A stretch of DNA of 45,051 nucleotides, from the IMG/VR virus record IMGVR_UViG_3300046459_000765, positions 1 through 45,051 of that record; one strand, written 5' to 3'. Positions 1 through 45,051 of the stretch are shown here, in pieces (the stretch's first letter is position 1; the number at the start of each line of letters is the position of its first letter). The notes beneath the pieces are model-generated. The model was given only the letters and a program-made list of their open reading frames with translations, made no database searches and was not told where the DNA came from. This DNA is from a virus. The translations under genes and the position numbers were made by a program.

Positions 1-695
1 CCCCCAGCATCCCGAACAACGGCACCACGGCCAACCGGCCGTCGGACCCCATTGAACTCGAAACGTATTTCGACACGGACATCAACTGCCTGATTCATTG
101 GGAACGGAATGCGTGGCGCACCGTCTCAGGGTCCCCGGGCGACGTCAAGGCCGTCACCGGCGACGTGCTGACGGTTGTCCTCACCCGCAACCCGGGCTGG
201 TCGCTGCTCTACGACAACGACGAGTCCAAGCGCGGCCGGACCATCGCCCAGGCAGCCAAGGATGCGGGGACCTCCCCGGAGAGCGCGGTATCGACCCCCT
301 CGGGAATCACCCAGCGCGGGGCCGGCGACACGTTCGGCGAAGAGAATCATGTGTTGTCCTCGCTCGAAATCGAGCAGCACTCGCACATGATTGGGCACGC
401 GTCGCTCCTGAACAGCACGCAGGCCAACATCGTTTTCTTCCGGGTGGAAGACGCGGACACGGAAATTCAGAGCGCCGGCATCCCGGTGCCAACGCCGCCG
501 AACAGCCAGACCGCCCGCACGGGGCACTCGTCCCCGAACGGCAGCCAGACGGGGGTGACCCTCGGCCCGACGGGCACGCAGCTGATGACCAGCCGCCAGT
601 TCACCTTGGAAAAGGCCCCGGGCTACACCGCGGCGGCTGTCGGTCACAATACCATCCAGCCGACGGTGTTCCTTTGGCACTTGACAAAGGACTGA
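1..695 (+). CDS. Tail fibre/collar-type protein, C-terminal part
   Basis: The frame is open from the left edge (first full codon at position 3), so the start lies outside the window; about 230 residues are visible. They carry a GSPGDVKAV segment of the kind found in tail-fibre and collar proteins, then a His-containing stretch (IEQHSHMIGHASLL) and a Gly/Thr-rich C-terminus. This composition is usual for distal tail or receptor-binding proteins, which act outside the cell. It is followed 20 bases later by an acetyltransferase gene and then by other virion genes, which supports a structural role. The assignment to tail fibre rests on composition and context rather than a diagnostic motif. Confidence 0.6.
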   Translation, partial: PSIPNNGTTANRPSDPIELETYFDTDINCLIHWERNAWRTVSGSPGDVKAVTGDVLTVVLTRNPGWSLLYDNDESKRGRTIAQAAKDAGTSPESAVSTPSGITQRGAGDTFGEENHVLSSLEIEQHSHMIGHASLLNSTQANIVFFRVEDADTEIQSAGIPVPTPPNSQTARTGHSSPNGSQTGVTLGPTGTQLMTSRQFTLEKAPGYTAAAVGHNTIQPTVFLWHLTKD

Positions 696-715
696 TTCGG
701 AACACTTAATAGTAG

Positions 716-1192
716 ATGACCGCAACTGAAAAAGTGACGACTTTGGTGAAGGTAATCCCGGAAGGGCTCTACCTGCTCCGCCCGCTGTTCCAGCGCTATT
801 TCGACGAGGTGAAATACCCCGGTCAGCTGGACATGCGAACGCTGTCCCGCCTCTGGTCCTCGCTCATCTCGCAGAACTGCGGGACGATAGCGGCTGCGAA
901 TTGGTTTATCAGTGCCGCGGGGCCGGAAGGGCTCGTGGGCCTGAATTTTTGTCCGGACACCTTCAACGGCGAGCGGACGGCCACGATGACTTTTCTCTAT
1001 GTGGTTCCCGAGGCCCGCGGGCGCGGCGTGGGGCGTGCCTTGCTGAATTGGGCAGAGGAAGACGCCCGGTTGCGGGGCTGCACGAGTATCGTCCACGGGC
1101 ACATGTTCACGGTGGACGAAGATGGCGGGAAGGCAATTTTTGAGAAGCGCGGCTACGAACTGGCCGAGCTGGGTTTTCGGAAACGACTTTAA
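716..1192 (+). CDS. GNAT family N-acetyltransferase
   Basis: A 158-residue protein, normal for a single GNAT domain. The acetyl-CoA binding motif A is clear: a hydrophobic strand (residues 92-98), then PEARGRGVGRALL (98-110) with the R-G-x-G-x-G/A pyrophosphate loop. A typical C-terminal motif B follows (KAIFEKRGYELAELGF). GNAT enzymes move an acetyl group from acetyl-CoA to an amine. The substrate cannot be read from sequence. Similar genes sit among the virion genes of some podoviruses, where they may act on host or phage proteins. It lies between a tail gene and an S74-chaperone protein with 3-20 base gaps, so it is presumably co-transcribed late. Confidence 0.88.
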   Translation: MTATEKVTTLVKVIPEGLYLLRPLFQRYFDEVKYPGQLDMRTLSRLWSSLISQNCGTIAAANWFISAAGPEGLVGLNFCPDTFNGERTATMTFLYVVPEARGRGVGRALLNWAEEDARLRGCTSIVHGHMFTVDEDGGKAIFEKRGYELAELGFRKRL

Positions 1193-1195
1193 TTT

Positions 1196-2452
1196 ATGGG
1201 TTCAATTCTAGGAACGGCGGCGTCCATCGCCGAGCGCTTCACCGACGAAAAGGCGATGAACGAGGCTTACGCGGCACAGCGTAATGGCCTCAATGCCCAG
1301 CGCGACGCGCTGTCGCAGGACTACAACATCGAGCGCATCACCAACCTTGTCCAGCAATACGACAAGGGCTACCTGGACCGCCGCGTCGCGCTACAGAAGC
1401 AATACGAGCCGGAGATGTATGCGGCCGGGCAGCAGGCGCGCAAGGACCTCCTCGCGCAGGCCCAGACGCCGGCCTCCTCGCTCGAATCCACGCGGGTCGC
1501 TAAGCAGCTTTTCAGCGAGAACATCGACCAAAATCCGGAGTTGAAGAAACTCAAGGACACCGTCATCCAGAAAGCGAACGACCTTCTCCAGCTGGGCGGT
1601 AGTCTGCCGCCGGAGTATCAGGCCGAGCTGGTCCGCGCCGGTGTGGGAGCGTCCGCGCAAGCGGGCATCAAGCCGGGTGAGCGGTCCGTGGGCGGCGTAG
1701 TTTCGAACGTGCTCGGCAGCGCGGGCGAAAAGCTGCGGCAGGCCCGCAACCTGGAGGCGTCTCAGCTGGCCGGCACCGCGCAGGCGATGACCGAGTCCCG
1801 GGCGAAGATTCTCGGCTCGATTTTCCCGACGATTCAATCCTCGGAGCAGTCCAACCTCGGCCGGGCCGCGGGCATTTTCCAGTTGGCCAACTCGACCGAA
1901 GCCGGGACGGGCACGGGCCTCACCGGTCGCGAGACGTTGAACCTCGACCTCTCCGGCCGCACGGCGCAGCGCGACATCGCGATGCAGAAGGCCAACCTGA
2001 ACTCGTGGAAGGCGCTCGAATTCGCGCGCATCCGCGACACGGCCCTGAACCAGTCGGTCGGCAACTGGGGCGGCACCGCCTCGGGTGCCTACGGCGGCGC
2101 AGGCGGCACGGGCGGCGGTGGCGGAAGCCAAGCGTCCCAGGGCGCCATGGGCGGCATCATGTCGATGCTCTCCGACAAAAACGCCAAGGAAAACATCCAC
2201 GAAGTGGACGACGAGAAAATTCTCGACAAGGTGTCCCGGCTCCCGGTCTCGAACTGGGAATACAAGAAGGACATCGAGGGGGTGCCGGCGGGCCGGCACA
2301 CCGGACCCATGGCTCAGGACTGGGACATTCTTTTCGGCAGCGGCACCGGCGACGCGAAAACGATTCCCATCGTGGACGCGATTGGTGTGGCGCTCGCCAG
2401 TGTGAAGGCGCTGGTCCGCGAAATCAAACAGATGAAAACTGCGACCGCGTAA
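1196..2452 (+). CDS. Virion protein with S74 intramolecular chaperone
   Basis: 418 residues. Residues 1-280 are helical and rich in Ala, Gln and charged residues, followed by a Gly-rich hinge (about 295-318). The last ~95 residues match the peptidase S74 (endosialidase-type) intramolecular chaperone. They begin SDKNAKENI, where Ser326 and Lys331 have the spacing of the Ser/Lys autocleavage dyad, then WEYK, GPMAQD and a helix-rich end (IPIVDAIGVALASVKAL). In characterised proteins this domain trimerises a tail spike or fibre and then cuts itself off. Here the upstream part does not look like a beta-helical fibre; it resembles coiled-coil or internal virion proteins. No SD precedes the ATG; the spacer is TTT after the previous TAA. 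Confidence 0.85.
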   Translation: MGSILGTAASIAERFTDEKAMNEAYAAQRNGLNAQRDALSQDYNIERITNLVQQYDKGYLDRRVALQKQYEPEMYAAGQQARKDLLAQAQTPASSLESTRVAKQLFSENIDQNPELKKLKDTVIQKANDLLQLGGSLPPEYQAELVRAGVGASAQAGIKPGERSVGGVVSNVLGSAGEKLRQARNLEASQLAGTAQAMTESRAKILGSIFPTIQSSEQSNLGRAAGIFQLANSTEAGTGTGLTGRETLNLDLSGRTAQRDIAMQKANLNSWKALEFARIRDTALNQSVGNWGGTASGAYGGAGGTGGGGGSQASQGAMGGIMSMLSDKNAKENIHEVDDEKILDKVSRLPVSNWEYKKDIEGVPAGRHTGPMAQDWDILFGSGTGDAKTIPIVDAIGVALASVKALVREIKQMKTATA

Positions 2453-2453
2453 T

Positions 2454-2786
2454 ATGGCTGCCCTCGACATTCCAATCGTTCCGGTCAACTCCGACGCGAA
2501 GACTTTCGCCGCGATGTCGCTGACGCAGGCGATTAACAACATGCATCTCGCGCAGGCGGGCGGGGGCACGCAGACCGCTGCGGCGGACAAGCAACAGACC
2601 CAGAAGAAGGACCTCGCCGACCGACAGGCCATGACGGATTCCTCGCGCGAGCGCGGGCTGTTCGACAACTACGCGCCCGAGGAACAGTCCCTGCCGCGGG
2701 ACAGCGCTGGCGCACCGCTCGGAGAATCGCCATACGGCAATCCGTTGCCCGCGGCTCCCGAACTCCCGGCCGAAGCCGGATTCTAA
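2454..2786 (+). CDS. Small hypothetical virion-module protein
   Basis: 110 residues with no recognised domain. It starts one base after the stop of the S74 protein (TAATATG) and is rich in Ala, Gln and Pro, with a Pro-rich C-terminus and no membrane segment. Its position between two virion proteins suggests a minor structural or assembly role, but nothing in the sequence proves it. Confidence 0.75.
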   Translation: MAALDIPIVPVNSDAKTFAAMSLTQAINNMHLAQAGGGTQTAAADKQQTQKKDLADRQAMTDSSRERGLFDNYAPEEQSLPRDSAGAPLGESPYGNPLPAAPELPAEAGF

Positions 2787-2790
2787 TTTT

Positions 2791-4143
2791 ATGCCGACGC
2801 TGCATGTGGACAAAAACGACCCCGAGTATCAGGCCTATTACAAGGCAGCGCGGTCGAAGTATGATAAGATGCCCACGCATCAGTTGCTCAACTCGTGGAA
2901 TGCCGAAGACCTGATTCACGAGCTGCAAGCCCAGAAAATGTTGGACGAGCGCAAGCTGTCCCCCGCTCTGCAACGCAACGCCGCGCTGAAGGCCCGCCAG
3001 GACTACACGAACTTGCTCAGCGGCGGCTCCAACGAAGAGGTGGCGAAGGTCCACGCGGCCGTCGCCGCGCACGAGGGCTATGAGCTGCCCACGAAGCCGG
3101 ACGGCACGGTTGACCGCCCCGCCGCGCTCAAGAACATTTTGCTCGCCACCCAGTCCAAGGAAAAGCGCGAGCACGACCGCCAGATGGCGCTCTCGGCCTC
3201 GGAACATACCACGACGACCGTTTTGCCTTCGGGCCAGAAGACCGTCATGGGCCAGATGATTACCAAAGAGGGCACCCCCGTAGGACCCACCCGCACGGTG
3301 GAATCCGCCGCGCCGAATGCGCCCAAAGCGATTGATGAGCTGGTCCAGCAGAAGGACAAGAAGAATCACGAGCGCGGGCTTGATACTGCTCTCGGTGCGC
3401 TCCGCGTCGCGCGCAACGTGCTGTCGAATCCCACGCCGTCAAACGCCGAGGATGGCCTGCTCATCGATTCCTTTTTGAAGGCCGCGAATCCTTCGGCCGT
3501 CATTCGTCCATCGATGATTGACTTCGTGCAGAAGCAAACGCCGTTCGCCGAACAGCTCAAGAAAAAGCTGGACAACTTTATGACGCTGCCGAACCGGGAC
3601 CAGCTTCCCGCCGGGGCAATCCTCACGGAGAACGACCGTCGCCAGATGGCGCAGGCTTTTCAGCAATACAACCAAGCGGTGTCCGAGGATTCCCGCGACC
3701 ATTACAAATTCATTCAGAAGCGCGCCGAGAAACAGAACATCGGAAACGACCTGGACGAGGTCCTCACGGACGAGGAGATGAACGTGCTCAACGGGAAAAC
3801 CTTTGTTCAGCTTCCGAACCGCGATGCGGTGACCAAACGCGTCGTGGCGACTCCAGCAGCCCCGGCAGCCGCTCCCGCCGCTGCGCCAGTAGCAGCCGCG
3901 CCCGCCGCGGCAGCTGCGGCGCCAGCCGCAGGCACGGGTGCGTCGCTCGTGAAGCAAATCCCGGTCGTCAACTCGCCGGCCGAGGCCCCCGACGACGCAG
4001 AGTTTTACATGTCGCCGGACGGTCGCAAATTCGTGAACCGAAAATACAAGGGCAACCTGCCTGCCGCTCCGGCCCCTGCCGCTGAGCCGGCGCCCGCCCC
4101 GTCCGAAGCAGACATCCCCGTGTTGCCAGTCGAAGCCCGCTAA
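2791..4143 (+). CDS. Hypothetical virion protein with Ala/Pro linker
   Basis: 450 residues. Residues 1-340 are mostly charged and helix-forming. They are followed by a low-complexity Ala/Pro linker (about 350-390, repeated PAAAP units), a short ordered patch with AEFYMSPDGRKFVNRKYKG-like character and another Pro/Ala tail. No catalytic motif is visible. It sits immediately before the giant polyvalent protein, joined by a TAA-TTT-ATG junction. Its neighbours and lack of a signal peptide fit an internal virion or ejection-apparatus protein; this is inference from context. Confidence 0.75.
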   Translation: MPTLHVDKNDPEYQAYYKAARSKYDKMPTHQLLNSWNAEDLIHELQAQKMLDERKLSPALQRNAALKARQDYTNLLSGGSNEEVAKVHAAVAAHEGYELPTKPDGTVDRPAALKNILLATQSKEKREHDRQMALSASEHTTTTVLPSGQKTVMGQMITKEGTPVGPTRTVESAAPNAPKAIDELVQQKDKKNHERGLDTALGALRVARNVLSNPTPSNAEDGLLIDSFLKAANPSAVIRPSMIDFVQKQTPFAEQLKKKLDNFMTLPNRDQLPAGAILTENDRRQMAQAFQQYNQAVSEDSRDHYKFIQKRAEKQNIGNDLDEVLTDEEMNVLNGKTFVQLPNRDAVTKRVVATPAAPAAAPAAAPVAAAPAAAAAAPAAGTGASLVKQIPVVNSPAEAPDDAEFYMSPDGRKFVNRKYKGNLPAAPAPAAEPAPAPSEADIPVLPVEAR

Positions 4144-4146
4144 TTT

Positions 4147-7100
4147 ATGCCCATCGTCCAGGACCTTCAAGAGGGGCAGGCCTTCCAGGACATCCCACTC
4201 ACCCCAGCGGAACAGCCGGGCGCTCTAACGCCCGAAGCGCTGGCCGCGGAACACGCAAAGATGCGCGCGGCTTTCGCTGCGAAGGGCATCGAACCGCCGC
4301 CGCTCGCGCCTGGGGAAAAAGAAGCCGTCAAGCCGGCGGACCCGTTTGCCGGAGAGAAGCAGGTTGACCCCTTCCACGGAGAGCAACAGGTCCACGACCC
4401 TTTTGCCGGGGAGCGCAAGGCCGACGCCCTGGATGAACGCACACCCCAGGACTTGGCGGCGGACCCGAACTTCAAAATCCACGACTTCGTCTCGCAGAAT
4501 CCCGACGTTTTCAAGGACCCGAAGCGCTATCAAAAGGCGCTCGACACTTATCGCGAGCAGCAGGCCCAGGGAGCCACGCTCCATAAGACCGTGGAGTCCG
4601 TCAAGAAGGACACCGTCCCGCTGTTGAAGGACATCCTGAAGTCCATCCCGGCGCGGCTGGAGAACCTCGGAGAAATCGGCGGCATCGGTAAGCTGGTTAA
4701 CACTATCACGATGACCCTCCGCGGCGAGGGCGGCGACCCCGCGCTGCGCGCGCAATGGGAGAACATGTCGGAAGACAATAAGGAAGCCGCCATCGCGGAG
4801 GCCACCGCCGGCACGCAGACCGCAGTGGGCTCGCTCCAGGACATGGTGCGCCAGGGCGCGCGCAAGCTGGTCGGCCCGGCCTTCGGCGTGGGTGGGAAAA
4901 AGGACTGGCGGACCATCTCGGACGAGGAACTCAAGAACGAATTTTTCAAGGACCTCGGCTGGAAGCAAACGGTCGAGGAACTCTCCCGCGGTGAGGGCGT
5001 CAAAAATCTCGTCAGCGAAGGCGTGCAGCTCAACCCGGAGAACATCAAGCTCCTCAGCTTGACGGACCCCATCACGCTCGTCGGCACGGGCGTCGGGCTC
5101 AAAGCGGTTTCTACCGGCGGGCGCATCCTTTTCACGGCAGCCAATCAAGCCGGCGCAGACGCGGCCCTGAGTTATCTCGGGCGCGCGGCCGGAACGGCAG
5201 CCGCGAAGACCGCCCAGGCTGTTGGGCAAGGCATCGAGGCCACCGGCCAGGGCATCAAGAACCTGCTCCCCAGCTCTGCACATGGCATCGGCACGGGCGC
5301 GTTCCTGCACATGTTCGGTGTGCCGACCAAGGCCTTGGTCGCCGCACGTTTGGCCGCACCGGTTATCAGCAAGACCGGACAGCTCATCCGCGAGGTCGGC
5401 GAAGCCGCCGGGGCCGCGCCGAAGGGGCAGCTCTCCCTCGGCCTGGAGTCCACGACCGGGGCCAAGGTCCTCAACGCGGCGAAGACCGCGGCAGCTTTTG
5501 TCAAACCGCCCGTGGTAGGCGCCCTGGAAGGGGCAGCGACAACCGCTCCACTCGCGTTCGCCACCGACGAGCCCCAAGGCGGGCTGCTCGGTGTCGGCGC
5601 GGTGGGCGGAGCCGTTCACGGCGCGGTGACCGGCGTAAAGGGCGCAGTCGCCGAGGCCGGCGCGAAACGCTATTTCGACCCCGGGCAAATCAACTGGGAG
5701 AAAACATCCTCGCCCGGCTACGAAGGTTTTCCCGGACTGAACGCCGCGCACGAGGCCGTCTCTGCCTCAACGCCGGAGAACGCGCGCAACATGGTGGACA
5801 GCCTGCGCGAGACGCTGCGCCCGTTCGGCAAGAAACTTTTCTTGGTGGATGATGCGTCTTACCAGAAGGCCATCGAACAGGACACCATCCGCGCCAACGG
5901 TGGCCAGCCGCTCACACCAGAGCAGCAAGCGGCCGTCGCGCAGGAAGCCCGCTCTCGCGGCGTGTCGAAAATCAACGTGGCCGACGACAAGGGGAACGTG
6001 GAGAGCGTGACCCTGGTGAAGTCGTCCGCGGACGCGCCGCACGAATTTTCCCACGTCCTGGAATCCGTCATGGCGCCCGAGGCGCGGGAAGCCCTGCACG
6101 ATGCGGTGCGCGAGGCCTACACGCCCGAGGAACTCGATGCGCTCAAGGCGCACTACGAACAGCAATTCGGCCGGCCGTTCACGCCCGAGGAAGTCCGCAG
6201 CGAGTTCATCGCGGACAACTGGGCGAACCTGCTTTACAACACCCCGATGGAATCCTTGGGGCTGCCTGAGGCGAAGACCACCTTCCGGCAAAAGTTTCTG
6301 GACGCCGCGGTGAGCATGGGCAATGCGCTCGGGCTCGACATGACCGCCGGCCGCAAGACGCCGGGGCTGAACCTGAAGCCGTCGTATAGCCTGCGCAAAG
6401 CGCTGGCCAACGCCACGGGAGAAATCCTGGCCGAACGCGACCAACGCGCCGCCCAGCAAGCCACCGCCGCCCCGCCCGTGCAGCCAGCCGAACCCGCACC
6501 GGCACCCGCCGCGCCCGTAGAGGTCCCGGTCAAGCCGGCCGCGGAACCGACCGCCCAGGGCGAACTTCCACTTTTTGAGCAGCCGTCGGCACCGGCCGAA
6601 GCCACGCCGCCCGCGTCCCCTCCCGCGCCGGCCCCGGCTGAAGCTACTCCGCCGGCTGCTCCTTCTGCTAAACGTGCCGCGGTCACGAACACGGGTATCC
6701 TCACGTCGTGGTCCAAGGGCAAAGACAACGAGGCGGCGGTGAACACCGTGGCGCAGGCCATGGACCAAGGCATCGGGGTCAAAATGGAACACGCTGGGGC
6801 GCCCAAGGTCACCTACGAACCGACCGAGCCCGAGCGCGCGGCCGAGGTCGAGGAAGGCCGCGGCTTGCCGCCCGAGCAACGCGAGGTCCATGCCGGGGAA
6901 AAGTTTTTGACGCGCGCGGAGCAGACCAAGACCGGCGAACCCCAGGTCATCGCCCGCAGCGTGGACAAGGTCGTCTCCAATATCGACCGCGCCGTGCAGT
7001 GGGGAAAAGCTGCCGGCGAGACTGTCCCGTGGGAGACCGATGCGAACGGCGCGCTGACCGCGGCAGGGCTCAACCAGCTTTTGGCCGACCAGCGCACCTA

Positions 7101-10100
7101 CTGGGACAACCAGGACCGCGGCTTCCGCGGCGGTGGCGGCAAACTCGTGCGCCCCGAAGGCGTCAACGTCTCCATCCCGGCCGAAAAGGGCGAGGGTGTC
7201 CCGCTGGGCACCGAGAAAGAGCAGTGGCTCAATCTGCTTCAGGGCAAAGATGTGGGTCCGCCCCAGACCGCTCGTGTGGTCAAGGGCCAGCTCCCGGCCA
7301 ACATCAAGGCCCAGGAAATCCGCGCCGCGCAGGGAGACGTGTCCGAGCGCATCGCGCCGGGCACCAACATTCCTATTTACCCCGAGAAGGCGACCCAGGG
7401 CCGCGGTCCGGTGGAAATCAAAGAGACCAACCCGCTGCGCAATCGTCTCCGCGCCGCCGGCATGCCGGTGGGCGACCTCCACACGGTTGTGGAACGCCTC
7501 AACGCCGCGGACATCGTGAAGGCGGAACCTGCGCCGGAGCTGCAAGGCAAGGGCGGTCAGACCGACATCGCGCGCGCTGGTTATCTGCCGGAAAAGCCCG
7601 TGGGCGAAACCGTCAAAGACGTCACGGATGCCACGCCTGAACAGTGGCAGAAGTTTTTCGGGCCGCAGGGCTCGCTCACGCGCTCCGCGTATGACCTCGG
7701 CCTCGGGTTGAAAGACCGGGCCGACCTGGACACGCTCATGGCTGCCCAGGACGCTGCATCCAAGACCGCGCAGGCGACGATGGCCGAAGTCCGCGCCGGG
7801 AACTTCGATGCGCTGGACAAGGCATCGGCGGACGCGACCAAGGCCCAATTTTTCCGTGAAGCCATCGAGGCTGCGACGGACAAGGGCTCCGCGTCTGGCA
7901 CGTCCGGCTGGCGCAAGTCGCACCCCGACGCGAAGCCGCCGTTCGCTGAAGGGGCGGCGCTTGCGGCAGGGTTTTTGTCCGAGGAACCCCTAACAAAAGC
8001 GGGGTTCACGAAGACCGAAAAGGGATGGGAAAAAGAGTTTCCGATTCGTGGCGGAAAGGTTCAGGTCAGTCTACAGGAATCCAAGTCTCGTCGGCACCGG
8101 CAGCCCGTGCTGAACGGCACTGTCACCCTTTTCTCAGACGAAAGTCCCGAGCATTATTCGAGTGATTCATTCGCGGCCTACTCCAAAGACATCGGTGACG
8201 TAGTCGCCAAGCTGGATAGGACCGAAGCTATCGTGAAGGCAGTTTCGGAAGTTGGCCAGGAGCCGAATTTCGATAGCCTGTCTGGGCTGCTATCGCGTGA
8301 ACGTCCCGGAAAACGGTTCGTGACAGATTTAGAGAAGCCGGCAGCACCCGAGCAGGACAAAAATCCGATGCGGCAATTCCTCTCGCCGGACGAAATGCCC
8401 GACGAGGTGGACCCGATTGCGCAAGCGGCCATTCGCACGAAGGACGGGAAAATCTACACGGGGTCCTGGCACGGAGAAGCGATGGACAAAATCGCGGCCG
8501 AGCGCGGCATCACCGATGCGGACAAGGTCATGGGGCTTTACGACAGCGGCGAGCTGACCGACGGCTTCGTGACCAAGAAGGGAACTTTTTACGACCGCGC
8601 CGGAGCCGCCGACTACGCGACGAAAATCAAGCAGCTCAAGCAGCCGCTCGTTTACGACAAGAGCCTGGAGTCCGCGGAGTTTGCTGGCAAGCGGGCGTTC
8701 CTCTCCGAGACGGCGCTCGAACCCATCCGAAGCGGCGAAAAGGACGGCGAGACCTTCAACGCAGACGGCTCGGTCTTCGTGCCGCCGACCGACGCAAAGC
8801 TGGACGTTGTCCCGCTGACCAGCATCAATCTGCCTGCGGACCAGTTCACCGCGGCCGGCGTAGCCAAGGCCCTGGAGCCCTTCAAGGAGACGCTCAAGAA
8901 CGAGAACATCAAGGCCGGAGTTTTTCGACTGGCCACGCCCGACGCCGAAGGCAAGCAGCAATACAGCGTGGACATCAACGCGCTGGTGGACCAAGAACAC
9001 CGCGACAACTCCATAGCCTTCGCGAAGGCAAATGGTCAGGAAGCCGTCTTCGACCTTGCCGAGCAGCAATCGGTGGCAACCGGCGGCAATGGTGAAGCCG
9101 TGCTGAAGTCCCCGGCCGAAGTGGCGAAGGCAGCGGAAGCGTTGGCTCGCGGGGAAAATCCGCTGACGCCCGGCGAAGCCGACGTGCGGCCCATCGACGA
9201 CCGGTGGCACGTCGTCTGGAAGCCCCGGGCCGAAGGCAAGACGACCCTCCGCCAGACGGTCCACGCTGCGAGCGCCGAGGAAGCCCAGCAAAAGGCCGGC
9301 GTGCCTGAAGGCGCGCACATCATCAGCACGGAACCGGTTTATGCACCGGGCATGCGCCGCGCGGGATTTCTTCCTTCCTCCGAGCCGCGCGCGATTAAAA
9401 GCGCAGCGGTGCAAGACGGCGATGGAAAAATTTTTGAAGGGCGTTTTCACGGGGAGGCTATCCTCCGAGCCGATGACGAGGGGGCCGCGGCGATTCGTGG
9501 GTATTCAGACCCCATTTGGGATGTTCCTTATAAAACGGGGTTCGTCACCAATGAAGGAGAGTTTTTATCCCGCGACGAGTCGTTTCAACGCGCCAAGGAG
9601 CTAGAGCAACTACCGAAGGATTTTCAGCCGCTGGAACCGGGGGAATTGCACACCGGGGACTTGCGTGAGGCGGGGGTATTGCCGCCTCGGGAACCAACGT
9701 TTATCAGCAAAGAAGACCGCGGGGGATATCTGCCCAAGAAGGGGCGCGAGACGGAGGCGGAAGCGAAGAAGCGGGTCGAGGAAACCGACTACTCGAAATA
9801 CAACACGCCGGCCGAACAAAAGGCTGTGGATGCCAAGGCAACCGGCTGGGTTTTGCCCAACGGAAAATATGTTCCCCTCGACACGAACTATCACCAGACG
9901 TGGCTCGGAGAAAACGCGGACAAGTTGAACAAACAGTTCGGAACGGAACTCACCAAGGACGCCACTGAAGATGACCGGCTTGCCGCACTCAACGCAGGTT
10001 TCGTCCGCGTGCGTAACTATGGCGGCAAGATGGTAATTGAAGCGAACATCGACAAGTTTGATGGTGCGCGGCGCAAAGCCATAAATAATTTGGTTGACCG

Positions 10101-11448
10101 TCACGCCGAGAACGTGGACTCCATTCGCGTCTCCCTGCTCGATGAGAACGGAGAGGTCGCCGATTCCATCGGGGAACAGCTCCACGAGATGTCTGACCCG
10201 CGCAAGGTTGCGCGCGAGATGCTCGACCACTTGCGCCAGTTTCACACGCCCAAGGAAGAGACCGCTCCGAAGAAGGGTCCCTCAAATATCCAAATCGCGC
10301 GCAGCCGTGGGGGCTACCTGCCTGAGAACATCCCGCCGCAGGGCACCCCCGGCTTCAACGACTACGCCGAGAGTTTGGTGGCGAAAGCCAAGTCCTTCCC
10401 CGAGGTGCTCCCGCCCGAGCTGCGCCGGGACAAGGCCGGCAACGTCCGCGCCGCGTGGGACGGTGAGCCCCTGTTCGCCGCACAGGAATGGGACCTTTTC
10501 AACACGCCGCTCGCGAAGAAATCCGGGTCAGTGGATGCCTTCACGACGGACCTGTCGAAAAAGATGGAAGAGGAATACAACTCCATCAAGGACCGCCCCG
10601 AGCTGAAGGGCGCAGAGCAGTGGTATGAGCTGTGCCGAACCAAGCTGCGCGAGGTGCTGAAGACGCCCGAGGACATCAAACTTTTCGGCGAGCTGCTCGG
10701 GGCGACGTCCCCGCAGCAGAAGGTGGCCCCGAACTTTTCCGACGCGGTCGCCGCGTTCAATCAAATCAAGTCCGGCGCCTATGATGACATGGTCGCGAAG
10801 TATCGCGAGGGCAAAGCGAAGTTTGCCGCCAAGGACCCGGAAGCGATGGCGGACTTCCAAAAGGAAGCGAGTGCGTCAGCCGTGAAATCGGGACAGCTCA
10901 GCGACTTCCTGTATTGGTGGGCCGACAAGCACGACCTCGTGCCGAAAAAAGCGAACGGCGCGAAATACGGGATGAACTCGCGCGCGGTGATGAAGGTGCT
11001 GGACGGAACGTGGATGGAATCCGTTGAGGGTCCCAAGACGCCGTCGTTCACGGGCAACCTGATTGGTCTATGGTTCAAGGGAATCGTGGATAAGTGGGCG
11101 ATGCGGACGATGACACGCCTCAGCTCCGAGGGCCAGCCCTGGCGAATCATCCACCAAGCCGAGACGGGCATCTCGAACCCCGAATACTTCGCCGGCGAAA
11201 AGGCCTTCCAGGAAGCCGCGGACCGAATCGGCATCAAGCCCGACGCGCTCCAGGCAATCCTCTGGGTGAACGAGCAACGGCTCTGGGAGGAAAACGGCTG
11301 GGCACGCGCGGGTGCGCAGCACGGGGCCACCTACCAAGGGCTCTTGGAACACACGACGAAGACCCCCGAGGGCAAGCTGGAGTTCACGCCGCCCAAGCCC
11401 CCGAAAAAGGTCAAGTCCAAGGTTGCAAAAATCGTCGAGTCGCAGTAA
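4147..11448 (+). CDS. Giant polyvalent virion protein with metallopeptidase domain
   Basis: 2433 residues. The N-terminus has three DPFxGE repeats (D65, D74, D84). Ala/Gly-rich amphipathic or hydrophobic stretches follow (about 330-500) and could contact membranes. A zincin motif HEFSH lies at 632-636, with a possible third ligand E686 in SEFIAD. After a Pro/Ala linker (about 770-840) come several phage polyvalent-type modules. These include a DGKIYTGxxHGEA module present twice (about 1429-1500 and 1749-1830), a GFVRVR-type module (about 1890-2000) and a C-terminal domain with LLGATSPQQ (about 2170-2400). Short R-x-G-[YFV]-L-P motifs lie between modules. In known phages such proteins are packaged and ejected into the host. 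A role in DNA ejection and early takeover is inferred. Peptidase activity is predicted from motifs only. Confidence 0.85.
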   Translation: MPIVQDLQEGQAFQDIPLTPAEQPGALTPEALAAEHAKMRAAFAAKGIEPPPLAPGEKEAVKPADPFAGEKQVDPFHGEQQVHDPFAGERKADALDERTPQDLAADPNFKIHDFVSQNPDVFKDPKRYQKALDTYREQQAQGATLHKTVESVKKDTVPLLKDILKSIPARLENLGEIGGIGKLVNTITMTLRGEGGDPALRAQWENMSEDNKEAAIAEATAGTQTAVGSLQDMVRQGARKLVGPAFGVGGKKDWRTISDEELKNEFFKDLGWKQTVEELSRGEGVKNLVSEGVQLNPENIKLLSLTDPITLVGTGVGLKAVSTGGRILFTAANQAGADAALSYLGRAAGTAAAKTAQAVGQGIEATGQGIKNLLPSSAHGIGTGAFLHMFGVPTKALVAARLAAPVISKTGQLIREVGEAAGAAPKGQLSLGLESTTGAKVLNAAKTAAAFVKPPVVGALEGAATTAPLAFATDEPQGGLLGVGAVGGAVHGAVTGVKGAVAEAGAKRYFDPGQINWEKTSSPGYEGFPGLNAAHEAVSASTPENARNMVDSLRETLRPFGKKLFLVDDASYQKAIEQDTIRANGGQPLTPEQQAAVAQEARSRGVSKINVADDKGNVESVTLVKSSADAPHEFSHVLESVMAPEAREALHDAVREAYTPEELDALKAHYEQQFGRPFTPEEVRSEFIADNWANLLYNTPMESLGLPEAKTTFRQKFLDAAVSMGNALGLDMTAGRKTPGLNLKPSYSLRKALANATGEILAERDQRAAQQATAAPPVQPAEPAPAPAAPVEVPVKPAAEPTAQGELPLFEQPSAPAEATPPASPPAPAPAEATPPAAPSAKRAAVTNTGILTSWSKGKDNEAAVNTVAQAMDQGIGVKMEHAGAPKVTYEPTEPERAAEVEEGRGLPPEQREVHAGEKFLTRAEQTKTGEPQVIARSVDKVVSNIDRAVQWGKAAGETVPWETDANGALTAAGLNQLLADQRTYWDNQDRGFRGGGGKLVRPEGVNVSIPAEKGEGVPLGTEKEQWLNLLQGKDVGPPQTARVVKGQLPANIKAQEIRAAQGDVSERIAPGTNIPIYPEKATQGRGPVEIKETNPLRNRLRAAGMPVGDLHTVVERLNAADIVKAEPAPELQGKGGQTDIARAGYLPEKPVGETVKDVTDATPEQWQKFFGPQGSLTRSAYDLGLGLKDRADLDTLMAAQDAASKTAQATMAEVRAGNFDALDKASADATKAQFFREAIEAATDKGSASGTSGWRKSHPDAKPPFAEGAALAAGFLSEEPLTKAGFTKTEKGWEKEFPIRGGKVQVSLQESKSRRHRQPVLNGTVTLFSDESPEHYSSDSFAAYSKDIGDVVAKLDRTEAIVKAVSEVGQEPNFDSLSGLLSRERPGKRFVTDLEKPAAPEQDKNPMRQFLSPDEMPDEVDPIAQAAIRTKDGKIYTGSWHGEAMDKIAAERGITDADKVMGLYDSGELTDGFVTKKGTFYDRAGAADYATKIKQLKQPLVYDKSLESAEFAGKRAFLSETALEPIRSGEKDGETFNADGSVFVPPTDAKLDVVPLTSINLPADQFTAAGVAKALEPFKETLKNENIKAGVFRLATPDAEGKQQYSVDINALVDQEHRDNSIAFAKANGQEAVFDLAEQQSVATGGNGEAVLKSPAEVAKAAEALARGENPLTPGEADVRPIDDRWHVVWKPRAEGKTTLRQTVHAASAEEAQQKAGVPEGAHIISTEPVYAPGMRRAGFLPSSEPRAIKSAAVQDGDGKIFEGRFHGEAILRADDEGAAAIRGYSDPIWDVPYKTGFVTNEGEFLSRDESFQRAKELEQLPKDFQPLEPGELHTGDLREAGVLPPREPTFISKEDRGGYLPKKGRETEAEAKKRVEETDYSKYNTPAEQKAVDAKATGWVLPNGKYVPLDTNYHQTWLGENADKLNKQFGTELTKDATEDDRLAALNAGFVRVRNYGGKMVIEANIDKFDGARRKAINNLVDRHAENVDSIRVSLLDENGEVADSIGEQLHEMSDPRKVAREMLDHLRQFHTPKEETAPKKGPSNIQIARSRGGYLPENIPPQGTPGFNDYAESLVAKAKSFPEVLPPELRRDKAGNVRAAWDGEPLFAAQEWDLFNTPLAKKSGSVDAFTTDLSKKMEEEYNSIKDRPELKGAEQWYELCRTKLREVLKTPEDIKLFGELLGATSPQQKVAPNFSDAVAAFNQIKSGAYDDMVAKYREGKAKFAAKDPEAMADFQKEASASAVKSGQLSDFLYWWADKHDLVPKKANGAKYGMNSRAVMKVLDGTWMESVEGPKTPSFTGNLIGLWFKGIVDKWAMRTMTRLSSEGQPWRIIHQAETGISNPEYFAGEKAFQEAADRIGIKPDALQAILWVNEQRLWEENGWARAGAQHGATYQGLLEHTTKTPEGKLEFTPPKPPKKVKSKVAKIVESQ

Positions 11449-11460
11449 GCTGTAGGTGCC

Positions 11461-11619
11461 ATGAAAGAAATTTCCGTTGACGACTTTAACCTCACGCCCG
11501 ACGAGATGAAGCTCGTCGTGTCCATGTTCCAGCGCCTGATGGTCCCGGACCACGAGCCGGTGGACCGGACGCCCGACTCCGGGGTTGACAAATCGGAGAA
11601 ACCCCCCACTTCTACCTAA
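11461..11619 (+). CDS. Small hypothetical protein, 52 aa
   Basis: A 52-residue acidic protein in the gap after the giant gene. It starts MKEISVDDFNLTPDEM, has one short helix-forming stretch and a Pro/Ser/Thr tail. It fills the space between 11448 and the next start at 11623, runs in the same direction and follows an AGGTG sequence a few bases upstream of the ATG. It is supported by its position, not by similarity. Confidence 0.65.
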   Translation: MKEISVDDFNLTPDEMKLVVSMFQRLMVPDHEPVDRTPDSGVDKSEKPPTST

Positions 11620-11622
11620 GCC

Positions 11623-12270
11623 ATGCCCGTTTTACCGTCCGATGTCCAGCCCGTAGCCGACGCCGCCGCGCCGGCGCCCGTCGCCCCAGACGCCGCCCCC
11701 GCCCCGGCGGGCGCGCAGGAAGACCTGCCCGCCGAGTCTTCGCTGCCCGAGGAGGTCCTGAAGATTCCCGCCATGGCCGCGCTTTTGAATGGGTCGCCCC
11801 CGGCCACTTACGCGCCGCTCAAGTCGAAAATCCCTGAAATCAAGACACTTACCAAGCATGCCGAGGACCTGAAGAAGGCCGGCTTCGCCGCGTTCGAGTC
11901 CGAATCGCTGCCCGGTAACTTCGTGCTTTTCAATGGGTTAATCGTTAAGCCGGACGAGGTTATGCAGGCCGACAAGGCCGGCCAGCTCGATTCCGTGGCC
12001 GTCCCGTTCGACCAGCTGACCAAGAGTTTCGAGAGCGCCCGCAAGGACGCCGTTCCCGCGGAAGCCGCCGGGGAGGGGGCGCCCGCAGCCCCAGCGCCCG
12101 GTGGCGAGGTCGCCAGCGCTCCGGTGCCTATCGGTGCCCCGGCGCCGGCCGGTGCCCAGAAACGCCTCCTGAGCGCCCGGGTAGCAAATTTGATGCCGGG
12201 AAGCCCGACGTCGGGTGCTATGCCCGGCCGGGGACGCGTTCTGAACGCGATTAGCAAGTCGGTGGTGTAA
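11623..12270 (+). CDS. Hypothetical protein, last virion-module gene
   Basis: 215 residues. A Pro/Ala-rich leader (1-40) precedes a compact central part (about 45-135, including LPEEVLKIPAMAALL and LPGNFVLFNGLIVKPDEV). A second Pro/Ala-rich linker and a basic C-terminus (RVANLMPGSPTSG, GRGRVLNAISKS) follow. No family is recognised. The composition resembles the linkers of the preceding virion proteins, so it is probably part of the same late operon. It overlaps the convergent glycosyltransferase gene by 20 bases, so there is no room for a terminator after it. Confidence 0.75.
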   Translation: MPVLPSDVQPVADAAAPAPVAPDAAPAPAGAQEDLPAESSLPEEVLKIPAMAALLNGSPPATYAPLKSKIPEIKTLTKHAEDLKKAGFAAFESESLPGNFVLFNGLIVKPDEVMQADKAGQLDSVAVPFDQLTKSFESARKDAVPAEAAGEGAPAAPAPGGEVASAPVPIGAPAPAGAQKRLLSARVANLMPGSPTSGAMPGRGRVLNAISKSVV

Positions 12271-13390
12271 CCATCTCCCAGCCGCGTTCCCAGAGGAGGG
12301 ACAGCCGGTCAAAATACCGTTGGTATTCGTGCCGGATGACGTGCATGGAGTATTTCCGGACCGCTCGGCAGCGCACATTCCAGCGGTCCAGTTCATCCAC
12401 CCGCCGGCAAGCCTCTACGAAGTCTCCCAAGTAATGGCATCGGAAGCCGGTCACCCCGTGCTCCACGGTTTCCACATAGCCGCCCCAGTCGGTTGAGATG
12501 ACCGGAGTGCCGCACAGCTGGGCTTCCACGGCCGCGCAACCGAACGGCTCCCAGTAAAGTGACGGGCAAAAGACCGCCCGGGCGCGGGACATAAGCTCGT
12601 TCCGGGTCTTCCAATCCGGTGCTCCCAGGTATTCGTGACCCCCGACAATGCTCCGCAGGTCGCCGCCATGGCCGATGATTTTCAGCTTTACCCCGGCGGC
12701 GGTCGCCGCGTCACACGCCACTCGGACCCCCTTTTCGAAGGTCAGGCGCCCGACATACAGAAAGTAGTCCTCCGGCTCGTTGAACGGGAACTGGTCGGGG
12801 TCGAAAAACGTAGGGATGACCGTGTCGAAGAAACGCCCGGTCGGCACGCGCTGAGCGCCCATGCAGAAGTGCCGCCATGCGTGGCTCTCGAATACCCGGA
12901 ACGGGGCGAAGTTGCCCTCGTAACCGATGGAGTATTCCACGCCCATCAGGTCGGGGTGTGCATCAAAGACCGGCTTTTGCGAGTAACCTCCGATTGTCAT
13001 CAGGAAGTCCCGCTTCTGCTTGCGCTTCGTGATTTCTGAAATCATCCAAGGATTGGATTGCTGGTAGAGCGCCGTCTTCCCATCCACTGGCGCGGCCTGA
13101 TAGGGTCGGCCAGCCAGCAGCCGGCGGCGGTCGGCGTCGGACATGATGTTGATGAACTCCGTGCAGGGCGCCGTGCTGCCCTCGGCCCCATAGAGGAAGA
13201 CCGTGTGCCCAAGGTCTCGCATCATCCGACAGAAGCGATGGCCGGCCACGGCGAACCCGTCGAGCGAAAAGTCTTCGCTGACGGGCGCGTTAGGAAGACC
13301 CAGCAGGTGGAGTCTTAGCTTCGACGACGAGGAGCCAGTTTTTACAGACGCAGTCACAGGGTAATAGGATTCCGCCCAGGGCGGGGTCAC
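12251..13390 (-). CDS. GT4-like glycosyltransferase
   Basis: 379 residues with the layout of a GT-B fold retaining enzyme. A Rossmann-like N-half contains GHTVFLYGAE (61-70). The donor domain starts at YFLYVGRLTFEKG (209-221). The signature EPFGCAAVEAQLCGTPVIS (281-299) has the two glutamates of the E-x7-E motif. Such enzymes move a sugar from a nucleotide-sugar to an acceptor. Phage examples act on DNA, virion protein or host surface glycans, and the acceptor is not predictable here. ATG13390 overlaps the preceding gene by 101 bases; a GTG at 13357 would shorten the overlap. The conserved part begins only near residue 25. Confidence 0.85.
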   Translation of the reverse strand: MTPPWAESYYPVTASVKTGSSSSKLRLHLLGLPNAPVSEDFSLDGFAVAGHRFCRMMRDLGHTVFLYGAEGSTAPCTEFINIMSDADRRRLLAGRPYQAAPVDGKTALYQQSNPWMISEITKRKQKRDFLMTIGGYSQKPVFDAHPDLMGVEYSIGYEGNFAPFRVFESHAWRHFCMGAQRVPTGRFFDTVIPTFFDPDQFPFNEPEDYFLYVGRLTFEKGVRVACDAATAAGVKLKIIGHGGDLRSIVGGHEYLGAPDWKTRNELMSRARAVFCPSLYWEPFGCAAVEAQLCGTPVISTDWGGYVETVEHGVTGFRCHYLGDFVEACRRVDELDRWNVRCRAVRKYSMHVIRHEYQRYFDRLSLLWERGWEMVTPPTC

Positions 13391-13502
13391 AGGTGGCGAC
13401 AGGCGAGCAGCCCTCGCGTTTCAACAGGTGGGTGGCTTCGCGACGGTGCGTGCGGCACCACCACGTCCAGCCGGTCGTGTTTTTCTCGTAGGTCGGGTTC
13501 AT
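13290..13502 (-). CDS. Small Cys-rich phage protein (CDPxLGGI type)
   Basis: 70 residues. The ATG forms an ATGA overlap with the gene before it. The protein has WWCRTHRREATHLL, then CDPALGGILLPCDCVC. A Cys/His-rich start plus C-D-P-x-x-G-G-I-x-x-P-C resembles small proteins I have seen in other phages, and the cysteines could bind zinc. The function is unknown. The 3' 101 bases are shared with the start of the glycosyltransferase reading frame. Confidence 0.7.
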   Translation of the reverse strand: MNPTYEKNTTGWTWWCRTHRREATHLLKREGCSPVATCDPALGGILLPCDCVCKNWLLVVEAKTPPAGSS

Positions 13503-13633
13503 AGCGGACGCAGCCATAGCGAGATGAAAAGTCTCCAGACCTGGAACGACCAACGGCGGCGAGCCGGGCAAAACTCCAGGCGGAACCAGCGGGTGCCGCT
13601 GTAGTATTTGTGCCAGGACCAGAAAAGTTTCAT
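13499..13633 (-). CDS. Small aromatic/basic protein, 44 aa
   Basis: A 44-residue frame that begins MKLFWSWHKYYSG and ends SLWLRPL, rich in Trp, Phe and Arg. It has no family match. It is held in place by ATGA overlaps at both ends (with the genes at 13630-13842 and 13290-13502), which is the main evidence that it is translated. Confidence 0.6.
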   Translation of the reverse strand: MKLFWSWHKYYSGTRWFRLEFCPARRRWSFQVWRLFISLWLRPL

Positions 13634-13842
13634 TGGCGTTTTCGCTTGGCTTCCAGCTTTTCCAGCCGCTCGCGATGGCGATTCGACTCGGCCCATAAAG
13701 CGGTAAGCCGTCCGGAAGTATAGTCATAGGTCGGGTAGTCCCACGACTGGCGCGTGAGCCGGTCGATTTGCCGCTGCAAGCGCGCGTTCTGAACGACCTG
13801 AACTATCGCGACGGCCATGATGGCGGCAGCTAAAATTAACAT
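13630..13842 (-). CDS. Membrane-anchored coiled-coil protein (Rz-like topology)
   Basis: 70 residues. An N-terminal membrane helix (LILAAAIMAVAIVQVV, residues 2-17) is followed by a heptad-like coiled coil (ARLQRQIDRL) and a very basic, helical C-terminus. This is the topology of inner-membrane spanins (Rz) and of other small phage membrane proteins. No endolysin or holin was found next to it, so a lysis role is only a possibility. Its start overlaps the upstream stop by 7 bases, and its stop forms ATGA with the next gene. Confidence 0.7.
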   Translation of the reverse strand: MLILAAAIMAVAIVQVVQNARLQRQIDRLTRQSWDYPTYDYTSGRLTALWAESNRHRERLEKLEAKRKRQ

Positions 13843-14177
13843 GTGCCCTCCCGCTTCTCCTCGCCGGCCTTCTCGGGGAACCTACCGCTCGTGAGGATGT
13901 CCAGGAACGGGGAATTCTTCGTCAGGGTATGAGAGATTTCCCCAAGCAGTTTTTCCTCCGCGGGCGTGGGCACCGGTCGCGGCCGGCCGTCATCGAACGG
14001 CTTGTCGCCGTAGATTTCCACGTAAGGCCAGCCTTCAGGATTTGCGTGGACGATTACGCGGTCCACCGCGTAGCGCTCGTCGGCGTTGAAGCTGACGGGC
14101 AGGTCGCCCCCGCCGCGGCGCTGGAAGTCCAGCAGGATGTCGATGAACTGGTCGAGGGTGAGTGGGGGATATTTCAT
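13836..14177 (-). CDS. Hypothetical protein, 113 aa
   Basis: A soluble protein with no recognised domain. The N-half has a pattern seen in phage accessory proteins (LTLDQFIDILLDFQRRGGGD, then PVSFN). A strand-turn-strand segment (VIVHANPEGWPYVEIYGD) and a charged tail follow. It is joined by ATGA overlap to the upstream gene. Confidence 0.75.
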   Translation of the reverse strand: MKYPPLTLDQFIDILLDFQRRGGGDLPVSFNADERYAVDRVIVHANPEGWPYVEIYGDKPFDDGRPRPVPTPAEEKLLGEISHTLTKNSPFLDILTSGRFPEKAGEEKREGTC

Positions 14178-14425
14178 GGGTAAAGGGGGTAAAGGGCTTG
14201 GTAAACTTCGTCGCGCTCGTCCTCGGTGAGGGTGAGGAGAAACTCCGCCAACGCCACGCCCTCCGGGTCGCCCTGCTCCTTGGCGTAGTTTTTACACCAC
14301 AAGACGTGGCCCGTCTCCAGGTTCCCATCATCCAGGACGATGTGCAGCGAACCGCCGGCACCGTTGTCCGGCAGCTTGTAGTAGGCGCGGGACATTTTGA
14401 TTGCTTTTTCGACTTTGGGATTCAT
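14174..14425 (-). CDS. Hypothetical protein, 83 aa
   Basis: Start chosen at ATG14425 (MNPKVEKAIKM) because it forms ATGA with the upstream stop; an ATG 18 bases further up would extend into that gene. The central segment GGSLHIVLDDGNLETGHVLWC followed by a short acidic helix (PEGVALAEFLLTL) is a combination that looks familiar from other phages, but its function is not known to me. Confidence 0.75.
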   Translation of the reverse strand: MNPKVEKAIKMSRAYYKLPDNGAGGSLHIVLDDGNLETGHVLWCKNYAKEQGDPEGVALAEFLLTLTEDERDEVYQALYPLYP

Positions 14426-14667
14426 CGGTAGTCCTGACAGCATTGGGATTGGAAAACGTCGAGCAGCTGCTCGTTCGTTAGGGGAATGAGATAGTGCTCG
14501 ATGGAGATTTTGCCCTCGCGCAACAGGCCCAACCGGCGTGTCCCGAATTGCGCCTCGGCGAGAGTGTGCGCATCATAGGCCACCTCGTCCAGCGGACGAT
14601 GCTTGCGCGTGTAGCGGGCCACTACCGCGTCGAAAACTACTTGTCGCATGTCGGGGGAGTTATTCAT
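14422..14667 (-). CDS. Hypothetical protein, 81 aa
   Basis: 81 residues starting MNNSPDMRQVVFDAVV. It is helical with basic patches and contains no metal-binding or catalytic motif. The start overlaps the upstream stop by 8 bases and the stop forms ATGA with the next gene. Function unknown. Confidence 0.7.
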   Translation of the reverse strand: MNNSPDMRQVVFDAVVARYTRKHRPLDEVAYDAHTLAEAQFGTRRLGLLREGKISIEHYLIPLTNEQLLDVFQSQCCQDYR

Positions 14668-14851
14668 GGAGCCGGAGGGTGTCCACCAAATTCGTGAAGC
14701 GGACATCACGTTTTGCCGGCGTGAGGGACGCCCAATAAGTGGCGAAGGCGCGGTCTTCCGAAAACATCTCAAGCACCTGAAAAGCCTTTTCTACAACGCC
14801 CAAAAGGGTGGCACCTTCATCGCGTAGCTCGGACACGTTTTTATATCTCAT
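14660..14851 (-). CDS. Hypothetical protein, 63 aa
   Basis: A small helical protein (MRYKNVSELRDEGATLLGVV) with no recognised motif. It is translationally coupled on both sides: ATGA with the secreted protein gene upstream and an 8-base overlap downstream. Confidence 0.65.
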   Translation of the reverse strand: MRYKNVSELRDEGATLLGVVEKAFQVLEMFSEDRAFATYWASLTPAKRDVRFTNLVDTLRLHE

Positions 14852-15261
14852 CGGAACAGCTCCTCCAGCTTGCGCGGCTCGACCCGCTTCATTTGTTCAT
14901 CGGTCATGTGAAAAAACGTGTCGTGGGTCCCGTCAATGTGGCGCACGCAGCCGAGGTCCGTCGTGCCGGCGACCGGCCGCGCGCCCATGCGGGCATTATC
15001 CATGTAGTAGAACTTGCCGTCCTGCTTGAAAAGCACCGCAGCGTGGAACCCGGTGCCGACGCCGAAACGCGACCAGAAAAAGGTAATGCGCACGGCGGGG
15101 ATTCCCTTCGCCTTCAGCATCGCGACAGCCGATTTGCTGAAGGGGTTGCAATGGTTCTCCACCATGTAGTCGGGCAGCACGCGGAAGTCGGGTAAGGGCG
15201 CGCTGAGGGCAGTCCAGGCGAGGGCGACGCAGGCGAGCCAGATGAGGATGAGGTGCTTCAT
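14848..15261 (-). CDS. Secreted transglutaminase/papain-like protein
   Basis: 137 residues with a clear signal peptide (hydrophobic 4-19, probable cleavage after ALSA). The mature part has a possible Cys-His-Asp triad in the order used by transglutaminase-like and papain-like folds: C38 in ENHCNPFSK, H73 in GFHAAVLF, D88 in FYYMDNA. It would act outside the cytoplasm, perhaps on the cell envelope during lysis or against a competitor; both are inference. A GGGGCC/GGCCCC hairpin lies 9-26 bases before the ATG. No sequence match to a named lysin is evident. Confidence 0.75.
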   Translation of the reverse strand: MKHLILIWLACVALAWTALSAPLPDFRVLPDYMVENHCNPFSKSAVAMLKAKGIPAVRITFFWSRFGVGTGFHAAVLFKQDGKFYYMDNARMGARPVAGTTDLGCVRHIDGTHDTFFHMTDEQMKRVEPRKLEELFR

Positions 15262-15269
15262 AAATCTCG

Positions 15270-15287
15270 GGGGCCGTCCGTGGCCCC
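15270..15287 (-). other. Short GC hairpin before the secreted protein gene
   Basis: Perfect 6-bp stem GGGGCC with a 6-base loop and GGCCCC, in the 36-base gap between the genes at 15298-15753 and 14848-15261. No T-run follows on the minus strand, so it is not a canonical terminator. It may slow transcription or shield a 3' end. Confidence 0.4.
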
Positions 15288-15297
15288 AAGGTGAAGG

Positions 15298-15753
15298 TTA
15301 GTTGCTGTGACCGGGGTTGTTCACGAGCCCGGGAGGCCCGCCAGCCGAGCCACCGGCTCCGCCGTTGCCGCCCGTAGCATTGCCACCCGTGGCGTTGCCG
15401 CCGGCAGCCGTTGCGCCGCTGGTCGAGGTAGCCGCCGCGTTGCCGCTGCCGCTCTGGGTCACGCGCGTGGAGTCCGGCTTGAGCAGATACGCACCGGCCG
15501 CGATGGACGCCGGCTGGGCGACGCTCTGCAACACGCCAGGACCGCCCGCGTGATTGATGACGCCTTCGATGGTGCCGGGCTTGGCGGGGTCATACGCGAT
15601 GACCGTCGTCGTGCTCGGACAGAAGATGCCCACCGTTTTCACGCGGACCAGCTTCAAGCCGTTCACTTCGCCGATGATTTTCGTGCCCGCCGTGGCCGAG
15701 GGGATAACCGCTGCAAGTCCGAGCAGCGCCAGTAGTGCGATGATGTGTCTCAT
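15298..15753 (-). CDS. Secreted Gly-rich protein
   Basis: 151 residues. Signal peptide (hydrophobic 4-19, likely cleavage after ATAG), then a short beta-rich part (about 24-75, with two VK-type strands and a Cys at about 45). The last ~45 residues consist of Gly/Ala/Asn/Thr repeats with GGNATGG twice. Its function is unknown. Secreted Gly-rich proteins are rare in phages and could be envelope-associated. A sigma-70-like promoter ends 8 bases before the ATG, so its message should be leaderless. Confidence 0.75.
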   Translation of the reverse strand: MRHIIALLALLGLAAVIPSATAGTKIIGEVNGLKLVRVKTVGIFCPSTTTVIAYDPAKPGTIEGVINHAGGPGVLQSVAQPASIAAGAYLLKPDSTRVTQSGSGNAAATSTSGATAAGGNATGGNATGGNGGAGGSAGGPPGLVNNPGHSN

Positions 15754-15761
15754 GTGTCTGT

Positions 15762-15790
15762 AGGTTACAACAGGGGGTTCGTCCTGTCAA
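15762..15790 (-). promoter_or_regulatory. TTGACA-N17-TAACCT promoter
   Basis: On the minus strand: TTGACA (15790-15785), 17 bases, TAACCT (15767-15762), then 8 bases to ATG15753. The expected transcription start falls at or next to the start codon. It drives the secreted gene cluster down to 12251. Confidence 0.65.
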
Positions 15791-15791
15791 A

Positions 15792-17084
15792 TTAGGGAAG
15801 GTCGTAGGGCCGCTCGGCTTCTACCTGCGCGAACTTCAGGGAAATGCTGTAGCTCGCGGTTTGCCCATATTTAGGGTGCATCAAGAAGAAGGTCTGCGTG
15901 GGGTCCACGGGCGAAAAGTTTTCCGCCAGCGCGTAGCCGTCGATGCCGGGGAACCCACCGTTGACAATAAAGCGACCTTTGGCGTGCGGAAGCACAATGT
16001 CGCGGTGCAGGTGCCCGCACAGGTAGTAGTCGGGCGATTGCTGCCCGTGCTTGGCGAAAAGTTGCGCGCGCCCCGAAATGTGGCGCCCCACAGCGTGGTT
16101 CGGGATGCCCAGCGCACGGTCCCCGCCGCGCAGTGTGTCGCCGTGGAGCAGCTCGAACCCGAAGCCCTGCACCTTGAACAACGCCGTCGGCTGCCGGTTC
16201 AAAGTCCAGTGGACATTTTCCAGGCGGTCGGTCAGCGCCCGCGTGTAGGAGAGGCAAAACTGGTCGAGGTTGCTGTAGCGGTTTTCCGTCGGCATACGCT
16301 TTTGGTTCGCGAACCGCGGATGATTGCCGACCGTGCCGAAGACCCGGACCTTCGGGAACAGCGGCGCGAGATTGCGCAGGAACTGCGCGAAGGCGTGGCC
16401 GGCGGCATACGTCTGGTCGAACAACGTCATTTTCTGCGCGGCCTCGGCGCCGTGGTTCAACGCACCGTGGATGAGGTCGCCCCCGAAACAGACGACCAGC
16501 TCGTCCACCTTGGTCGTGGTGTGCCGCGTGACGATGGAGGTCACCGCGGACTCCACGGTCTTCAGCCGCGCCAGGAAAATTTCCAGGTCGTAGCCGCCAA
16601 AACCCAAAGTTTGGTCGGGCGTAATAACCTGCCCGACGTGCGTGTCGCTCAGCAACAGCACCGCGGACTGCGACGCGTCCTCACCCGTCTTGTTCGGCAC
16701 CTGCGCGGGGCACGGGTCATACGAAGTGGGGGCCACCTCTTTGGCCAGCTCCACGAGCTGCTCGGCGATGGAAGCCTGGGTGACGGCCTGCTCGTATTTC
16801 TTTTCGAGGACCTGATATTCGCGCTTCCAGAATTCGCCGGACTTGGCTTCCTTGTCCTGCTCGAACGTGGTCGGGGGTTTCGGCTCGGTGGGTCCCTTCG
16901 GAAAAGGGTCGGCGTCCCGGTAGCTGGGATGAATGCGGCACTTCACGCTCCACGGCGCGAACCGCTGCCGGGCTCGGCGCACGGCGGGTTCGCTGATGTC
17001 GTAGGCAAGGGCCAGGGCGCGGTCGTTCAGTCCGGCTTTGACGTCCGAGCGAAACAGCTCGATGTCGGTATGGGTCCACTTCAT
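15792..17084 (-). CDS. HTH-calcineurin-like phosphoesterase
   Basis: 430 residues. The N-terminal ~45 residues look like a homeodomain/resolvase-type HTH (LNDRALALAYDISEPAVRRARQRF). A coiled-coil linker (85-115) leads to a metallophosphoesterase with all five motifs: SDTH (146-149), GGD (201-203), GNHPR (253-257), H314 in LLHGD and GHLH (357-360). Such enzymes hydrolyse phosphodiesters with two metal ions. The family includes SbcD/Mre11-type nucleases and phage phosphoesterases. Fusion to a DNA-binding head suggests a DNA substrate, which is inference. It is coupled by ATGA to the gene upstream and forms the end of the replication operon. Confidence 0.88.
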   Translation of the reverse strand: MKWTHTDIELFRSDVKAGLNDRALALAYDISEPAVRRARQRFAPWSVKCRIHPSYRDADPFPKGPTEPKPPTTFEQDKEAKSGEFWKREYQVLEKKYEQAVTQASIAEQLVELAKEVAPTSYDPCPAQVPNKTGEDASQSAVLLLSDTHVGQVITPDQTLGFGGYDLEIFLARLKTVESAVTSIVTRHTTTKVDELVVCFGGDLIHGALNHGAEAAQKMTLFDQTYAAGHAFAQFLRNLAPLFPKVRVFGTVGNHPRFANQKRMPTENRYSNLDQFCLSYTRALTDRLENVHWTLNRQPTALFKVQGFGFELLHGDTLRGGDRALGIPNHAVGRHISGRAQLFAKHGQQSPDYYLCGHLHRDIVLPHAKGRFIVNGGFPGIDGYALAENFSPVDPTQTFFLMHPKYGQTASYSISLKFAQVEAERPYDLP

Positions 17085-17644
17085 TTGTCGTTCTTCTTGT
17101 TGTTGGGTTGGGGCTGTTGCTCGACCTCGATTTGGTATTGGTCGTTGGCCAGCCGTTTAAAAGCGAGGTCGAAGTCGTAGAGTGCGGCCTCGGGCGTGAA
17201 GCCGCGGCCGACGATGTGCCCAGCGGGAACCGCTGGGTCGCCGTGGATGGCGAGGAACATCCCGCCGTGATGCACGACCATGGGCTTGAGTTGCGAGTGC
17301 GGCAGCAGCGCGTTCTCCGCCAGCTTGGTCTGCGCAGCGAGGAGCCCCTGTTGGGCTTGCTGGGTCTTGACGATTTCCTTGTTCAGGTCCGTCACCTTGT
17401 CCAGGCTCCAACGCGATGCGTCCGACAGGATGTTGTTCAGCTGCTCGCAGGCCTTGCCGAAGGTCACCGTCGCCGCCGCCAGGGCGCCGCCGTCCAGCTC
17501 CGGGTGCGGGTTTTCGGAGTCGAAGGCCCGGTGCGGGGCTAGCAGGTAAACCTGGAGCGCGTTGGTGACGTGCAGGAGGGTCGTGATTTGCTCCGCGTTG
17601 ACGCGCTCGCGGCCCGGGACCAGCATCTGATAGTCGTTGCTCAT
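17081..17644 (-). CDS. Hypothetical protein, 187 aa
   Basis: Helical N-half (residues 15-110, coiled-coil-like with QQAQQGLLAAQTKLAE) followed by a compact C-half (VVHHGGMFLAIHGDPAVPAG, then GFTPEAALYDFDLAFKRL). The C-half resembles a small all-purpose phage domain, but I cannot name it. The tail is Gln/Asn/Lys-rich. ATGA overlap with the phosphoesterase downstream suggests they are made together. Confidence 0.75.
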   Translation of the reverse strand: MSNDYQMLVPGRERVNAEQITTLLHVTNALQVYLLAPHRAFDSENPHPELDGGALAAATVTFGKACEQLNNILSDASRWSLDKVTDLNKEIVKTQQAQQGLLAAQTKLAENALLPHSQLKPMVVHHGGMFLAIHGDPAVPAGHIVGRGFTPEAALYDFDLAFKRLANDQYQIEVEQQPQPNNKKNDK

Positions 17645-17650
17645 TCCTAG

Positions 17651-18142
17651 TTAAGGTGTGCCAATTTCCGGTTTCGTCAAGGTCGCTTCTGCCCAGTGCA
17701 GTAGATGCCACGCGTCGATGGCGTTGTCATCGAGCGCCTCGAACTTCGGATTCTGGCCCACCTTTTCGTAGTAGGCCAGGGCCATCGCATCCTTGTCTCC
17801 ATTGCCGTTTCCGCATCCGAACTTTTTCAGGGTCTTCACAGGGCAGCACATGGTCGGGATGTTGTGGTCGAGCGCGAAAAGCCACAGGACCGTGCGAAAG
17901 GCCGACCACAGAAAAGCCTGCGCGCGGCCCCGCATAAACTGCACGTCCTCGTAAACAAGCAATTCAATTTGCCTTTTGGCATGCGCCCCCTCCAGTTTGT
18001 GCCGAAAAAGCACTAGCCGCGGGTCAATGGAACAACAGGGGCCTTTTTTCTGCTCGAATTCCCAGGTGCCCGCGAATACTTTGTCGTCCGTGCGGGTTGC
18101 CCAGCCGGTGTTCGTCCCGAGGTCTAGTGCGAGGATGTTCAC
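17651..18142 (-). CDS. RuvC-like Holliday junction resolvase
   Basis: 163 residues from GTG18142. This start is preferred over ATG18163 because the GTG forms a GTGA overlap with the upstream stop and the protein then begins directly at the first core strand, VNILALDLGTNTGWA. RNase H-fold motifs follow: the first Asp in ALDLG, Glu in LLVYEDVQFMRG (strand 4), a Lys-rich CCPVKTLKKFGCGNGNGDKDAMA stretch and DDNAIDAWHLLHWAE with the last acidic residues. This is the usual pattern of phage RuvC-like nucleases that resolve branched DNA. An endonuclease VII gene is also present at 43513-43950. Confidence 0.8.
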   Translation of the reverse strand: MNILALDLGTNTGWATRTDDKVFAGTWEFEQKKGPCCSIDPRLVLFRHKLEGAHAKRQIELLVYEDVQFMRGRAQAFLWSAFRTVLWLFALDHNIPTMCCPVKTLKKFGCGNGNGDKDAMALAYYEKVGQNPKFEALDDNAIDAWHLLHWAEATLTKPEIGTP

Positions 18143-18336
18143 TCTTTGTCCCTCCCGCACCACGTCATGTGGTCACCGGGCGAGGCGATGCAGGCACCGC
18201 AGTCCGAGCATACCGGTATCTCGCCACACTTCTTGCAGACATAGCCCCAGACGTGGCGCTGGACACCGACCCCGATGTCCACCTCGTCGGCGCACTCCAC
18301 CGCGTCCGTTGTCCCGCAGATTGGGCATTTACACAT
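18139..18336 (-). CDS. Small zinc-ribbon protein
   Basis: 65 residues from ATG18336. Four Cys-x2-Cys-like pairs: CKCPIC, CKKC and CSDCGAC, plus a late WCGRD. This is consistent with two zinc knuckles, and the protein probably binds nucleic acid or protein. The longer open frame upstream is inside the AP2-HNH gene and is not used. It overlaps that gene by 8 bases and couples to the RuvC-like gene by GTGA. Confidence 0.72.
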   Translation of the reverse strand: MCKCPICGTTDAVECADEVDIGVGVQRHVWGYVCKKCGEIPVCSDCGACIASPGDHMTWCGRDKE

Positions 18337-18802
18337 AAAAATTAAGGTTTGCAAATTTTCCAAAAGTTTCTCGGGCGACCGTGTCGTATGCTCGCGCGGC
18401 CTCTTCCGGGGTGTCATACAGCCCCACATATTTCTTCCCCACCTGCGTCTGCCAGCGACCGCCTCTGTGTCTGGTGACGCCCTTAAACCCGCTTGTTGAG
18501 ACAATGTTTTTCTTTCGGTTGGCCCCGTTTTCTTTTGATGACGCGATTCGCAAATTGTCGCGACAGTTGTTTAGCCCATCCCCGTCCTTGTGGTCCGCCT
18601 TTATCCGGGGGTCCGTCAACCCCAGAATTACCCGATGCATTTGCGCCTGAGTTGGGCGACTGCCACGGGGCAGTGGGGCGGACGCGTAAAAGGTCCTCCA
18701 GTCCGGACGGGCATACCACCGAAAATTCCGAACCTTTTCAAAGTCCGAAAAGTCCACCACTGCGACCTTGCCTTTGGTCAGGGGAACAAAAACAATTTCC
18801 AT
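18329..18802 (-). CDS. HNH endonuclease with AP2 domain
   Basis: 157 residues. The N-terminal strand-rich part (FVPLTKGKVAVVDFSDFE, then FRWYA) leads to the HNH core: MHRVILG, then ADHKDGDGLNNCRDNLR (about 85-105). The C-terminal AP2-type DNA-binding domain reads GFKGVTRHRGGRWQTQV, then YVGLYDTPEEAARAYD and KFANLNF. This is the standard layout of free-standing AP2-HNH homing endonucleases. It lies between the sigma factor and a zinc-ribbon/RuvC pair and has two relatives in this window (25749-26267, 27877-28365). Confidence 0.92.
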   Translation of the reverse strand: MEIVFVPLTKGKVAVVDFSDFEKVRNFRWYARPDWRTFYASAPLPRGSRPTQAQMHRVILGLTDPRIKADHKDGDGLNNCRDNLRIASSKENGANRKKNIVSTSGFKGVTRHRGGRWQTQVGKKYVGLYDTPEEAARAYDTVARETFGKFANLNFYV

Positions 18803-18803
18803 A

Positions 18804-19583
18804 CTACACCTCCCCCTGTGCGTTCACGCCGGCTCGCTTGAACGCCCGGGCCAGCTTGGCGATGGCCACGTCGTGGATTTGACGGATGCGCTCGCGCGTG
18901 ATGTCGAACGTGTCCGCGATTTCCCGCATGTTCAGCCCCTGCTCGTAGTGCATGCGCAGGATTTTCGCTTCCTTGGCGTTGAGCACCTGCTTCGCATCCT
19001 CCAGGCACTTCAACACCAGCTCGCGGCTGTCGCCCTCGTTGTCCGGCATGACGACGCCGCAGTCGGGGTCAAGCATCGCGACGTTGTCCTCGGTCACGTC
19101 CGGAAAATTGCCGTGGTAGTCCACGATGTCCTTGGAGCGCCAGAGCGTGGCGATTTCGGACCGGATGTAGGGCTTCGCGTAGCACGAGAAGCGTTTCCCG
19201 CGCTTGTGGTCAAAAGCCTCGAACGCTTTCATCAGGCCGAAATTCGCGGCGCTGACGACCTCGTTGTCGGGCAGCTTGCCCTTCACAATTCGCCGCGCGT
19301 AAGTCGCCGCGAAAAGCAGGTGGTTGGTGATGATGTAGTCGCGCGCGGCGCTCACCTCGGTCGCCGTATATCGACCGCCGCGGGCGACGGTGAACAGGCG
19401 CGTCTCTTCTTCGGCAGAGAGGAGGGTGAACTTCAGGTCCGTCCCGGGGGCGTAGTAGCTTTGGTTGTCGCTCATATTGAAATAGTGGGGGTGCAAGGGC
19501 ATCCAGATACCGAAGCGGGAGAGGTATTCCTCGCCGCGTTCAGCGTGCGGATGATGCGCGTAGCCCACGACTAGGTTCTTCAT
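18804..19583 (-). CDS. Phage sigma-70 family RNA polymerase sigma factor
   Basis: 259 residues from ATG19583, which forms ATGA with the helicase stop; an internal ATG at 19475 is an alternative. Region 2-like sequence is visible at about 60-150: AARDYIITNHLLFAATYARRI, GLMKAFEAFDHKRGKRFSCYA, then IRSEIATLW. Region 4 with its HTH is at about 200-250: LNAKEAKILRMHYEQG, LNMREIADTFDITRERIRQIH. Region 1 is absent, and region 3 is short and acidic. It should direct host RNA polymerase to phage promoters. The five repeated 32-bp elements in this window are candidate targets (inference). It is co-transcribed with the primase-helicase and polymerase. Confidence 0.88.
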   Translation of the reverse strand: MKNLVVGYAHHPHAERGEEYLSRFGIWMPLHPHYFNMSDNQSYYAPGTDLKFTLLSAEEETRLFTVARGGRYTATEVSAARDYIITNHLLFAATYARRIVKGKLPDNEVVSAANFGLMKAFEAFDHKRGKRFSCYAKPYIRSEIATLWRSKDIVDYHGNFPDVTEDNVAMLDPDCGVVMPDNEGDSRELVLKCLEDAKQVLNAKEAKILRMHYEQGLNMREIADTFDITRERIRQIHDVAIAKLARAFKRAGVNAQGEV

Positions 19584-21805
19584 TGTTTTTCGTAGGGGTT
19601 GTTGGGGGTCTGCTTGATTGTCTTGGCGACCGGTCCCTTCGGGTAACGGTTGCCCCGGCAAATTCGGAACGTGCGGCGGAACTCGCCGCCCAGGATTTCG
19701 ATGTCGAAACCTTTTTGCGCCAGCTCGGGGAGCGTCTTGCTCAGCGTGTCCGCCGTCGTGCGGCCCATGGCCTCGCGCATCTGGCAGTCGATGGCCATGG
19801 ACTGGTAGAGCTGGTAGGCGGTGCCTTCCCAGCAGTCGTGCTCGGGATGCTTCTCGACAAAATACTGGCGCATCCACTCGTCCACCTGCTCGCCGATACT
19901 GGCGCTCAGCGATGATTGGTTGGCCTCGATGACCAGGGACGTGTCGTGGTAATGAATGGGGCCGAAGCGCTTTTCCGTGCCCATGCGGTGCGCCGGGATT
20001 TCGTAATCCAACAGGAACTTCCCGAAGTAGGGCAGCTCCTGGACTAGCGTGCGGGCGATTTCGCTGCGCTCCGGAAAAACGAACCCGTCGGTGCGCAGGA
20101 TGGTGCAGCAGTAAAGATTCAGCTTGTCCATGTTCGACATGCCCAGCTCCGGCAAGTGCCGCAGGCTGGCCGCGTCGTTGTTGAGCGACACCCAGATGCG
20201 GCCGGCCCAGTCGAGGAGTCCCGCCGCGCGGAACTTCTCGTTGGAACGGAACGCTTGATTGGCACAGCATCTTTTCAGCATCTCAGTGTAGATACGATGC
20301 GAGCGCGCGTCAAGCCCCATTGTGTTATCGTCGATGGCCCAATTGAAGACCTCGAACAACTCGCTGTTGAACTGGTCGCGGCCCATCATCCAGTCCTGGC
20401 ACTCCGCGTAGCCGTTGAACAGCGCGCCGATGATGTAGCGCGTGTTGAGCGTTTTGCCGCAGCTCGGCGGACCGACGAAAACGGATACCTGCCCGGGCTG
20501 CGGGGCGCGGTTGAACGCGCAGCGGAAAGCATAGGAGAGGTGCGACAGATACGCGACGAGGGCCTCCGGGGACGTCAGCCAGCCGTCGTAAAACTTGGCG
20601 ATGAAGGGGAACTTGTCGCCCCACTTCTGGATGCCCGGTGCCGGGGTCAGCACGTCGCGGTTGTGGATGTTGAGAAATGTTTTGCCGTAGCGTTCCATGA
20701 TGCCTTTGGGGTAGAAGGAGAAACTCCCGGCCGACGTGATGTGGCCTTTGTTTTGGATGAAGGAGATGGCCTCGTCCACGGGCGAAGCGTTGCGGCCCTT
20801 GGGCCGGCGGTCGGAGAGCCCGCGCTCGCAGCGCAGGTGGCGCGACAGGTCGTCCGCGCCGCCGAATAGCCACTTGCCCTCAGACTGTTTCCGGATGAAC
20901 TGCCGGCCGTCGTAGTAGATGCCCTCGACCGCGTTGCCCAGCAGCTTCAGCTGATACTCGGCCACGAACTGCGCGCCGAAAAAGTCGGCCCAGAGCATGC
21001 GCGGCTTGTGCGAGGCGTGGTTGGCGAACGAATAGATTCCCACGTCGTTCACGATGGCCGACTTCGCGCTCGTAGATTCCGGTTCCCAGAAGGTCGGCCC
21101 GACGGCGTCCTTCTTGAACTCTGACTTCCACTCGGTCACGAACCGGGGATACATTTCTTTCAGCTTCGCCTCGACCACGTCGAACGGGATTTTGATGGCG
21201 TCCTTGGTGTCTGCCCAGTTGAACTTCTTGACGATGGCCATTTGCCAGCCAATGAGCAGGTCCGCCGCGATTGGGGTGTCGTGAATTTTTTCCCAGCGGC
21301 AGCCGTTGGTGTAGTAGCGGGTCGCCGAGGTCACGGCGCCCTCGTCCACGCCAGGGCACTGGCGATACGGCAGCAGCTCGTGCAGGTGTTCGAGCACGAA
21401 CTTCGCGAAGTCGGCATCGCCCAGGAAACCGATGGGCACCGCAAACAACCAGACCAGCCGGTAGTGGCCGGAAAAAGTGGTCTCGATGTAGTTTGGTCGG
21501 CGGTCGCCCATGCGCAGCAGCGCCCCGTCCAGCTCGGGCCGCGTCAGCTTCACGTCCACGTCGATGGCCGCGGCGCGGGCGTCGTGGGGCGGGTTCTCTT
21601 TGCTGATGCGCAGGTTCGGGTTGACGCCCTGGAAGCACGAATACATTTCGAACGTCGTCGCCGGCATGTTCGCCCACTTGTCGCGAACCGCCTTATCCGA
21701 GAAGGCCTCCGGGGGAACCGCTCCCAGGTTCGCCGGACCGAATTCCCACGGGACACATGAAGTCACTTCATGTGAGCTGAGGTTGCGCAGACAGAAAAGT
21801 TTCAT
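19580..21805 (-). CDS. Primase-polymerase/SF3-type replicative helicase
   Basis: 741 residues. The N-half looks like an archaeo-eukaryotic primase: D82-V-D84 in AAIDVDV, H114 in FSGHYRLVWLF, and RYYTNGCRW near 160-170. The C-half is a D5-like SF3 helicase with Walker A VGPPSCGKT (K451), Walker B-like NWAIDDN (near 490) and a sensor-like Asn in WVSLNNDA. It should unwind and prime DNA at the phage fork. It follows the DNA polymerase directly (ATGA) and precedes the sigma factor. The length is normal for phage primase-helicase fusions. Confidence 0.87.
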   Translation of the reverse strand: MKLFCLRNLSSHEVTSCVPWEFGPANLGAVPPEAFSDKAVRDKWANMPATTFEMYSCFQGVNPNLRISKENPPHDARAAAIDVDVKLTRPELDGALLRMGDRRPNYIETTFSGHYRLVWLFAVPIGFLGDADFAKFVLEHLHELLPYRQCPGVDEGAVTSATRYYTNGCRWEKIHDTPIAADLLIGWQMAIVKKFNWADTKDAIKIPFDVVEAKLKEMYPRFVTEWKSEFKKDAVGPTFWEPESTSAKSAIVNDVGIYSFANHASHKPRMLWADFFGAQFVAEYQLKLLGNAVEGIYYDGRQFIRKQSEGKWLFGGADDLSRHLRCERGLSDRRPKGRNASPVDEAISFIQNKGHITSAGSFSFYPKGIMERYGKTFLNIHNRDVLTPAPGIQKWGDKFPFIAKFYDGWLTSPEALVAYLSHLSYAFRCAFNRAPQPGQVSVFVGPPSCGKTLNTRYIIGALFNGYAECQDWMMGRDQFNSELFEVFNWAIDDNTMGLDARSHRIYTEMLKRCCANQAFRSNEKFRAAGLLDWAGRIWVSLNNDAASLRHLPELGMSNMDKLNLYCCTILRTDGFVFPERSEIARTLVQELPYFGKFLLDYEIPAHRMGTEKRFGPIHYHDTSLVIEANQSSLSASIGEQVDEWMRQYFVEKHPEHDCWEGTAYQLYQSMAIDCQMREAMGRTTADTLSKTLPELAQKGFDIEILGGEFRRTFRICRGNRYPKGPVAKTIKQTPNNPYEKQ

Positions 21806-22701
21806 TTGCAGTAGCAGGGGACCTCGTTGGCTTCCGCCGTCACGGGGCAGCCCTTGAGCCAGGGCGGGGCGATGGACATGATGTCACGGACCTGTTTCGC
21901 GGTGATGTAGTCCTCGCACTCCAGGACCACCTCGTCGTGGACGGTGAACAGGATGCGGATGCCCGGCGTCTTGTCGAGCAAAAGCATGTGGAACCCGAAC
22001 ACGTCGCGCGCGGTGGCCTGCACCAAATTTTCACAGAGGAGACCACCGTAGAAAACGCTGCGCACGCCGCCCACGTCCGCGGTGTAAACCAGCTTGCGCT
22101 TCATGGCGCCCGTCAGCTCGCCGCTCTCGTCCGTCTCGGGCACCAGCCGCCACTCGGACCGCACGTCGCGATAAACCATGAAGCGACCGGACGGCAGCTG
22201 CATGCGGAAGTCGCCACCGCACGCCGCCTTGAAGCCCTCGTCAAGCTGCCGCCAGAGGTTCACGATGCCCGGGTTCGAGTCGCGAAAGTCTTTCACGATG
22301 CGCCGGGAATTCTTGCCGTAGCCGGACACCATCTTCGGCGTGCCGTCCTCATTCCAGCACAGCTCCCCGTCGCGGGTCATTTTTTGCTCGAATTCCGGGT
22401 CGCCCTTGGTGATGTCCAGGCCGGCCACATTTTTGGCCATCGTGATGAACTTCAGCCAGCCGGCGCCGAAGCCCAGCCCGAGGACGCGAACCTTGGCCAG
22501 CGAATAAATGTTGCCGGATTCTTTTTTCAGGTCGCCCAAGACCCAGTCGATGTGCGACGGGGTCCATTCCATGGACGCCTTGGCGTGCGCGACATACGGC
22601 GAGTCGCCGGCAGCCATCGCGTCCAGGGCCACCTTGTCGTTGACCAGCCACGCCAGCACGCGCGGCTCAATTTGGCTGAGGTCGGAGACGATTAGTTTCA
22701 T
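21802..22701 (-). CDS. Family A DNA polymerase, C-terminal (palm/fingers) subunit
   Basis: 299 residues. It carries motif A at its very start (IVSDLSQIEPRVLAWL, D7), motif B (AKVRVLGLGFGAG, K70-G81) and motif C (FTVHDEVVLE, H255-D256-E257). These are the two metal-binding aspartates and the nucleotide-contacting Lys. The exonuclease and thumb are missing here and are encoded by the preceding gene. The two frames overlap by one base (TGATG), so translation is probably coupled and the products must join to give an active enzyme. ATGA connects it to the helicase gene downstream. Confidence 0.92.
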   Translation of the reverse strand: MKLIVSDLSQIEPRVLAWLVNDKVALDAMAAGDSPYVAHAKASMEWTPSHIDWVLGDLKKESGNIYSLAKVRVLGLGFGAGWLKFITMAKNVAGLDITKGDPEFEQKMTRDGELCWNEDGTPKMVSGYGKNSRRIVKDFRDSNPGIVNLWRQLDEGFKAACGGDFRMQLPSGRFMVYRDVRSEWRLVPETDESGELTGAMKRKLVYTADVGGVRSVFYGGLLCENLVQATARDVFGFHMLLLDKTPGIRILFTVHDEVVLECEDYITAKQVRDIMSIAPPWLKGCPVTAEANEVPCYCK

Positions 22702-23882
22702 CAGTATGCCTCTCCTACGTAGGTCCGGCCATCCGGGGTCCTCTGCAAATATGGATTATCCTCCGCCCGTGGTTCGGGCTTGGGGTCTGGGCGGGCGACG
22801 ATTAGTTTGCGAATGTCGAGGACCGTGGTGGCATCACTCTTGTTCTCGGTGAGCACGCCGGCCGCGGTAACGAACAGGGGCACCTTGCGGAAGTTTTGAA
22901 AATTGAGTCCCGAGTCGCCGGACCAGCGGCCGGTGTGCGCGCCAAAATACTTCAGGCCGAAGGGCATCGTGCCGTCCTCGCGCACGCGGATTTTGAAGGT
23001 CTTCAGCGTGGCGAGCAGCTTGTTCACCTGCCGCCAGTCGCCCACCGCTTTTATCCACGGGTGCGCGGGAGAATACTGCGCTTCCCAGGCATCGAACGCG
23101 TCCACGCCCTCGCGGGATTTCACCGGCGGGCAGGGGATGTTGCACTTGCGGCATTCCTCGGCCATGGCCTTGGGCGACGTGGGCGGCGCGCCGCGGGACG
23201 TCCAGGGCAGCGCGTATTGGCAGGTGATGACCAGCGTCTCGGCGACGCGGATGTATTCGTTCAGCAGCTCAACATCGATTTGCACGCCGCGCAGGCACTG
23301 GTCGATGGTGATACGGGACAGCTCGCGCTCCGACTCCGGCCACTCCGCGCCGAACTTATCCCAAAGCGTCCAGCACCGAAAAGCGTCGCCGCGCCCGTAG
23401 TCGAGCATGCGGTCCCAGCCCAGCTTGTCGGCCTTCAGTTCCTCTGTCGTTTTGCCGTTGGCCTCGCTGCGCGTGGACTTGTCCACCGAGATGTCGAGCA
23501 GGAACGCGCACGCGTCATCCAGCGCGCGCCGGTTGCAGAGGTAGGACGAGAGGTTCGCCGTGCAGTGCCACGCCTTGATGCGTTTCTGCGGTGCCCAGCC
23601 CCGGCGGACCATCTCGTTGTAAACGGTTTGTTCGAACGCGGCGTTGTGCGCGGTGAGCGTGGCCGTGTTGCCCGGCCCCCACACGCGCTCGTCTTCCAGG
23701 GAGTCCCAGTTGAAATTTTTCGGTGGGCCGGCCCAGGAATTCGCGCCGTCGCTCACCGACAGCAAGTAGGGGTCGAAACGCTCGTCCCGGACGTAACGCT
23801 CGGCCCCCAGATGCTGAATGTCGTATTTCAGCTTCGTGTCGTAGTAGGTTTCCCAGTCGAAGCCGAGGTGCGTTATCATCAC
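22701..23882 (-). CDS. Family A DNA polymerase, N-terminal (3'-5' exonuclease/thumb) subunit
   Basis: 393 residues (GTG23882 or ATG23879). The proofreading exonuclease has motif I FDWET (D9, E11), motif II HNAAFE (N80, E84) and motif III Y162GRGD166. The thumb and the start of the palm follow, ending with HTGRWSGDSGLNFQNFRK (near 320-340), DIRKLIVARP and a Pro/charged tail. It stops exactly where an intact polymerase would enter motif A, which opens the next gene. A class I promoter element lies directly upstream with 1-4 bases to the start codon, so the mRNA is probably leaderless. Confidence 0.9.
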   Translation of the reverse strand: MMITHLGFDWETYYDTKLKYDIQHLGAERYVRDERFDPYLLSVSDGANSWAGPPKNFNWDSLEDERVWGPGNTATLTAHNAAFEQTVYNEMVRRGWAPQKRIKAWHCTANLSSYLCNRRALDDACAFLLDISVDKSTRSEANGKTTEELKADKLGWDRMLDYGRGDAFRCWTLWDKFGAEWPESERELSRITIDQCLRGVQIDVELLNEYIRVAETLVITCQYALPWTSRGAPPTSPKAMAEECRKCNIPCPPVKSREGVDAFDAWEAQYSPAHPWIKAVGDWRQVNKLLATLKTFKIRVREDGTMPFGLKYFGAHTGRWSGDSGLNFQNFRKVPLFVTAAGVLTENKSDATTVLDIRKLIVARPDPKPEPRAEDNPYLQRTPDGRTYVGEAY

Positions 23883-23883
23883 T

Positions 23884-23915
23884 TATCCCAGTGTGGAGTT
23901 TCCCGAAAATGTCAA
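23884..23915 (-). promoter_or_regulatory. Class I repeated promoter element, site A
   Basis: TTGACA (23915-23910), 13 bases, CCACACTGGGATA (23896-23884) on the minus strand, then 1-4 bases to the polymerase start. One of five near-identical copies. No TATAAT-like hexamer sits at the usual 17-base spacing; ACTGGG does. Confidence 0.75.
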
Positions 23916-23919
23916 CCCC

Positions 23920-24234
23920 TCAGATAGTGATGCCGATTGACGGCAGGCGTTGCACCTTGTTGCAGATGATTTTCCGCGCGGCTGCTTCTAGCCGGTCGCG
24001 AACCTTTTCGAGGGCGTAACCCGTAATGAGGCGCAGCGCTTCCGGCGCGTCAGGACAGGCGTGCAGCGGCTCGGGGACCTTGGATTCCACCTGCCGGATG
24101 ACGTTGTCCACGAGCGTGTTTATCTCGTCCAGGGATTCCTGCGATACGCGCTTGAACTTGCCGGCCCGGTTTTTCTCCGAGCACAGTAAAAGGTATTCCC
24201 GCGTGTGGCTCTCCACGATGAACTTGTCGCTCAC
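23920..24234 (-). CDS. Hypothetical protein, 104 aa
   Basis: Starts at GTG24234, which forms a GTGA overlap with the small membrane protein gene upstream. The protein (VSDKFIVESHTREYLLL...) is charged and helical with no membrane segment or known motif. Its stop is followed within a few bases by the class I promoter of the DNA polymerase. Confidence 0.72.
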   Translation of the reverse strand: MSDKFIVESHTREYLLLCSEKNRAGKFKRVSQESLDEINTLVDNVIRQVESKVPEPLHACPDAPEALRLITGYALEKVRDRLEAAARKIICNKVQRLPSIGITI

Positions 24235-24374
24235 GGCGCACCCCATACGCAAAGCAGCAGCGCTGCGCCAACGAAAAAGACGGCAGCCAGCGCTGCCGCG
24301 CACTTGATGGCCAGGAGGAACCCAAAGCCGATGCAGACCCCAAGGCAGATGCGATAGACGGAGTCGAGGCTCAT
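24231..24374 (-). CDS. Small two-helix membrane protein, 47 aa
   Basis: 47 residues, nearly all hydrophobic: two membrane helices (about 8-22 with LGVCIGFGFLLAI, and 26-44 with ALAAVFFVGAALLLCV) joined by a KCAA turn. ATGA with the upstream gene and GTGA with the downstream gene show it is part of the operon. The topology would fit a small holin-like or accessory membrane protein, without further evidence. Confidence 0.68.
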   Translation of the reverse strand: MSLDSVYRICLGVCIGFGFLLAIKCAAALAAVFFVGAALLLCVWGAP

Positions 24375-24553
24375 CGGAGTCCAGGGGTTCGGGGTTTGTT
24401 GCCGCCGGCCGCGACCTTGGGTCGCTTGCTCAGGCGGGCTTTCGTTCCGACCGTGTCCGCAAGCGCGGCGTCGGAAAAACCGGCGCGGCCTTGCTTGATG
24501 CGGCCGAAGGCATCGCGCGCCGCTTGTGTCCGGCGCATGGTGTTCTTATTCAC
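24371..24553 (-). CDS. Small basic protein, 60 aa
   Basis: GTG start (24553) placed so that the first codons overlap the end of the preceding gene. Basic protein with MRRTQAARDAFGRIKQGRAG at its start and a Pro/Lys-rich tail (RLSKRPKVAAGGNK). Probably nucleic acid binding by charge alone; no family recognised. Confidence 0.65.
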   Translation of the reverse strand: MNKNTMRRTQAARDAFGRIKQGRAGFSDAALADTVGTKARLSKRPKVAAGGNKPRTPGLR

Positions 24554-24671
24554 GTTCGCTCTTTCTGTTTTCGGCGCGGCTGTAGCGACGTGCCGAGGGT
24601 TTCACTTTGGTGACCGGGGACATCGTGCCCCAGGTCTTACGAATCTTCGGTGCTTTGGGCTTATTCTTCAC
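24546..24671 (-). CDS. Small basic phage protein, 41 aa
   Basis: 41 residues from GTG24671: begins VKNKPKAPKIRKTWG, then SPVTKVKPSARRYSR. The K-T-W-G / P-V-T-K-V-K-P-S / RYSR pattern resembles a small basic protein I associate with many phages, usually missed because of its size. The excellent promoter upstream places the transcription start at the GTG itself, so the GTG would be the first codon of a leaderless message. It overlaps the next gene by 8 bases. Confidence 0.7.
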   Translation of the reverse strand: MKNKPKAPKIRKTWGTMSPVTKVKPSARRYSRAENRKSERE

Positions 24672-24677
24672 GCCCGC

Positions 24678-24706
24678 ATTCTAGCACGTCCCCCGCGCTT
24701 TGTCAA
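24678..24706 (-). promoter_or_regulatory. Strong sigma-70-like promoter TTGACA-N17-TAGAAT
   Basis: TTGACA (24706-24701), exactly 17 bases, TAGAAT (24683-24678). The start codon GTG24671 begins 7 bases after the -10 hexamer, where transcription should start. Best canonical promoter in the window. Confidence 0.85.
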
Positions 24707-24709
24707 ATT

Positions 24710-24887
24710 TTGGTGACCCCCCGCCGATTTCCACGGCTCCTGGCAGACCGTTTTTGGGCAGCCGGTCCTGGCTATCATTCCTCGTCGAAGGCGCCTTCTT
24801 CGGGGCGCGCGTCCGACAGTGCCGGGCAAGAAATCCCCGGCCCAGGGGTCAAAATCAGTCTAGCATTCCTCCCTCCGCCCGTCCACG
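24710..24887 (-). other. Non-coding gap with small palindromes
   Basis: No convincing gene between the promoter at 24678-24706 and the terminator at 24888-24929. It holds a 12-bp perfect palindrome (GAAGGCGCCTTC, 24787-24798) and a 6-bp hairpin GCCGGG/CCCGGC with a 9-base loop (24821-24841). These could be part of transcript 3' processing or a protein-binding site; nothing more can be said. Confidence 0.4.
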
Positions 24888-24929
24888 AAAAAAGCGGGCC
24901 GAGGGGAAGAACGTGAACCCCCGGCCCGC
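24888..24929 (-). terminator. Rho-independent terminator
   Basis: On the minus strand, GCGGGCCGGGGG pairs with CCCCTCGGCCCGC (one unpaired T) around an ~11-base loop and is followed by TTTTTT (24893-24888). It lies just after the stop of the SSB-like gene and is the clearest terminator in the window. Confidence 0.85.
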
Positions 24930-24945
24930 CCGTGGCGAGCGGCGC

Positions 24946-25752
24946 TTACTGCGCGCCGATGATTGCTTTGATGAACCCTTGGAAGAGGTCACCATTCTTC
25001 GTCGAGGCCCGCAGCTTCGGTTCGAAGTAATAGTTGTCGTCCTTGGACTGCTTGGTCGTGGTCAGCGTCCAGGAGTGCGTGAGGTATCCCTTCCGAAGGG
25101 AACCGATTTTCTTCTGCGTGCGGATGGCCTTGGCACCCTTGGTGTAGGCCGAGCCCTTCATGCCCCAGAGCGCGAGCGTGAAGTAGCGCGAAGGCTGCCC
25201 TTCGACCTCGAACACATACGGGAAGTCCAGCTGGTCCGGGTCCGCGTAGAAGTCCGGCTTCTCCACGAGGAGGAGCGCAGTGGCGAGCGTCTGGAAGTAG
25301 CGCAGCGGGCTCCCGCTGGACTTCGAGGCGTCCCATTCCTTCCAGCTCAGCGTGCCGTTGTGCTTGACCACTTCGGACTCGCTGTTGACGAGCAGACCCT
25401 GCTTGCCGCCGGGCAGCTTCTCCGCGTATTGCAGCGGACGAAAGCCGATGACCGTGAGGTTGAGCGGGGGCGTGCCCTTGTCCGTCTTGCTCTCGGGCGT
25501 GTGGATGACGTTTTGCGACGCCAACAGGATGGACCCGGGGTCGAAGCCCTGTTCGGTGGCCAGCTTGCCGACGAACTGGACGATGTTGATTCGCGGGAAG
25601 ACGATGTCTTCGTAGCGAATGTTGTCCTCATCGAAAAAGCCGGGGGTGGCTTCGCGGGTGGCGACTTCAGTTGACGCGGCCGGCGTCTCGGGTGCCGGGG
25701 GAACCGGCGTCGTGGTATCTTCCACGCCTTCTTTGACAAAACTCATGTTCAT
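24946..25752 (-). CDS. Probable single-stranded DNA-binding protein
   Basis: 268 residues. An acidic/Pro-rich N-terminus (1-40) is followed by a beta-rich core (about 45-260) with alternating hydrophobic strands and aromatic residues, for example VFPRINIVQFVG, PYVFEVEGQPSRYFTLALWG and HSWTLTTT. It lacks a classical acidic C-tail. It sits directly after a Cas4-like nuclease (with an AP2-HNH gene between) and has its own strong terminator. Both are typical for the highly expressed SSB of a phage replication module. The SSB call is from context and composition; no diagnostic motif exists. Confidence 0.55.
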   Translation of the reverse strand: MNMSFVKEGVEDTTTPVPPAPETPAASTEVATREATPGFFDEDNIRYEDIVFPRINIVQFVGKLATEQGFDPGSILLASQNVIHTPESKTDKGTPPLNLTVIGFRPLQYAEKLPGGKQGLLVNSESEVVKHNGTLSWKEWDASKSSGSPLRYFQTLATALLLVEKPDFYADPDQLDFPYVFEVEGQPSRYFTLALWGMKGSAYTKGAKAIRTQKKIGSLRKGYLTHSWTLTTTKQSKDDNYYFEPKLRASTKNGDLFQGFIKAIIGAQ

Positions 25753-26267
25753 GGTTTTTGGATTTTTGGTTGCGGTTTGCTAATGGGAAAATTCAAGCAA
25801 GCGAACTCCCCAAAGTATTTCAACGCGGCGGCATCATAAGCGCGCGCCGCCACCTCGGGTTCCGAAAAGGTCCCCAGATATTCGGTTCGGTCGCCGACCT
25901 TTATTTGGGCGCGCCACTTCCCCCTAATTAGATAGGCTCCTTTAAAGGGGTGTGGCGAAGATTTTCTACGGGCGCAGTTTGTGCCGTTCTGGGCCTTCGT
26001 TGCCCAGCGCAAATTTGCTCTCCGGTTATCGAGGGTGTCCCGATTGCGGTGGTCAATTATGTCCCCGGGGTCCGCCTCAGCCACCAACCGGTGCAGATAC
26101 ACTTGGCGATGCGCCTTTCGGCCCCCAGAATTCCTCACTGCATACCACAGCCCTCCTGGAGTTTTTTGTTTCGCGAACCACCGGAACCCGCGCACCAGTT
26201 CAAGGTCGAAGAAGTCGATAACAGTCACCTTCCCGCGGGACAGTGGCAAGAACACCTCAGCGCTCAT
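25749..26267 (-). CDS. HNH endonuclease with AP2 domain
   Basis: 172 residues. VFLPLSRGKVTVIDFFDLE and FRWFA at the N-terminus, HNH core YLHRLVAEADPGDIIDHRN, then DNRRANLRWATKAQN (about 55-90). AP2 domain at about 105-160: FKGAYLIRGKWRAQIKV, YLGTFSEPEVAARAYD, FGEFACLNF. It is inserted between the Cas4-like nuclease and the SSB-like gene with ATGA overlaps on both sides, so it travels in the operon rather than in an intron. Confidence 0.92.
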   Translation of the reverse strand: MSAEVFLPLSRGKVTVIDFFDLELVRGFRWFAKQKTPGGLWYAVRNSGGRKAHRQVYLHRLVAEADPGDIIDHRNRDTLDNRRANLRWATKAQNGTNCARRKSSPHPFKGAYLIRGKWRAQIKVGDRTEYLGTFSEPEVAARAYDAAALKYFGEFACLNFPISKPQPKIQKP

Positions 26268-27445
26268 TTCGCCTCCTTTTTCTTGGTGTCCATGCGGAGA
26301 TACGCGAAAGGCTCCGACTCCTCCACCAGCCCGGCCTCCAAAATTATCCTCCCGAACTCCTCGACGGTATCTTCTTTCGAGCCTCGCGGGGCCGCAACAG
26401 AAATTAACTTTTCCACCGGGCCGAGCGGCACCTCAAAAAGGGCTTCCAGAAGCGGCCACTGGTCCTCCGGCAGGAACTCCTTCGCCGTCTCGACCAGTTC
26501 GCGCGCCTTGCGGACGGAGCGCTTAACCGACGAGACGAGCCGATACCCCTCAGGGACAAACTTGTCGTCCATGATGGTCTTCTGCGTCGCCTGCGCGCGA
26601 TAGGCCTCAGCCCAGGCCTTGAGGACCATCGCGAGTTGCAGCCCGAGGCCCACGTCTTTCGGGTCGAGCATCATCGAGGGCGTCAGATTTTTCGGCACGT
26701 CGATGGGACGATACTTGCGACCGACGTGTAGTGCCAACTCCGCCACCTTGGGACAGGTGCCCAGCGCTCCGCAAAAACTGCATGCGGAGACGCTTGGGCG
26801 TGCCGTCAAAAAGTCTCCCGCACGCTTGGCTTCTATCGCCCTATGCACAACGGTTTTGATGCGCAAGAGGAGTGCGAGCGCGTTGGTCATATCGAAGGTG
26901 TGTTGGTCCACCTCGTCGCGATACGGGAGTAGGAAGGTCACCGTCACGTCGCGCAGCGTCGGGTATTTCTTGAACAGCCCGAGCGCGTAGGACACGCCTT
27001 GCAAATTATTCGAGGCCTCCTCCACGGCATGCTGGCCCATCTTATAGTCCACCAGCTCGCCGTGCAGGCCGTCCGCGGTGACCAGACCCCAGTCCATGAA
27101 GCCGGCCGTTGTGCCGAGGAACTTGCTGCGGGAGCGAAGCGGCGGCGGGTCATTCGCCCAGATTACTTCATCGTCCACCGGGAGGTATTGCTCGTTCAGG
27201 ACCGTGGCGCCGGGGAACTTGCTCGCGAGGTCATCACAGAACGCCTTGCACTGGGCGACCGCGGCTGCCTGGGCATCAGACAACCGCGGGTCGTCCAGAC
27301 CTTTTTCCGCCGCGTCGTGTTGCAGCGTGCCCGCCTCCGCCGCCTCGTTGGTGCCCCCGGACGGGGTCCAGCACGGGCAAGCCTCCCGAGCCTGTAGCGT
27401 GCTCGGGGAGTAGGGGTGATGGACTCGGGTTGCTGCGTTGCTCAT
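26264..27445 (-). CDS. Cas4/RecB-like PD-(D/E)XK nuclease (DUF2800-like)
   Basis: 393 residues. The N-terminus has YSPSTLQAREACPCW. The nuclease core is at about 115-145: GTTAGFMDWG (Asp), then GELVDYKMG with the E-x-V-D-Y-K metal/catalytic motif. A Q-x2-x-Y helix follows (NNLQGVSYALGLF). A later Cys cluster (CSFCGALGTCP, near 235) together with CPCW could hold a Fe-S cluster, as in Cas4/AddB-type enzymes. The expected role is 5' or 3' resection during recombination-dependent replication. A class I promoter element ends 6 bases before the ATG. Confidence 0.82.
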   Translation of the reverse strand: MSNAATRVHHPYSPSTLQAREACPCWTPSGGTNEAAEAGTLQHDAAEKGLDDPRLSDAQAAAVAQCKAFCDDLASKFPGATVLNEQYLPVDDEVIWANDPPPLRSRSKFLGTTAGFMDWGLVTADGLHGELVDYKMGQHAVEEASNNLQGVSYALGLFKKYPTLRDVTVTFLLPYRDEVDQHTFDMTNALALLLRIKTVVHRAIEAKRAGDFLTARPSVSACSFCGALGTCPKVAELALHVGRKYRPIDVPKNLTPSMMLDPKDVGLGLQLAMVLKAWAEAYRAQATQKTIMDDKFVPEGYRLVSSVKRSVRKARELVETAKEFLPEDQWPLLEALFEVPLGPVEKLISVAAPRGSKEDTVEEFGRIILEAGLVEESEPFAYLRMDTKKKEAK

Positions 27446-27451
27446 TACATC

Positions 27452-27483
27452 TATCCCAGTGTGGGGTTTTCGAAAAATGTCAA
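27452..27483 (-). promoter_or_regulatory. Class I repeated promoter element, site B
   Basis: TTGACA (27483-27478), 13 bases, CCACACTGGGATA (27464-27452), 6 bases to ATG27445 of the Cas4-like gene. It also overlaps the last codons and stop of the gene at 27480. Confidence 0.75.
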
Positions 27484-27665
27484 GAGCCCATTACCCTCTT
27501 GTGCATTTTCTGATGGCTAGGCTTGAAGTCGGGGTTGTGTTCCACCGCATTCAGCAGGCGCTTCTGGGCCTCCGCTTTCGCCTTGGTCGTGTGCTTGGCT
27601 TTGACACCGCCGGGCGTCCGCACAGAATACGAACCACCCTTTTGCTTTTTGATTTTTACAGGCAT
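27480..27665 (-). CDS. Small basic protein, 61 aa
   Basis: Lys-rich: KIKKQKGGSYSVRTPGGVKAK followed by HTTKAKAEAQKRLLNAVEHN. The pattern G-x-Y-x-V-x-T-P-x-G-V-K-A-K, then T-T-K-A-K-A, then RLLNAV looks like a small conserved phage protein of unknown role. It overlaps the previous gene by 10 bases and runs into promoter site B at its 3' end. Confidence 0.72.
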   Translation of the reverse strand: MPVKIKKQKGGSYSVRTPGGVKAKHTTKAKAEAQKRLLNAVEHNPDFKPSHQKMHKRVMGS

Positions 27666-27889
27666 TGGTCATTCACCTCCTCTTCGAAATACGGTCCGGA
27701 CATCCAGTGGATGTCTCGGTAAGTTGTCAGCCGTTCGGGCTCTATGCGCCGACGCCAGCGTCGCAGGAACTTCGTCCTTCGCTTGCGCGACCAGCCGGCG
27801 CGCAGCTGTCCCGGACGGAAAAGCAGCCCCGCCTCTTCGGTGGTGACGCACCACGCGGTGTTCAGCCGCCTAGTATTCAAGGCAGGCAT
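27656..27889 (-). CDS. Hypothetical Arg-rich protein, 77 aa
   Basis: Start at ATG27889 (MPALNTRRLNTAWC). Strongly basic centre (SRKRRTKFLRRWRRRIEP) and acidic C-terminus (FEEEVND). No family recognised. It overlaps the AP2-HNH gene by 13 bases; the longer open frame upstream lies inside that gene and is rejected. Confidence 0.62.
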   Translation of the reverse strand: MPALNTRRLNTAWCVTTEEAGLLFRPGQLRAGWSRKRRTKFLRRWRRRIEPERLTTYRDIHWMSGPYFEEEVNDQCL

Positions 27890-28365
27890 GATGGAAAATT
27901 CGGTCGAGCGAACTCGCCGAAATGCTGGACAGCGGCCCTGTCGTAAGCCCGCGCCGCTTGAGTTATCGTTTCGAACACCCCAAGATGCTGATGTTTTCCG
28001 TTCACCCGGATTTCGGCTCGCCACTTGGCTCCGCACACCGCCACACCTTTATATGGATGCCGGGCGCCCGCGTATCGCTTCGCGTTCGCGATGTTCTGAG
28101 AGTTATTAGCTAGCCGGAGGTTTTCTTTTCGGTTGTCGAGAGGATTTTGATTCTTGTGGTCCACGCGCTGTCCCGGGGTTGCCCCGAGAATTTCGCGGTG
28201 CATTTTTATTGTGACTCCCGCACGAACCGTCTGGGCATACCCGGTGTAAGGCGTTCCATTTTTCCGAACGCCGCCTGCATAAATCCAGTTCCACGCGACG
28301 ATGCGTTCGTAGTCATCGTCGTCCACGAGCGCGACCCTATTTTGCGTGAGGGGAATTTCTTTCAC
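27877..28365 (-). CDS. HNH endonuclease with AP2 domain
   Basis: 162 residues. EIPLTQNRVALVDDDDYERI and WNWIYA at the N-terminus, then HNH core MHREILGATPGQRVDHKN, DNRKENLRLANNSQN (about 55-90). AP2 domain: YKGVAVCGAKWRAEIRV, HLGVFETITQAARAYD, FGEFARPNF. Third member of the family in this window. ATGA overlap with the secreted protein gene upstream. Confidence 0.92.
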   Translation of the reverse strand: MKEIPLTQNRVALVDDDDYERIVAWNWIYAGGVRKNGTPYTGYAQTVRAGVTIKMHREILGATPGQRVDHKNQNPLDNRKENLRLANNSQNIANAKRYAGARHPYKGVAVCGAKWRAEIRVNGKHQHLGVFETITQAARAYDRAAVQHFGEFARPNFPSCLP

Positions 28366-28907
28366 ATCAGTATCTTCAGCACCTCGATGGCACCTTCGTA
28401 GATGCTGCCTTCAACGGGGCACAGTCGTCCATTCTGGGGCTCGAAGAAAAACCACTGGCCGTCGTCCCGCAGGATGACGTTGATGGCATGGTAGCCTTGG
28501 GCATACGGCTCCCCCGCGGAGAGGGGATACGGGCCGTCCAGCTTAACAAAAGCCACCGCCATCGTCGGCGCTCCCCGCCGGCCGGCAGTGTGCCGCACTC
28601 CCCAGACGTTTGCCCAGTGGTAGGCTTCGAAAGCAAAAGAGTCACAATCCCACGCCTCCGGAATATACGGAAAAGGCTCGCGGCGCGCCTTGATAAAGGC
28701 GAGCATCTCGTCGATTTCCGATTGTGTGGGCGCGAAGTAATACGAGTCCATCGGGCCATTCTGCACCTCCAGATTTTTGCACGCCTCGGGCCAGAGCAGC
28801 GTGTTCATCGAGTCCCAAACAGTGAACCATGGGAGGACAGATGGGGAAGGGTTTTCGTCGGCGAAGATTGTCGCCGCCGCCAGCAGGAGAATTGCAATCA
28901 ATTTCAC
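28362..28907 (-). CDS. Secreted transglutaminase-like cysteine protein
   Basis: 181 residues from GTG28907. Signal peptide (hydrophobic 3-15, probable cleavage after IFA). The possible catalytic set is C88 in WDCDSFAFEAYHW, H140 in GYHAINVIL and an acidic position in FFFEPQNG (E156). The D-C-D-x-F-A, then H-A-x-N, then E-P-Q order is known from phage and bacterial transglutaminase-like cysteine peptidases. It would act in the envelope or outside the cell. It may be a lysis or superinfection factor; this is inference. A weak promoter precedes it. Confidence 0.75.
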   Translation of the reverse strand: MKLIAILLLAAATIFADENPSPSVLPWFTVWDSMNTLLWPEACKNLEVQNGPMDSYYFAPTQSEIDEMLAFIKARREPFPYIPEAWDCDSFAFEAYHWANVWGVRHTAGRRGAPTMAVAFVKLDGPYPLSAGEPYAQGYHAINVILRDDGQWFFFEPQNGRLCPVEGSIYEGAIEVLKILM

Positions 28908-28912
28908 GTTCT

Positions 28913-28947
28913 ATCATAAGAAGTGGTGACGCAATTCGATTTGTCAA
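28913..28947 (-). promoter_or_regulatory. Possible promoter before secreted cysteine protein
   Basis: TATGAT (28918-28913) ends 5 bases before GTG28907, but the TTGACA at 28947-28942 is 23 bases away, too far for a normal spacer. The TTGACA overlaps the stop of the SprT-like gene. Confidence 0.35.
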
Positions 28948-29288
28948 CGGGCTTTTTTGCACAGCCGGCGGAGGTCGGCATACACGTAGTCGTCCATCAT
29001 CCGATGCAGAATGTCGATGTGTAGCGCGAACCATAGCCGCTTATGGTTCTGGTGTTCCAGGTGCGCCAGCTCGTGGGCCATGGTGTCGATGATTTGGTAG
29101 GCGATGGGCCGGTCGCCGTTTCGCCGCAACTGAATGCGGATTCGCCCGTCGCTGGAGCAGTCGCCGTAAAAGTTTTTGTGCGGCGCCATCCGCCCCACCT
29201 TACGCAGCGGCAAACCGAACTCGCGCGCGTAAACGTGCAGCGTGCGACGGACGTAGCGCCACAGCTCAGCGTCGGATGGTTTTGACAT
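28944..29288 (-). CDS. SprT/YgjP-like zinc metallopeptidase
   Basis: 114 residues. The zinc motif is HELAH (72-76) followed by H82 in LEHQNHKRLWFALH. This HExxH-x5-H spacing with a Trp-Phe nearby is typical of YgjP (DUF45) and SprT-like minigluzincins. Two strands upstream (IRIQL) fit the fold. SprT-like enzymes can act on DNA-protein crosslinks; the phage substrate is unknown. It is cytoplasmic, with no signal peptide. It overlaps the upstream gene by 23 bases. Confidence 0.8.
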   Translation of the reverse strand: MSKPSDAELWRYVRRTLHVYAREFGLPLRKVGRMAPHKNFYGDCSSDGRIRIQLRRNGDRPIAYQIIDTMAHELAHLEHQNHKRLWFALHIDILHRMMDDYVYADLRRLCKKAR

Positions 29289-29688
29289 AACGGTGCTTGT
29301 GGTCGTAGAGTCGGCCGCTGTCGGCGTCGTAGTAACCGGCCGGCGGTGCGATGCGCGCGTTGCGGTCCTCGGGGTCCCACTTGGGCCACAGCTTTTCCAT
29401 CAGCCACGCGGACGGGAAAAGGATGGCGAGGCATTCCTTCGGGTTCGGCCACTTGGCGTAACGCCGACGGAATTCCTTGAGGCGCGCCCAGGGCGTCGCC
29501 GGCCGGATGCGGGACTTCGGTGCAGGCACGCGCTCGCGGTCCGTCCGGTGCGCCTCGGCCAACAGCTCGTCGAGCTGGTCCGCGGGCGGCTTGTGCGCGC
29601 TACTTGCGCGCGGCAGGCGGTCGTAGTAGCCGCGCTCGCGGTCCCGCTGTGCGCGTGACTTGAACTTGGATTTGAGCCAGGAGAACAT
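29266..29688 (-). CDS. Hypothetical basic protein, 140 aa
   Basis: Charged N-terminus (MFSWLKSKFKSRAQRDRERG) and a region with PWARLKEFRRRYAKWPNPKECL. The C-terminus reads AGYYDADSGRLYDHKHRYVK, a pattern like short cell-wall or virion tail sequences. No known domain. The last codons overlap the SprT-like gene start. Confidence 0.68.
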   Translation of the reverse strand: MFSWLKSKFKSRAQRDRERGYYDRLPRASSAHKPPADQLDELLAEAHRTDRERVPAPKSRIRPATPWARLKEFRRRYAKWPNPKECLAILFPSAWLMEKLWPKWDPEDRNARIAPPAGYYDADSGRLYDHKHRYVKTIRR

Positions 29689-29689
29689 A

Positions 29690-30640
29690 TTACTTGGTGG
29701 TCAGTTCGTTGATGACTTTCGTGGCCGCACCTTTCCGCGGCCGGTCGTCCACCAGCGTCCCGCACGCGTGCGCGTCCAGGATGATGGCGAAGCAGGCCAT
29801 GGCATGTGCGGCGTGCGGCTGGTTGCTCTCCGAGTCGTTGTCTTCTCCATCGAGGATTTGCAGCAGGTGCCGCCAAGCCGCGGACAGATAGACCGTCAGC
29901 TTCACAGGCGTCGCAGGATTGCGCCAATTGAAAGGCGTGTATTTCTTCGCGCCCAGCTCCATGACGCGTGACAGATAGACCAGCGACGCGGTCGGAATGA
30001 GCGTCATCGGCGGCTTCTTCATGCCGAGCACGTCCTTGGGGTTCGTGCCGACCGCCACTGCCGGCGCGGTGTCGTTCGGGATTTGCAGGAACGGTCCGCC
30101 GCCCAGGTGGACGGAAAAATACTCCAGCCGCTTCGCGCCGCGCCAGTCAAACACTGCCTTCTCGGCGGTCGCCCCCTTGGATTTCTCGTAGCCCGGGAGC
30201 GCGACGTAGCCGGCACAGCCCATGATGGCCTTGAGGTCACGGCGGACGACCTGCTCCGCGTCCATGCCCTCAGGATACATAGTGAAGTCGTGGTCCGGTT
30301 GCAATGCGTCTACGTTGAAGCCGTCCAGACGGTCCAGCTCGGCGGGATTCACCGGCGTGTAGCCGCAGTCGTGGAGCTTCGCGGCCATTTCGTAGAACGC
30401 CGGGAAGTTGTATTTCTTATGCCCCCGCATCGGTCCGAGGATGTAGATAGCCAAGGGGTTCACCGTCGGCGGAAGCTCCAGCGAGTCGTTGCCATTCGTG
30501 GAACCACTCGGTGTGGGTCCAGTCGGCGTGGCCGGCGCGACGCCACACGTCGCCTTGACCTGTTGGATGATTCGATTCAGCTCCGCAAAAGTCCGCGGGC
30601 CTTTTTCCGTCTGTGCGATGTCTTCGATGCTCATGTTCAT
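29690..30640 (-). CDS. DUF4406 / dATP-dGTP diphosphohydrolase-like fusion
   Basis: 316 residues. The N-terminal part (62-165) is a DUF4406/nucleoside 2-deoxyribosyltransferase-like fold: YILGPMRGHKKYNFPAFYEM, then GYTPVNPAELDR. The C-terminal part (about 200-305) looks like the N-terminal dATP/dGTP diphosphohydrolase domain (DUF5664): KDVLGMKKPPMTLIP, VMELGAKKY, FNWRNPA, WRHLLQILDGEDNDSESN and HAAHAMACFAIILDA with clustered acidic metal ligands. Expected substrates are deoxynucleotides, so it probably reshapes the dNTP pool or supports modified bases. No PurZ gene is present. TAATG overlap with the gene upstream. Confidence 0.78.
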   Translation of the reverse strand: MNMSIEDIAQTEKGPRTFAELNRIIQQVKATCGVAPATPTGPTPSGSTNGNDSLELPPTVNPLAIYILGPMRGHKKYNFPAFYEMAAKLHDCGYTPVNPAELDRLDGFNVDALQPDHDFTMYPEGMDAEQVVRRDLKAIMGCAGYVALPGYEKSKGATAEKAVFDWRGAKRLEYFSVHLGGGPFLQIPNDTAPAVAVGTNPKDVLGMKKPPMTLIPTASLVYLSRVMELGAKKYTPFNWRNPATPVKLTVYLSAAWRHLLQILDGEDNDSESNQPHAAHAMACFAIILDAHACGTLVDDRPRKGAATKVINELTTK

Positions 30641-30825
30641 TAGTGGGTTGGTCCGACGATTTCATTGATAGAATTTGGTTCATCGCCCCGGGGACGGTCA
30701 TAGTCCGAAGGCGCCACGGTCGGTTCGAGGGCGGAAAAACCGGGGCGGGCCAGCGCACGCGCGCGTTCGGCCCCCTTGGCTTCAGAGATAATTCTGCGCA
30801 GCTCACGATAGAATTCTCGGTTCAT
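30640..30825 (-). CDS. Small hypothetical protein, 61 aa
   Basis: MNREFYRELRRIISEAKGAE start, basic helix then Pro/acidic tail. TAATG overlap with the fusion gene downstream shows coupling. No recognised motif. A 33-base AT-richer gap lies upstream of its ATG. Confidence 0.65.
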   Translation of the reverse strand: MNREFYRELRRIISEAKGAERARALARPGFSALEPTVAPSDYDRPRGDEPNSINEIVGPTH

Positions 30826-30858
30826 TTTGAAATTGAATTGGGTCCGATTCGAATTTCA

Positions 30859-31254
30859 TTAACCGACTTTTTGCAGCCGGCGCAGGCGTGCCGTGCGGGT
30901 GTCCCTTTTGGCCGGCGTCCGGGTCCGTTTCACGATAAGACCTTGAACCAGAGCCAGTTGCCGTTCCCAGGTCGCGCGGTCGCGGGCAACTGCTTGGTCG
31001 ATGACCGACCCGGCGCCGCCGTGTTCCGCAATGAGACGGTCACAATTTGCCAGGAGCCGCTTGAGGTGCGTTTGTTGCCGTCCCAGGTAGGACAGCGGCC
31101 GGGCTTCCAGGCGCGCGAGAAAAGCGGTCTCGGTGTAGCGCGAGGGGAGCAGATATCGCGGCGTCCGCTTAGCCGCCTTGCGTGCTGTCGCGCGGTGTTG
31201 CTGGCGCGTCAGGCGCAGGCTCGGGATTCGTTCTTCGTTGTGCTTCGTGTTCAT
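30859..31254 (-). CDS. Hypothetical basic protein, 131 aa
   Basis: Start at ATG31254 (MNTKHNEERIPSLRLTRQQH). Arg/Ala-rich helical protein with a central QQTHLKRLLANCDRLIAEHGG segment, the kind of helix pair seen in small nucleic acid-binding proteins. It overlaps the upstream gene by 86 bases in another frame, so the true start may be later, though no other ATG is available. Confidence 0.62.
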   Translation of the reverse strand: MNTKHNEERIPSLRLTRQQHRATARKAAKRTPRYLLPSRYTETAFLARLEARPLSYLGRQQTHLKRLLANCDRLIAEHGGAGSVIDQAVARDRATWERQLALVQGLIVKRTRTPAKRDTRTARLRRLQKVG

Positions 31255-31501
31255 CGTTCTTTTGTGTGTTGGCCATGGCCACCGCGTTGGCGCATATCTC
31301 ACAAAAGTGATACATCGCCCCGGTGACCGAATCTTTTATGACGACGCGCCGCACTTCCAGGTCCGCGGCGGCGGTCGCAAGTGTGGCCTCGGCGTCCGCG
31401 AAATACGAGACGGGCCGGGCCGTCGTCAAATACTTCAGCCGGTTGCAAGTCGGGTCGCACTCGATATGCCAACGGCAAAGTCGGTTGTAACAAAACTTCA
31501 T
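31169..31501 (-). CDS. Small Cys-rich protein, 110 aa
   Basis: From ATG31501 (MKFCYNRLC), which forms ATGA with the gene upstream. Cysteines in CYNRLC, CDPTC and CEIC could bind zinc. A Pro/Asn/Glu-rich disordered tail (residues 85-110) overlaps the next gene in another frame. Function unknown. Confidence 0.65.
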   Translation of the reverse strand: MKFCYNRLCRWHIECDPTCNRLKYLTTARPVSYFADAEATLATAAADLEVRRVVIKDSVTGAMYHFCEICANAVAMANTQKNDEHEAQRRTNPEPAPDAPATPRDSTQGG

Positions 31502-31989
31502 TCTATGCGCAGCTTCAGGTCCCGCGCGGTGTTGCCCAACAGGCCGGCAATGGACTGCGCGAGGTTCGCCGCCAGCGCGCCGCCCAGGATGTAGCCGCCG
31601 GTGATGTTCACGGGCGTGCCCCGCAGGCGGTCGCGCAGGGTGATGTGGGCGCGGTCCTGGCCGCGGCTGAAGCGAAGCATGATGACGCACGCGGCCCCGT
31701 GGAAGAACACCTGCCCCACGTCCAGCACGGGGGCGGCGTCGCCCTCGCGCGGGAACAGCTGCCGGACGGTCTGCCCGTCGGTCAGGCGGATTAGCCCCCG
31801 GTCGCGCTTCTCGATTTTGCTGCCCACGCGCGCGACCTGCTTTGCGTCCGGGTGCAGCTTGCGCACTTCGCGCAGCAGGTCGTTATAGACCTCCTTCGCG
31901 GCGGCGCCGACCTTGTTGCAGGGGACCTCGACAGTGCAGGGCGCCCCATCGACCAAAAATTCACCAACTATGACGTTGTTGCTCATCAC
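31498..31989 (-). CDS. Hypothetical protein behind class I promoter
   Basis: 162-163 residues (GTG31989 or ATG31986). MSNNVIVGEFLVDGAPCTVEV start, acidic/basic helical middle (KEVYNDLLREVRKL) and a Gly/Ala stretch (GGYILGGALAANLAQSIAGLLGN) that may be a weak membrane or assembly segment. Not recognised. Class I site C lies 1-4 bases before the start, and the upstream gene reads through that element. Confidence 0.68.
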   Translation of the reverse strand: MMSNNVIVGEFLVDGAPCTVEVPCNKVGAAAKEVYNDLLREVRKLHPDAKQVARVGSKIEKRDRGLIRLTDGQTVRQLFPREGDAAPVLDVGQVFFHGAACVIMLRFSRGQDRAHITLRDRLRGTPVNITGGYILGGALAANLAQSIAGLLGNTARDLKLRIE

Positions 31990-32229
31990 TTATCCCAGTG
32001 TGGGTTTTTTCGGAAATGTCAACCCCTCCAGCTTGAAATTTTTCTTGGTGAAGAAGCGGCTGCTCCCCGCACGGTGGTCCACGATTAGCACCTCGCCGTT
32101 GTAAAAGCGCGCGACGATGAACGCCAATTGCTCACGCAATGCGGGCGGGATGGTGTTGTCGCCATAGTTCGGGAAACCGATTTCCACGAAGCGGGCGTCC
32201 AGTTCTTTTTCGAGTTTGTTAGGTTTCAT
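31990..32229 (-). CDS. Hypothetical protein, 79 aa
   Basis: From ATG32229 (MKPNKLEKELDARFVEIGFPNYG). Its C-terminal codons contain promoter site C. ATGA with the peptidase-like gene upstream. Charged, soluble, no recognised domain. Confidence 0.65.
   Translation of the reverse strand: MKPNKLEKELDARFVEIGFPNYGDNTIPPALREQLAFIVARFYNGEVLIVDHRAGSSRFFTKKNFKLEGLTFPKKPTLG
31991..32022 (-). promoter_or_regulatory. Class I repeated promoter element, site C
   Basis: TTGACA (32022-32017), 13 bases, CCACACTGGGATA (32003-31991), 4 bases to ATG31986. The element is also translated as the last residues (LTFPKKPTLG) of the gene at 31990-32229, so the promoter is built into coding sequence. Confidence 0.75.
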
Positions 32230-32663
32230 GTGCGTTGAAAAATTCGCCACGCGGAAGCCACGCGGCGGCGTCGGAATTGTTTTGGTGCGTCGGAAAAAGG
32301 CACGGGCGTCTTGGTCCACGAGTCCACGAAGAGGCCCCCTTGCAGGACGACGCAGTGCCCGGTGAGCGCGCAGAGGATGGGCAAGCCGCAGGCTAGCTCG
32401 TCCCGCCAGTGGCGCACGAATTGCACCAGCGTCGGCTTTCCGAAATAAGACTTTTCACAAGTCCAGACCTCCTGGAACCCGTAGCCAAGCAGCTCCAGCG
32501 CCGCCAACACCTCACTAGGCTTCATGCTCGACACCGGCCGATAATTGCCACGATGCCATTGCACAGCATCCCGCACCGTGCGCGTGCCGCGGCCCGTGAT
32601 GGCGCTGATGGCCGCGGGGCCGCACCAGAGTTTGCCGCGCAGGTCGTGTTTGACGGTGTGCAT
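32226..32663 (-). CDS. Papain/C39-like cysteine peptidase homologue
   Basis: 145 residues. C14 in KLWCGPAAISAITGRG, H103 in GHCVVLQGG and D114 in FVDSWTK give the Cys-His-Asp order of C39/papain-like folds; the WCGPAA start is typical. No signal peptide, so it would act in the cytoplasm or in the virion. No partner protein is obvious; it lies between the SNF2 helicase and a small gene. Activity is predicted only. Confidence 0.75.
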   Translation of the reverse strand: MHTVKHDLRGKLWCGPAAISAITGRGTRTVRDAVQWHRGNYRPVSSMKPSEVLAALELLGYGFQEVWTCEKSYFGKPTLVQFVRHWRDELACGLPILCALTGHCVVLQGGLFVDSWTKTPVPFSDAPKQFRRRRVASAWRIFQRT

Positions 32664-32666
32664 AAG

Positions 32667-34673
32667 TTATTCCTTGGTTGCCGCCGCGGCCTTCAGCTCC
32701 GCGATGAACGCCGGACCTAGCTGGCGACTGTATTTACAGAGGATTCTCCAGCCCAGCGCGGCCTGCTTCTGCGTGATACTCGTGCGGTGTGCGAGCGCGT
32801 GGCCGATGCGAACGTCAACCGCAGAGAACCCCACGTCGTCCAGCTTGCAAGCCCCGTCGCACACACCGGCCAGCATTTTCATTCCCTGATGGACCAGCTC
32901 CACGCAGCGGTCGCTGACGAGGCGTGCTTCAGCGGCGACGCGCTCGAACGTGAGGCGGACCTTGGTCACGGGTTCGACGTCTTCCACGTCCGCTTCCGTC
33001 CAGTCGGTGATACGGTCCAAGCAGGAGTCGATAACGTTCAGCTTGTCCACAATGGTGCGGGACATGTGCGCGTCCAGGCTGCCCTCAAGCACGAGGTAGC
33101 TGCACAGCACGCTGTCCTTTTGCCCGATGCGGTGCGCGCGGTCTTCCATCTGCGCGTGCTTGCCGGGCACCCATTGCAGCTCGACGAAGATGACGTGCGT
33201 GCCGGCGGTGAGCGTCAGTCCCTCGGCCGCGGCAAGGTTGCCCACAAAAATGTTGCAGTCCGCGTCCGTCTGGAAGCGGTCCACTTGCTCCATCCGTTTC
33301 GGCGCGGGCGTGTTGCCCGTGATGACCGCGGCCTGGGGGAACTTCGCCACGATGCCGGCGACGATGTCCAGGTGGTGCGCGAACACGAGCACCTTGCCGG
33401 ATTCCATCGCGTCCTCGATGAACGCGAGGCACTGTGGCAGTTTGGCGGCGGCGACCTTGTGCCGCAGCTCGGCCATGTCTTCGAACGCCGCGCCTTGCCC
33501 CTGGCGCAGCGCGTGGACCGCCTCCGCGTAGTCTTCGCGACTCTCGCCGGCACGGGCCAGCTCCACGCGGGCGCGCAGTTCGACCAGCGCGGCCTCGCGT
33601 TCCTCCACCATGTGCGCCTCCAGCTCCAGCAGTTCTTTGCAGCCCGCGGCGTCCAGCTCGATGACCTGCCGCTGTTTCGGCGGTAACTCTTTCAGGACGT
33701 CCTTTTTCAGGCGGCGCACCATGATGGAAGAACGCAATTTGTGTTGCAGCTCGGCCTCGTTCGAGTGGCCGGAAAAGTCCCAGCCGAAGCCGTTCTGCTT
33801 CGCGGCGCAGTAGCGGCGCGCGTATTGGAAAAAGTTTCCCTTCGGCCACGCGGACGGGTCCAGGTCGTTCAGGATGGGCCACAGTTCAATGGGGCGGTTC
33901 TCTATCGGCGTGCCCGTGAGCGCGACCTTGCGCGCAGCACGGATGGCCAGCGTGGACTTCGTGCGACGCGCCTTGGGGTTCTTGATGTATTGGCTCTCGT
34001 CCACAATGCGCAGGTCCCACGTCCGGTCATTCAACGCGGGAAGGAACTTGTGGACGATGTCAAAATTCACAATGACGATGTCCGCGCGGGAAAACGGCTT
34101 GTTCGAGTATTGGACCTCGACCGACATGGGGCGGGTCAGCCACTTCTTCAGCTCGCGCGCCCAGTTCAGCTTAAGCGTGTTCGGGCAAACGATGATGACC
34201 GACTTGATGTCGGCGGTGCAGTTCATCAGGCCGATGGCTTGGATGGTTTTGCCAAGGCCCATTTCGTCGCCGATAAGAACGCCACGCTTCGCGGCCCAGC
34301 ACTCCAGCCCGAACGCGACGCCCGCCTTCTGGTAAGGGAGGTAATCCAGCCCGGCCGGGCGGGGAAGGTCCACGTTCGCGTCGGTCGCGCGCGACGCCTC
34401 GGCCACGACGGACCGGCGGGCCTGCTCGGCCTTGGCGGCGACGGGGTCAACCGCGGCCCAGTGGTTCACAATCCACGAGCCGTTCGGCTGGCGCTTGGGG
34501 GAAATGCCGGCCGCTTGCAGCGTGGCCTTGTTCTGCTTCCAGGCGTCCCAGAAGGACGCCGGCACGGTAAAAGCCGTGCGGAGGATGCGTTCGCTCCCGT
34601 CCTGAAGGCGCACCCGCTTGGGCGCGCCCCAGGGGAGCAGGGTTTCGATTGAAATCTCTTTGATGTCGCTCAT
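32667..34673 (-). CDS. SNF2/SMARCAL1-like helicase
   Basis: 668 residues from ATG34673, 7 bases after a promoter -10. Motif I GDEMGLGKT (135-143), motif II DESQ (225-228, in place of DEAH), motif III LTGTPIENRP and motif VI DRAHRIGQ (near 540) are all present. A C-terminal add-on (about 600-660: DVGFSAVDVRIGHALA, then RQLGPAF) is common in phage members. Such ATPases translocate on dsDNA and remodel stalled forks or anneal strands. The upstream ORF extension runs through the promoter and is rejected. Confidence 0.9.
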   Translation of the reverse strand: MSDIKEISIETLLPWGAPKRVRLQDGSERILRTAFTVPASFWDAWKQNKATLQAAGISPKRQPNGSWIVNHWAAVDPVAAKAEQARRSVVAEASRATDANVDLPRPAGLDYLPYQKAGVAFGLECWAAKRGVLIGDEMGLGKTIQAIGLMNCTADIKSVIIVCPNTLKLNWARELKKWLTRPMSVEVQYSNKPFSRADIVIVNFDIVHKFLPALNDRTWDLRIVDESQYIKNPKARRTKSTLAIRAARKVALTGTPIENRPIELWPILNDLDPSAWPKGNFFQYARRYCAAKQNGFGWDFSGHSNEAELQHKLRSSIMVRRLKKDVLKELPPKQRQVIELDAAGCKELLELEAHMVEEREAALVELRARVELARAGESREDYAEAVHALRQGQGAAFEDMAELRHKVAAAKLPQCLAFIEDAMESGKVLVFAHHLDIVAGIVAKFPQAAVITGNTPAPKRMEQVDRFQTDADCNIFVGNLAAAEGLTLTAGTHVIFVELQWVPGKHAQMEDRAHRIGQKDSVLCSYLVLEGSLDAHMSRTIVDKLNVIDSCLDRITDWTEADVEDVEPVTKVRLTFERVAAEARLVSDRCVELVHQGMKMLAGVCDGACKLDDVGFSAVDVRIGHALAHRTSITQKQAALGWRILCKYSRQLGPAFIAELKAAAATKE

Positions 34674-34680
34674 GGCGTGG

Positions 34681-34709
34681 AATGTCGCGCAGGTTGGTGC
34701 AGCCGTCAA
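34681..34709 (-). promoter_or_regulatory. TTGACG-N17-GACATT promoter
   Basis: TTGACG (34709-34704), 17 bases, GACATT (34686-34681), then CCACGCC to ATG34673. GACATTCCAC also occurs at the promoter at 38280, giving a shared -10/initiation block. Confidence 0.6.
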
Positions 34710-35071
34710 GCGGGTTTCGCCACATATCTTTTCCGGTCCAAACTGCGGTGCCGGTCCGTCGTCTCGTTCAGCCAGACCGTTTTGACCCGGCAGTCTGGCA
34801 CCGACACCGCCAGCACAAGGTCCCAGCCCGGGCGGGACAACAGCGTGCGACGCACCAGGACGCCCGTAGCGCGACCGGACCACGTCTCGACATGAATGAT
34901 GCCCCAGTCGTCCAAAGACAGCGCCCGGGGCAGCTCGTGCGCGCGCAGGCCGTCTGCCGCGGCCTCTCGGACGGCGTGCATACTGTAGTCCAGCCGGGAA
35001 TAGTTCACGGCGCGGACCTGCGCGACAAGGTCCGCCGGCAGGTAGATGTCGCGATGGAAGTCTAGCTTCAC
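34706..35071 (-). CDS. Conserved-type phage protein, 121 aa
   Basis: GTG start forms GTGA with the upstream stop. It contains DWGIIHVETWSGRATGVLVRRT and DLVLAV, a pattern shared by small phage proteins of unknown function. A short charged C-terminal segment (DRHRSLDRKRY). Soluble; role unknown. Confidence 0.7.
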   Translation of the reverse strand: MKLDFHRDIYLPADLVAQVRAVNYSRLDYSMHAVREAAADGLRAHELPRALSLDDWGIIHVETWSGRATGVLVRRTLLSRPGWDLVLAVSVPDCRVKTVWLNETTDRHRSLDRKRYVAKPA

Positions 35072-35229
35072 GGGATGTAGTTTTTGGGGTTGCGTTTCAC
35101 GTCCTCCAGCAGGAACGCCAGCAACAGCGCCGCGTCCCGCGCGTTCTGTCGTAACCCCGCCGCTTCGGCAGCGCGCCGTTCGGCCATCAGCTGGTCAATC
35201 GCCTCGTCAACAGGCGTGTTTGTTTTCAT
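35068..35229 (-). CDS. Small helical protein, 53 aa
   Basis: 53 residues starting MKTNTPVDEAIDQLMAERRA. One long helix (AARDAALLLAFLLEDVKRN-like). Coupled by ATGA upstream and GTGA downstream. Confidence 0.65.
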   Translation of the reverse strand: MKTNTPVDEAIDQLMAERRAAEAAGLRQNARDAALLLAFLLEDVKRNPKNYIP

Positions 35230-35477
35230 TTGGTCAGAACCTCCAAAACGTGGAAAATTTCCATGCGTCGCGCCTTCAGTAGCTCGATGGACAATTCCTG
35301 GCGGGCTGTTTCCGCCGCAAAAGTTAACACCGCGCCCGTATCAAGCGGGTGCCGGTGGGCATGGGAAAGCCACTCGGCTTGCCGGTTGTCGGCTTGAGTC
35401 TTGACAAGATTCAGTTCATCACTCAGCGCTTGCAGGCGATTAGAAAGGGTCAGGGCAATTTCGGATGGGATTTTCAT
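35226..35477 (-). CDS. Hypothetical coiled-coil protein, 83 aa
   Basis: MKIPSEIALTLSNRLQALSD start with heptad-like hydrophobics through about residue 35, then RQELSIELLKARRMEIFHVL. Possible dimer. The SIELLKARRMEIFHVL segment partly resembles AAMEIFNIL in the gene at 38737-38934 (both contain E-I-F-x-[VI]-L). Function unknown. Confidence 0.65.
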   Translation of the reverse strand: MKIPSEIALTLSNRLQALSDELNLVKTQADNRQAEWLSHAHRHPLDTGAVLTFAAETARQELSIELLKARRMEIFHVLEVLTK

Positions 35478-35482
35478 GGTGT

Positions 35483-35731
35483 TTAGCGTGTTACCACCTT
35501 GATATCCTCAAGCCGGCACTCGGCCGGAAGGCCAGTCTGCGGATACGCGCATTTCTCGCCGTGGGATTTTGCCAGCCTCACGACTTTCGAATTCGAGTCG
35601 AACCGCTTCGATTGCCAGCCGCAGTTAAAACAACGGCAATGCCACGCTACGGCCCCGCAGACGTTTGTCTCGAAGATGCCGACGAAAATCTTCATGCAGC
35701 GTTCTTTTTTCGTGAGGTTAACCGTGCTCAT
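35483..35731 (-). CDS. Small zinc-binding protein, 82 aa
   Basis: Contains CRCFNCGWQSKRF, then HGEKCAYPQTG and CRLEDI, consistent with a Cys/His zinc site and strands either side. The start codon is 2 bases from the upstream stop. ATG at residue 13 (MKIF) is an alternative. Confidence 0.65.
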   Translation of the reverse strand: MSTVNLTKKERCMKIFVGIFETNVCGAVAWHCRCFNCGWQSKRFDSNSKVVRLAKSHGEKCAYPQTGLPAECRLEDIKVVTR

Positions 35732-35733
35732 AA

Positions 35734-35970
35734 TTAGTCTCCGAGCGAACGCCAGCCGTCCGCCACAATTTTCTGCTCCAGGGTGTCCATCAAGCCCGCG
35801 AGCAGAGCGGGGTCAATAGGTTCGTGCGCATAGGCCCGCACGAGGTAGCCGTTCGGCTCGGCGTGCCGGAAGGCCGCGAGCGCGTCCGCGAGGGTGGGCA
35901 CGTTCTCCACTTCAAAGCGGAACGTGACCAGCCCGCCCTCGCGGAGTTTCCAGATAATCGAATAATTCAT
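35734..35970 (-). CDS. Hypothetical protein, 78 aa
   Basis: MNYSIIWKLREGGLVTFRFEV start, two strands and helices (TLADALAAFRHAEPNGYL), compact alpha/beta. ATGA with the upstream gene; the TTGACA that lies before it is inside that gene. Confidence 0.65.
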   Translation of the reverse strand: MNYSIIWKLREGGLVTFRFEVENVPTLADALAAFRHAEPNGYLVRAYAHEPIDPALLAGLMDTLEQKIVADGWRSLGD

Positions 35971-36203
35971 ATAGCACTGTCGCGCATCGCGCGACGTTTG
36001 TCAAATTCGGCCTTGGACCGTTCCTCGCGCACCGTCAGGCACGCACAACAAAAGCACTCCACACAGCGGTGCCCATTGTTGGCGGAAACCGATGCGTGCC
36101 GGCGAAGCTCGGCCTCGGGCAGCGCGCGGGCCGTCTCCAGCCAATGCGCCCACCAGTCACACGAGCGCCAGTGGTTTCGGTATTCGTTCAAAATCGGTTT
36201 CAT
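35967..36203 (-). CDS. Small Cys-rich protein, 78 aa
   Basis: MKPILNEYRNHWRSCDWWAHW start; CVECFCCACLTV forms a tight cysteine cluster with an upstream Asn-Gly-His (NGHRC), suggesting a zinc knuckle. Basic C-terminus. Unknown function. Confidence 0.65.
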   Translation of the reverse strand: MKPILNEYRNHWRSCDWWAHWLETARALPEAELRRHASVSANNGHRCVECFCCACLTVREERSKAEFDKRRAMRDSAI

Positions 36204-36222
36204 ACTTCAACGTCGCACGGGT

Positions 36223-36393
36223 TCAGGCCCCGCGCAAGTAGTTTTGTGCTTTTTTGTAGGCTGCCCACCGCGCGCGGCGGTCGGCCCACTGCTTCGCGAC
36301 GCGCTCCTTGCGACGCAGTTCCCACTCCTGGGACGTCAGCTCGGGCGCGGGCACCCGCACTGCGCTCGGCTCGTTCTTTGTTTCGTTGCTCAT
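36223..36393 (-). CDS. Small basic helical protein, 56 aa
   Basis: MSNETKNEPSAVRVPAPELT, then one Trp/Arg-rich helix (EWELRRKERVAKQWADRRAR). A promoter ends 5 bases before its ATG, giving a leaderless message, which is the main reason to accept this short gene. Confidence 0.65.
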   Translation of the reverse strand: MSNETKNEPSAVRVPAPELTSQEWELRRKERVAKQWADRRARWAAYKKAQNYLRGA

Positions 36394-36398
36394 GGCGT

Positions 36399-36427
36399 AA
36401 GGTAGCCCGGGCGGGCAGGTTTGTCAA
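36399..36427 (-). promoter_or_regulatory. TTGACA-N17-TACCTT promoter
   Basis: TTGACA (36427-36422), exactly 17 bases, TACCTT (36404-36399), then ACGCC and ATG36393. It also follows closely on the stop of the gene at 36429. Confidence 0.6.
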
Positions 36428-36428
36428 A

Positions 36429-36749
36429 TCAGGCGCCCTCCGGCAGGCGGGCCAGAAGGTCCTCGCGCGTGCGCACGCCGGCGCGAAATTCGCGCTCGAA
36501 AAACTTGGGCGAGAAGGGCTTGCCGACCTTCGGCGCGTCCACCCAGACCCGCTCCAACGGCTCGGGCGCGAGGTGCCGGAAGTGCGCGTGCCCCTTGTCG
36601 AAGAAGTAGCACACGTCCCCCACGCGCGCGCTGACGCGCACGTAAAGACCGCCGCCGAAGCCCCAGGCGTTGTTGGTGTTGATGGTTTCCTCTCCGAAAA
36701 CGGAGCCGCCGGCATCGGTGATTAGCTTGGTGAATTGTGGGATGTTCAT
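36429..36749 (-). CDS. Hypothetical protein, 106 aa
   Basis: From ATG36749 (MNIPQFTKLITDAGGSVFGEE). Beta-rich with GFGGGLYVRVSARVGDVCYFF and a charged helix (PKFFEREFRAGVRTREDLLARL). No recognised family. Confidence 0.65.
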   Translation of the reverse strand: MNIPQFTKLITDAGGSVFGEETINTNNAWGFGGGLYVRVSARVGDVCYFFDKGHAHFRHLAPEPLERVWVDAPKVGKPFSPKFFEREFRAGVRTREDLLARLPEGA

Positions 36750-36765
36750 TGGCGTGCGGGTCAAG

Positions 36766-36987
36766 TTATTCGATGAAGCCACAGCCGTAAACGCCGCCGT
36801 TGTAGCTGGTGAAGCGGATGCTGTCGTTGCGCGGGTCCGCCGTGCAGACGCCCCGGAAATACGCCGCGCGGCGCCCGCCCTCGGACGGGTAGGGCACCGC
36901 GAGCCACGCGTCAACCACGAGGAACGCATAGCCATGCACGTAAACGGTTTGGCCGATGTGAACGGGAATCAAAAAGGTGTCTTTCAT
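36766..36987 (-). CDS. Hypothetical protein, 73 aa
   Basis: From ATG36987 (MKDTFLIPVHIGQTVYVHGYAF). Strand-rich, with AAYFRGVCTADPRNDSIRFTS and YGCGFIE at the end. The first M of the longer frame is inside the preceding membrane-protein gene. Confidence 0.62.
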   Translation of the reverse strand: MKDTFLIPVHIGQTVYVHGYAFLVVDAWLAVPYPSEGGRRAAYFRGVCTADPRNDSIRFTSYNGGVYGCGFIE

Positions 36988-36991
36988 GGGA

Positions 36992-37132
36992 TTAGCGGGG
37001 AAGGATGGCCGCGGCAATCAGGTTAGAGAGGACGTAGATGACCGCGGTCACGACCACGACCATAGCCACGACAACGTAGCCGTTCGGGAAGAGAATCGCG
37101 TCCCGCACCGCGTTGAGGATGTTTTTCATCAT
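36992..37132 (-). CDS. Small membrane protein, 46 aa
   Basis: One membrane helix (about 19-38: VVVAMVVVVTAVIYVLSNL) after a short charged start (NILNAVRDAILF). A possible promoter ends 5 bases before ATG37132, so the first ATG is preferred over 37129. Confidence 0.62.
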   Translation of the reverse strand: MMKNILNAVRDAILFPNGYVVVAMVVVVTAVIYVLSNLIAAAILPR

Positions 37133-37137
37133 GTGGA

Positions 37138-37165
37138 AAGATACCACGGGCGGCGCTGGGCGCAA
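37138..37165 (-). promoter_or_regulatory. Possible TTGCGC-N16-TATCTT promoter
   Basis: TATCTT (37143-37138) is 5 bases before ATG37132; TTGCGC lies 16 bases upstream of it (or CTTGCG at 17). GTGGTATCTT recurs at 39183. Confidence 0.45.
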
Positions 37166-37175
37166 GTCCGTAGTT

Positions 37176-37346
37176 CTACGGTTCGTAGATGCGGCCGGTG
37201 AGGATGTCCACGATTTGGAAGTGGTCGCGCTTCAGCCGGAAGGCCTCGGTCAGCGCCTCGTCGCGCGTCGGGTAGCTGCCGACGTAGTCTTTCATGCCCC
37301 CGCCGGGATACCAGTCGTCGAAACAGAAAAGCAAGTAGCGGCTCAT
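37176..37346 (-). CDS. Small conserved-type protein, 56 aa
   Basis: MSRYLLFCFDDWYPGGGMKD, then VGSYPTRDEALTEAF and a hydrophobic-strand end (FQIVDILTGRI). The YLLF-x-x-D-D-x-Y-P-G-G-G-M pattern reminds me of a small protein found in several phages. A 43-base gap separates it from the next start. The function is unknown. Confidence 0.65.
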   Translation of the reverse strand: MSRYLLFCFDDWYPGGGMKDYVGSYPTRDEALTEAFRLKRDHFQIVDILTGRIYEP

Positions 37347-37351
37347 GGGAA

Positions 37352-37747
37352 TTATTTGGAACGGCGGACACGATACTTCAGCCCGCTCTTAATGGTTTTG
37401 AGGACCGACAGCGCCTCGGCGCGCGTGGGGTAGCTCCTATCATAAGAGCCGCTGCGCTCCCAGCCCCAGGAAAACTGGCATTCGAGGTGCCACCAGTTCG
37501 GCACCAGCGGTGGAAGGTGGTCGTCTGGCACCGCGTCCGTCCGGGGCGGCGCCGACGCCGCAACCGCCACGAGGAACGGGTTGGCATCGCCCGGGCCGAC
37601 CACGGCGGCGGCGCGGGTGAGCGCGTCCTGCATGATGCCGGCCGGACCGCCGGTCAGACGGAGATGGTTCTCGGCCGACTTGCGCGCGAGGTAGGTGAAA
37701 AACTCCGCGTCTTCCAGGGACGGGAACGAGATGGTGACGGTGTGCAT
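37352..37747 (-). CDS. Hypothetical protein, 131 aa
   Basis: MHTVTISFPSLEDAEFFTYL start, helix with GIMQDALTRAAAVVG, later a Trp-rich motif (NWWHLECQFSWGWERSGSYD) and TRAEALSVLKTIK. Soluble accessory protein, unknown function. Confidence 0.68.
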   Translation of the reverse strand: MHTVTISFPSLEDAEFFTYLARKSAENHLRLTGGPAGIMQDALTRAAAVVGPGDANPFLVAVAASAPPRTDAVPDDHLPPLVPNWWHLECQFSWGWERSGSYDRSYPTRAEALSVLKTIKSGLKYRVRRSK

Positions 37748-37766
37748 GGTGGTGCGGCTTAGAGGG

Positions 37767-38060
37767 TTAAAAGTCGCCCAAGTAAATGCGCACCGCGCGC
37801 AACCAGTCGGAACGGTGGACTTTGCCGTTCACAACGGCGAAAACCGCCAGCGCGCCGCGGGTGCCGAGCCGTTCGGCAACCCGGTTCTGGATGACGATGA
37901 CGACAACGCGATGGTCTGGCGTCGTGATGGTATGGTTGTAAGTTTCCCAGACCCGGCCGCAAACTTGTTCGCGTTCGTCGGTCCGGGTGACGGTCGCCCC
38001 CGCCTCTTTCAGGCGGTGAATGTAGGCCAGGGCTTCGGAGCGTTTCTGGTTGATGGTCAT
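37767..38060 (-). CDS. Hypothetical protein, 97 aa
   Basis: MTINQKRSEALAYIHRLKEAG start, followed by strands (YNHTITTPDHRVVVIVIQN) and a compact core. Possibly a small nucleic-acid-associated fold; not recognised. Confidence 0.65.
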   Translation of the reverse strand: MTINQKRSEALAYIHRLKEAGATVTRTDEREQVCGRVWETYNHTITTPDHRVVVIVIQNRVAERLGTRGALAVFAVVNGKVHRSDWLRAVRIYLGDF

Positions 38061-38064
38061 ATGA

Positions 38065-38274
38065 TTACTCCAGGGTAAGGAACGACGCCGACCCGAAGGG
38101 CACCACGTCCTTGACGTCCACCTGCGCGCTGTGGCTGTAGCGGCCGGTGAGATGGTAGCTGACCGTGACCAGGGCGCCGGAGACGGCGACCACGGTGCCG
38201 GAGTTTGACGCGCCGTCCGCGGTCTTGAAGACCACGCTGGCGCCCACGCGAATCGGACTTTGGTTTTTCTTCAT
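38065..38274 (-). CDS. Small SH3-like protein, 69 aa
   Basis: Beta-rich, SH3-like pattern: IRVGASVVFKTADGASNSGTV, VVAVSGALVTVSYHL, then VDVKDVVPFG. Such folds often bind DNA or protein partners. A promoter places its mRNA start right before ATG38274. Confidence 0.65.
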   Translation of the reverse strand: MKKNQSPIRVGASVVFKTADGASNSGTVVAVSGALVTVSYHLTGRYSHSAQVDVKDVVPFGSASFLTLE

Positions 38275-38279
38275 AGTGG

Positions 38280-38308
38280 AATGTCGCCCAGGTCGGGCGG
38301 GTTGTCAA
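38280..38308 (-). promoter_or_regulatory. TTGACA-N17-GACATT promoter
   Basis: TTGACA (38308-38303), exactly 17 bases, GACATT (38285-38280), then CCACT and ATG38274. Confidence 0.65.
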
Positions 38309-38309
38309 A

Positions 38310-38735
38310 TTATTCTTTCGCCTGTTTGAAGGCGCGAAGCTCGGCCTCGCCGCGCGTGCGCAGGTCGCATAGCCGGACCACGTCGTCCAAGTCCAGCTTG
38401 ACGCCGTAGTCATCCAGCGTGGACCACACGCCGTCCGGGTCCCCGGGCATCATCGCAATGGCCGTCGCCAGCACGCTACGGTGCCGCAGCGCGACCGCGT
38501 CGCACAGCGCCTCGATATACGCCGCCCAGGTCGGGCAGGCCGCGCGCCGGGCATCATAGGACATGCGCCGCCCCTCCGCGATTTGCATTGCCGTCACGCC
38601 CGGCTTGGCGTGCCGGTGGCGCTTCCAGCCGTCGCCTTGGTTGCGCAAAACGTGGCCGTTGGACATCACCACGATGGTGCCCGATTCGTATTCGAACCGC
38701 CCCAGCTCCGTGCCGTTTCGTTTGAGGGTGGCCAT
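38310..38735 (-). CDS. Hypothetical protein, 141 aa
   Basis: From ATG38735 (MATLKRNGTELGRFEYESG); an upstream ATG would extend into the previous gene. Strand-rich start, then helical with many Ala/Arg (AYIEALCDAVALRHRS). Acidic-helix end (LCDLRTRGEAEL). Function unknown. Confidence 0.68.
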   Translation of the reverse strand: MATLKRNGTELGRFEYESGTIVVMSNGHVLRNQGDGWKRHRHAKPGVTAMQIAEGRRMSYDARRAACPTWAAYIEALCDAVALRHRSVLATAIAMMPGDPDGVWSTLDDYGVKLDLDDVVRLCDLRTRGEAELRAFKQAKE

Positions 38736-38736
38736 A

Positions 38737-38934
38737 TCAGTGCCAATCAATTGTGGTTATTGTTGCTTCCGAGAGTTTCAGAATGTTGAAAATTTCCATC
38801 GCCGCTTTGTATTCAGGCTTGGTCAATTTATGCATCCGGTTCAAGGCGTGCGCAAACTCATTCGCATCCCGGCAAACATTCATCGCGCCGCATTTCGTCT
38901 CCATTTTCAGGACTTTTTTCGTGGGGGTGGCCAT
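38737..38934 (-). CDS. Small helical protein, 65 aa
   Basis: From ATG38934. MATPTKKVLKMETKCGAMNV, then HALNRMHKLTKPEYKAAMEI and FNILKLSEA. One base separates its stop from the next start. The E-I-F-x-[IV]-L patch recurs in the gene at 35226-35477. Confidence 0.65.
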   Translation of the reverse strand: MATPTKKVLKMETKCGAMNVCRDANEFAHALNRMHKLTKPEYKAAMEIFNILKLSEATITTIDWH

Positions 38935-38938
38935 ATAG

Positions 38939-39148
38939 TTAGGCTCCAATGACTTCGGTTGAACCGATGCCGCACGCCTTGATGAAGCGCGCGTCGGAAA
39001 AGTTGGGGTTGCTGTCCGCGCAGACGCGGGCGATGCGTCCCGCCAACGTGGCGATAGCGGCCCGGGCTTCCACGTTGCCAGTGATGAACGTGTGGTTGTA
39101 TTCGGCGCGGATTTCCTCGGCGAGTGCTGTGAAGTGTTTTCGGCTCAT
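38939..39148 (-). CDS. Hypothetical protein, 69 aa
   Basis: MSRKHFTALAEEIRAEYNHT start, a short helical protein of the kind (TALAEEIRAEY ... TLAGRIARVCADSNPNFSDARF) often seen in phage accessory regions. Function unknown. Confidence 0.68.
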   Translation of the reverse strand: MSRKHFTALAEEIRAEYNHTFITGNVEARAAIATLAGRIARVCADSNPNFSDARFIKACGIGSTEVIGA

Positions 39149-39182
39149 GGTATCTAATCTGGTTTATGTTTACCGACGCCAG

Positions 39183-39210
39183 AAGATACCACAGGCAGGA
39201 CCCGCAGCAA
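39183..39210 (-). promoter_or_regulatory. Possible TTGCTG-N16-TATCTT promoter
   Basis: TATCTT (39188-39183), with TTGCTG 16 bases upstream. The GTGGTATCTT block matches that at 37138. The start codon is 35 bases away, so this one would have a leader. Confidence 0.35.
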
Positions 39211-39233
39211 GTTACGTTTGCGTTACGGGAATG

Positions 39234-39578
39234 TTACGACGCCGTCCGCGCCTGCAACCATTCCGGGTCGCGACGCGTGAAGTTTTTCTCAATTCCGCAC
39301 CACTGAAAGCAATTCGCCTCGTTGCCGGCCTGCGCGTAGAACGGCGCGAGCAGCGCGGCTGTCGCCGCAGAGGCGAACCCGTAGGGGCCGAGGATGAACA
39401 ACGCAACGCCGCACTGCGCCGCGCCCGCGTCATGGTGGAAGTTTGACGCGCCGCCCTGCGTCAGCCAGCGCGCGAGCGCTTCCTCGGGCACGCCCGGGCA
39501 CACGAAAACGTCCATGCGCCGTTCGGTTGGGATGATTGCTTGGACGACGTGGCCCAGGCTGCCGGCGACGTCAGACAC
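39234..39578 (-). CDS. Hypothetical protein, 114 aa
   Basis: GTG39578 start overlapping the stop of the micro-gene upstream. Contains a strand pattern (MDVFVCPGVPEEALARWL), a Gly-rich helix (GVALFILGPYGFASAATAALLA) and FQWCGIEKNF at the end. It may associate with membrane; unrecognised. Confidence 0.65.
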   Translation of the reverse strand: MSDVAGSLGHVVQAIIPTERRMDVFVCPGVPEEALARWLTQGGASNFHHDAGAAQCGVALFILGPYGFASAATAALLAPFYAQAGNEANCFQWCGIEKNFTRRDPEWLQARTAS

Positions 39579-39648
39579 CTTTACTCCTCCAGAGGATGAA
39601 CATGAGGAGCGCCACGGCCAGCGCGCAGAGGACGAAGGTGTTGCTCAT
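39571..39648 (-). CDS. Micro membrane protein, 25 aa
   Basis: MSNTFVLCALAVALLMFILW followed by RSKGV: one membrane helix with a basic inside tail. ATGA overlap with the upstream gene and an overlap with the GTG start downstream show it is fixed in the operon. Confidence 0.65.
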   Translation of the reverse strand: MSNTFVLCALAVALLMFILWRSKGV

Positions 39649-39854
39649 CGCAGGAAGTCCTCCGGCATTGTGTTGAGGAACTCCACGACGGCCTCGGCGA
39701 GCCGCGTCGTGTTGCTATGCACGCCGTGTCCGCCCTCGGCCAGGAAAAAAACATTCATGTTGCGTTCCACGTCGCGGATGACGACGGTATATGGTTCGTA
39801 AACCAGCGCGAAGCGCGGCGGTGCTCCCCCCGGGCGCGCAGCGAACTGGCTCAC
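39645..39854 (-). CDS. Hypothetical protein, 69 aa
   Basis: MSQFAARPGGAPPRFALVYE start, then VVIRDVERNMNVFFLAEGG and a helix with ALEAVVEFL-like character. ATGA on both sides. No family known. Confidence 0.68.
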   Translation of the reverse strand: MSQFAARPGGAPPRFALVYEPYTVVIRDVERNMNVFFLAEGGHGVHSNTTRLAEAVVEFLNTMPEDFLR

Positions 39855-40051
39855 AGCGGCACCCCATTGATTCTCTCAGGCTTCGTTGGCCAGGAAAACT
39901 TAAACCAGAACGTGCGGTGGTAGAGCGTCAGATAGATGGTGCGCGAGCGCGCTTGTGCGCAGTGGCCAGGGTAGCCGCACGAGAGGCAGAATTCCCACGG
40001 GCTGTGTATCCAGCGATACGTGCCGAAGTCAAAAAGTTTGAAGGGTTTCAT
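39851..40051 (-). CDS. Hypothetical aromatic protein, 66 aa
   Basis: From ATG40051 (MKPFKLFDFGTYRWIHSPWE) with CLSCGYPGHC as a possible zinc knuckle and YLTLYHRTFWFKFS as an aromatic strand. The longer open frame overlaps the upstream gene and is not used. Stop forms ATGA with the next gene. Confidence 0.65.
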   Translation of the reverse strand: MKPFKLFDFGTYRWIHSPWEFCLSCGYPGHCAQARSRTIYLTLYHRTFWFKFSWPTKPERINGVPL

Positions 40052-40245
40052 TTGGGCATTGATACGCAGGTCACGCACAGCGGGCAGAACCACCAAACGC
40101 GATACGCGATGTCATACGACTTCGTCGCGAAGCGTGCGCATCTCCACCGCCAGTTCAGACGCCGCACTTGAAAGTGGTGCCGGCCCCACGACCAGCGGAA
40201 AAGTAGCGGCGAGAGCCGATGCGTGTTGTTCTTTGGTAACTCCAT
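40048..40245 (-). CDS. Possible overlapping gene, 65 aa
   Basis: MELPKNNTHRLSPLLFRWSW start; the C-terminus has WWFCPLCVTCV, a possible zinc site. The stop forms ATGA with the next gene, which supports translation, but 134 bases lie inside the better-looking gene at 40112-40438 in another frame. A late GTG start would avoid most of the overlap. Doubtful as annotated. Confidence 0.4.
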   Translation of the reverse strand: MELPKNNTHRLSPLLFRWSWGRHHFQVRRLNWRWRCARFATKSYDIAYRVWWFCPLCVTCVSMPK

Positions 40246-40438
40246 AAACTTTTTTGTAGCCCCTTCGGGACTTGGTGAATGCTTCATCTAACGAGGGATG
40301 AACCCGCGGGAATTCAATGTCCATTAGTCGCTCGTTATACGCGGCTACATCGCTCGTGCGGTCCGAGTCGCCTTTGCCTGCACCATGCAGGCCGAAGCTG
40401 CGGTTGCCGCCTGCCGCGGATTTAATGTTGGGATTCAT
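40112..40438 (-). CDS. Hypothetical protein, 108 aa
   Basis: From ATG40438 (MNPNIKSAAGGNRSFGLHG). Basic, with GAGKGDSDRTSDVAAYNERL, a helical core and RRGYKKVYGVTKEQHASALA. ATGA with the upstream gene. No known family. It overlaps the 3'-ward gene at 40048-40245. Confidence 0.68.
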   Translation of the reverse strand: MNPNIKSAAGGNRSFGLHGAGKGDSDRTSDVAAYNERLMDIEFPRVHPSLDEAFTKSRRGYKKVYGVTKEQHASALAATFPLVVGPAPLSSAASELAVEMRTLRDEVV

Positions 40439-40626
40439 GGCGTCACCCACTTTCCTTGCACACGACACCACACCTTCGCCGGCTTAAGACCAGCCTGCGC
40501 GTCGGCTTGAATGCGCGCGATTAATTCGAGCGTGAGCCGGCGTGGCTCGGTGCTGAAGTCACCGTGGCCCATGCACACCCCGCGGTCATAGCCGTGCTCG
40601 TCCATCCATTCTTGCGGCGTCTTCAT
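40435..40626 (-). CDS. Small hypothetical protein, 63 aa
   Basis: MKTPQEWMDEHGYDRGVCMG start, then helix (LTLELIARIQADAQAGLKPA) and VWCRVQGKWV. ATGA on both ends. Unknown function. Confidence 0.68.
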   Translation of the reverse strand: MKTPQEWMDEHGYDRGVCMGHGDFSTEPRRLTLELIARIQADAQAGLKPAKVWCRVQGKWVTP

Positions 40627-40790
40627 TCTTGTTCAGGCTCCCATTCCTTCGGCAAAAGTTTTCCGGTTTGTTGCGTGAACATTTCGTTCAGCGCTTCCTT
40701 TACGTCGTGGTCCGCGGGTCCGAAGTCCGTGTTGAGTCGAAACCATTTCAGGTATTCGATTTCCGTGGCCCGTTGTCTCCGCGTCTTCAT
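40623..40790 (-). CDS. Small hypothetical protein, 55 aa
   Basis: From ATG40790 (MKTRRQRATEIEYLKWFRLN), then a helix with DVKEALNEMFTQQTGK. ATGA with 40626. Charged and soluble. Confidence 0.62.
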   Translation of the reverse strand: MKTRRQRATEIEYLKWFRLNTDFGPADHDVKEALNEMFTQQTGKLLPKEWEPEQE

Positions 40791-40791
40791 A

Positions 40792-40869
40792 TCAGTGCGT
40801 CCGGTCCCACCAGCCCTTGGCATGACCCACCAAATAAATGATGACCAACACGAGGAGGAAAAGTTTCAT
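40792..40869 (-). CDS. Micro membrane protein, 25 aa
   Basis: MKLFLLVLVIIYLVGHAKGW, then WDRTH: a single membrane helix. ATGA with the upstream two-helix membrane protein at 40866-41111, and its TGA lies one base before the next ATG. Confidence 0.65.
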   Translation of the reverse strand: MKLFLLVLVIIYLVGHAKGWWDRTH

Positions 40870-41111
40870 GGCTTGCGCAGCTTGCGCGCGCACCACAGCC
40901 AGACGGACGCGATGACGCCGACGACCAGGGGTATCAACACCACACCGGCCAGGGTAACCACAACCAAGGCGGCGGTGCCCCAGAGCGGCGCCGTCACCCA
41001 CCACCAGGACCAGTCGATGACGTGACACAGCTTCAGTGCGGTGAACAGGAGGAACAACCAGCCGGCGATGCCGATGCCGCTGGACGATGACGAGGATTGT
41101 TTTTCACTCAT
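40866..41111 (-). CDS. Two-helix phage membrane protein, 81 aa
   Basis: From ATG41111. Ser-rich start, then membrane helix 1 (about 14-27, IAGWLFLLFTALKL), a WSWWW turn, membrane helix 2 (about 42-70, hydrophobic Ala/Val-rich) and a basic tail. The I-x-W-x-W-W-W-V pattern is typical of a small phage membrane protein family, some of which are holin-like. Lysis role unproven. ATGA downstream with the 25-aa membrane protein. Confidence 0.72.
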   Translation of the reverse strand: MSEKQSSSSSSGIGIAGWLFLLFTALKLCHVIDWSWWWVTAPLWGTAALVVVTLAGVVLIPLVVGVIASVWLWCARKLRKP

Positions 41112-41409
41112 AGTGTTGTGGATTTCGGTCCATGCATTCGAGGATGGCGAGCGCAACGGCAGCGACCTGGACGGCTTCAACGCGCAGGTTCCCCGGGTTC
41201 GGCCGCGTGGCTCCATCAAAACGTTGGCGCAGGATTTCTTCAGCGAATTCGCCGACTTCCTCGGTGAGGATAGTTAGCCACAACTCCAGGCTGTGGTTCT
41301 GTTCACCAAACCGCGCGTCCTGGCGTGCGCGCTCCCGGAGCACGTCGGCCACGGCGCACGATTGAATGACGCTCGCCGTGTCGATGGTTAGTGCGTGAGT
41401 CGTGGTCAT
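41104..41409 (-). CDS. MazG-like nucleotide pyrophosphohydrolase
   Basis: 101 residues. The core reads ERARQDARFGEQNHSLELWL, then LTEEVGEFAEEI (E-E-x-G-E) and ENVRVEA-like helix (NLRVEAVQVAAVALAILE) with the acidic metal ligands of MazG-type all-alpha NTP pyrophosphatases. These hydrolyse (d)NTPs to monophosphates and PPi. With the DUF5664-like protein it suggests active control of the nucleotide pool. ATGA with the gene downstream. Confidence 0.78.
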   Translation of the reverse strand: MTTTHALTIDTASVIQSCAVADVLRERARQDARFGEQNHSLELWLTILTEEVGEFAEEILRQRFDGATRPNPGNLRVEAVQVAAVALAILECMDRNPQHYE

Positions 41410-42182
41410 AGGCTGGGCAGCTGTTCGATTTCACTCGGCTCACCGACCGCGCTGATGGGCTGGCCCGTGATGGCGTCGGTCTCTTCAACGAGCGGCGCAC
41501 CGAACGCGTCCGCGTCGTTAGCGGCTGCAGCTTCCGCCGCTTTGCGCGCTTCCTGCTCGGCTTGGTGTTGCATCACCGCCTGAAAATAGGTGTTGAGCGC
41601 ATTGGATAGGAGGTTCGCCACGCTTTCATCCATCGCGATGGCGAAGGGCCGGCTGTCGTGCGTGGCCAGATATTTCTGGGTCCACGGCATGTGCAGCGGG
41701 TGATTGGCCGGGCGCGGGCGGTCTGCGATTTTGCAAAACGTGCCGTCGGGTGCCGGCGAGAAGGACAGCTTGGGTCGCGCGGCCTCGGGCCGGGTGTCAG
41801 CCACTGGTGCCCCTTGGGCATTTACGGGGACGATGAGATTTTTCGACATGGTCGGTTGTGGTTTCGGTTGTGGTTTCGGTTTCAAAAATTGGGACCCAGG
41901 ATGCGTCGGGGCCGTCGTCGCCGCGCTTTTGGTAGGCGATAACCCGAGCTGCCGGCCTTTCGGTTGTGGCGCTCGCTTCAGCGCTGCGCCCGGGATTTTC
42001 CCGTATTGCGCGCCGAACGCGGCGGCTGCTCCCTTCACGTTCTCCGTCGCCTCGGGGCTCGTGAGGCCCTGCGCACGATAGCGCAGCATCCGCCGCTCCC
42101 GCTCGATTTGCGAGAGGCTGTCGTTGAAGATGGGCTGGATTGGCCCCGGCGGCGGCGCTTTGATGTCCTCTGGTCGGCTCAT
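41406..42182 (-). CDS. Hypothetical Pro/Ala-rich protein, 258 aa
   Basis: Residues 1-110 are basic and Pro/Lys-rich, including repeated K-P-Q-P units near 100. Residues 110-260 contain FCKIADRPRPANHPLHMPWT and a helical Ala-rich end (QAEQEARKAAEAAAANDADA). No domain recognised. The K-P-Q-P low complexity may be recent. An internal ATG (MSKNLIVPVN, near 112) is possible. Confidence 0.65.
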   Translation of the reverse strand: MSRPEDIKAPPPGPIQPIFNDSLSQIERERRMLRYRAQGLTSPEATENVKGAAAAFGAQYGKIPGAALKRAPQPKGRQLGLSPTKSAATTAPTHPGSQFLKPKPQPKPQPTMSKNLIVPVNAQGAPVADTRPEAARPKLSFSPAPDGTFCKIADRPRPANHPLHMPWTQKYLATHDSRPFAIAMDESVANLLSNALNTYFQAVMQHQAEQEARKAAEAAAANDADAFGAPLVEETDAITGQPISAVGEPSEIEQLPSL

Positions 42183-42445
42183 AATTTTGGTGGGAGGGAT
42201 TCATCAATACATTGCACCGCGTTCTCGATGCGGGCCAAAAGAATGTTGGTCTTCTCCAGCTTCTTCGCGATGTCCACGAGCAAGTCGGCTAGACCGACAC
42301 CGGGCGTTGTGATTGGCACCCACTTGCCGGCGCACTCATTGTAGCGATAGAACACACCGCCGCTTTCCCACACTAGGGACTTGTCCGGCTCGTAAGGCGC
42401 GGGCATCGGGGGCGGCTGAACTTCGGCGAGGTCAGAAATTTTCAC
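42179..42445 (-). CDS. Hypothetical protein, 88 aa
   Basis: MKISDLAEVQPPPMPAPYEP start, then strand (GGVFYRYNECAGKWVPITTP), and a helix (LLVDIAKKLEKTNILLARIE) at the C-terminus. ATGA on both sides. Function unknown. Confidence 0.68.
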   Translation of the reverse strand: MKISDLAEVQPPPMPAPYEPDKSLVWESGGVFYRYNECAGKWVPITTPGVGLADLLVDIAKKLEKTNILLARIENAVQCIDESLPPKL

Positions 42446-42813
42446 GGCAGTTCGAACTTGATTTCGACGGTGGCCAGGACGCTCGCGCCCGCTTTCGCCA
42501 CGGCTTCCTCACGCGTATCGAAAAACCCCGCGCCGGGATACGGCTCACCCCCGTTGCTGCGCGCGTAGATGTTGAGGTAGCGCGTGACGGTTTCCACGGG
42601 CGTGAACAAGTCGAGGTCGCTATCGCGGTCCGTGTAGAAACGGCCGTTGGAATACCAGCCGGTGAGCGTTTCCCCATGTTCGGTCATCCTGGCGCCCGCG
42701 ATGTCGTTGTTCGTGCCGAGGTCGAACGCGAAAAGGCGCACCTGTTCGCCGTCGCGGGTTACCGCGCGCAGGGTTCGTTTGGCTTCGTCAAGGTTGAAGG
42801 GTTTCGTTTTCAT
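42442..42813 (-). CDS. Hypothetical protein behind class I promoter
   Basis: 123 residues. MKTKPFNLDEAKRTLRAVTR, then RDGEQVRLFAFDLG and a beta-rich middle (GWYSNGRFYTDRDSDLDLF). The C-terminus has RVEEAVAKAGA-like helices and a VEIKFELP strand. The combination is typical of short phage early proteins, but no function is known. Class I site D ends 7 bases before the ATG. Confidence 0.7.
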   Translation of the reverse strand: MKTKPFNLDEAKRTLRAVTRDGEQVRLFAFDLGTNNDIAGARMTEHGETLTGWYSNGRFYTDRDSDLDLFTPVETVTRYLNIYARSNGGEPYPGAGFFDTREEAVAKAGASVLATVEIKFELP

Positions 42814-42820
42814 CTCTACC

Positions 42821-42852
42821 TATCCCAGTGTGGACTTTTTGGAAAATGTCAA
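42821..42852 (-). promoter_or_regulatory. Class I repeated promoter element, site D
   Basis: TTGACA (42852-42847), 13 bases, CCACACTGGGATA (42833-42821), 7 bases to ATG42813. It lies in the gap after the stop at 42857. Confidence 0.75.
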
Positions 42853-42856
42853 GAGG

Positions 42857-43543
42857 CTACCGGCAGGCGTGAAGAGAAATGGGCAGGCATCCGCGCCGTT
42901 CCGCCAAGGCATTCTCTTCGTCGCGCTGGTCGCATCGTTGCAGCCACGCCAGCAGGTGCGCGTGTAGTGGGTTCTCTTGGTCCAGGTCCGCAGACTCACA
43001 GCCCAAGCGTTCCTTTGCGAGGTCCACGGCGTTCCATGACGAGTGTTTGGTGCCGATGACGAGGAACCCCCGAAGCACAAGGGCGCACTTCATGTGGTCG
43101 ATTTCACATGCCAACCGCCCCCACGACAGCGCATGCGTGTTCGTGTTCACATAATTACCGCGGCTGGTCTGAATGCGAATGGCCCAGCGCCCGGCCTTAT
43201 GGCACCAGAAAAGCCCGCGGATGCGTCGCTCAGGTTCGTTTTCATCCAGGCCGCGCCATGTCGGTCCATCGTCCGGCCGCTCATACCGACGCGCCAGGGT
43301 AGGCGCGGCAACCAACGGCGGCGCGGCTGCCCGCTCCACCTCACCATTCCAGCGGTCACGCGTCTCGGGTTTCATACGCGAATCCGAAATGCGTTTGAGC
43401 ACCGCTTCCTTCCACTCGGCTAGCCGCTTGGCGGCGAATTCCACCGGCCCGCCGGTGCGTGTGTAGAGGTCCCATTCCCTCCACATCAGGCGCAGGGTAT
43501 GAAGGTCCGCGTTTAGGATGCGGGTGGTTTTGTAAGAGCGCAT
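42857..43543 (-). CDS. Hypothetical protein, 228 aa
   Basis: MRSYKTTRILNADLHTLRLM start. Helical first half; central segment GLFWCHKAGRWAIRIQTSRG, then a helical end with CDQRDEENALAERRG. The IRGLFWCHKAGRWAIRIQ stretch loosely resembles AP2-type DNA-binding sequences (G-x-[FY]-x-x-x-x-x-W) and could be a remnant of such a domain. It overlaps the endonuclease VII gene by 31 bases; the true start may be later (ATG43486). Confidence 0.62.
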   Translation of the reverse strand: MRSYKTTRILNADLHTLRLMWREWDLYTRTGGPVEFAAKRLAEWKEAVLKRISDSRMKPETRDRWNGEVERAAAPPLVAAPTLARRYERPDDGPTWRGLDENEPERRIRGLFWCHKAGRWAIRIQTSRGNYVNTNTHALSWGRLACEIDHMKCALVLRGFLVIGTKHSSWNAVDLAKERLGCESADLDQENPLHAHLLAWLQRCDQRDEENALAERRGCLPISLHACR

Positions 43544-43950
43544 GCTTCAGCGATGTCTGTGCGGTGTTCGTCGTGGTATTCCATTGCGCGCCGGCACCGC
43601 TCCCGGTCTTTCAGGAAACCGATTCCAGTGTTGCAGTTTTTGCAAAGCATCGCGCGAAACTTGCCGGAAGAATGACAATGGTCCACCACCAACTCCTCGA
43701 AAGGAAAAATGGTGCGGCAGATTGGGCACTGATAGGCTTGGTCCCGGGCTTTCTGGCGCACTTGTTCGGGCGTCACCCCATAGTGGTGCTTGCGGGCATA
43801 CTCCAGCGTCTTGTGCGGGTTTTTCTTTTGCCACTCCTTGGTCTTCTCAAGTGCGCACTTGCGACAGTAACCCACGCCCTTGTCCACAATAGAGGGTGAC
43901 GCGGTCGCGCTATTCAGATGCACTCCGCAGTTTGAGCATTCACATCTCAC
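43513..43950 (-). CDS. Endonuclease VII-type recombination endonuclease
   Basis: 145 residues from GTG43950. Two zinc knuckles: CECSNC with CRKC, then CPIC with CKNC. The core VVDHCHSSGKFRAMLCKNCN and GIGFLKD carries the D-H-C-H and N-x-G-x-G motif of T4 gp49-like resolvases. It cuts branched DNA, for example during packaging. The GTG is chosen because the longer frame would read through the promoter element; it is 3 bases after class I site E. Confidence 0.88.
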   Translation of the reverse strand: MRCECSNCGVHLNSATASPSIVDKGVGYCRKCALEKTKEWQKKNPHKTLEYARKHHYGVTPEQVRQKARDQAYQCPICRTIFPFEELVVDHCHSSGKFRAMLCKNCNTGIGFLKDRERCRRAMEYHDEHRTDIAEACALTKPPAS

Positions 43951-43953
43951 ACC

Positions 43954-43985
43954 TATCCCAGTGTGGCATTTTCCCAGATTGTCAA
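43954..43985 (-). promoter_or_regulatory. Class I repeated promoter element, site E
   Basis: TTGACA (43985-43980), 13 bases, CCACACTGGGATA (43966-43954), 3 bases to GTG43950. It abuts the inverted repeat and drives the leftward cluster from its right end. Confidence 0.75.
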
Positions 43986-43987
43986 GA

Positions 43988-44109
43988 CCGGAAGTCAACC
44001 AACTAACGCCGCCCCATATCCCCAGGGCCTACCACTTCTCTTTTTTTCTAATTTTTTATAATACCCTTTGGATTGGGATATGGGGCGGCGTTAGTTGGTT
44101 GACTTCCGG
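43988..44109. repeat. Perfect 35-bp inverted repeat around AT-rich centre
   Basis: Left arm 43988-44022 and right arm 44075-44109 are exact inverted complements (35 of 35 bases; arms begin CCGGAAGTCAACC and end TTGACTTCCGG). The 52-base spacer is AT-rich, with T7, T6 and TATAAT tracts. Each arm has a TTGACT pointing outward. The repeat lies between divergent transcription units, so it is not a simple end-of-operon terminator. A replication origin, packaging site or divergent control region are the candidates. Confidence 0.9.
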
Positions 44110-44142
44110 CTTCGCCCCCTTTTCTGAGCTGAGGATGCGGGC

Positions 44143-44171
44143 TTGACTTTTCACCGTTTCGCCCCACCTCT
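44143..44171 (+). promoter_or_regulatory. Possible rightward promoter TTGACT-N17-ACCTCT
   Basis: TTGACT (44143-44148) ends 33 bases before ATG44181, the same distance as in the other leaderless promoters. No good -10; ACCTCT at 17 bases, CCCCACC where the class I sites have CCACACT. Confidence 0.4.
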
Positions 44172-44180
44172 TAAACGGAC

Positions 44181-44342
44181 ATGCAAGACCCCAAAGACAT
44201 CGAACGGGAACTTTTCAAGGCGGCGCCTCACGCGGCACAGAAGCTGCACGCTGAAGCCAAGAAGCTGATACGCAAGCAGAAACGTGAGCAGTGGTGGAAG
44301 GTCCACGCGACCGACCGCGCGAAGAAGCCGCTCGGCAGCTGA
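44181..44342 (+). CDS. Small basic protein, 53 aa
   Basis: MQDPKDIERELFKAAPHAAQ, then a lysine-rich helix (LHAEAKKLIRKQKREQWW). First gene of the rightward unit, just before the probable small terminase. It may be a DNA-binding accessory factor, by charge alone. Confidence 0.65.
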   Translation: MQDPKDIERELFKAAPHAAQKLHAEAKKLIRKQKREQWWKVHATDRAKKPLGS

Positions 44343-44345
44343 CCT

Positions 44346-44996
44346 ATGTTGCTCAACAAGAACAAGTTAGACGTGAGTCAAATCCTACTGACCTACGTTG
44401 CGCTGTGCGGCGACGTCGCCCGCACGGCCGAGGCGCTGAACCTCGAACCGGCAGTTGTCCAAGCCCTGGCCGATGCCGAGAACTGGGGAACGAAGATTCA
44501 ACGAGTTACGATGCTGGCCAAGTCCGGCAAGCCGGGCGATTTCGAACGTGCTCAGAACCGGGCACTTGCATTCGTTCAGGGCCACCGCATCCGCTCCCTG
44601 TTGGACAGCGTAATCCGTCGCTTCGACGGCATGACGCCCGAGGAGATGTGCGACGCGGTGTCCAGCGTGAGCAAGAATGGCACACGCATCCTGTCGGCCC
44701 GCTATTTTACGGACCTCGCAGCCGCGGCCGAGAAGGCTAACGCTATGTGCTACAGCGCCTTGGGCGATACTGCCGGCGAGCGCGTGGCCCGCGATGATGA
44801 GCCGGACCAGATGAATGTCTCTGCGCTGCATAGTGCTGTGATTCAGTCACTTAACGCGGCCAATAGCCACGGCAAGCCGGCAGACCAGATAGTCAAGGAG
44901 CTGGCTGACGCAGTGTGCCAAGCTGTCACACCCATCGAGCGAACCGAGGTCGAGCCGCGTCCCGACCCCGCCGTCCCAGCCAGTGTGCCAACTTGA
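44346..44996 (+). CDS. Probable small terminase subunit
   Basis: 216 residues. The N-terminus contains a helix-turn-helix (YVALCGDVARTAEALNLEPA, then VQALADAEN), followed by a helical oligomerisation-like middle (ALAFVQGHRIRSLLDSVIRR) and a Pro-rich C-tail (VEPRPDPAVPAS). HTH, length and position at the head of the late, rightward unit suit a small terminase that recognises the packaging site. No signature proves it; other DNA-binding proteins would also fit. Confidence 0.55.
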   Translation: MLLNKNKLDVSQILLTYVALCGDVARTAEALNLEPAVVQALADAENWGTKIQRVTMLAKSGKPGDFERAQNRALAFVQGHRIRSLLDSVIRRFDGMTPEEMCDAVSSVSKNGTRILSARYFTDLAAAAEKANAMCYSALGDTAGERVARDDEPDQMNVSALHSAVIQSLNAANSHGKPADQIVKELADAVCQAVTPIERTEVEPRPDPAVPASVPT

Positions 44997-45004
44997 CCCA
45001 CCTC

Positions 45005-45051
45005 ATGCGCCAATCTGACACACCCCGAAGCGCGGCCTGGAGGTCCTTGGC
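45005..45051 (+). CDS. Start of next gene, partial
   Basis: ATG45005 opens MRQSDTPRSAAWRSL and runs off the right edge without a stop. Eight bases after the previous stop, same direction. If the previous gene is a small terminase, this could begin the large terminase, but nothing here shows that. Confidence 0.4.
   Translation, partial: MRQSDTPRSAAWRSL

Follow-up and report, generated by a model that had tools for sequence, protein, structure and literature searches.

Family A DNA polymerase genes divided in two just before motif A in a clade of bacterial viruses

The stretch of DNA analysed here (the window; IMG/VR record IMGVR_UViG_3300046459_000765, 45,051 nucleotides) belongs to a bacterial virus in which the DNA polymerase is found as two neighbouring genes, both on the minus strand, rather than one. 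This leads to the question whether the two genes together specify one enzyme, and if so how such an arrangement came about. The reading that we favour, and hold to be very probable, is that ORF1 and ORF2 are one family A DNA polymerase, an obligate two-chain enzyme whose translation is coupled by the overlapping stop and start; the assembly of the two chains, their translational coupling and the activity of the enzyme are predicted from sequences and from models of the single chains. The layout of the pair is as follows.

22701-23882, minus strand: ORF1, 393 amino acids, GTG start, with an alternative ATG at 23879
21802-22701, minus strand: ORF2, 299 amino acids, ATG start
22699-22703, minus strand: TGATG, ORF1 stop and ORF2 start, one shared base (22701)

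ORF1 contains the 3'-5' exonuclease, the thumb and the first palm strands of a family A DNA polymerase and ends in ...DIRKLIVARPDPKPEPRAEDNPYLQRTPDGRTYVGEAY before its stop, and ORF2, which begins with MKLIVSDLSQIEPRV, contains the remaining palm and the fingers and carries motifs A, B and C. In the window the two ORFs match adjoining ranges of phrog_17 (DNA polymerase), 668-1005 for ORF1 and 1007-1231 for ORF2, and over six records the halves tile this family at 658-1005 and 1003-1234. The Pfam family A model matched ORF2 alone of the two, and weakly. When the six records, four of which are 71-74 kb long and which may be incomplete, were searched for polymerases of families A and B, phrog_17 gave no further family A copy and no family B polymerase was found. 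Thus what is seen in these six records is what a naturally split phage polymerase should look like, that is, adjacent ORFs with complementary parts and no other copy, and the usual single-polypeptide polymerase domain is absent, a stop separating the two ORFs in all members of the clade described below. Against a collection of named phages the ORF1 query gave zero matches and the ORF2 query gave matches at about 24-35% identity and nothing closer. The initial annotation had described a polymerase divided at motif A, through TGATG, into two genes that look coupled, and, two points taken up below apart, its coordinates and its description are borne out by the sequence and by the phrog_17 matches.

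The catalytic residues of the pair were located as listed here.

22681-22683, minus strand: motif A catalytic Asp, ORF2 D7, equivalent to Pol I D705, invariant in 54 sequences
22492-22494, minus strand: motif B Lys, ORF2 K70, equivalent to Pol I K758 in the profile alignment to Klenow, invariant in 54 sequences
21931-21939, minus strand: motif C His-Asp-Glu, ORF2 H255-E257, with H255 and D256 invariant and E257 nearly so in 54 sequences
23850-23858, minus strand: exo I, ORF1 D9 and E11, invariant in 52 sequences
23631-23633, minus strand: exo II position, ORF1 Glu84, Asp in nearly all relatives
23385-23387, minus strand: exo III Asp, ORF1 D166, invariant

It had been stated that all exonuclease and polymerase motifs are present across the pair. 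This holds for the polymerase motifs and for exo I and exo III, and exo II is non-canonical: among the DEDD acidic ligands D9, E11 and D166 are there, and the fourth is Glu84 where the relatives have Asp, a substitution that may weaken proofreading. At residue 74 of ORF2 (22480-22482), there is a Leu which the profile alignment with Klenow sets opposite Pol I Phe762. The residue at this position has been linked to phage lifestyle.

Both halves are predicted by AlphaFold2 to fold with confidence, ORF2 with a pLDDT of 96 and a pTM of 0.90 and ORF1 with a pLDDT of 92. Residues 1-299 of the ORF2 model align with residues 699-926 of E. coli Pol I (Z 16.1, rmsd 2.7), and the model also aligns with Bst 647-876 and Taq 604-831, the comparisons with Klenow, Bst and Taq giving Z of about 16-18 and rmsd of about 2.5-3. 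The best Foldseek match of the ORF1 model is 7r0k, the Pol I of phage G20c, and Bst and DpoZ also match, although past about model residue 325 the ranges of these matches cannot be relied on, as the model includes the low-confidence tail. On the ORF1 side the profile reaches as far as Klenow index 375, corresponding to Pol I 698. Since ORF2 residue 1 corresponds to Pol I 699 and the ORF1-side profile stops at 698, the models and alignments put the cut in a surface turn between two palm strands, beside the active site. Neither chain alone is a complete polymerase because chain 1 has the thumb and the first palm strands while motif A belongs to chain 2, and for a working enzyme both chains would have to complete the palm. 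The proposal that the palm is built from two chains agrees with where the cut lies, and the two chains would probably assemble.

The same split is present in nine other IMG/VR contigs from nine datasets at 65-100% identity, one of them identical (3300046473_000471), two at 91-92%, three at 75%, one at 73% and two at 65-66%. A profile search through viral contigs and through prokaryote genomes, one for each species, gave relatives that are 30-53% identical, and nearly all of them have an uninterrupted single gene. In a tree of 91 polymerases the split ones form one clade with a support of 100, nested among 82 intact genes, so that the split needs a single change on this tree. The search for fused relatives that had been proposed thus yielded intact genes, the closest about 50% identical and including the contig of a Candidatus Peribacteraceae MAG (L176, 53%) and four viral contigs (L020-L023), as well as the nine split copies. 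Over all pairs of six members, dN/dS was 0.08-0.30 for ORF1 and 0.12-0.21 for ORF2, values which indicate that purifying selection is acting on both halves. The view that this is a functional split and not decay is upheld by conservation throughout the clade, by dN/dS in both halves, by the confident folds and by the lack of another polA copy in the records searched, and the polymerase is most likely functional.

The junction between the halves varies within the clade. A clean ATGA overlap is found in 4 of the 9 relatives' contigs (L005, L006, L010 and L011), in three distinct sequences, while L007-L009 have a 79-codon ORF between the halves (235 nt) and L012 a 56-codon membrane-like ORF (166 nt); Pfam searches with the spacer ORFs of L007 and L012 gave nothing convincing. 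The window and L004 share an insertion.

22702-22787, minus strand: 86-nt insertion that gives ORF1 a 28-residue tail, absent from the 92%-identical L005 and L006

The tail encoded by this insertion is predicted at low confidence (pLDDT 41-60), and when the origin of the insertion was sought in the window and in the fetched loci no match beyond 11-14 nt was found. The Pro/charged tail of ORF1 pointed out earlier is therefore real in the window, but it is no part of the conserved split, being absent from relatives 92% identical. Just before motif A the intact relatives read PR(P/A)G(H/K)KM and the split members PRP(xx), stop, and then MK(L/M). From the presence of ATGA in three distinct branches of the clade and from the mutually unrelated spacers of the other members we infer by parsimony, which is not proof, that the overlap is ancestral in the clade and that the spacers and the tail came later. 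In the mechanism that we propose, an ancestral single gene would have been broken at the turn between the palm strand that ends in RP and the motif A strand, at about Pol I 698/699, through small changes that created an overlapping stop and start (ATGA). Ribosomes would then complete chain 1, with the exonuclease, the thumb and the first palm strands, and restart immediately on chain 2, with motif A, the fingers and motif C, and the new chains would pair by completing the palm sheet.

Split polymerases are already known from other phages. For the Methylophilales phages MEP401 and MEP402 (Zobellviridae) a split polymerase of family A has been published, and an intron was suggested (PMC10580990). 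Translation of the MEP401 record gave two ORFs with the cut just where the window has it, before motif A, ORF13 ending in ...NLQNFDGEIKTLFLSRYGE before its stop and ORF15 beginning with MILNADAKALEW. Among 80 contigs related to MEP401, 72 could be judged and all 72 were split at this position. Unlike in the window, however, a small ORF lies between the halves of MEP401, the spacers in its relatives range from -16 to 636 nt, and BLASTP against the window pair gave an E of 0.003 at 19% identity in one comparison and no match in the other. Because the proteins of the window clade are almost unrelated to those of MEP401 and have intact genes all around them on the tree, the simplest view is that their split arose independently of the MEP401 split; the clade would then be a separate lineage of a split-polymerase type that is already known. 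Alcaligenes phage vB_Af_QDWS535 (OK172329), on which no paper was found in a literature search, resembles the window in that two adjacent CDSs, both annotated as family A polymerase, overlap by TAATG, the first having an extra tail and the second beginning at motif A, whereas by sequence it falls on the MEP401 side (43% to MEP401 ORF13) and outside the clade of the window. In Vibrio phages ICP2 and Saratov-12 the family A polymerase is also in two ORFs, which are nearly adjacent in Saratov-12, but the cut is about 20 residues upstream of motif A, and in ICP2 there is an HNH gene in the gap and the polymerase is annotated as a joined CDS; a literature search on ICP2 returned herpesvirus papers only. 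Natural fission of an essential replication enzyme is also seen in the split family B polymerase gp43A/gp43B of Aeromonas phages 25 and 44RR and in the split NrdA of phage Aeh1, where the two phage 25 chains, 43A and 43B, were shown to purify together and to be active, as the split NrdA is (PMC2988022). These differ from the window in the polymerase family or the enzyme concerned and in the endonuclease gene or untranslated spacer that accompanies them. Streptococcus phage phiD12, with two CDSs annotated as phage polymerase, was considered and rejected, as its break comes after motif A and its products share sequence, which looks like a frameshift. In MW202697 (L197), an ORF annotated as R67 dihydrofolate reductase (3142-3348) lies between the polymerase halves.

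How the gene came to be broken could be explained differently, namely by a homing endonuclease or an intron that inserted into it, split it and was later lost. The homing endonuclease had been suggested, with mention of three AP2-HNH genes nearby. These three genes are real and lie within the window, though none is at the junction, and in L011 an AP2-HNH gene directly follows ORF2. That the HNH gene gp51 sits between the polymerase halves of ICP2 while Saratov-12 has the same split without it, and that an HNH gene is inside the split of the MEP401-type contig L174, makes the idea a reasonable one in general, HNH genes occupying polymerase splits in other lineages, but it is unproven in the clade of the window. 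Here no endonuclease is at the junction in the window or in any of the nine relatives' contigs, the junction spacers are mutually unrelated and four contigs have no spacer, no Rfam intron was found in the window, L007, L010 or L012, and at the junctions of L005, L006, L010 and L011 the clean overlaps leave no space for one. Insertion followed by loss is thus unsupported in this clade, where the clean ATGA overlap looks ancestral, and we regard it as unlikely. The 45-kb record has, besides the three AP2-HNH genes, an endonuclease VII-like gene, the four being at 18329-18802, 25749-26267, 27877-28365 and 43513-43998.

As for the expression of the two ORFs, the following elements were identified.

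22709-22716, minus strand: AGGAGAGG, resembling a Shine-Dalgarno sequence, 7 nt upstream of the ATG of ORF2
23883-23915, minus strand: 33-nt element starting with TTGACA, directly before ORF1

Shine-Dalgarno-like motifs precede ORF2 in the window, L007 and L010 and are absent before it in L005 and L011. Taken with the stop/start overlap, these motifs suggest that translation of ORF2 is coupled to that of ORF1. The 33-nt element is probably the promoter of the pair; it is found, with variation, also before ORF1 of L002/L003, L007-L010 and L012, and it was not found before ORF2. Should it be a promoter, transcripts would have almost no leader. Copies of this element, TTGACATTTTC...CCACACTGGGATA(A/G), are on the minus strand at 23883-23915, 27451-27483, 31990-32022 and 42820-42852, four genes thus having a copy that ends 0-6 nt upstream of their start codon where none is expected by chance; a weaker copy is at about 43985, and the element is found before the same genes in relatives.

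Could the two frames instead be joined in a single protein, through programmed ribosomal frameshifting or splicing? In the window, L005, L010 and L011, ORF2 lies in the -1 frame and both frames are open together over a stretch that in the window measures 54 nt and leaves room for a non-canonical frameshift. However, the last 120 nt of ORF1 have no X-XXY-YYZ slippery heptamer in the members checked, and in L007-L009 and L012 the halves are 235 and 166 nt apart with other ORFs between them, so that a simple frameshift cannot fuse them there; splicing is countered by the lack of an Rfam intron noted above. A single fused product is hence very improbable. We give equally little credence to the two chains acting separately, ORF1 as a stand-alone exonuclease and ORF2 as a stand-alone polymerase: in its favour is the confident fold predicted for each half by itself, and against it are the separation of the thumb and first palm strands from motif A and the adjacency of the genes in every member. 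An error of sequencing or assembly, or gene decay, is almost certainly not the answer, for although a one-base overlap at a change of frame is how an indel error typically appears, the split recurs in nine other contigs with junction forms too varied to have arisen in parallel by error, both halves are under purifying selection and the polymerase catalytic residues are invariant.

With the two-chain polymerase as the preferred reading, a polymerase with an active-site sheet made from two chains, which is passed on stably and kept under selection, would offer a natural case in which to study the passage of an essential enzyme from one chain to several subunits. That unrelated phage lineages share this cut suggests a break point that the structure tolerates, which would be useful for making split or conditionally active polymerases. 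As a speculation that is probably not correct as it stands, the turn before motif A might be a preferred natural break of phage family A polymerases, used in at least two independent lineages, and the split might be kept for the ratio that coupled translation fixes between the exonuclease-thumb chain and the catalytic chain, so that the phage would have a regulated and exchangeable two-subunit polymerase. On the practical side, gene callers and surveys for single-ORF polymerases will miss or mislabel split polymerases. Intact relatives at 30-40% identity (L178-L191) are in genomes of Verrucomicrobiota and Kiritimatiellota, which may hint at the hosts of this virus group. Finally, a second type of split is present in the related polymerases L063, L067, L072, L085 and L190, about 210 residues before motif A, where it parts the exonuclease from the thumb and palm, and in L063 and L085 there are other ORFs between the parts.

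What the first reader, a model, noticed from the sequence alone, without database searches (positions are those of the whole stretch)
23884..43985. Five near-identical 32-bp promoter elements, TTGACA-N13-CCACACTGGGATA, in front of minus-strand operons
Copies at 23884-23915, 27452-27483, 31991-32022, 42821-42852 and 43954-43985 keep the 6-mer and 13-mer exactly and the 13-base spacer length exactly, while spacer bases vary. They precede the polymerase, Cas4-like, two unknown and the endonuclease VII genes. There is no TATAAT at normal spacing. The set looks like one regulon, either a nonstandard promoter or a promoter plus operator.
Basis: partly seen in the sequence, partly recalled or inferred. 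Interest (0 to 1): 0.75.

Follow-up and report, generated by a model that had tools for sequence, protein, structure and literature searches.

The report
Phage sigma factor's own promoters
The five repeated DNA elements are very probably the on-switches read by a gene-control protein (sigma factor) that this uncultured phage carries itself, and in related phages the switch and the protein appear to have changed together at matching positions, a natural version of a classic laboratory mutation.

Summary
The five elements are real and exact (0 expected by chance). The best description is not TTGACA-N13-CCACACTGGGATA but a bipartite promoter, TTRACA-N16-CACTGG. In the window and four relatives (~338 kb) TTRACA-Nk-CACT occurs 59 times at k=16 and at most 3 times at any other k from 8 to 26. 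The window encodes a sigma factor (regions 2 and 4) at 18804-19583. In relatives G019 and G020 all nine replication-strand GG promoters read TTAACA, and the sigma recognition helix reads TRARVHQ instead of TRER[IV]RQ: E585A and R588H, the two sigma-70 positions known to set specificity at that base (-33). TC promoters there mostly keep TTGACA, so something else may read them. No T7-type polymerase was found. Start codons lie about where transcription should begin, so mRNAs are probably leaderless or nearly so. Not shown: transcription start sites, host, TC reader.

The parts
23884..23915 (-). GG-class promoter (TTGACA-N16-CACTGG-GATA) of DNA polymerase part 1 (22701-23882); the operon continues to the sigma gene
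27452..27483 (-). GG-class promoter of the DUF2800/Cas4-like exonuclease gene 26264-27445
31991..32022 (-). GG-class promoter of conserved unknown gene 31498-31989 (orthologous promoters in G003, G017, G019)
42821..42852 (-). GG-class promoter of unknown gene 42442-42813; fills the gap between two genes
43954..43985 (-). GG-class promoter of the endonuclease VII gene (about 43513-43950), outermost on this strand, next to a 35-bp inverted repeat
28916..28947 (-).
681..712 (+).
11585..11616 (+).
44143..44174 (+). Divergent TC-like site (TTGACT-N16-CACCTC) of gene 44181-44342; the relative G003 has TTGACA-N16-CACCTC at the matching place
18804..19583 (-). Phage sigma factor, 259 aa: sigma-70 region 2 (19128-19331) and region 4 (18852-18989), no region 3 match; proposed reader of the GG class

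Best explanation
The five elements are promoters for host RNA polymerase carrying the phage's own sigma factor (18804-19583). Sigma region 4.2 binds TTGACA as the -35 box. The diverged region 2.3/2.4 recognises CACTGG as a noncanonical -10 box 16 bp downstream. RNA starts about 7-8 nt further on, at a T/purine step, so the start codon lies 0 to about 8 nt into the message and the mRNA is leaderless or nearly so. They drive the replication and middle genes, including the operon that holds the sigma gene (an autoregulatory loop). Sequence features, geometry and co-variation are shown; binding, start sites and timing are inferred.
For: Geometry: 59 TTRACA-N16-CACT sites against 0-3 at any other spacing from 8 to 26. 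54 of 59 have a start codon with an ORF of at least 40 codons within 2-21 nt, against 26% of random positions. The only sigma-70 region 2+4 protein in each genome keeps TRERIRQ in the window, matching RpoD residues 583-589. Co-variation: replication-strand GG promoters have A at -33 in 9/9 of G019+G020 and 0/15 of the window, G003 and G017; the G019/G020 sigmas have E585A and R588H; E585Q and R588H relax sigma-70 specificity at -33 and E585 contacts that base pair (PMC2613000). Further contigs L055, L074 and L091, nearest to G019/G020, also have TTAACA at GG sites. At -12 the box has C instead of T, and sigma differs at Q437 (S) and T440 (A or K), the residues whose changes suppress T to C at -12. 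Precedent: the sigma of phage 7-11 reads GTAAtg-(16)-aCTA, with starts 6-9 bp from the element (PMC8948821).
Against: No transcription data and no host. The G to A change is probably one ancestral event (the G019 and G020 sigmas are 83% identical), so the Fisher values (about 1e-6) overstate independence. The AlphaFold model is poor (pLDDT 50), so region-2 contacts rest on alignment. GG sites on the structural strand of G019/G020 keep TTGACA (4/4), so CACTGG alone does not define the regulon. Position 34 (T) and A29 are also conserved, so the -10 boundary is uncertain.
Confidence: 0.8

Rival explanations
1. The elements are host sigma-A promoters overlaid with an operator: TTGACA is read by host RNAP and CCACACTGGGATA binds a phage regulator or activator.
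For: TTGACA is the consensus host -35; T4 middle promoters show that phage activators can adapt host sigma. Some host-type promoters (TTGACA-N17-TANNNT, -10 ending about 5-6 nt before the start codon) are present.
Against: No -10 hexamer at 16-18 bp. CACT is locked at exactly 16 bp and shared by two classes. The -33 change tracks the phage sigma's -33 residues and is limited mainly to one class within a genome, which a host change would not explain.
Confidence: 0.1
2. The elements are promoters of a phage single-subunit RNA polymerase (T7-like), starting at GGG after CACACT.
For: The 3' half loosely resembles T7-family cores such as CACTATAGGGA (own knowledge).
Against: No PF00940 match in five genomes, while phage T7 used as positive control rings at 1e-109. 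Relatives have GGTA instead of GGGA. A TTGACA box is fixed 16 bp upstream. The 2433-aa protein has no significant match in the PDB sequence set.
Confidence: 0.03
3. An extended -10 reading: TG-n-TATAAG with a 22-bp spacer from TTGACA.
For: Relatives read ACTGGTATAAG, which looks like TGnTATAAn.
Against: Start sites would then fall inside or after the start codon (for example CACTGGTATAAGTAGATG), the spacer is 5-6 bp too long for sigma-70 geometry, and the TATA part is not kept (TAAGAG, TTAGAG), while CACT is.
Confidence: 0.04
4. One sigma reads both the GG and TC classes, and the -35 difference in G019/G020 is drift.
For: Same spacing and shared CACT; only one sigma found per genome. Two TC sites in the G019/G020 group also have TTAACA.
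Against: Within G019/G020, GG replication-strand sites are 9/9 A and the other sites 1/17 A.
Confidence: 0.3

Closest known systems
Promoters of the phage 7-11 sigma factor SaPh711_gp47 (GTAAtg-(16)-aCTA; PMC8948821)
   Same: Bipartite, 16-bp spacing, short noncanonical -10, read by host core RNAP with a phage sigma, few highly conserved copies.
   Different: -35 is TTGACA/TTAACA and -10 is CACTGG; two classes; start codon adjacent to the promoter; replication rather than only late genes. Sequence relationship of the two sigmas was not tested.
phiEco32 gp36 promoters (tAATGTAtA; PMC8948821, PMC4331800)
   Same: Phage sigma with middle/late promoters just upstream of operons.
   Different: Single element without -35; here region 4 and a -35 box are both present.
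Canonical sigma-70/sigma-A promoters
   Same: TTGACA -35 and conserved region 4.2 helix.
   Different: No TATAAT; CACTGG instead. Region 2 residues W433, W434, Q437 and T440 are replaced by P, Y, S and A/K.
Start-associated sequences of cluster K mycobacteriophages (GGGATAGGAGCCC, from memory)
   Same: GGGATA just upstream of start codons.
   Different: GGGATAGGAGC does not occur in the window; GGGATA is not kept in relatives.

Membership tests
sigma-70 family factor (the protein) | Sigma70 region 2 and region 4 domains above curated cut-offs | tested here: met
   PF04542 35.6 bits (cut-off 24), PF04545 49 bits (cut-off 24.1)
Phage-sigma-dependent promoter (7-11/phiEco32 kind) | Phage encodes a sigma factor and repeated phage-specific motifs precede operons | tested here: met
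Phage-sigma-dependent promoter (7-11/phiEco32 kind) | Transcription from the motif by core RNAP plus phage sigma, mapped 5' ends | not testable with these tools
   No host and no RNA data
Canonical sigma-70 promoter | TATAAT-like -10 at 16-18 bp from TTGACA | tested here: not met
   Sequences; the 32000-45051 scan found 0 canonical sites
T7-like phage RNA polymerase promoter | Genome encodes a single-subunit RNA polymerase | tested here: not met
   with phage T7 as positive control; the window itself is a partial genome, so G003, G017, G019 and G020 carry the test
Cluster K start-associated sequence | GGGATAGGAGCCC before start codons | tested here: not met

The most novel reading that the evidence does not exclude
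A phage lineage with no cultured relative runs a leaderless transcription programme from two promoter classes that share -35 and spacing but differ in -10 (CACTGG versus CACTTC). The sigma and the -33 base of one class have co-evolved through exactly the E585/R588 positions known from laboratory suppressors, while the second class is read by a still unrecognised specificity factor.
Probability: 0.4. Interest if true: 0.72.

Novelty: new variant of a known kind. Interest (0 to 1): 0.55.

Why it matters
Promoter specificities of phage sigma factors are rarely predictable from sequence. Here protein and DNA determinants can be paired at single positions (-33 with 585/588; -12 with 437/440), giving a natural, testable case of sigma-promoter co-evolution. 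It also supplies a promoter map for an uncultured soil-type phage group and shows that a second specificity factor may be missing from current annotation.

Tried and rejected
Megablast of 20 kb of the window against GenBank phages: no match. Terminase, portal-sized, capsid-candidate and internal-protein queries found one weak terminase hit or nothing. Host search through sigma and capsid-candidate relatives in GTDB genomes: none. A second sigma: the only extra region-4-like hit in G017 is a serine recombinase; relaxed Pfam scans of ten unknown window proteins gave nothing sigma-like. T7-like polymerase: first search had no working control, repeated with T7 as control, negative. Structure prediction of sigma: too weak to use. 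An invertible promoter at the inverted repeat: loop orientation is the same in near-identical contigs. First relaxed pattern scan failed because I placed the A-tract one base off, corrected.

Full report
OBSERVATION. The five 32-bp elements are present exactly as described, with no further copy within 3 mismatches and none in shuffled sequence. They lie on the minus strand before genes for DNA polymerase (family A, split in two ORFs), a DUF2800/Cas4-like exonuclease, two unknown proteins and endonuclease VII.

RELATIVES. The window is a 45-kb part of a phage genome of about 72-74 kb. Relatives exist only in IMG/VR: G003 (sigma 97% identical), G017 (78%), G019 and G020 (66%). Cultured phages gave no nucleotide match, and four structural or packaging queries gave at most one weak match. 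No relative was found in GTDB genomes by sigma or capsid-candidate queries. The host is therefore unknown.

GEOMETRY. Scanning the window and four relatives showed the shared core TTRACA - 16 bp - CACT: 59 sites at 16 bp, 0-3 at every other spacing from 8 to 26. The two bases after CACT are GG (29 sites), T[CA] (29) or GT (1). Over all fetched loci, which were partly chosen by these patterns, 104 distinct sites give 54 GG, 49 TC/TA and 1 other. Collection-wide scans of IMG/VR for the TC pattern gave 41 stretches, 40 with nucleotide similarity to this group or already among its contigs; the GG pattern gave 27 stretches, 18 of them related. Sites are followed by start codons within 2-21 nt in 54 of 59 cases, against 26% of random positions.

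TWO CLASSES. GG sites lie mainly on the replication-gene strand (24 of 29). TC sites lie mainly on the structural strand, before the genes next to a terminase-like gene, a 732-aa conserved gene and the operon of a very conserved 315-aa capsid candidate (the last two identities are inferred from size, conservation and place). One TC site lies on the replication strand, before a gene for a protein with a signal-peptide-like start (28362-28907). This suggests that TC is a late class whatever the strand; timing is inferred.

SIGMA. The window encodes one sigma-70-type protein, regions 2 and 4 above Pfam cut-offs, and each relative has one. Its region 4.2 helix TRERIRQ equals RpoD 583-589 (ungapped alignment). 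Region 2.3/2.4 reads YAKPYIRSEIA where RpoD reads YATWWIRQAIT, so W433, W434, Q437 and T440 are changed.

CO-VARIATION. In G019 and G020 all nine replication-strand GG promoters read TTAACA; the 15 in the window, G003 and G017 read TTGACA. The G019/G020 sigmas read TRARVHQ: E585A and R588H. A review states that E585Q and R588H relax sigma-70 specificity at -33 and that E585 contacts this base pair (PMC2613000). The changed base and the changed residues coincide. In the same two genomes structural-strand GG sites (4/4) and 12 of 13 TC sites keep TTGACA. Three more contigs nearest to G019/G020 show the same GG pattern. The two sigmas are 83% identical, so this is probably one evolutionary event, and the test values assume more independence than there is.

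INITIATION. If CACTGG is the -10 box (C at -12, A at -11), the conserved T at position 34 followed by a purine would be -1/+1, 7-8 nt downstream. This puts start codons 0 to about 8 nt into most messages. Shine-Dalgarno-like sequences are scarce (7 of 39 window genes, 18%, against 12% at random places). Host-type sites TTGACA-N17-TANNNT often end 5-6 nt before a start codon (18 against 7 in a reversed control, so only some are real). All this points to leaderless mRNAs; none of it is measured.

ALTERNATIVES. A T7-like polymerase was not found, with T7 itself as a working control. A promoter-plus-operator reading does not explain the fixed spacing or the co-variation.

KNOWN PARALLEL. The sigma of phage 7-11 reads GTAAtg-(16)-aCTA (PMC8948821). 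This is the nearest known kind; the present case is a new specificity and adds the -33 co-variation and the second class.

Noticed in passing
window 43988-44022 and 44075-44109; G003 16067-16236; G017 10582-10742; G019 22235-22356: A perfect inverted repeat (arms 35, 36, 43 and 25 nt; AT-rich loop 52-98 nt) lies within about 13 bp upstream of the outermost GG promoter, in the divergent region. It was the only such repeat found in each of these genomes, with different arm sequences each time; none was found in G020. It could be a replication origin or a regulatory hairpin.
   Followed up: partly
window genes generally: Shine-Dalgarno motifs are nearly absent (7 of 39 genes), and many starts follow AT-rich stretches such as TAATTT-ATG, which may hint at the host group.
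   Followed up: partly
window 24706 (-); G020 69511 (-) and 71856 (-); G017 253 (-): Host-type promoters TTGACA-N17-TANNNT, most with the -10 ending 5-6 nt before a start codon: candidate early leaderless promoters.
   Followed up: partly
window 22701-23882 and 21802-22701 (-): The family-A DNA polymerase is split into two adjacent ORFs in the window and in all four relatives.
   Followed up: no
G003 10942-11634 (-), G017 16427-17146 (+), G020 8461-9270 (+): A small serine recombinase (PF00239) sits among the late genes; its target is unknown.
   Followed up: no
window 18329-18802, 25749-26267, 27877-28365 (-): Three related HNH-endonuclease-like ORFs, at least two by PHROG match, scattered in the replication region; probable homing endonucleases.
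   Followed up: no

Follow-up and report, generated by a model that had tools for sequence, protein, structure and literature searches.

A long inverted repeat located between divergent promoter-like motifs in a phage genome appears, from comparison of the related sequences, to be conserved as structure and not as sequence. It was found in the window, that is, the whole 45-kb virus record analyzed here (45,051 nucleotides), which is a fragment of an uncharacterised phage of about 73 kb. In the relatives the letters of the arms have been repeatedly replaced without loss of the ability to fold back, a pattern suggestive of a DNA hairpin working by its shape. From the established structure and position of the repeat, and from its persistence through sequence replacement, we infer, tentatively, that the element is kept for its shape as a former of a hairpin or cruciform between divergent promoters and that it likely opens the DNA at this site, which we call the hub.

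The element (43988-44109, no strand assigned) consists of a left arm of 35 bp (43988-44022), a loop of 52 bp (44023-44074) and a right arm of 35 bp (44075-44109) that is the perfect reverse complement of the left arm. The original observation was correct: the repeat is perfect, 35 of the 35 arm bases being complementary, and its 52-bp spacer is AT-rich; the outward-facing TTGACT in both arms and the T-tracts and TATAAT in the spacer are also all present. The GC content is 60% in the arms and 33% in the loop, compared with 57-68% per kb across the window, so that the loop resembles the AT-rich unwinding region of an origin. The repeat is the longest inverted repeat in the window and the only one over the threshold of our script. 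Its score was 35. By comparison, the best scores were 11-15 when the window was simulated 20 times with a first-order Markov model, and in 55 background chunks of 3.3 kb the maximum was 14; these values rule out a chance origin. When the 122-nt element was folded as single-stranded DNA, the energy was -45.2 kcal/mol versus a shuffle mean of -12.0 (z = -14). The folding of seven elements exceeded that of shuffles by far (z -6.5 to -14); that is, they are predicted to form stable DNA hairpins, as supercoil-extruded elements do.

Evidence that the repeat is an artefact of contig joining had been named as something that would refute the original reading. Such an artefact can be excluded because identical copies occur in contigs from three other metagenomes (L003, L004 and L005). 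In these contigs the arms are the same letter for letter, the 122 bp of the element are unchanged, and the element together with up to 200 bp per side shows 0/522, 1/522 and 0/480 differences, respectively. The hub DNA had no match among named phage or plasmid records, neither host or prophage relatives nor an exact 21-mer of the arm were found in the genome contigs searched, and the titles and abstract starts of the open-licence literature contained no paper describing such an element in a phage.

The divergent gene arrangement at the repeat was confirmed. A leftward promoter-like motif, TTGACA-N17-ACTGGG (43957-43985, minus strand), is situated 2 bp outside the left arm, and a rightward one, TTGACT-N17-ACCTCT, lies at 44143-44171 (plus strand). 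Both were read manually; the sigma-70 scan missed the leftward motif and called no consensus promoter, and the TATAAT of the spacer is not part of one. Inspection by eye of the groups of arm sequences described below revealed a leftward TTGACA-like hexamer, a distance of 17 or 18 nt, and ACTG at or adjoining the left arm in all eight near groups (A to H), the hexamer of group B being inside the left arm. A rightward TTGAC-N17-AC motif was likewise seen to the right of the repeat in groups A to D and H. The window encodes a phage sigma factor (18804-20270, minus strand) that contains regions 2 and 4 and may read the unusual TTGACA-N17-ACTGG motif of the hub.

On the left side, an inserted endonuclease VII-like gene (43513-43945, minus strand; PF02945, E 4.5e-16; phrog_2633, E 5.3e-25; start codon uncertain) separates the repeat of the window from what is usually the first leftward gene. 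This gene is mobile: it lies left of the repeat here and elsewhere in G005, and it had no match in 6 of the 9 records searched. In L015 an endonuclease VII-related gene sits between the repeat and the conserved rightward ORF. The gene that usually comes first leftward in the near clade (42857-43543, minus strand) encodes a fast-evolving protein, the identity of the window protein being 76% with L009, 45% with L014 and 26% with L011; between the window and L014, another leftward protein is 93% identical and the primase-like protein 94%. The model of this fast-evolving protein has a beta-beta-beta-alpha core that is AP2-like, which we take as a lead only. On the right side, a 53-aa ORF (44181-44342, plus strand) is the first gene, and small ORFs are similarly placed in the relatives by eye. 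It is followed by a conserved 216-aa ORF (44346-44996, plus strand). The assignment of this ORF as a probable small terminase is not established, as it had no PHROG or Pfam match and its model (pLDDT 69) had no significant PDB match; it is a candidate small terminase at most. Three imperfect 22-nt direct repeats are found at its end (44911-45024).

The relatives, of 69-74 kb, share the same primase-like protein (12 of the 13 records searched). Among the leftward genes are those for a split DNA polymerase A, exonucleases, a DUF5906-like protein and the sigma factor, so that the proposal of a leftward early cluster was reasonable. The DUF5906-like protein, of which the Pfam match is sub-threshold, is the one called primase-like here and is a putative primase/helicase. 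A RuvC-like resolvase, an SNF2 helicase and endonuclease VII also belong to the gene content. The primase-like protein had no match in phage records, and the terminase-large-like protein had one weak match in phage records and none in plasmids. A terminal identity of 127 bp was found at different places in G002 and G004, and G010 wraps within the primase-like gene, indicating that the contigs are circular or permuted assemblies. Several other features of the gene content were observed. The family A DNA polymerase is encoded by two adjacent ORFs (21802-23882, minus strand) matching consecutive parts of phrog_17 (668-1005 and 1007-1230), and G004 has a similar pair (34365-35435 and 35432-36331). 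A 2433-aa protein (4147-11448, plus strand), of 2151-2636 aa in four relatives, matched solely DUF7178 in Pfam, near its C-terminus, and no polymerase in PDB, a search that a divergent polymerase could escape. On the minus strand we also found a small protein with an agglutinin C-terminal Pfam match barely over the cut-off (28362-28907), an HNH endonuclease with a sub-threshold AP2 match (25749-26267), and a DUF4406 domain fused to a dATP/dGTP diphosphohydrolase N-terminal domain (29690-30640).

The 216-aa ORF was used as the query for relatives, and the last of several scans gave 45 related contigs. A long inverted repeat was present upstream of this ORF, at the same hub, in 28 of them; it was weak in 2 and lacking in 12. 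In the other three (L044, L092 and L098) the upstream sequence was too short for judging, the 554 bp available in L098 showing no repeat. The weak repeats, those of L100 and L102, scored 15 and 14, about equal to the background maximum. Counted as 26 distinct lineages, 15 had a strong repeat, 2 a weak one and 9 none. At six more loci (L090, L093, L097, L100, L102 and L103) the repeat lies between the leftward gene and the rightward ORFs. Among 12 complete or near-complete genomes, six have the repeat, and in every one of these six no other inverted repeat of the genome scores as high (18-43 versus 12-17 for the second-best). The other six contain no such repeat genome-wide; they keep the same hub and the primase-like homologue, and thus the repeat is not essential to the group. 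Its distribution on the tree is patchy, with 7-8 changes, which is not clearly fewer than for shuffled labels (77 of 500 shuffles were as low). No protein co-occurred perfectly with the repeat. In L046 (4557-4767) a second, outer inverted repeat, TTATGGAACAC / GTGTTCCATAA, was seen by eye to enclose the main one.

The expectation that the hairpin would be conserved in relatives was therefore borne out for its presence at the same hub and not for its sequence. The arms fall into 15 sequence groups (A to O), mostly without detectable homology, with arms of 27-75 bp, 0-10 mismatches and loops of 47-98 bp. At p<=0.005, arm homology was found in only 2 of the 105 group pairs (A/B and E/H), and in 2 when the arms were flipped, and loop homology in 9 pairs directly and 6 inverted, these p values being uncorrected for 420 tests and the loop matches being inflated by the AT-richness of the loops. 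In near relatives the loops and left flanks stay homologous while the arms differ: for B/D, E/F and E/G the loop and left flank are homologous (p=0.003, the floor of the test) but the arms are not (p 0.31-0.98), and B and D have a common loop and common flanks around different arms. Even the sister lineages L015 and L016 (support 100/98) have unrelated arms. Nevertheless, the repeat persists in all eight near lineages despite this turnover of arm sequence.

Where arms could be compared, the B/C pair showed 3 both-sided changes, all still paired, and no one-sided change; the E/H pair showed 8 both-sided changes, 6 of them paired in both lineages, and 4 one-sided changes. Pairing is maintained through base change, as is expected of supercoil-extruded hairpin elements. 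The five mismatches of group H are identical in four contigs, which indicates that repair of the arms is not immediate. In 16 of 17 elements the loop had a higher AT content than the arms. No helical phasing of loop lengths was detected in the 17 elements (Rayleigh p 0.51-0.99), which argues against two arm sites bridged by one protein and hence counts against protein-bridged looping. Copying of the arms from elsewhere was rejected as well, because the longest arm word outside its own element was 12-16 nt in the fetched sequences, the longest of these words being the A/B homology. There was also no sign of an invertible segment, since strain-level copies show one loop orientation and the loops of B/D, E/F and E/G match directly. 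The six inverted loop matches (C/D, C/F, C/I, C/L, F/H and H/I) are weak ones within AT-rich sequence, and the C/D loops match directly as well as inverted.

We also analyzed the skew of the 12 complete or near-complete genomes, half of which have the repeat, because an inflection at the hub had been suggested as a check. The minimum of the cumulative purine skew was within 0.5 kb of the hub in 10 genomes; in the remaining two it was no more than 3.7 kb away. The maximum was 40-48 kb from the hub in all 12. As the turn at the hub occurs in 12 of 12 genomes, with or without the repeat, the skew follows gene orientation; that is, the turn is a mark of the two divergent gene blocks. GC skew alone had no consistent minimum at the hub in these genomes. 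A GC-skew minimum at the replication origin is common but not universal. A replication origin at the repeat is possible; the lack of a consistent GC-skew minimum, and the complete relatives that keep the hub and the primase-like gene and have no repeat, count against it.

How might such an element act? It is well established, as twin-domain supercoiling, that divergent transcription underwinds the DNA between promoters of this kind. The element would lie between the divergent promoters of the only two gene blocks of the phage, and with RNA synthesis heading outward on either side, the DNA in between would become underwound. AT-rich gaps are described as favoring cruciforms (PMC3176155), and the AT-rich middle could let the arms extrude, leaving a single-strand loop of 47-98 nt depending on the relative. 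The opened hub DNA may then be an entry point for the replication proteins of the phage, or alternatively it may act as a switch through which supercoiling controls the divergent promoters. Selection for pairing would keep the arms matching, aided by template switching between the arms, which we infer together with extrusion and the opening role. Opening of the DNA at the hub, for replication or transcription, is the most likely use of the element, and a cruciform between divergent promoters fits best among the readings originally proposed, which are supported in part. A more specific proposal, that in this group of ~73-kb phages a sequence-independent cruciform starts both replication and divergent transcription, that any arms serve provided that they pair, and that template switching continually exchanges the arms and matches them anew, seems to us doubtful.

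Known systems resemble the element in part. The hairpins of phage N4, which are read by its giant virion RNA polymerase, have stems of 5-7 bp and loops of 3 nt. The N4 early promoters are described as hairpins extruded by negative supercoiling, in which the non-conserved stem bases matter for pairing alone (PMC4496689), and they are alike in placing a supercoil-driven hairpin at an early control region (PMC4496689). They differ in having short stems with fixed key bases, whereas the phage group here has arms of 26-75 bp and loops of 47-98 nt (a 35-bp stem and a 52-nt loop in the window, not a short stem with a 3-nt loop), no fixed bases were seen, and the searches with the 2433-aa protein, which a divergent polymerase could escape, showed no N4-type one. 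In the origin of plasmid pT181, a rolling-circle initiator that acts at a nick site enhances cruciform extrusion. This origin is alike in having a cruciform where DNA must open, but no such initiator was found among the genes scanned here. The lambda origin is described as inverted initiator sites beside an AT-rich opening region, with activation by transcription in the vicinity (PMC5043065). It is alike in combining inverted sites with an AT-rich region of which the opening can be helped by transcription (PMC5043065); in contrast, lambda has four short fixed-sequence iterons beside the AT region, and here one long, sequence-free pair of arms encloses it. The coding palindromes of Nematomorpha mitochondria are reported to be long perfect inverted repeats kept by pairing, for which template switching was proposed (PMC6649704). 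Those are many copies inside genes, whereas each genome here that has the repeat holds a single copy, at a fixed intergenic control site. The target of a protelomerase is a continuous palindrome without a spacer, and the 52-bp spacer of the window repeat does not fit it. We rate the element as a variant of the supercoil-extruded hairpin elements exemplified by the N4 promoters and the pT181 origin.

The main rival to this reading is a paired operator, in which a regulator binds the same site in both arms, controls both promoters and diverges together with the arms. The candidate regulator would be the AP2-like product of the neighboring leftward gene, which evolves fast, as a co-evolving binding partner might (45% identity with L014); the AP2 layout is three strands and a helix, the modeled core of this protein is beta-beta-beta-alpha, and a promoter-like motif adjoins the left arm. 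The residue pattern and model topology suggested an AP2 domain, but neither Pfam, Foldseek nor VIA-align (which covered mainly residues 1-81) confirmed it: the protein had no Pfam or significant fold match, the AP2 chain 3igm reached E 3.1, and the only match toward AP2 was that of the L043 protein (phrog_99, E 2e-5). Moreover, profile comparison gave no alignment between the near and far versions of the protein; in lineages that lack the repeat, the first leftward gene also looks AP2-like by eye; the arms are near-identical over their whole 26-75 bp, far longer than a usual operator; and helical phasing is lacking. We regard this possibility as rather unlikely. Also unlikely, in our judgment, is that the repeats are functionless by-products made and mended by template switching or fold-back synthesis at an AT-rich supercoiled spot. 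Template switching is described as able to create and repair perfect stems (PMC8794818), and the patchy distribution and the freely varying spacing and length agree with such an origin. It does not readily explain why, in all six genomes having such a repeat, the highest-scoring one is found at this same site, or why the repeat was kept in 8 of 8 near lineages while the arms turned over. Spacer inversion is described as a by-product of template switching (PMC8604942), and it is not seen in B/D, E/F and E/G, of which the loops match directly.

Two further readings have a much smaller chance. The repeat is upstream of the conserved, helical 216-aa ORF, and a hairpin is reported at the T7 junction (PMC4281155), so a packaging-initiation site (pac or concatemer junction) near a small terminase gene was conceivable. 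It was not supported and is very unlikely: the ORF has no terminase match and the terminase-large-like gene is ~6.7 kb away in G002, the contigs end at many differing distances from the hub (a circular assembly could hide the true ends), the wrap of G010 is inside the primase-like gene, and 12 related contigs have no repeat. As for a terminator or leader structure in RNA, a transcript across the element would fold. However, both promoter-like motifs read away from the element, the plus-strand mismatches show no clear bias (14 G.T versus 11 A.C), the element has no match in Rfam, and the scan called no terminator at it, which makes an RNA-level hairpin highly improbable.

Cruciforms form readily in the test tube, but their usefulness in cells is difficult to prove. 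Nature has here placed 15 arm sequences at one site, so that exchanging arms between relatives offers a direct way to ask whether shape or sequence matters. The element also offers a case in which to study how long DNA stems arise and how their matching is kept up.
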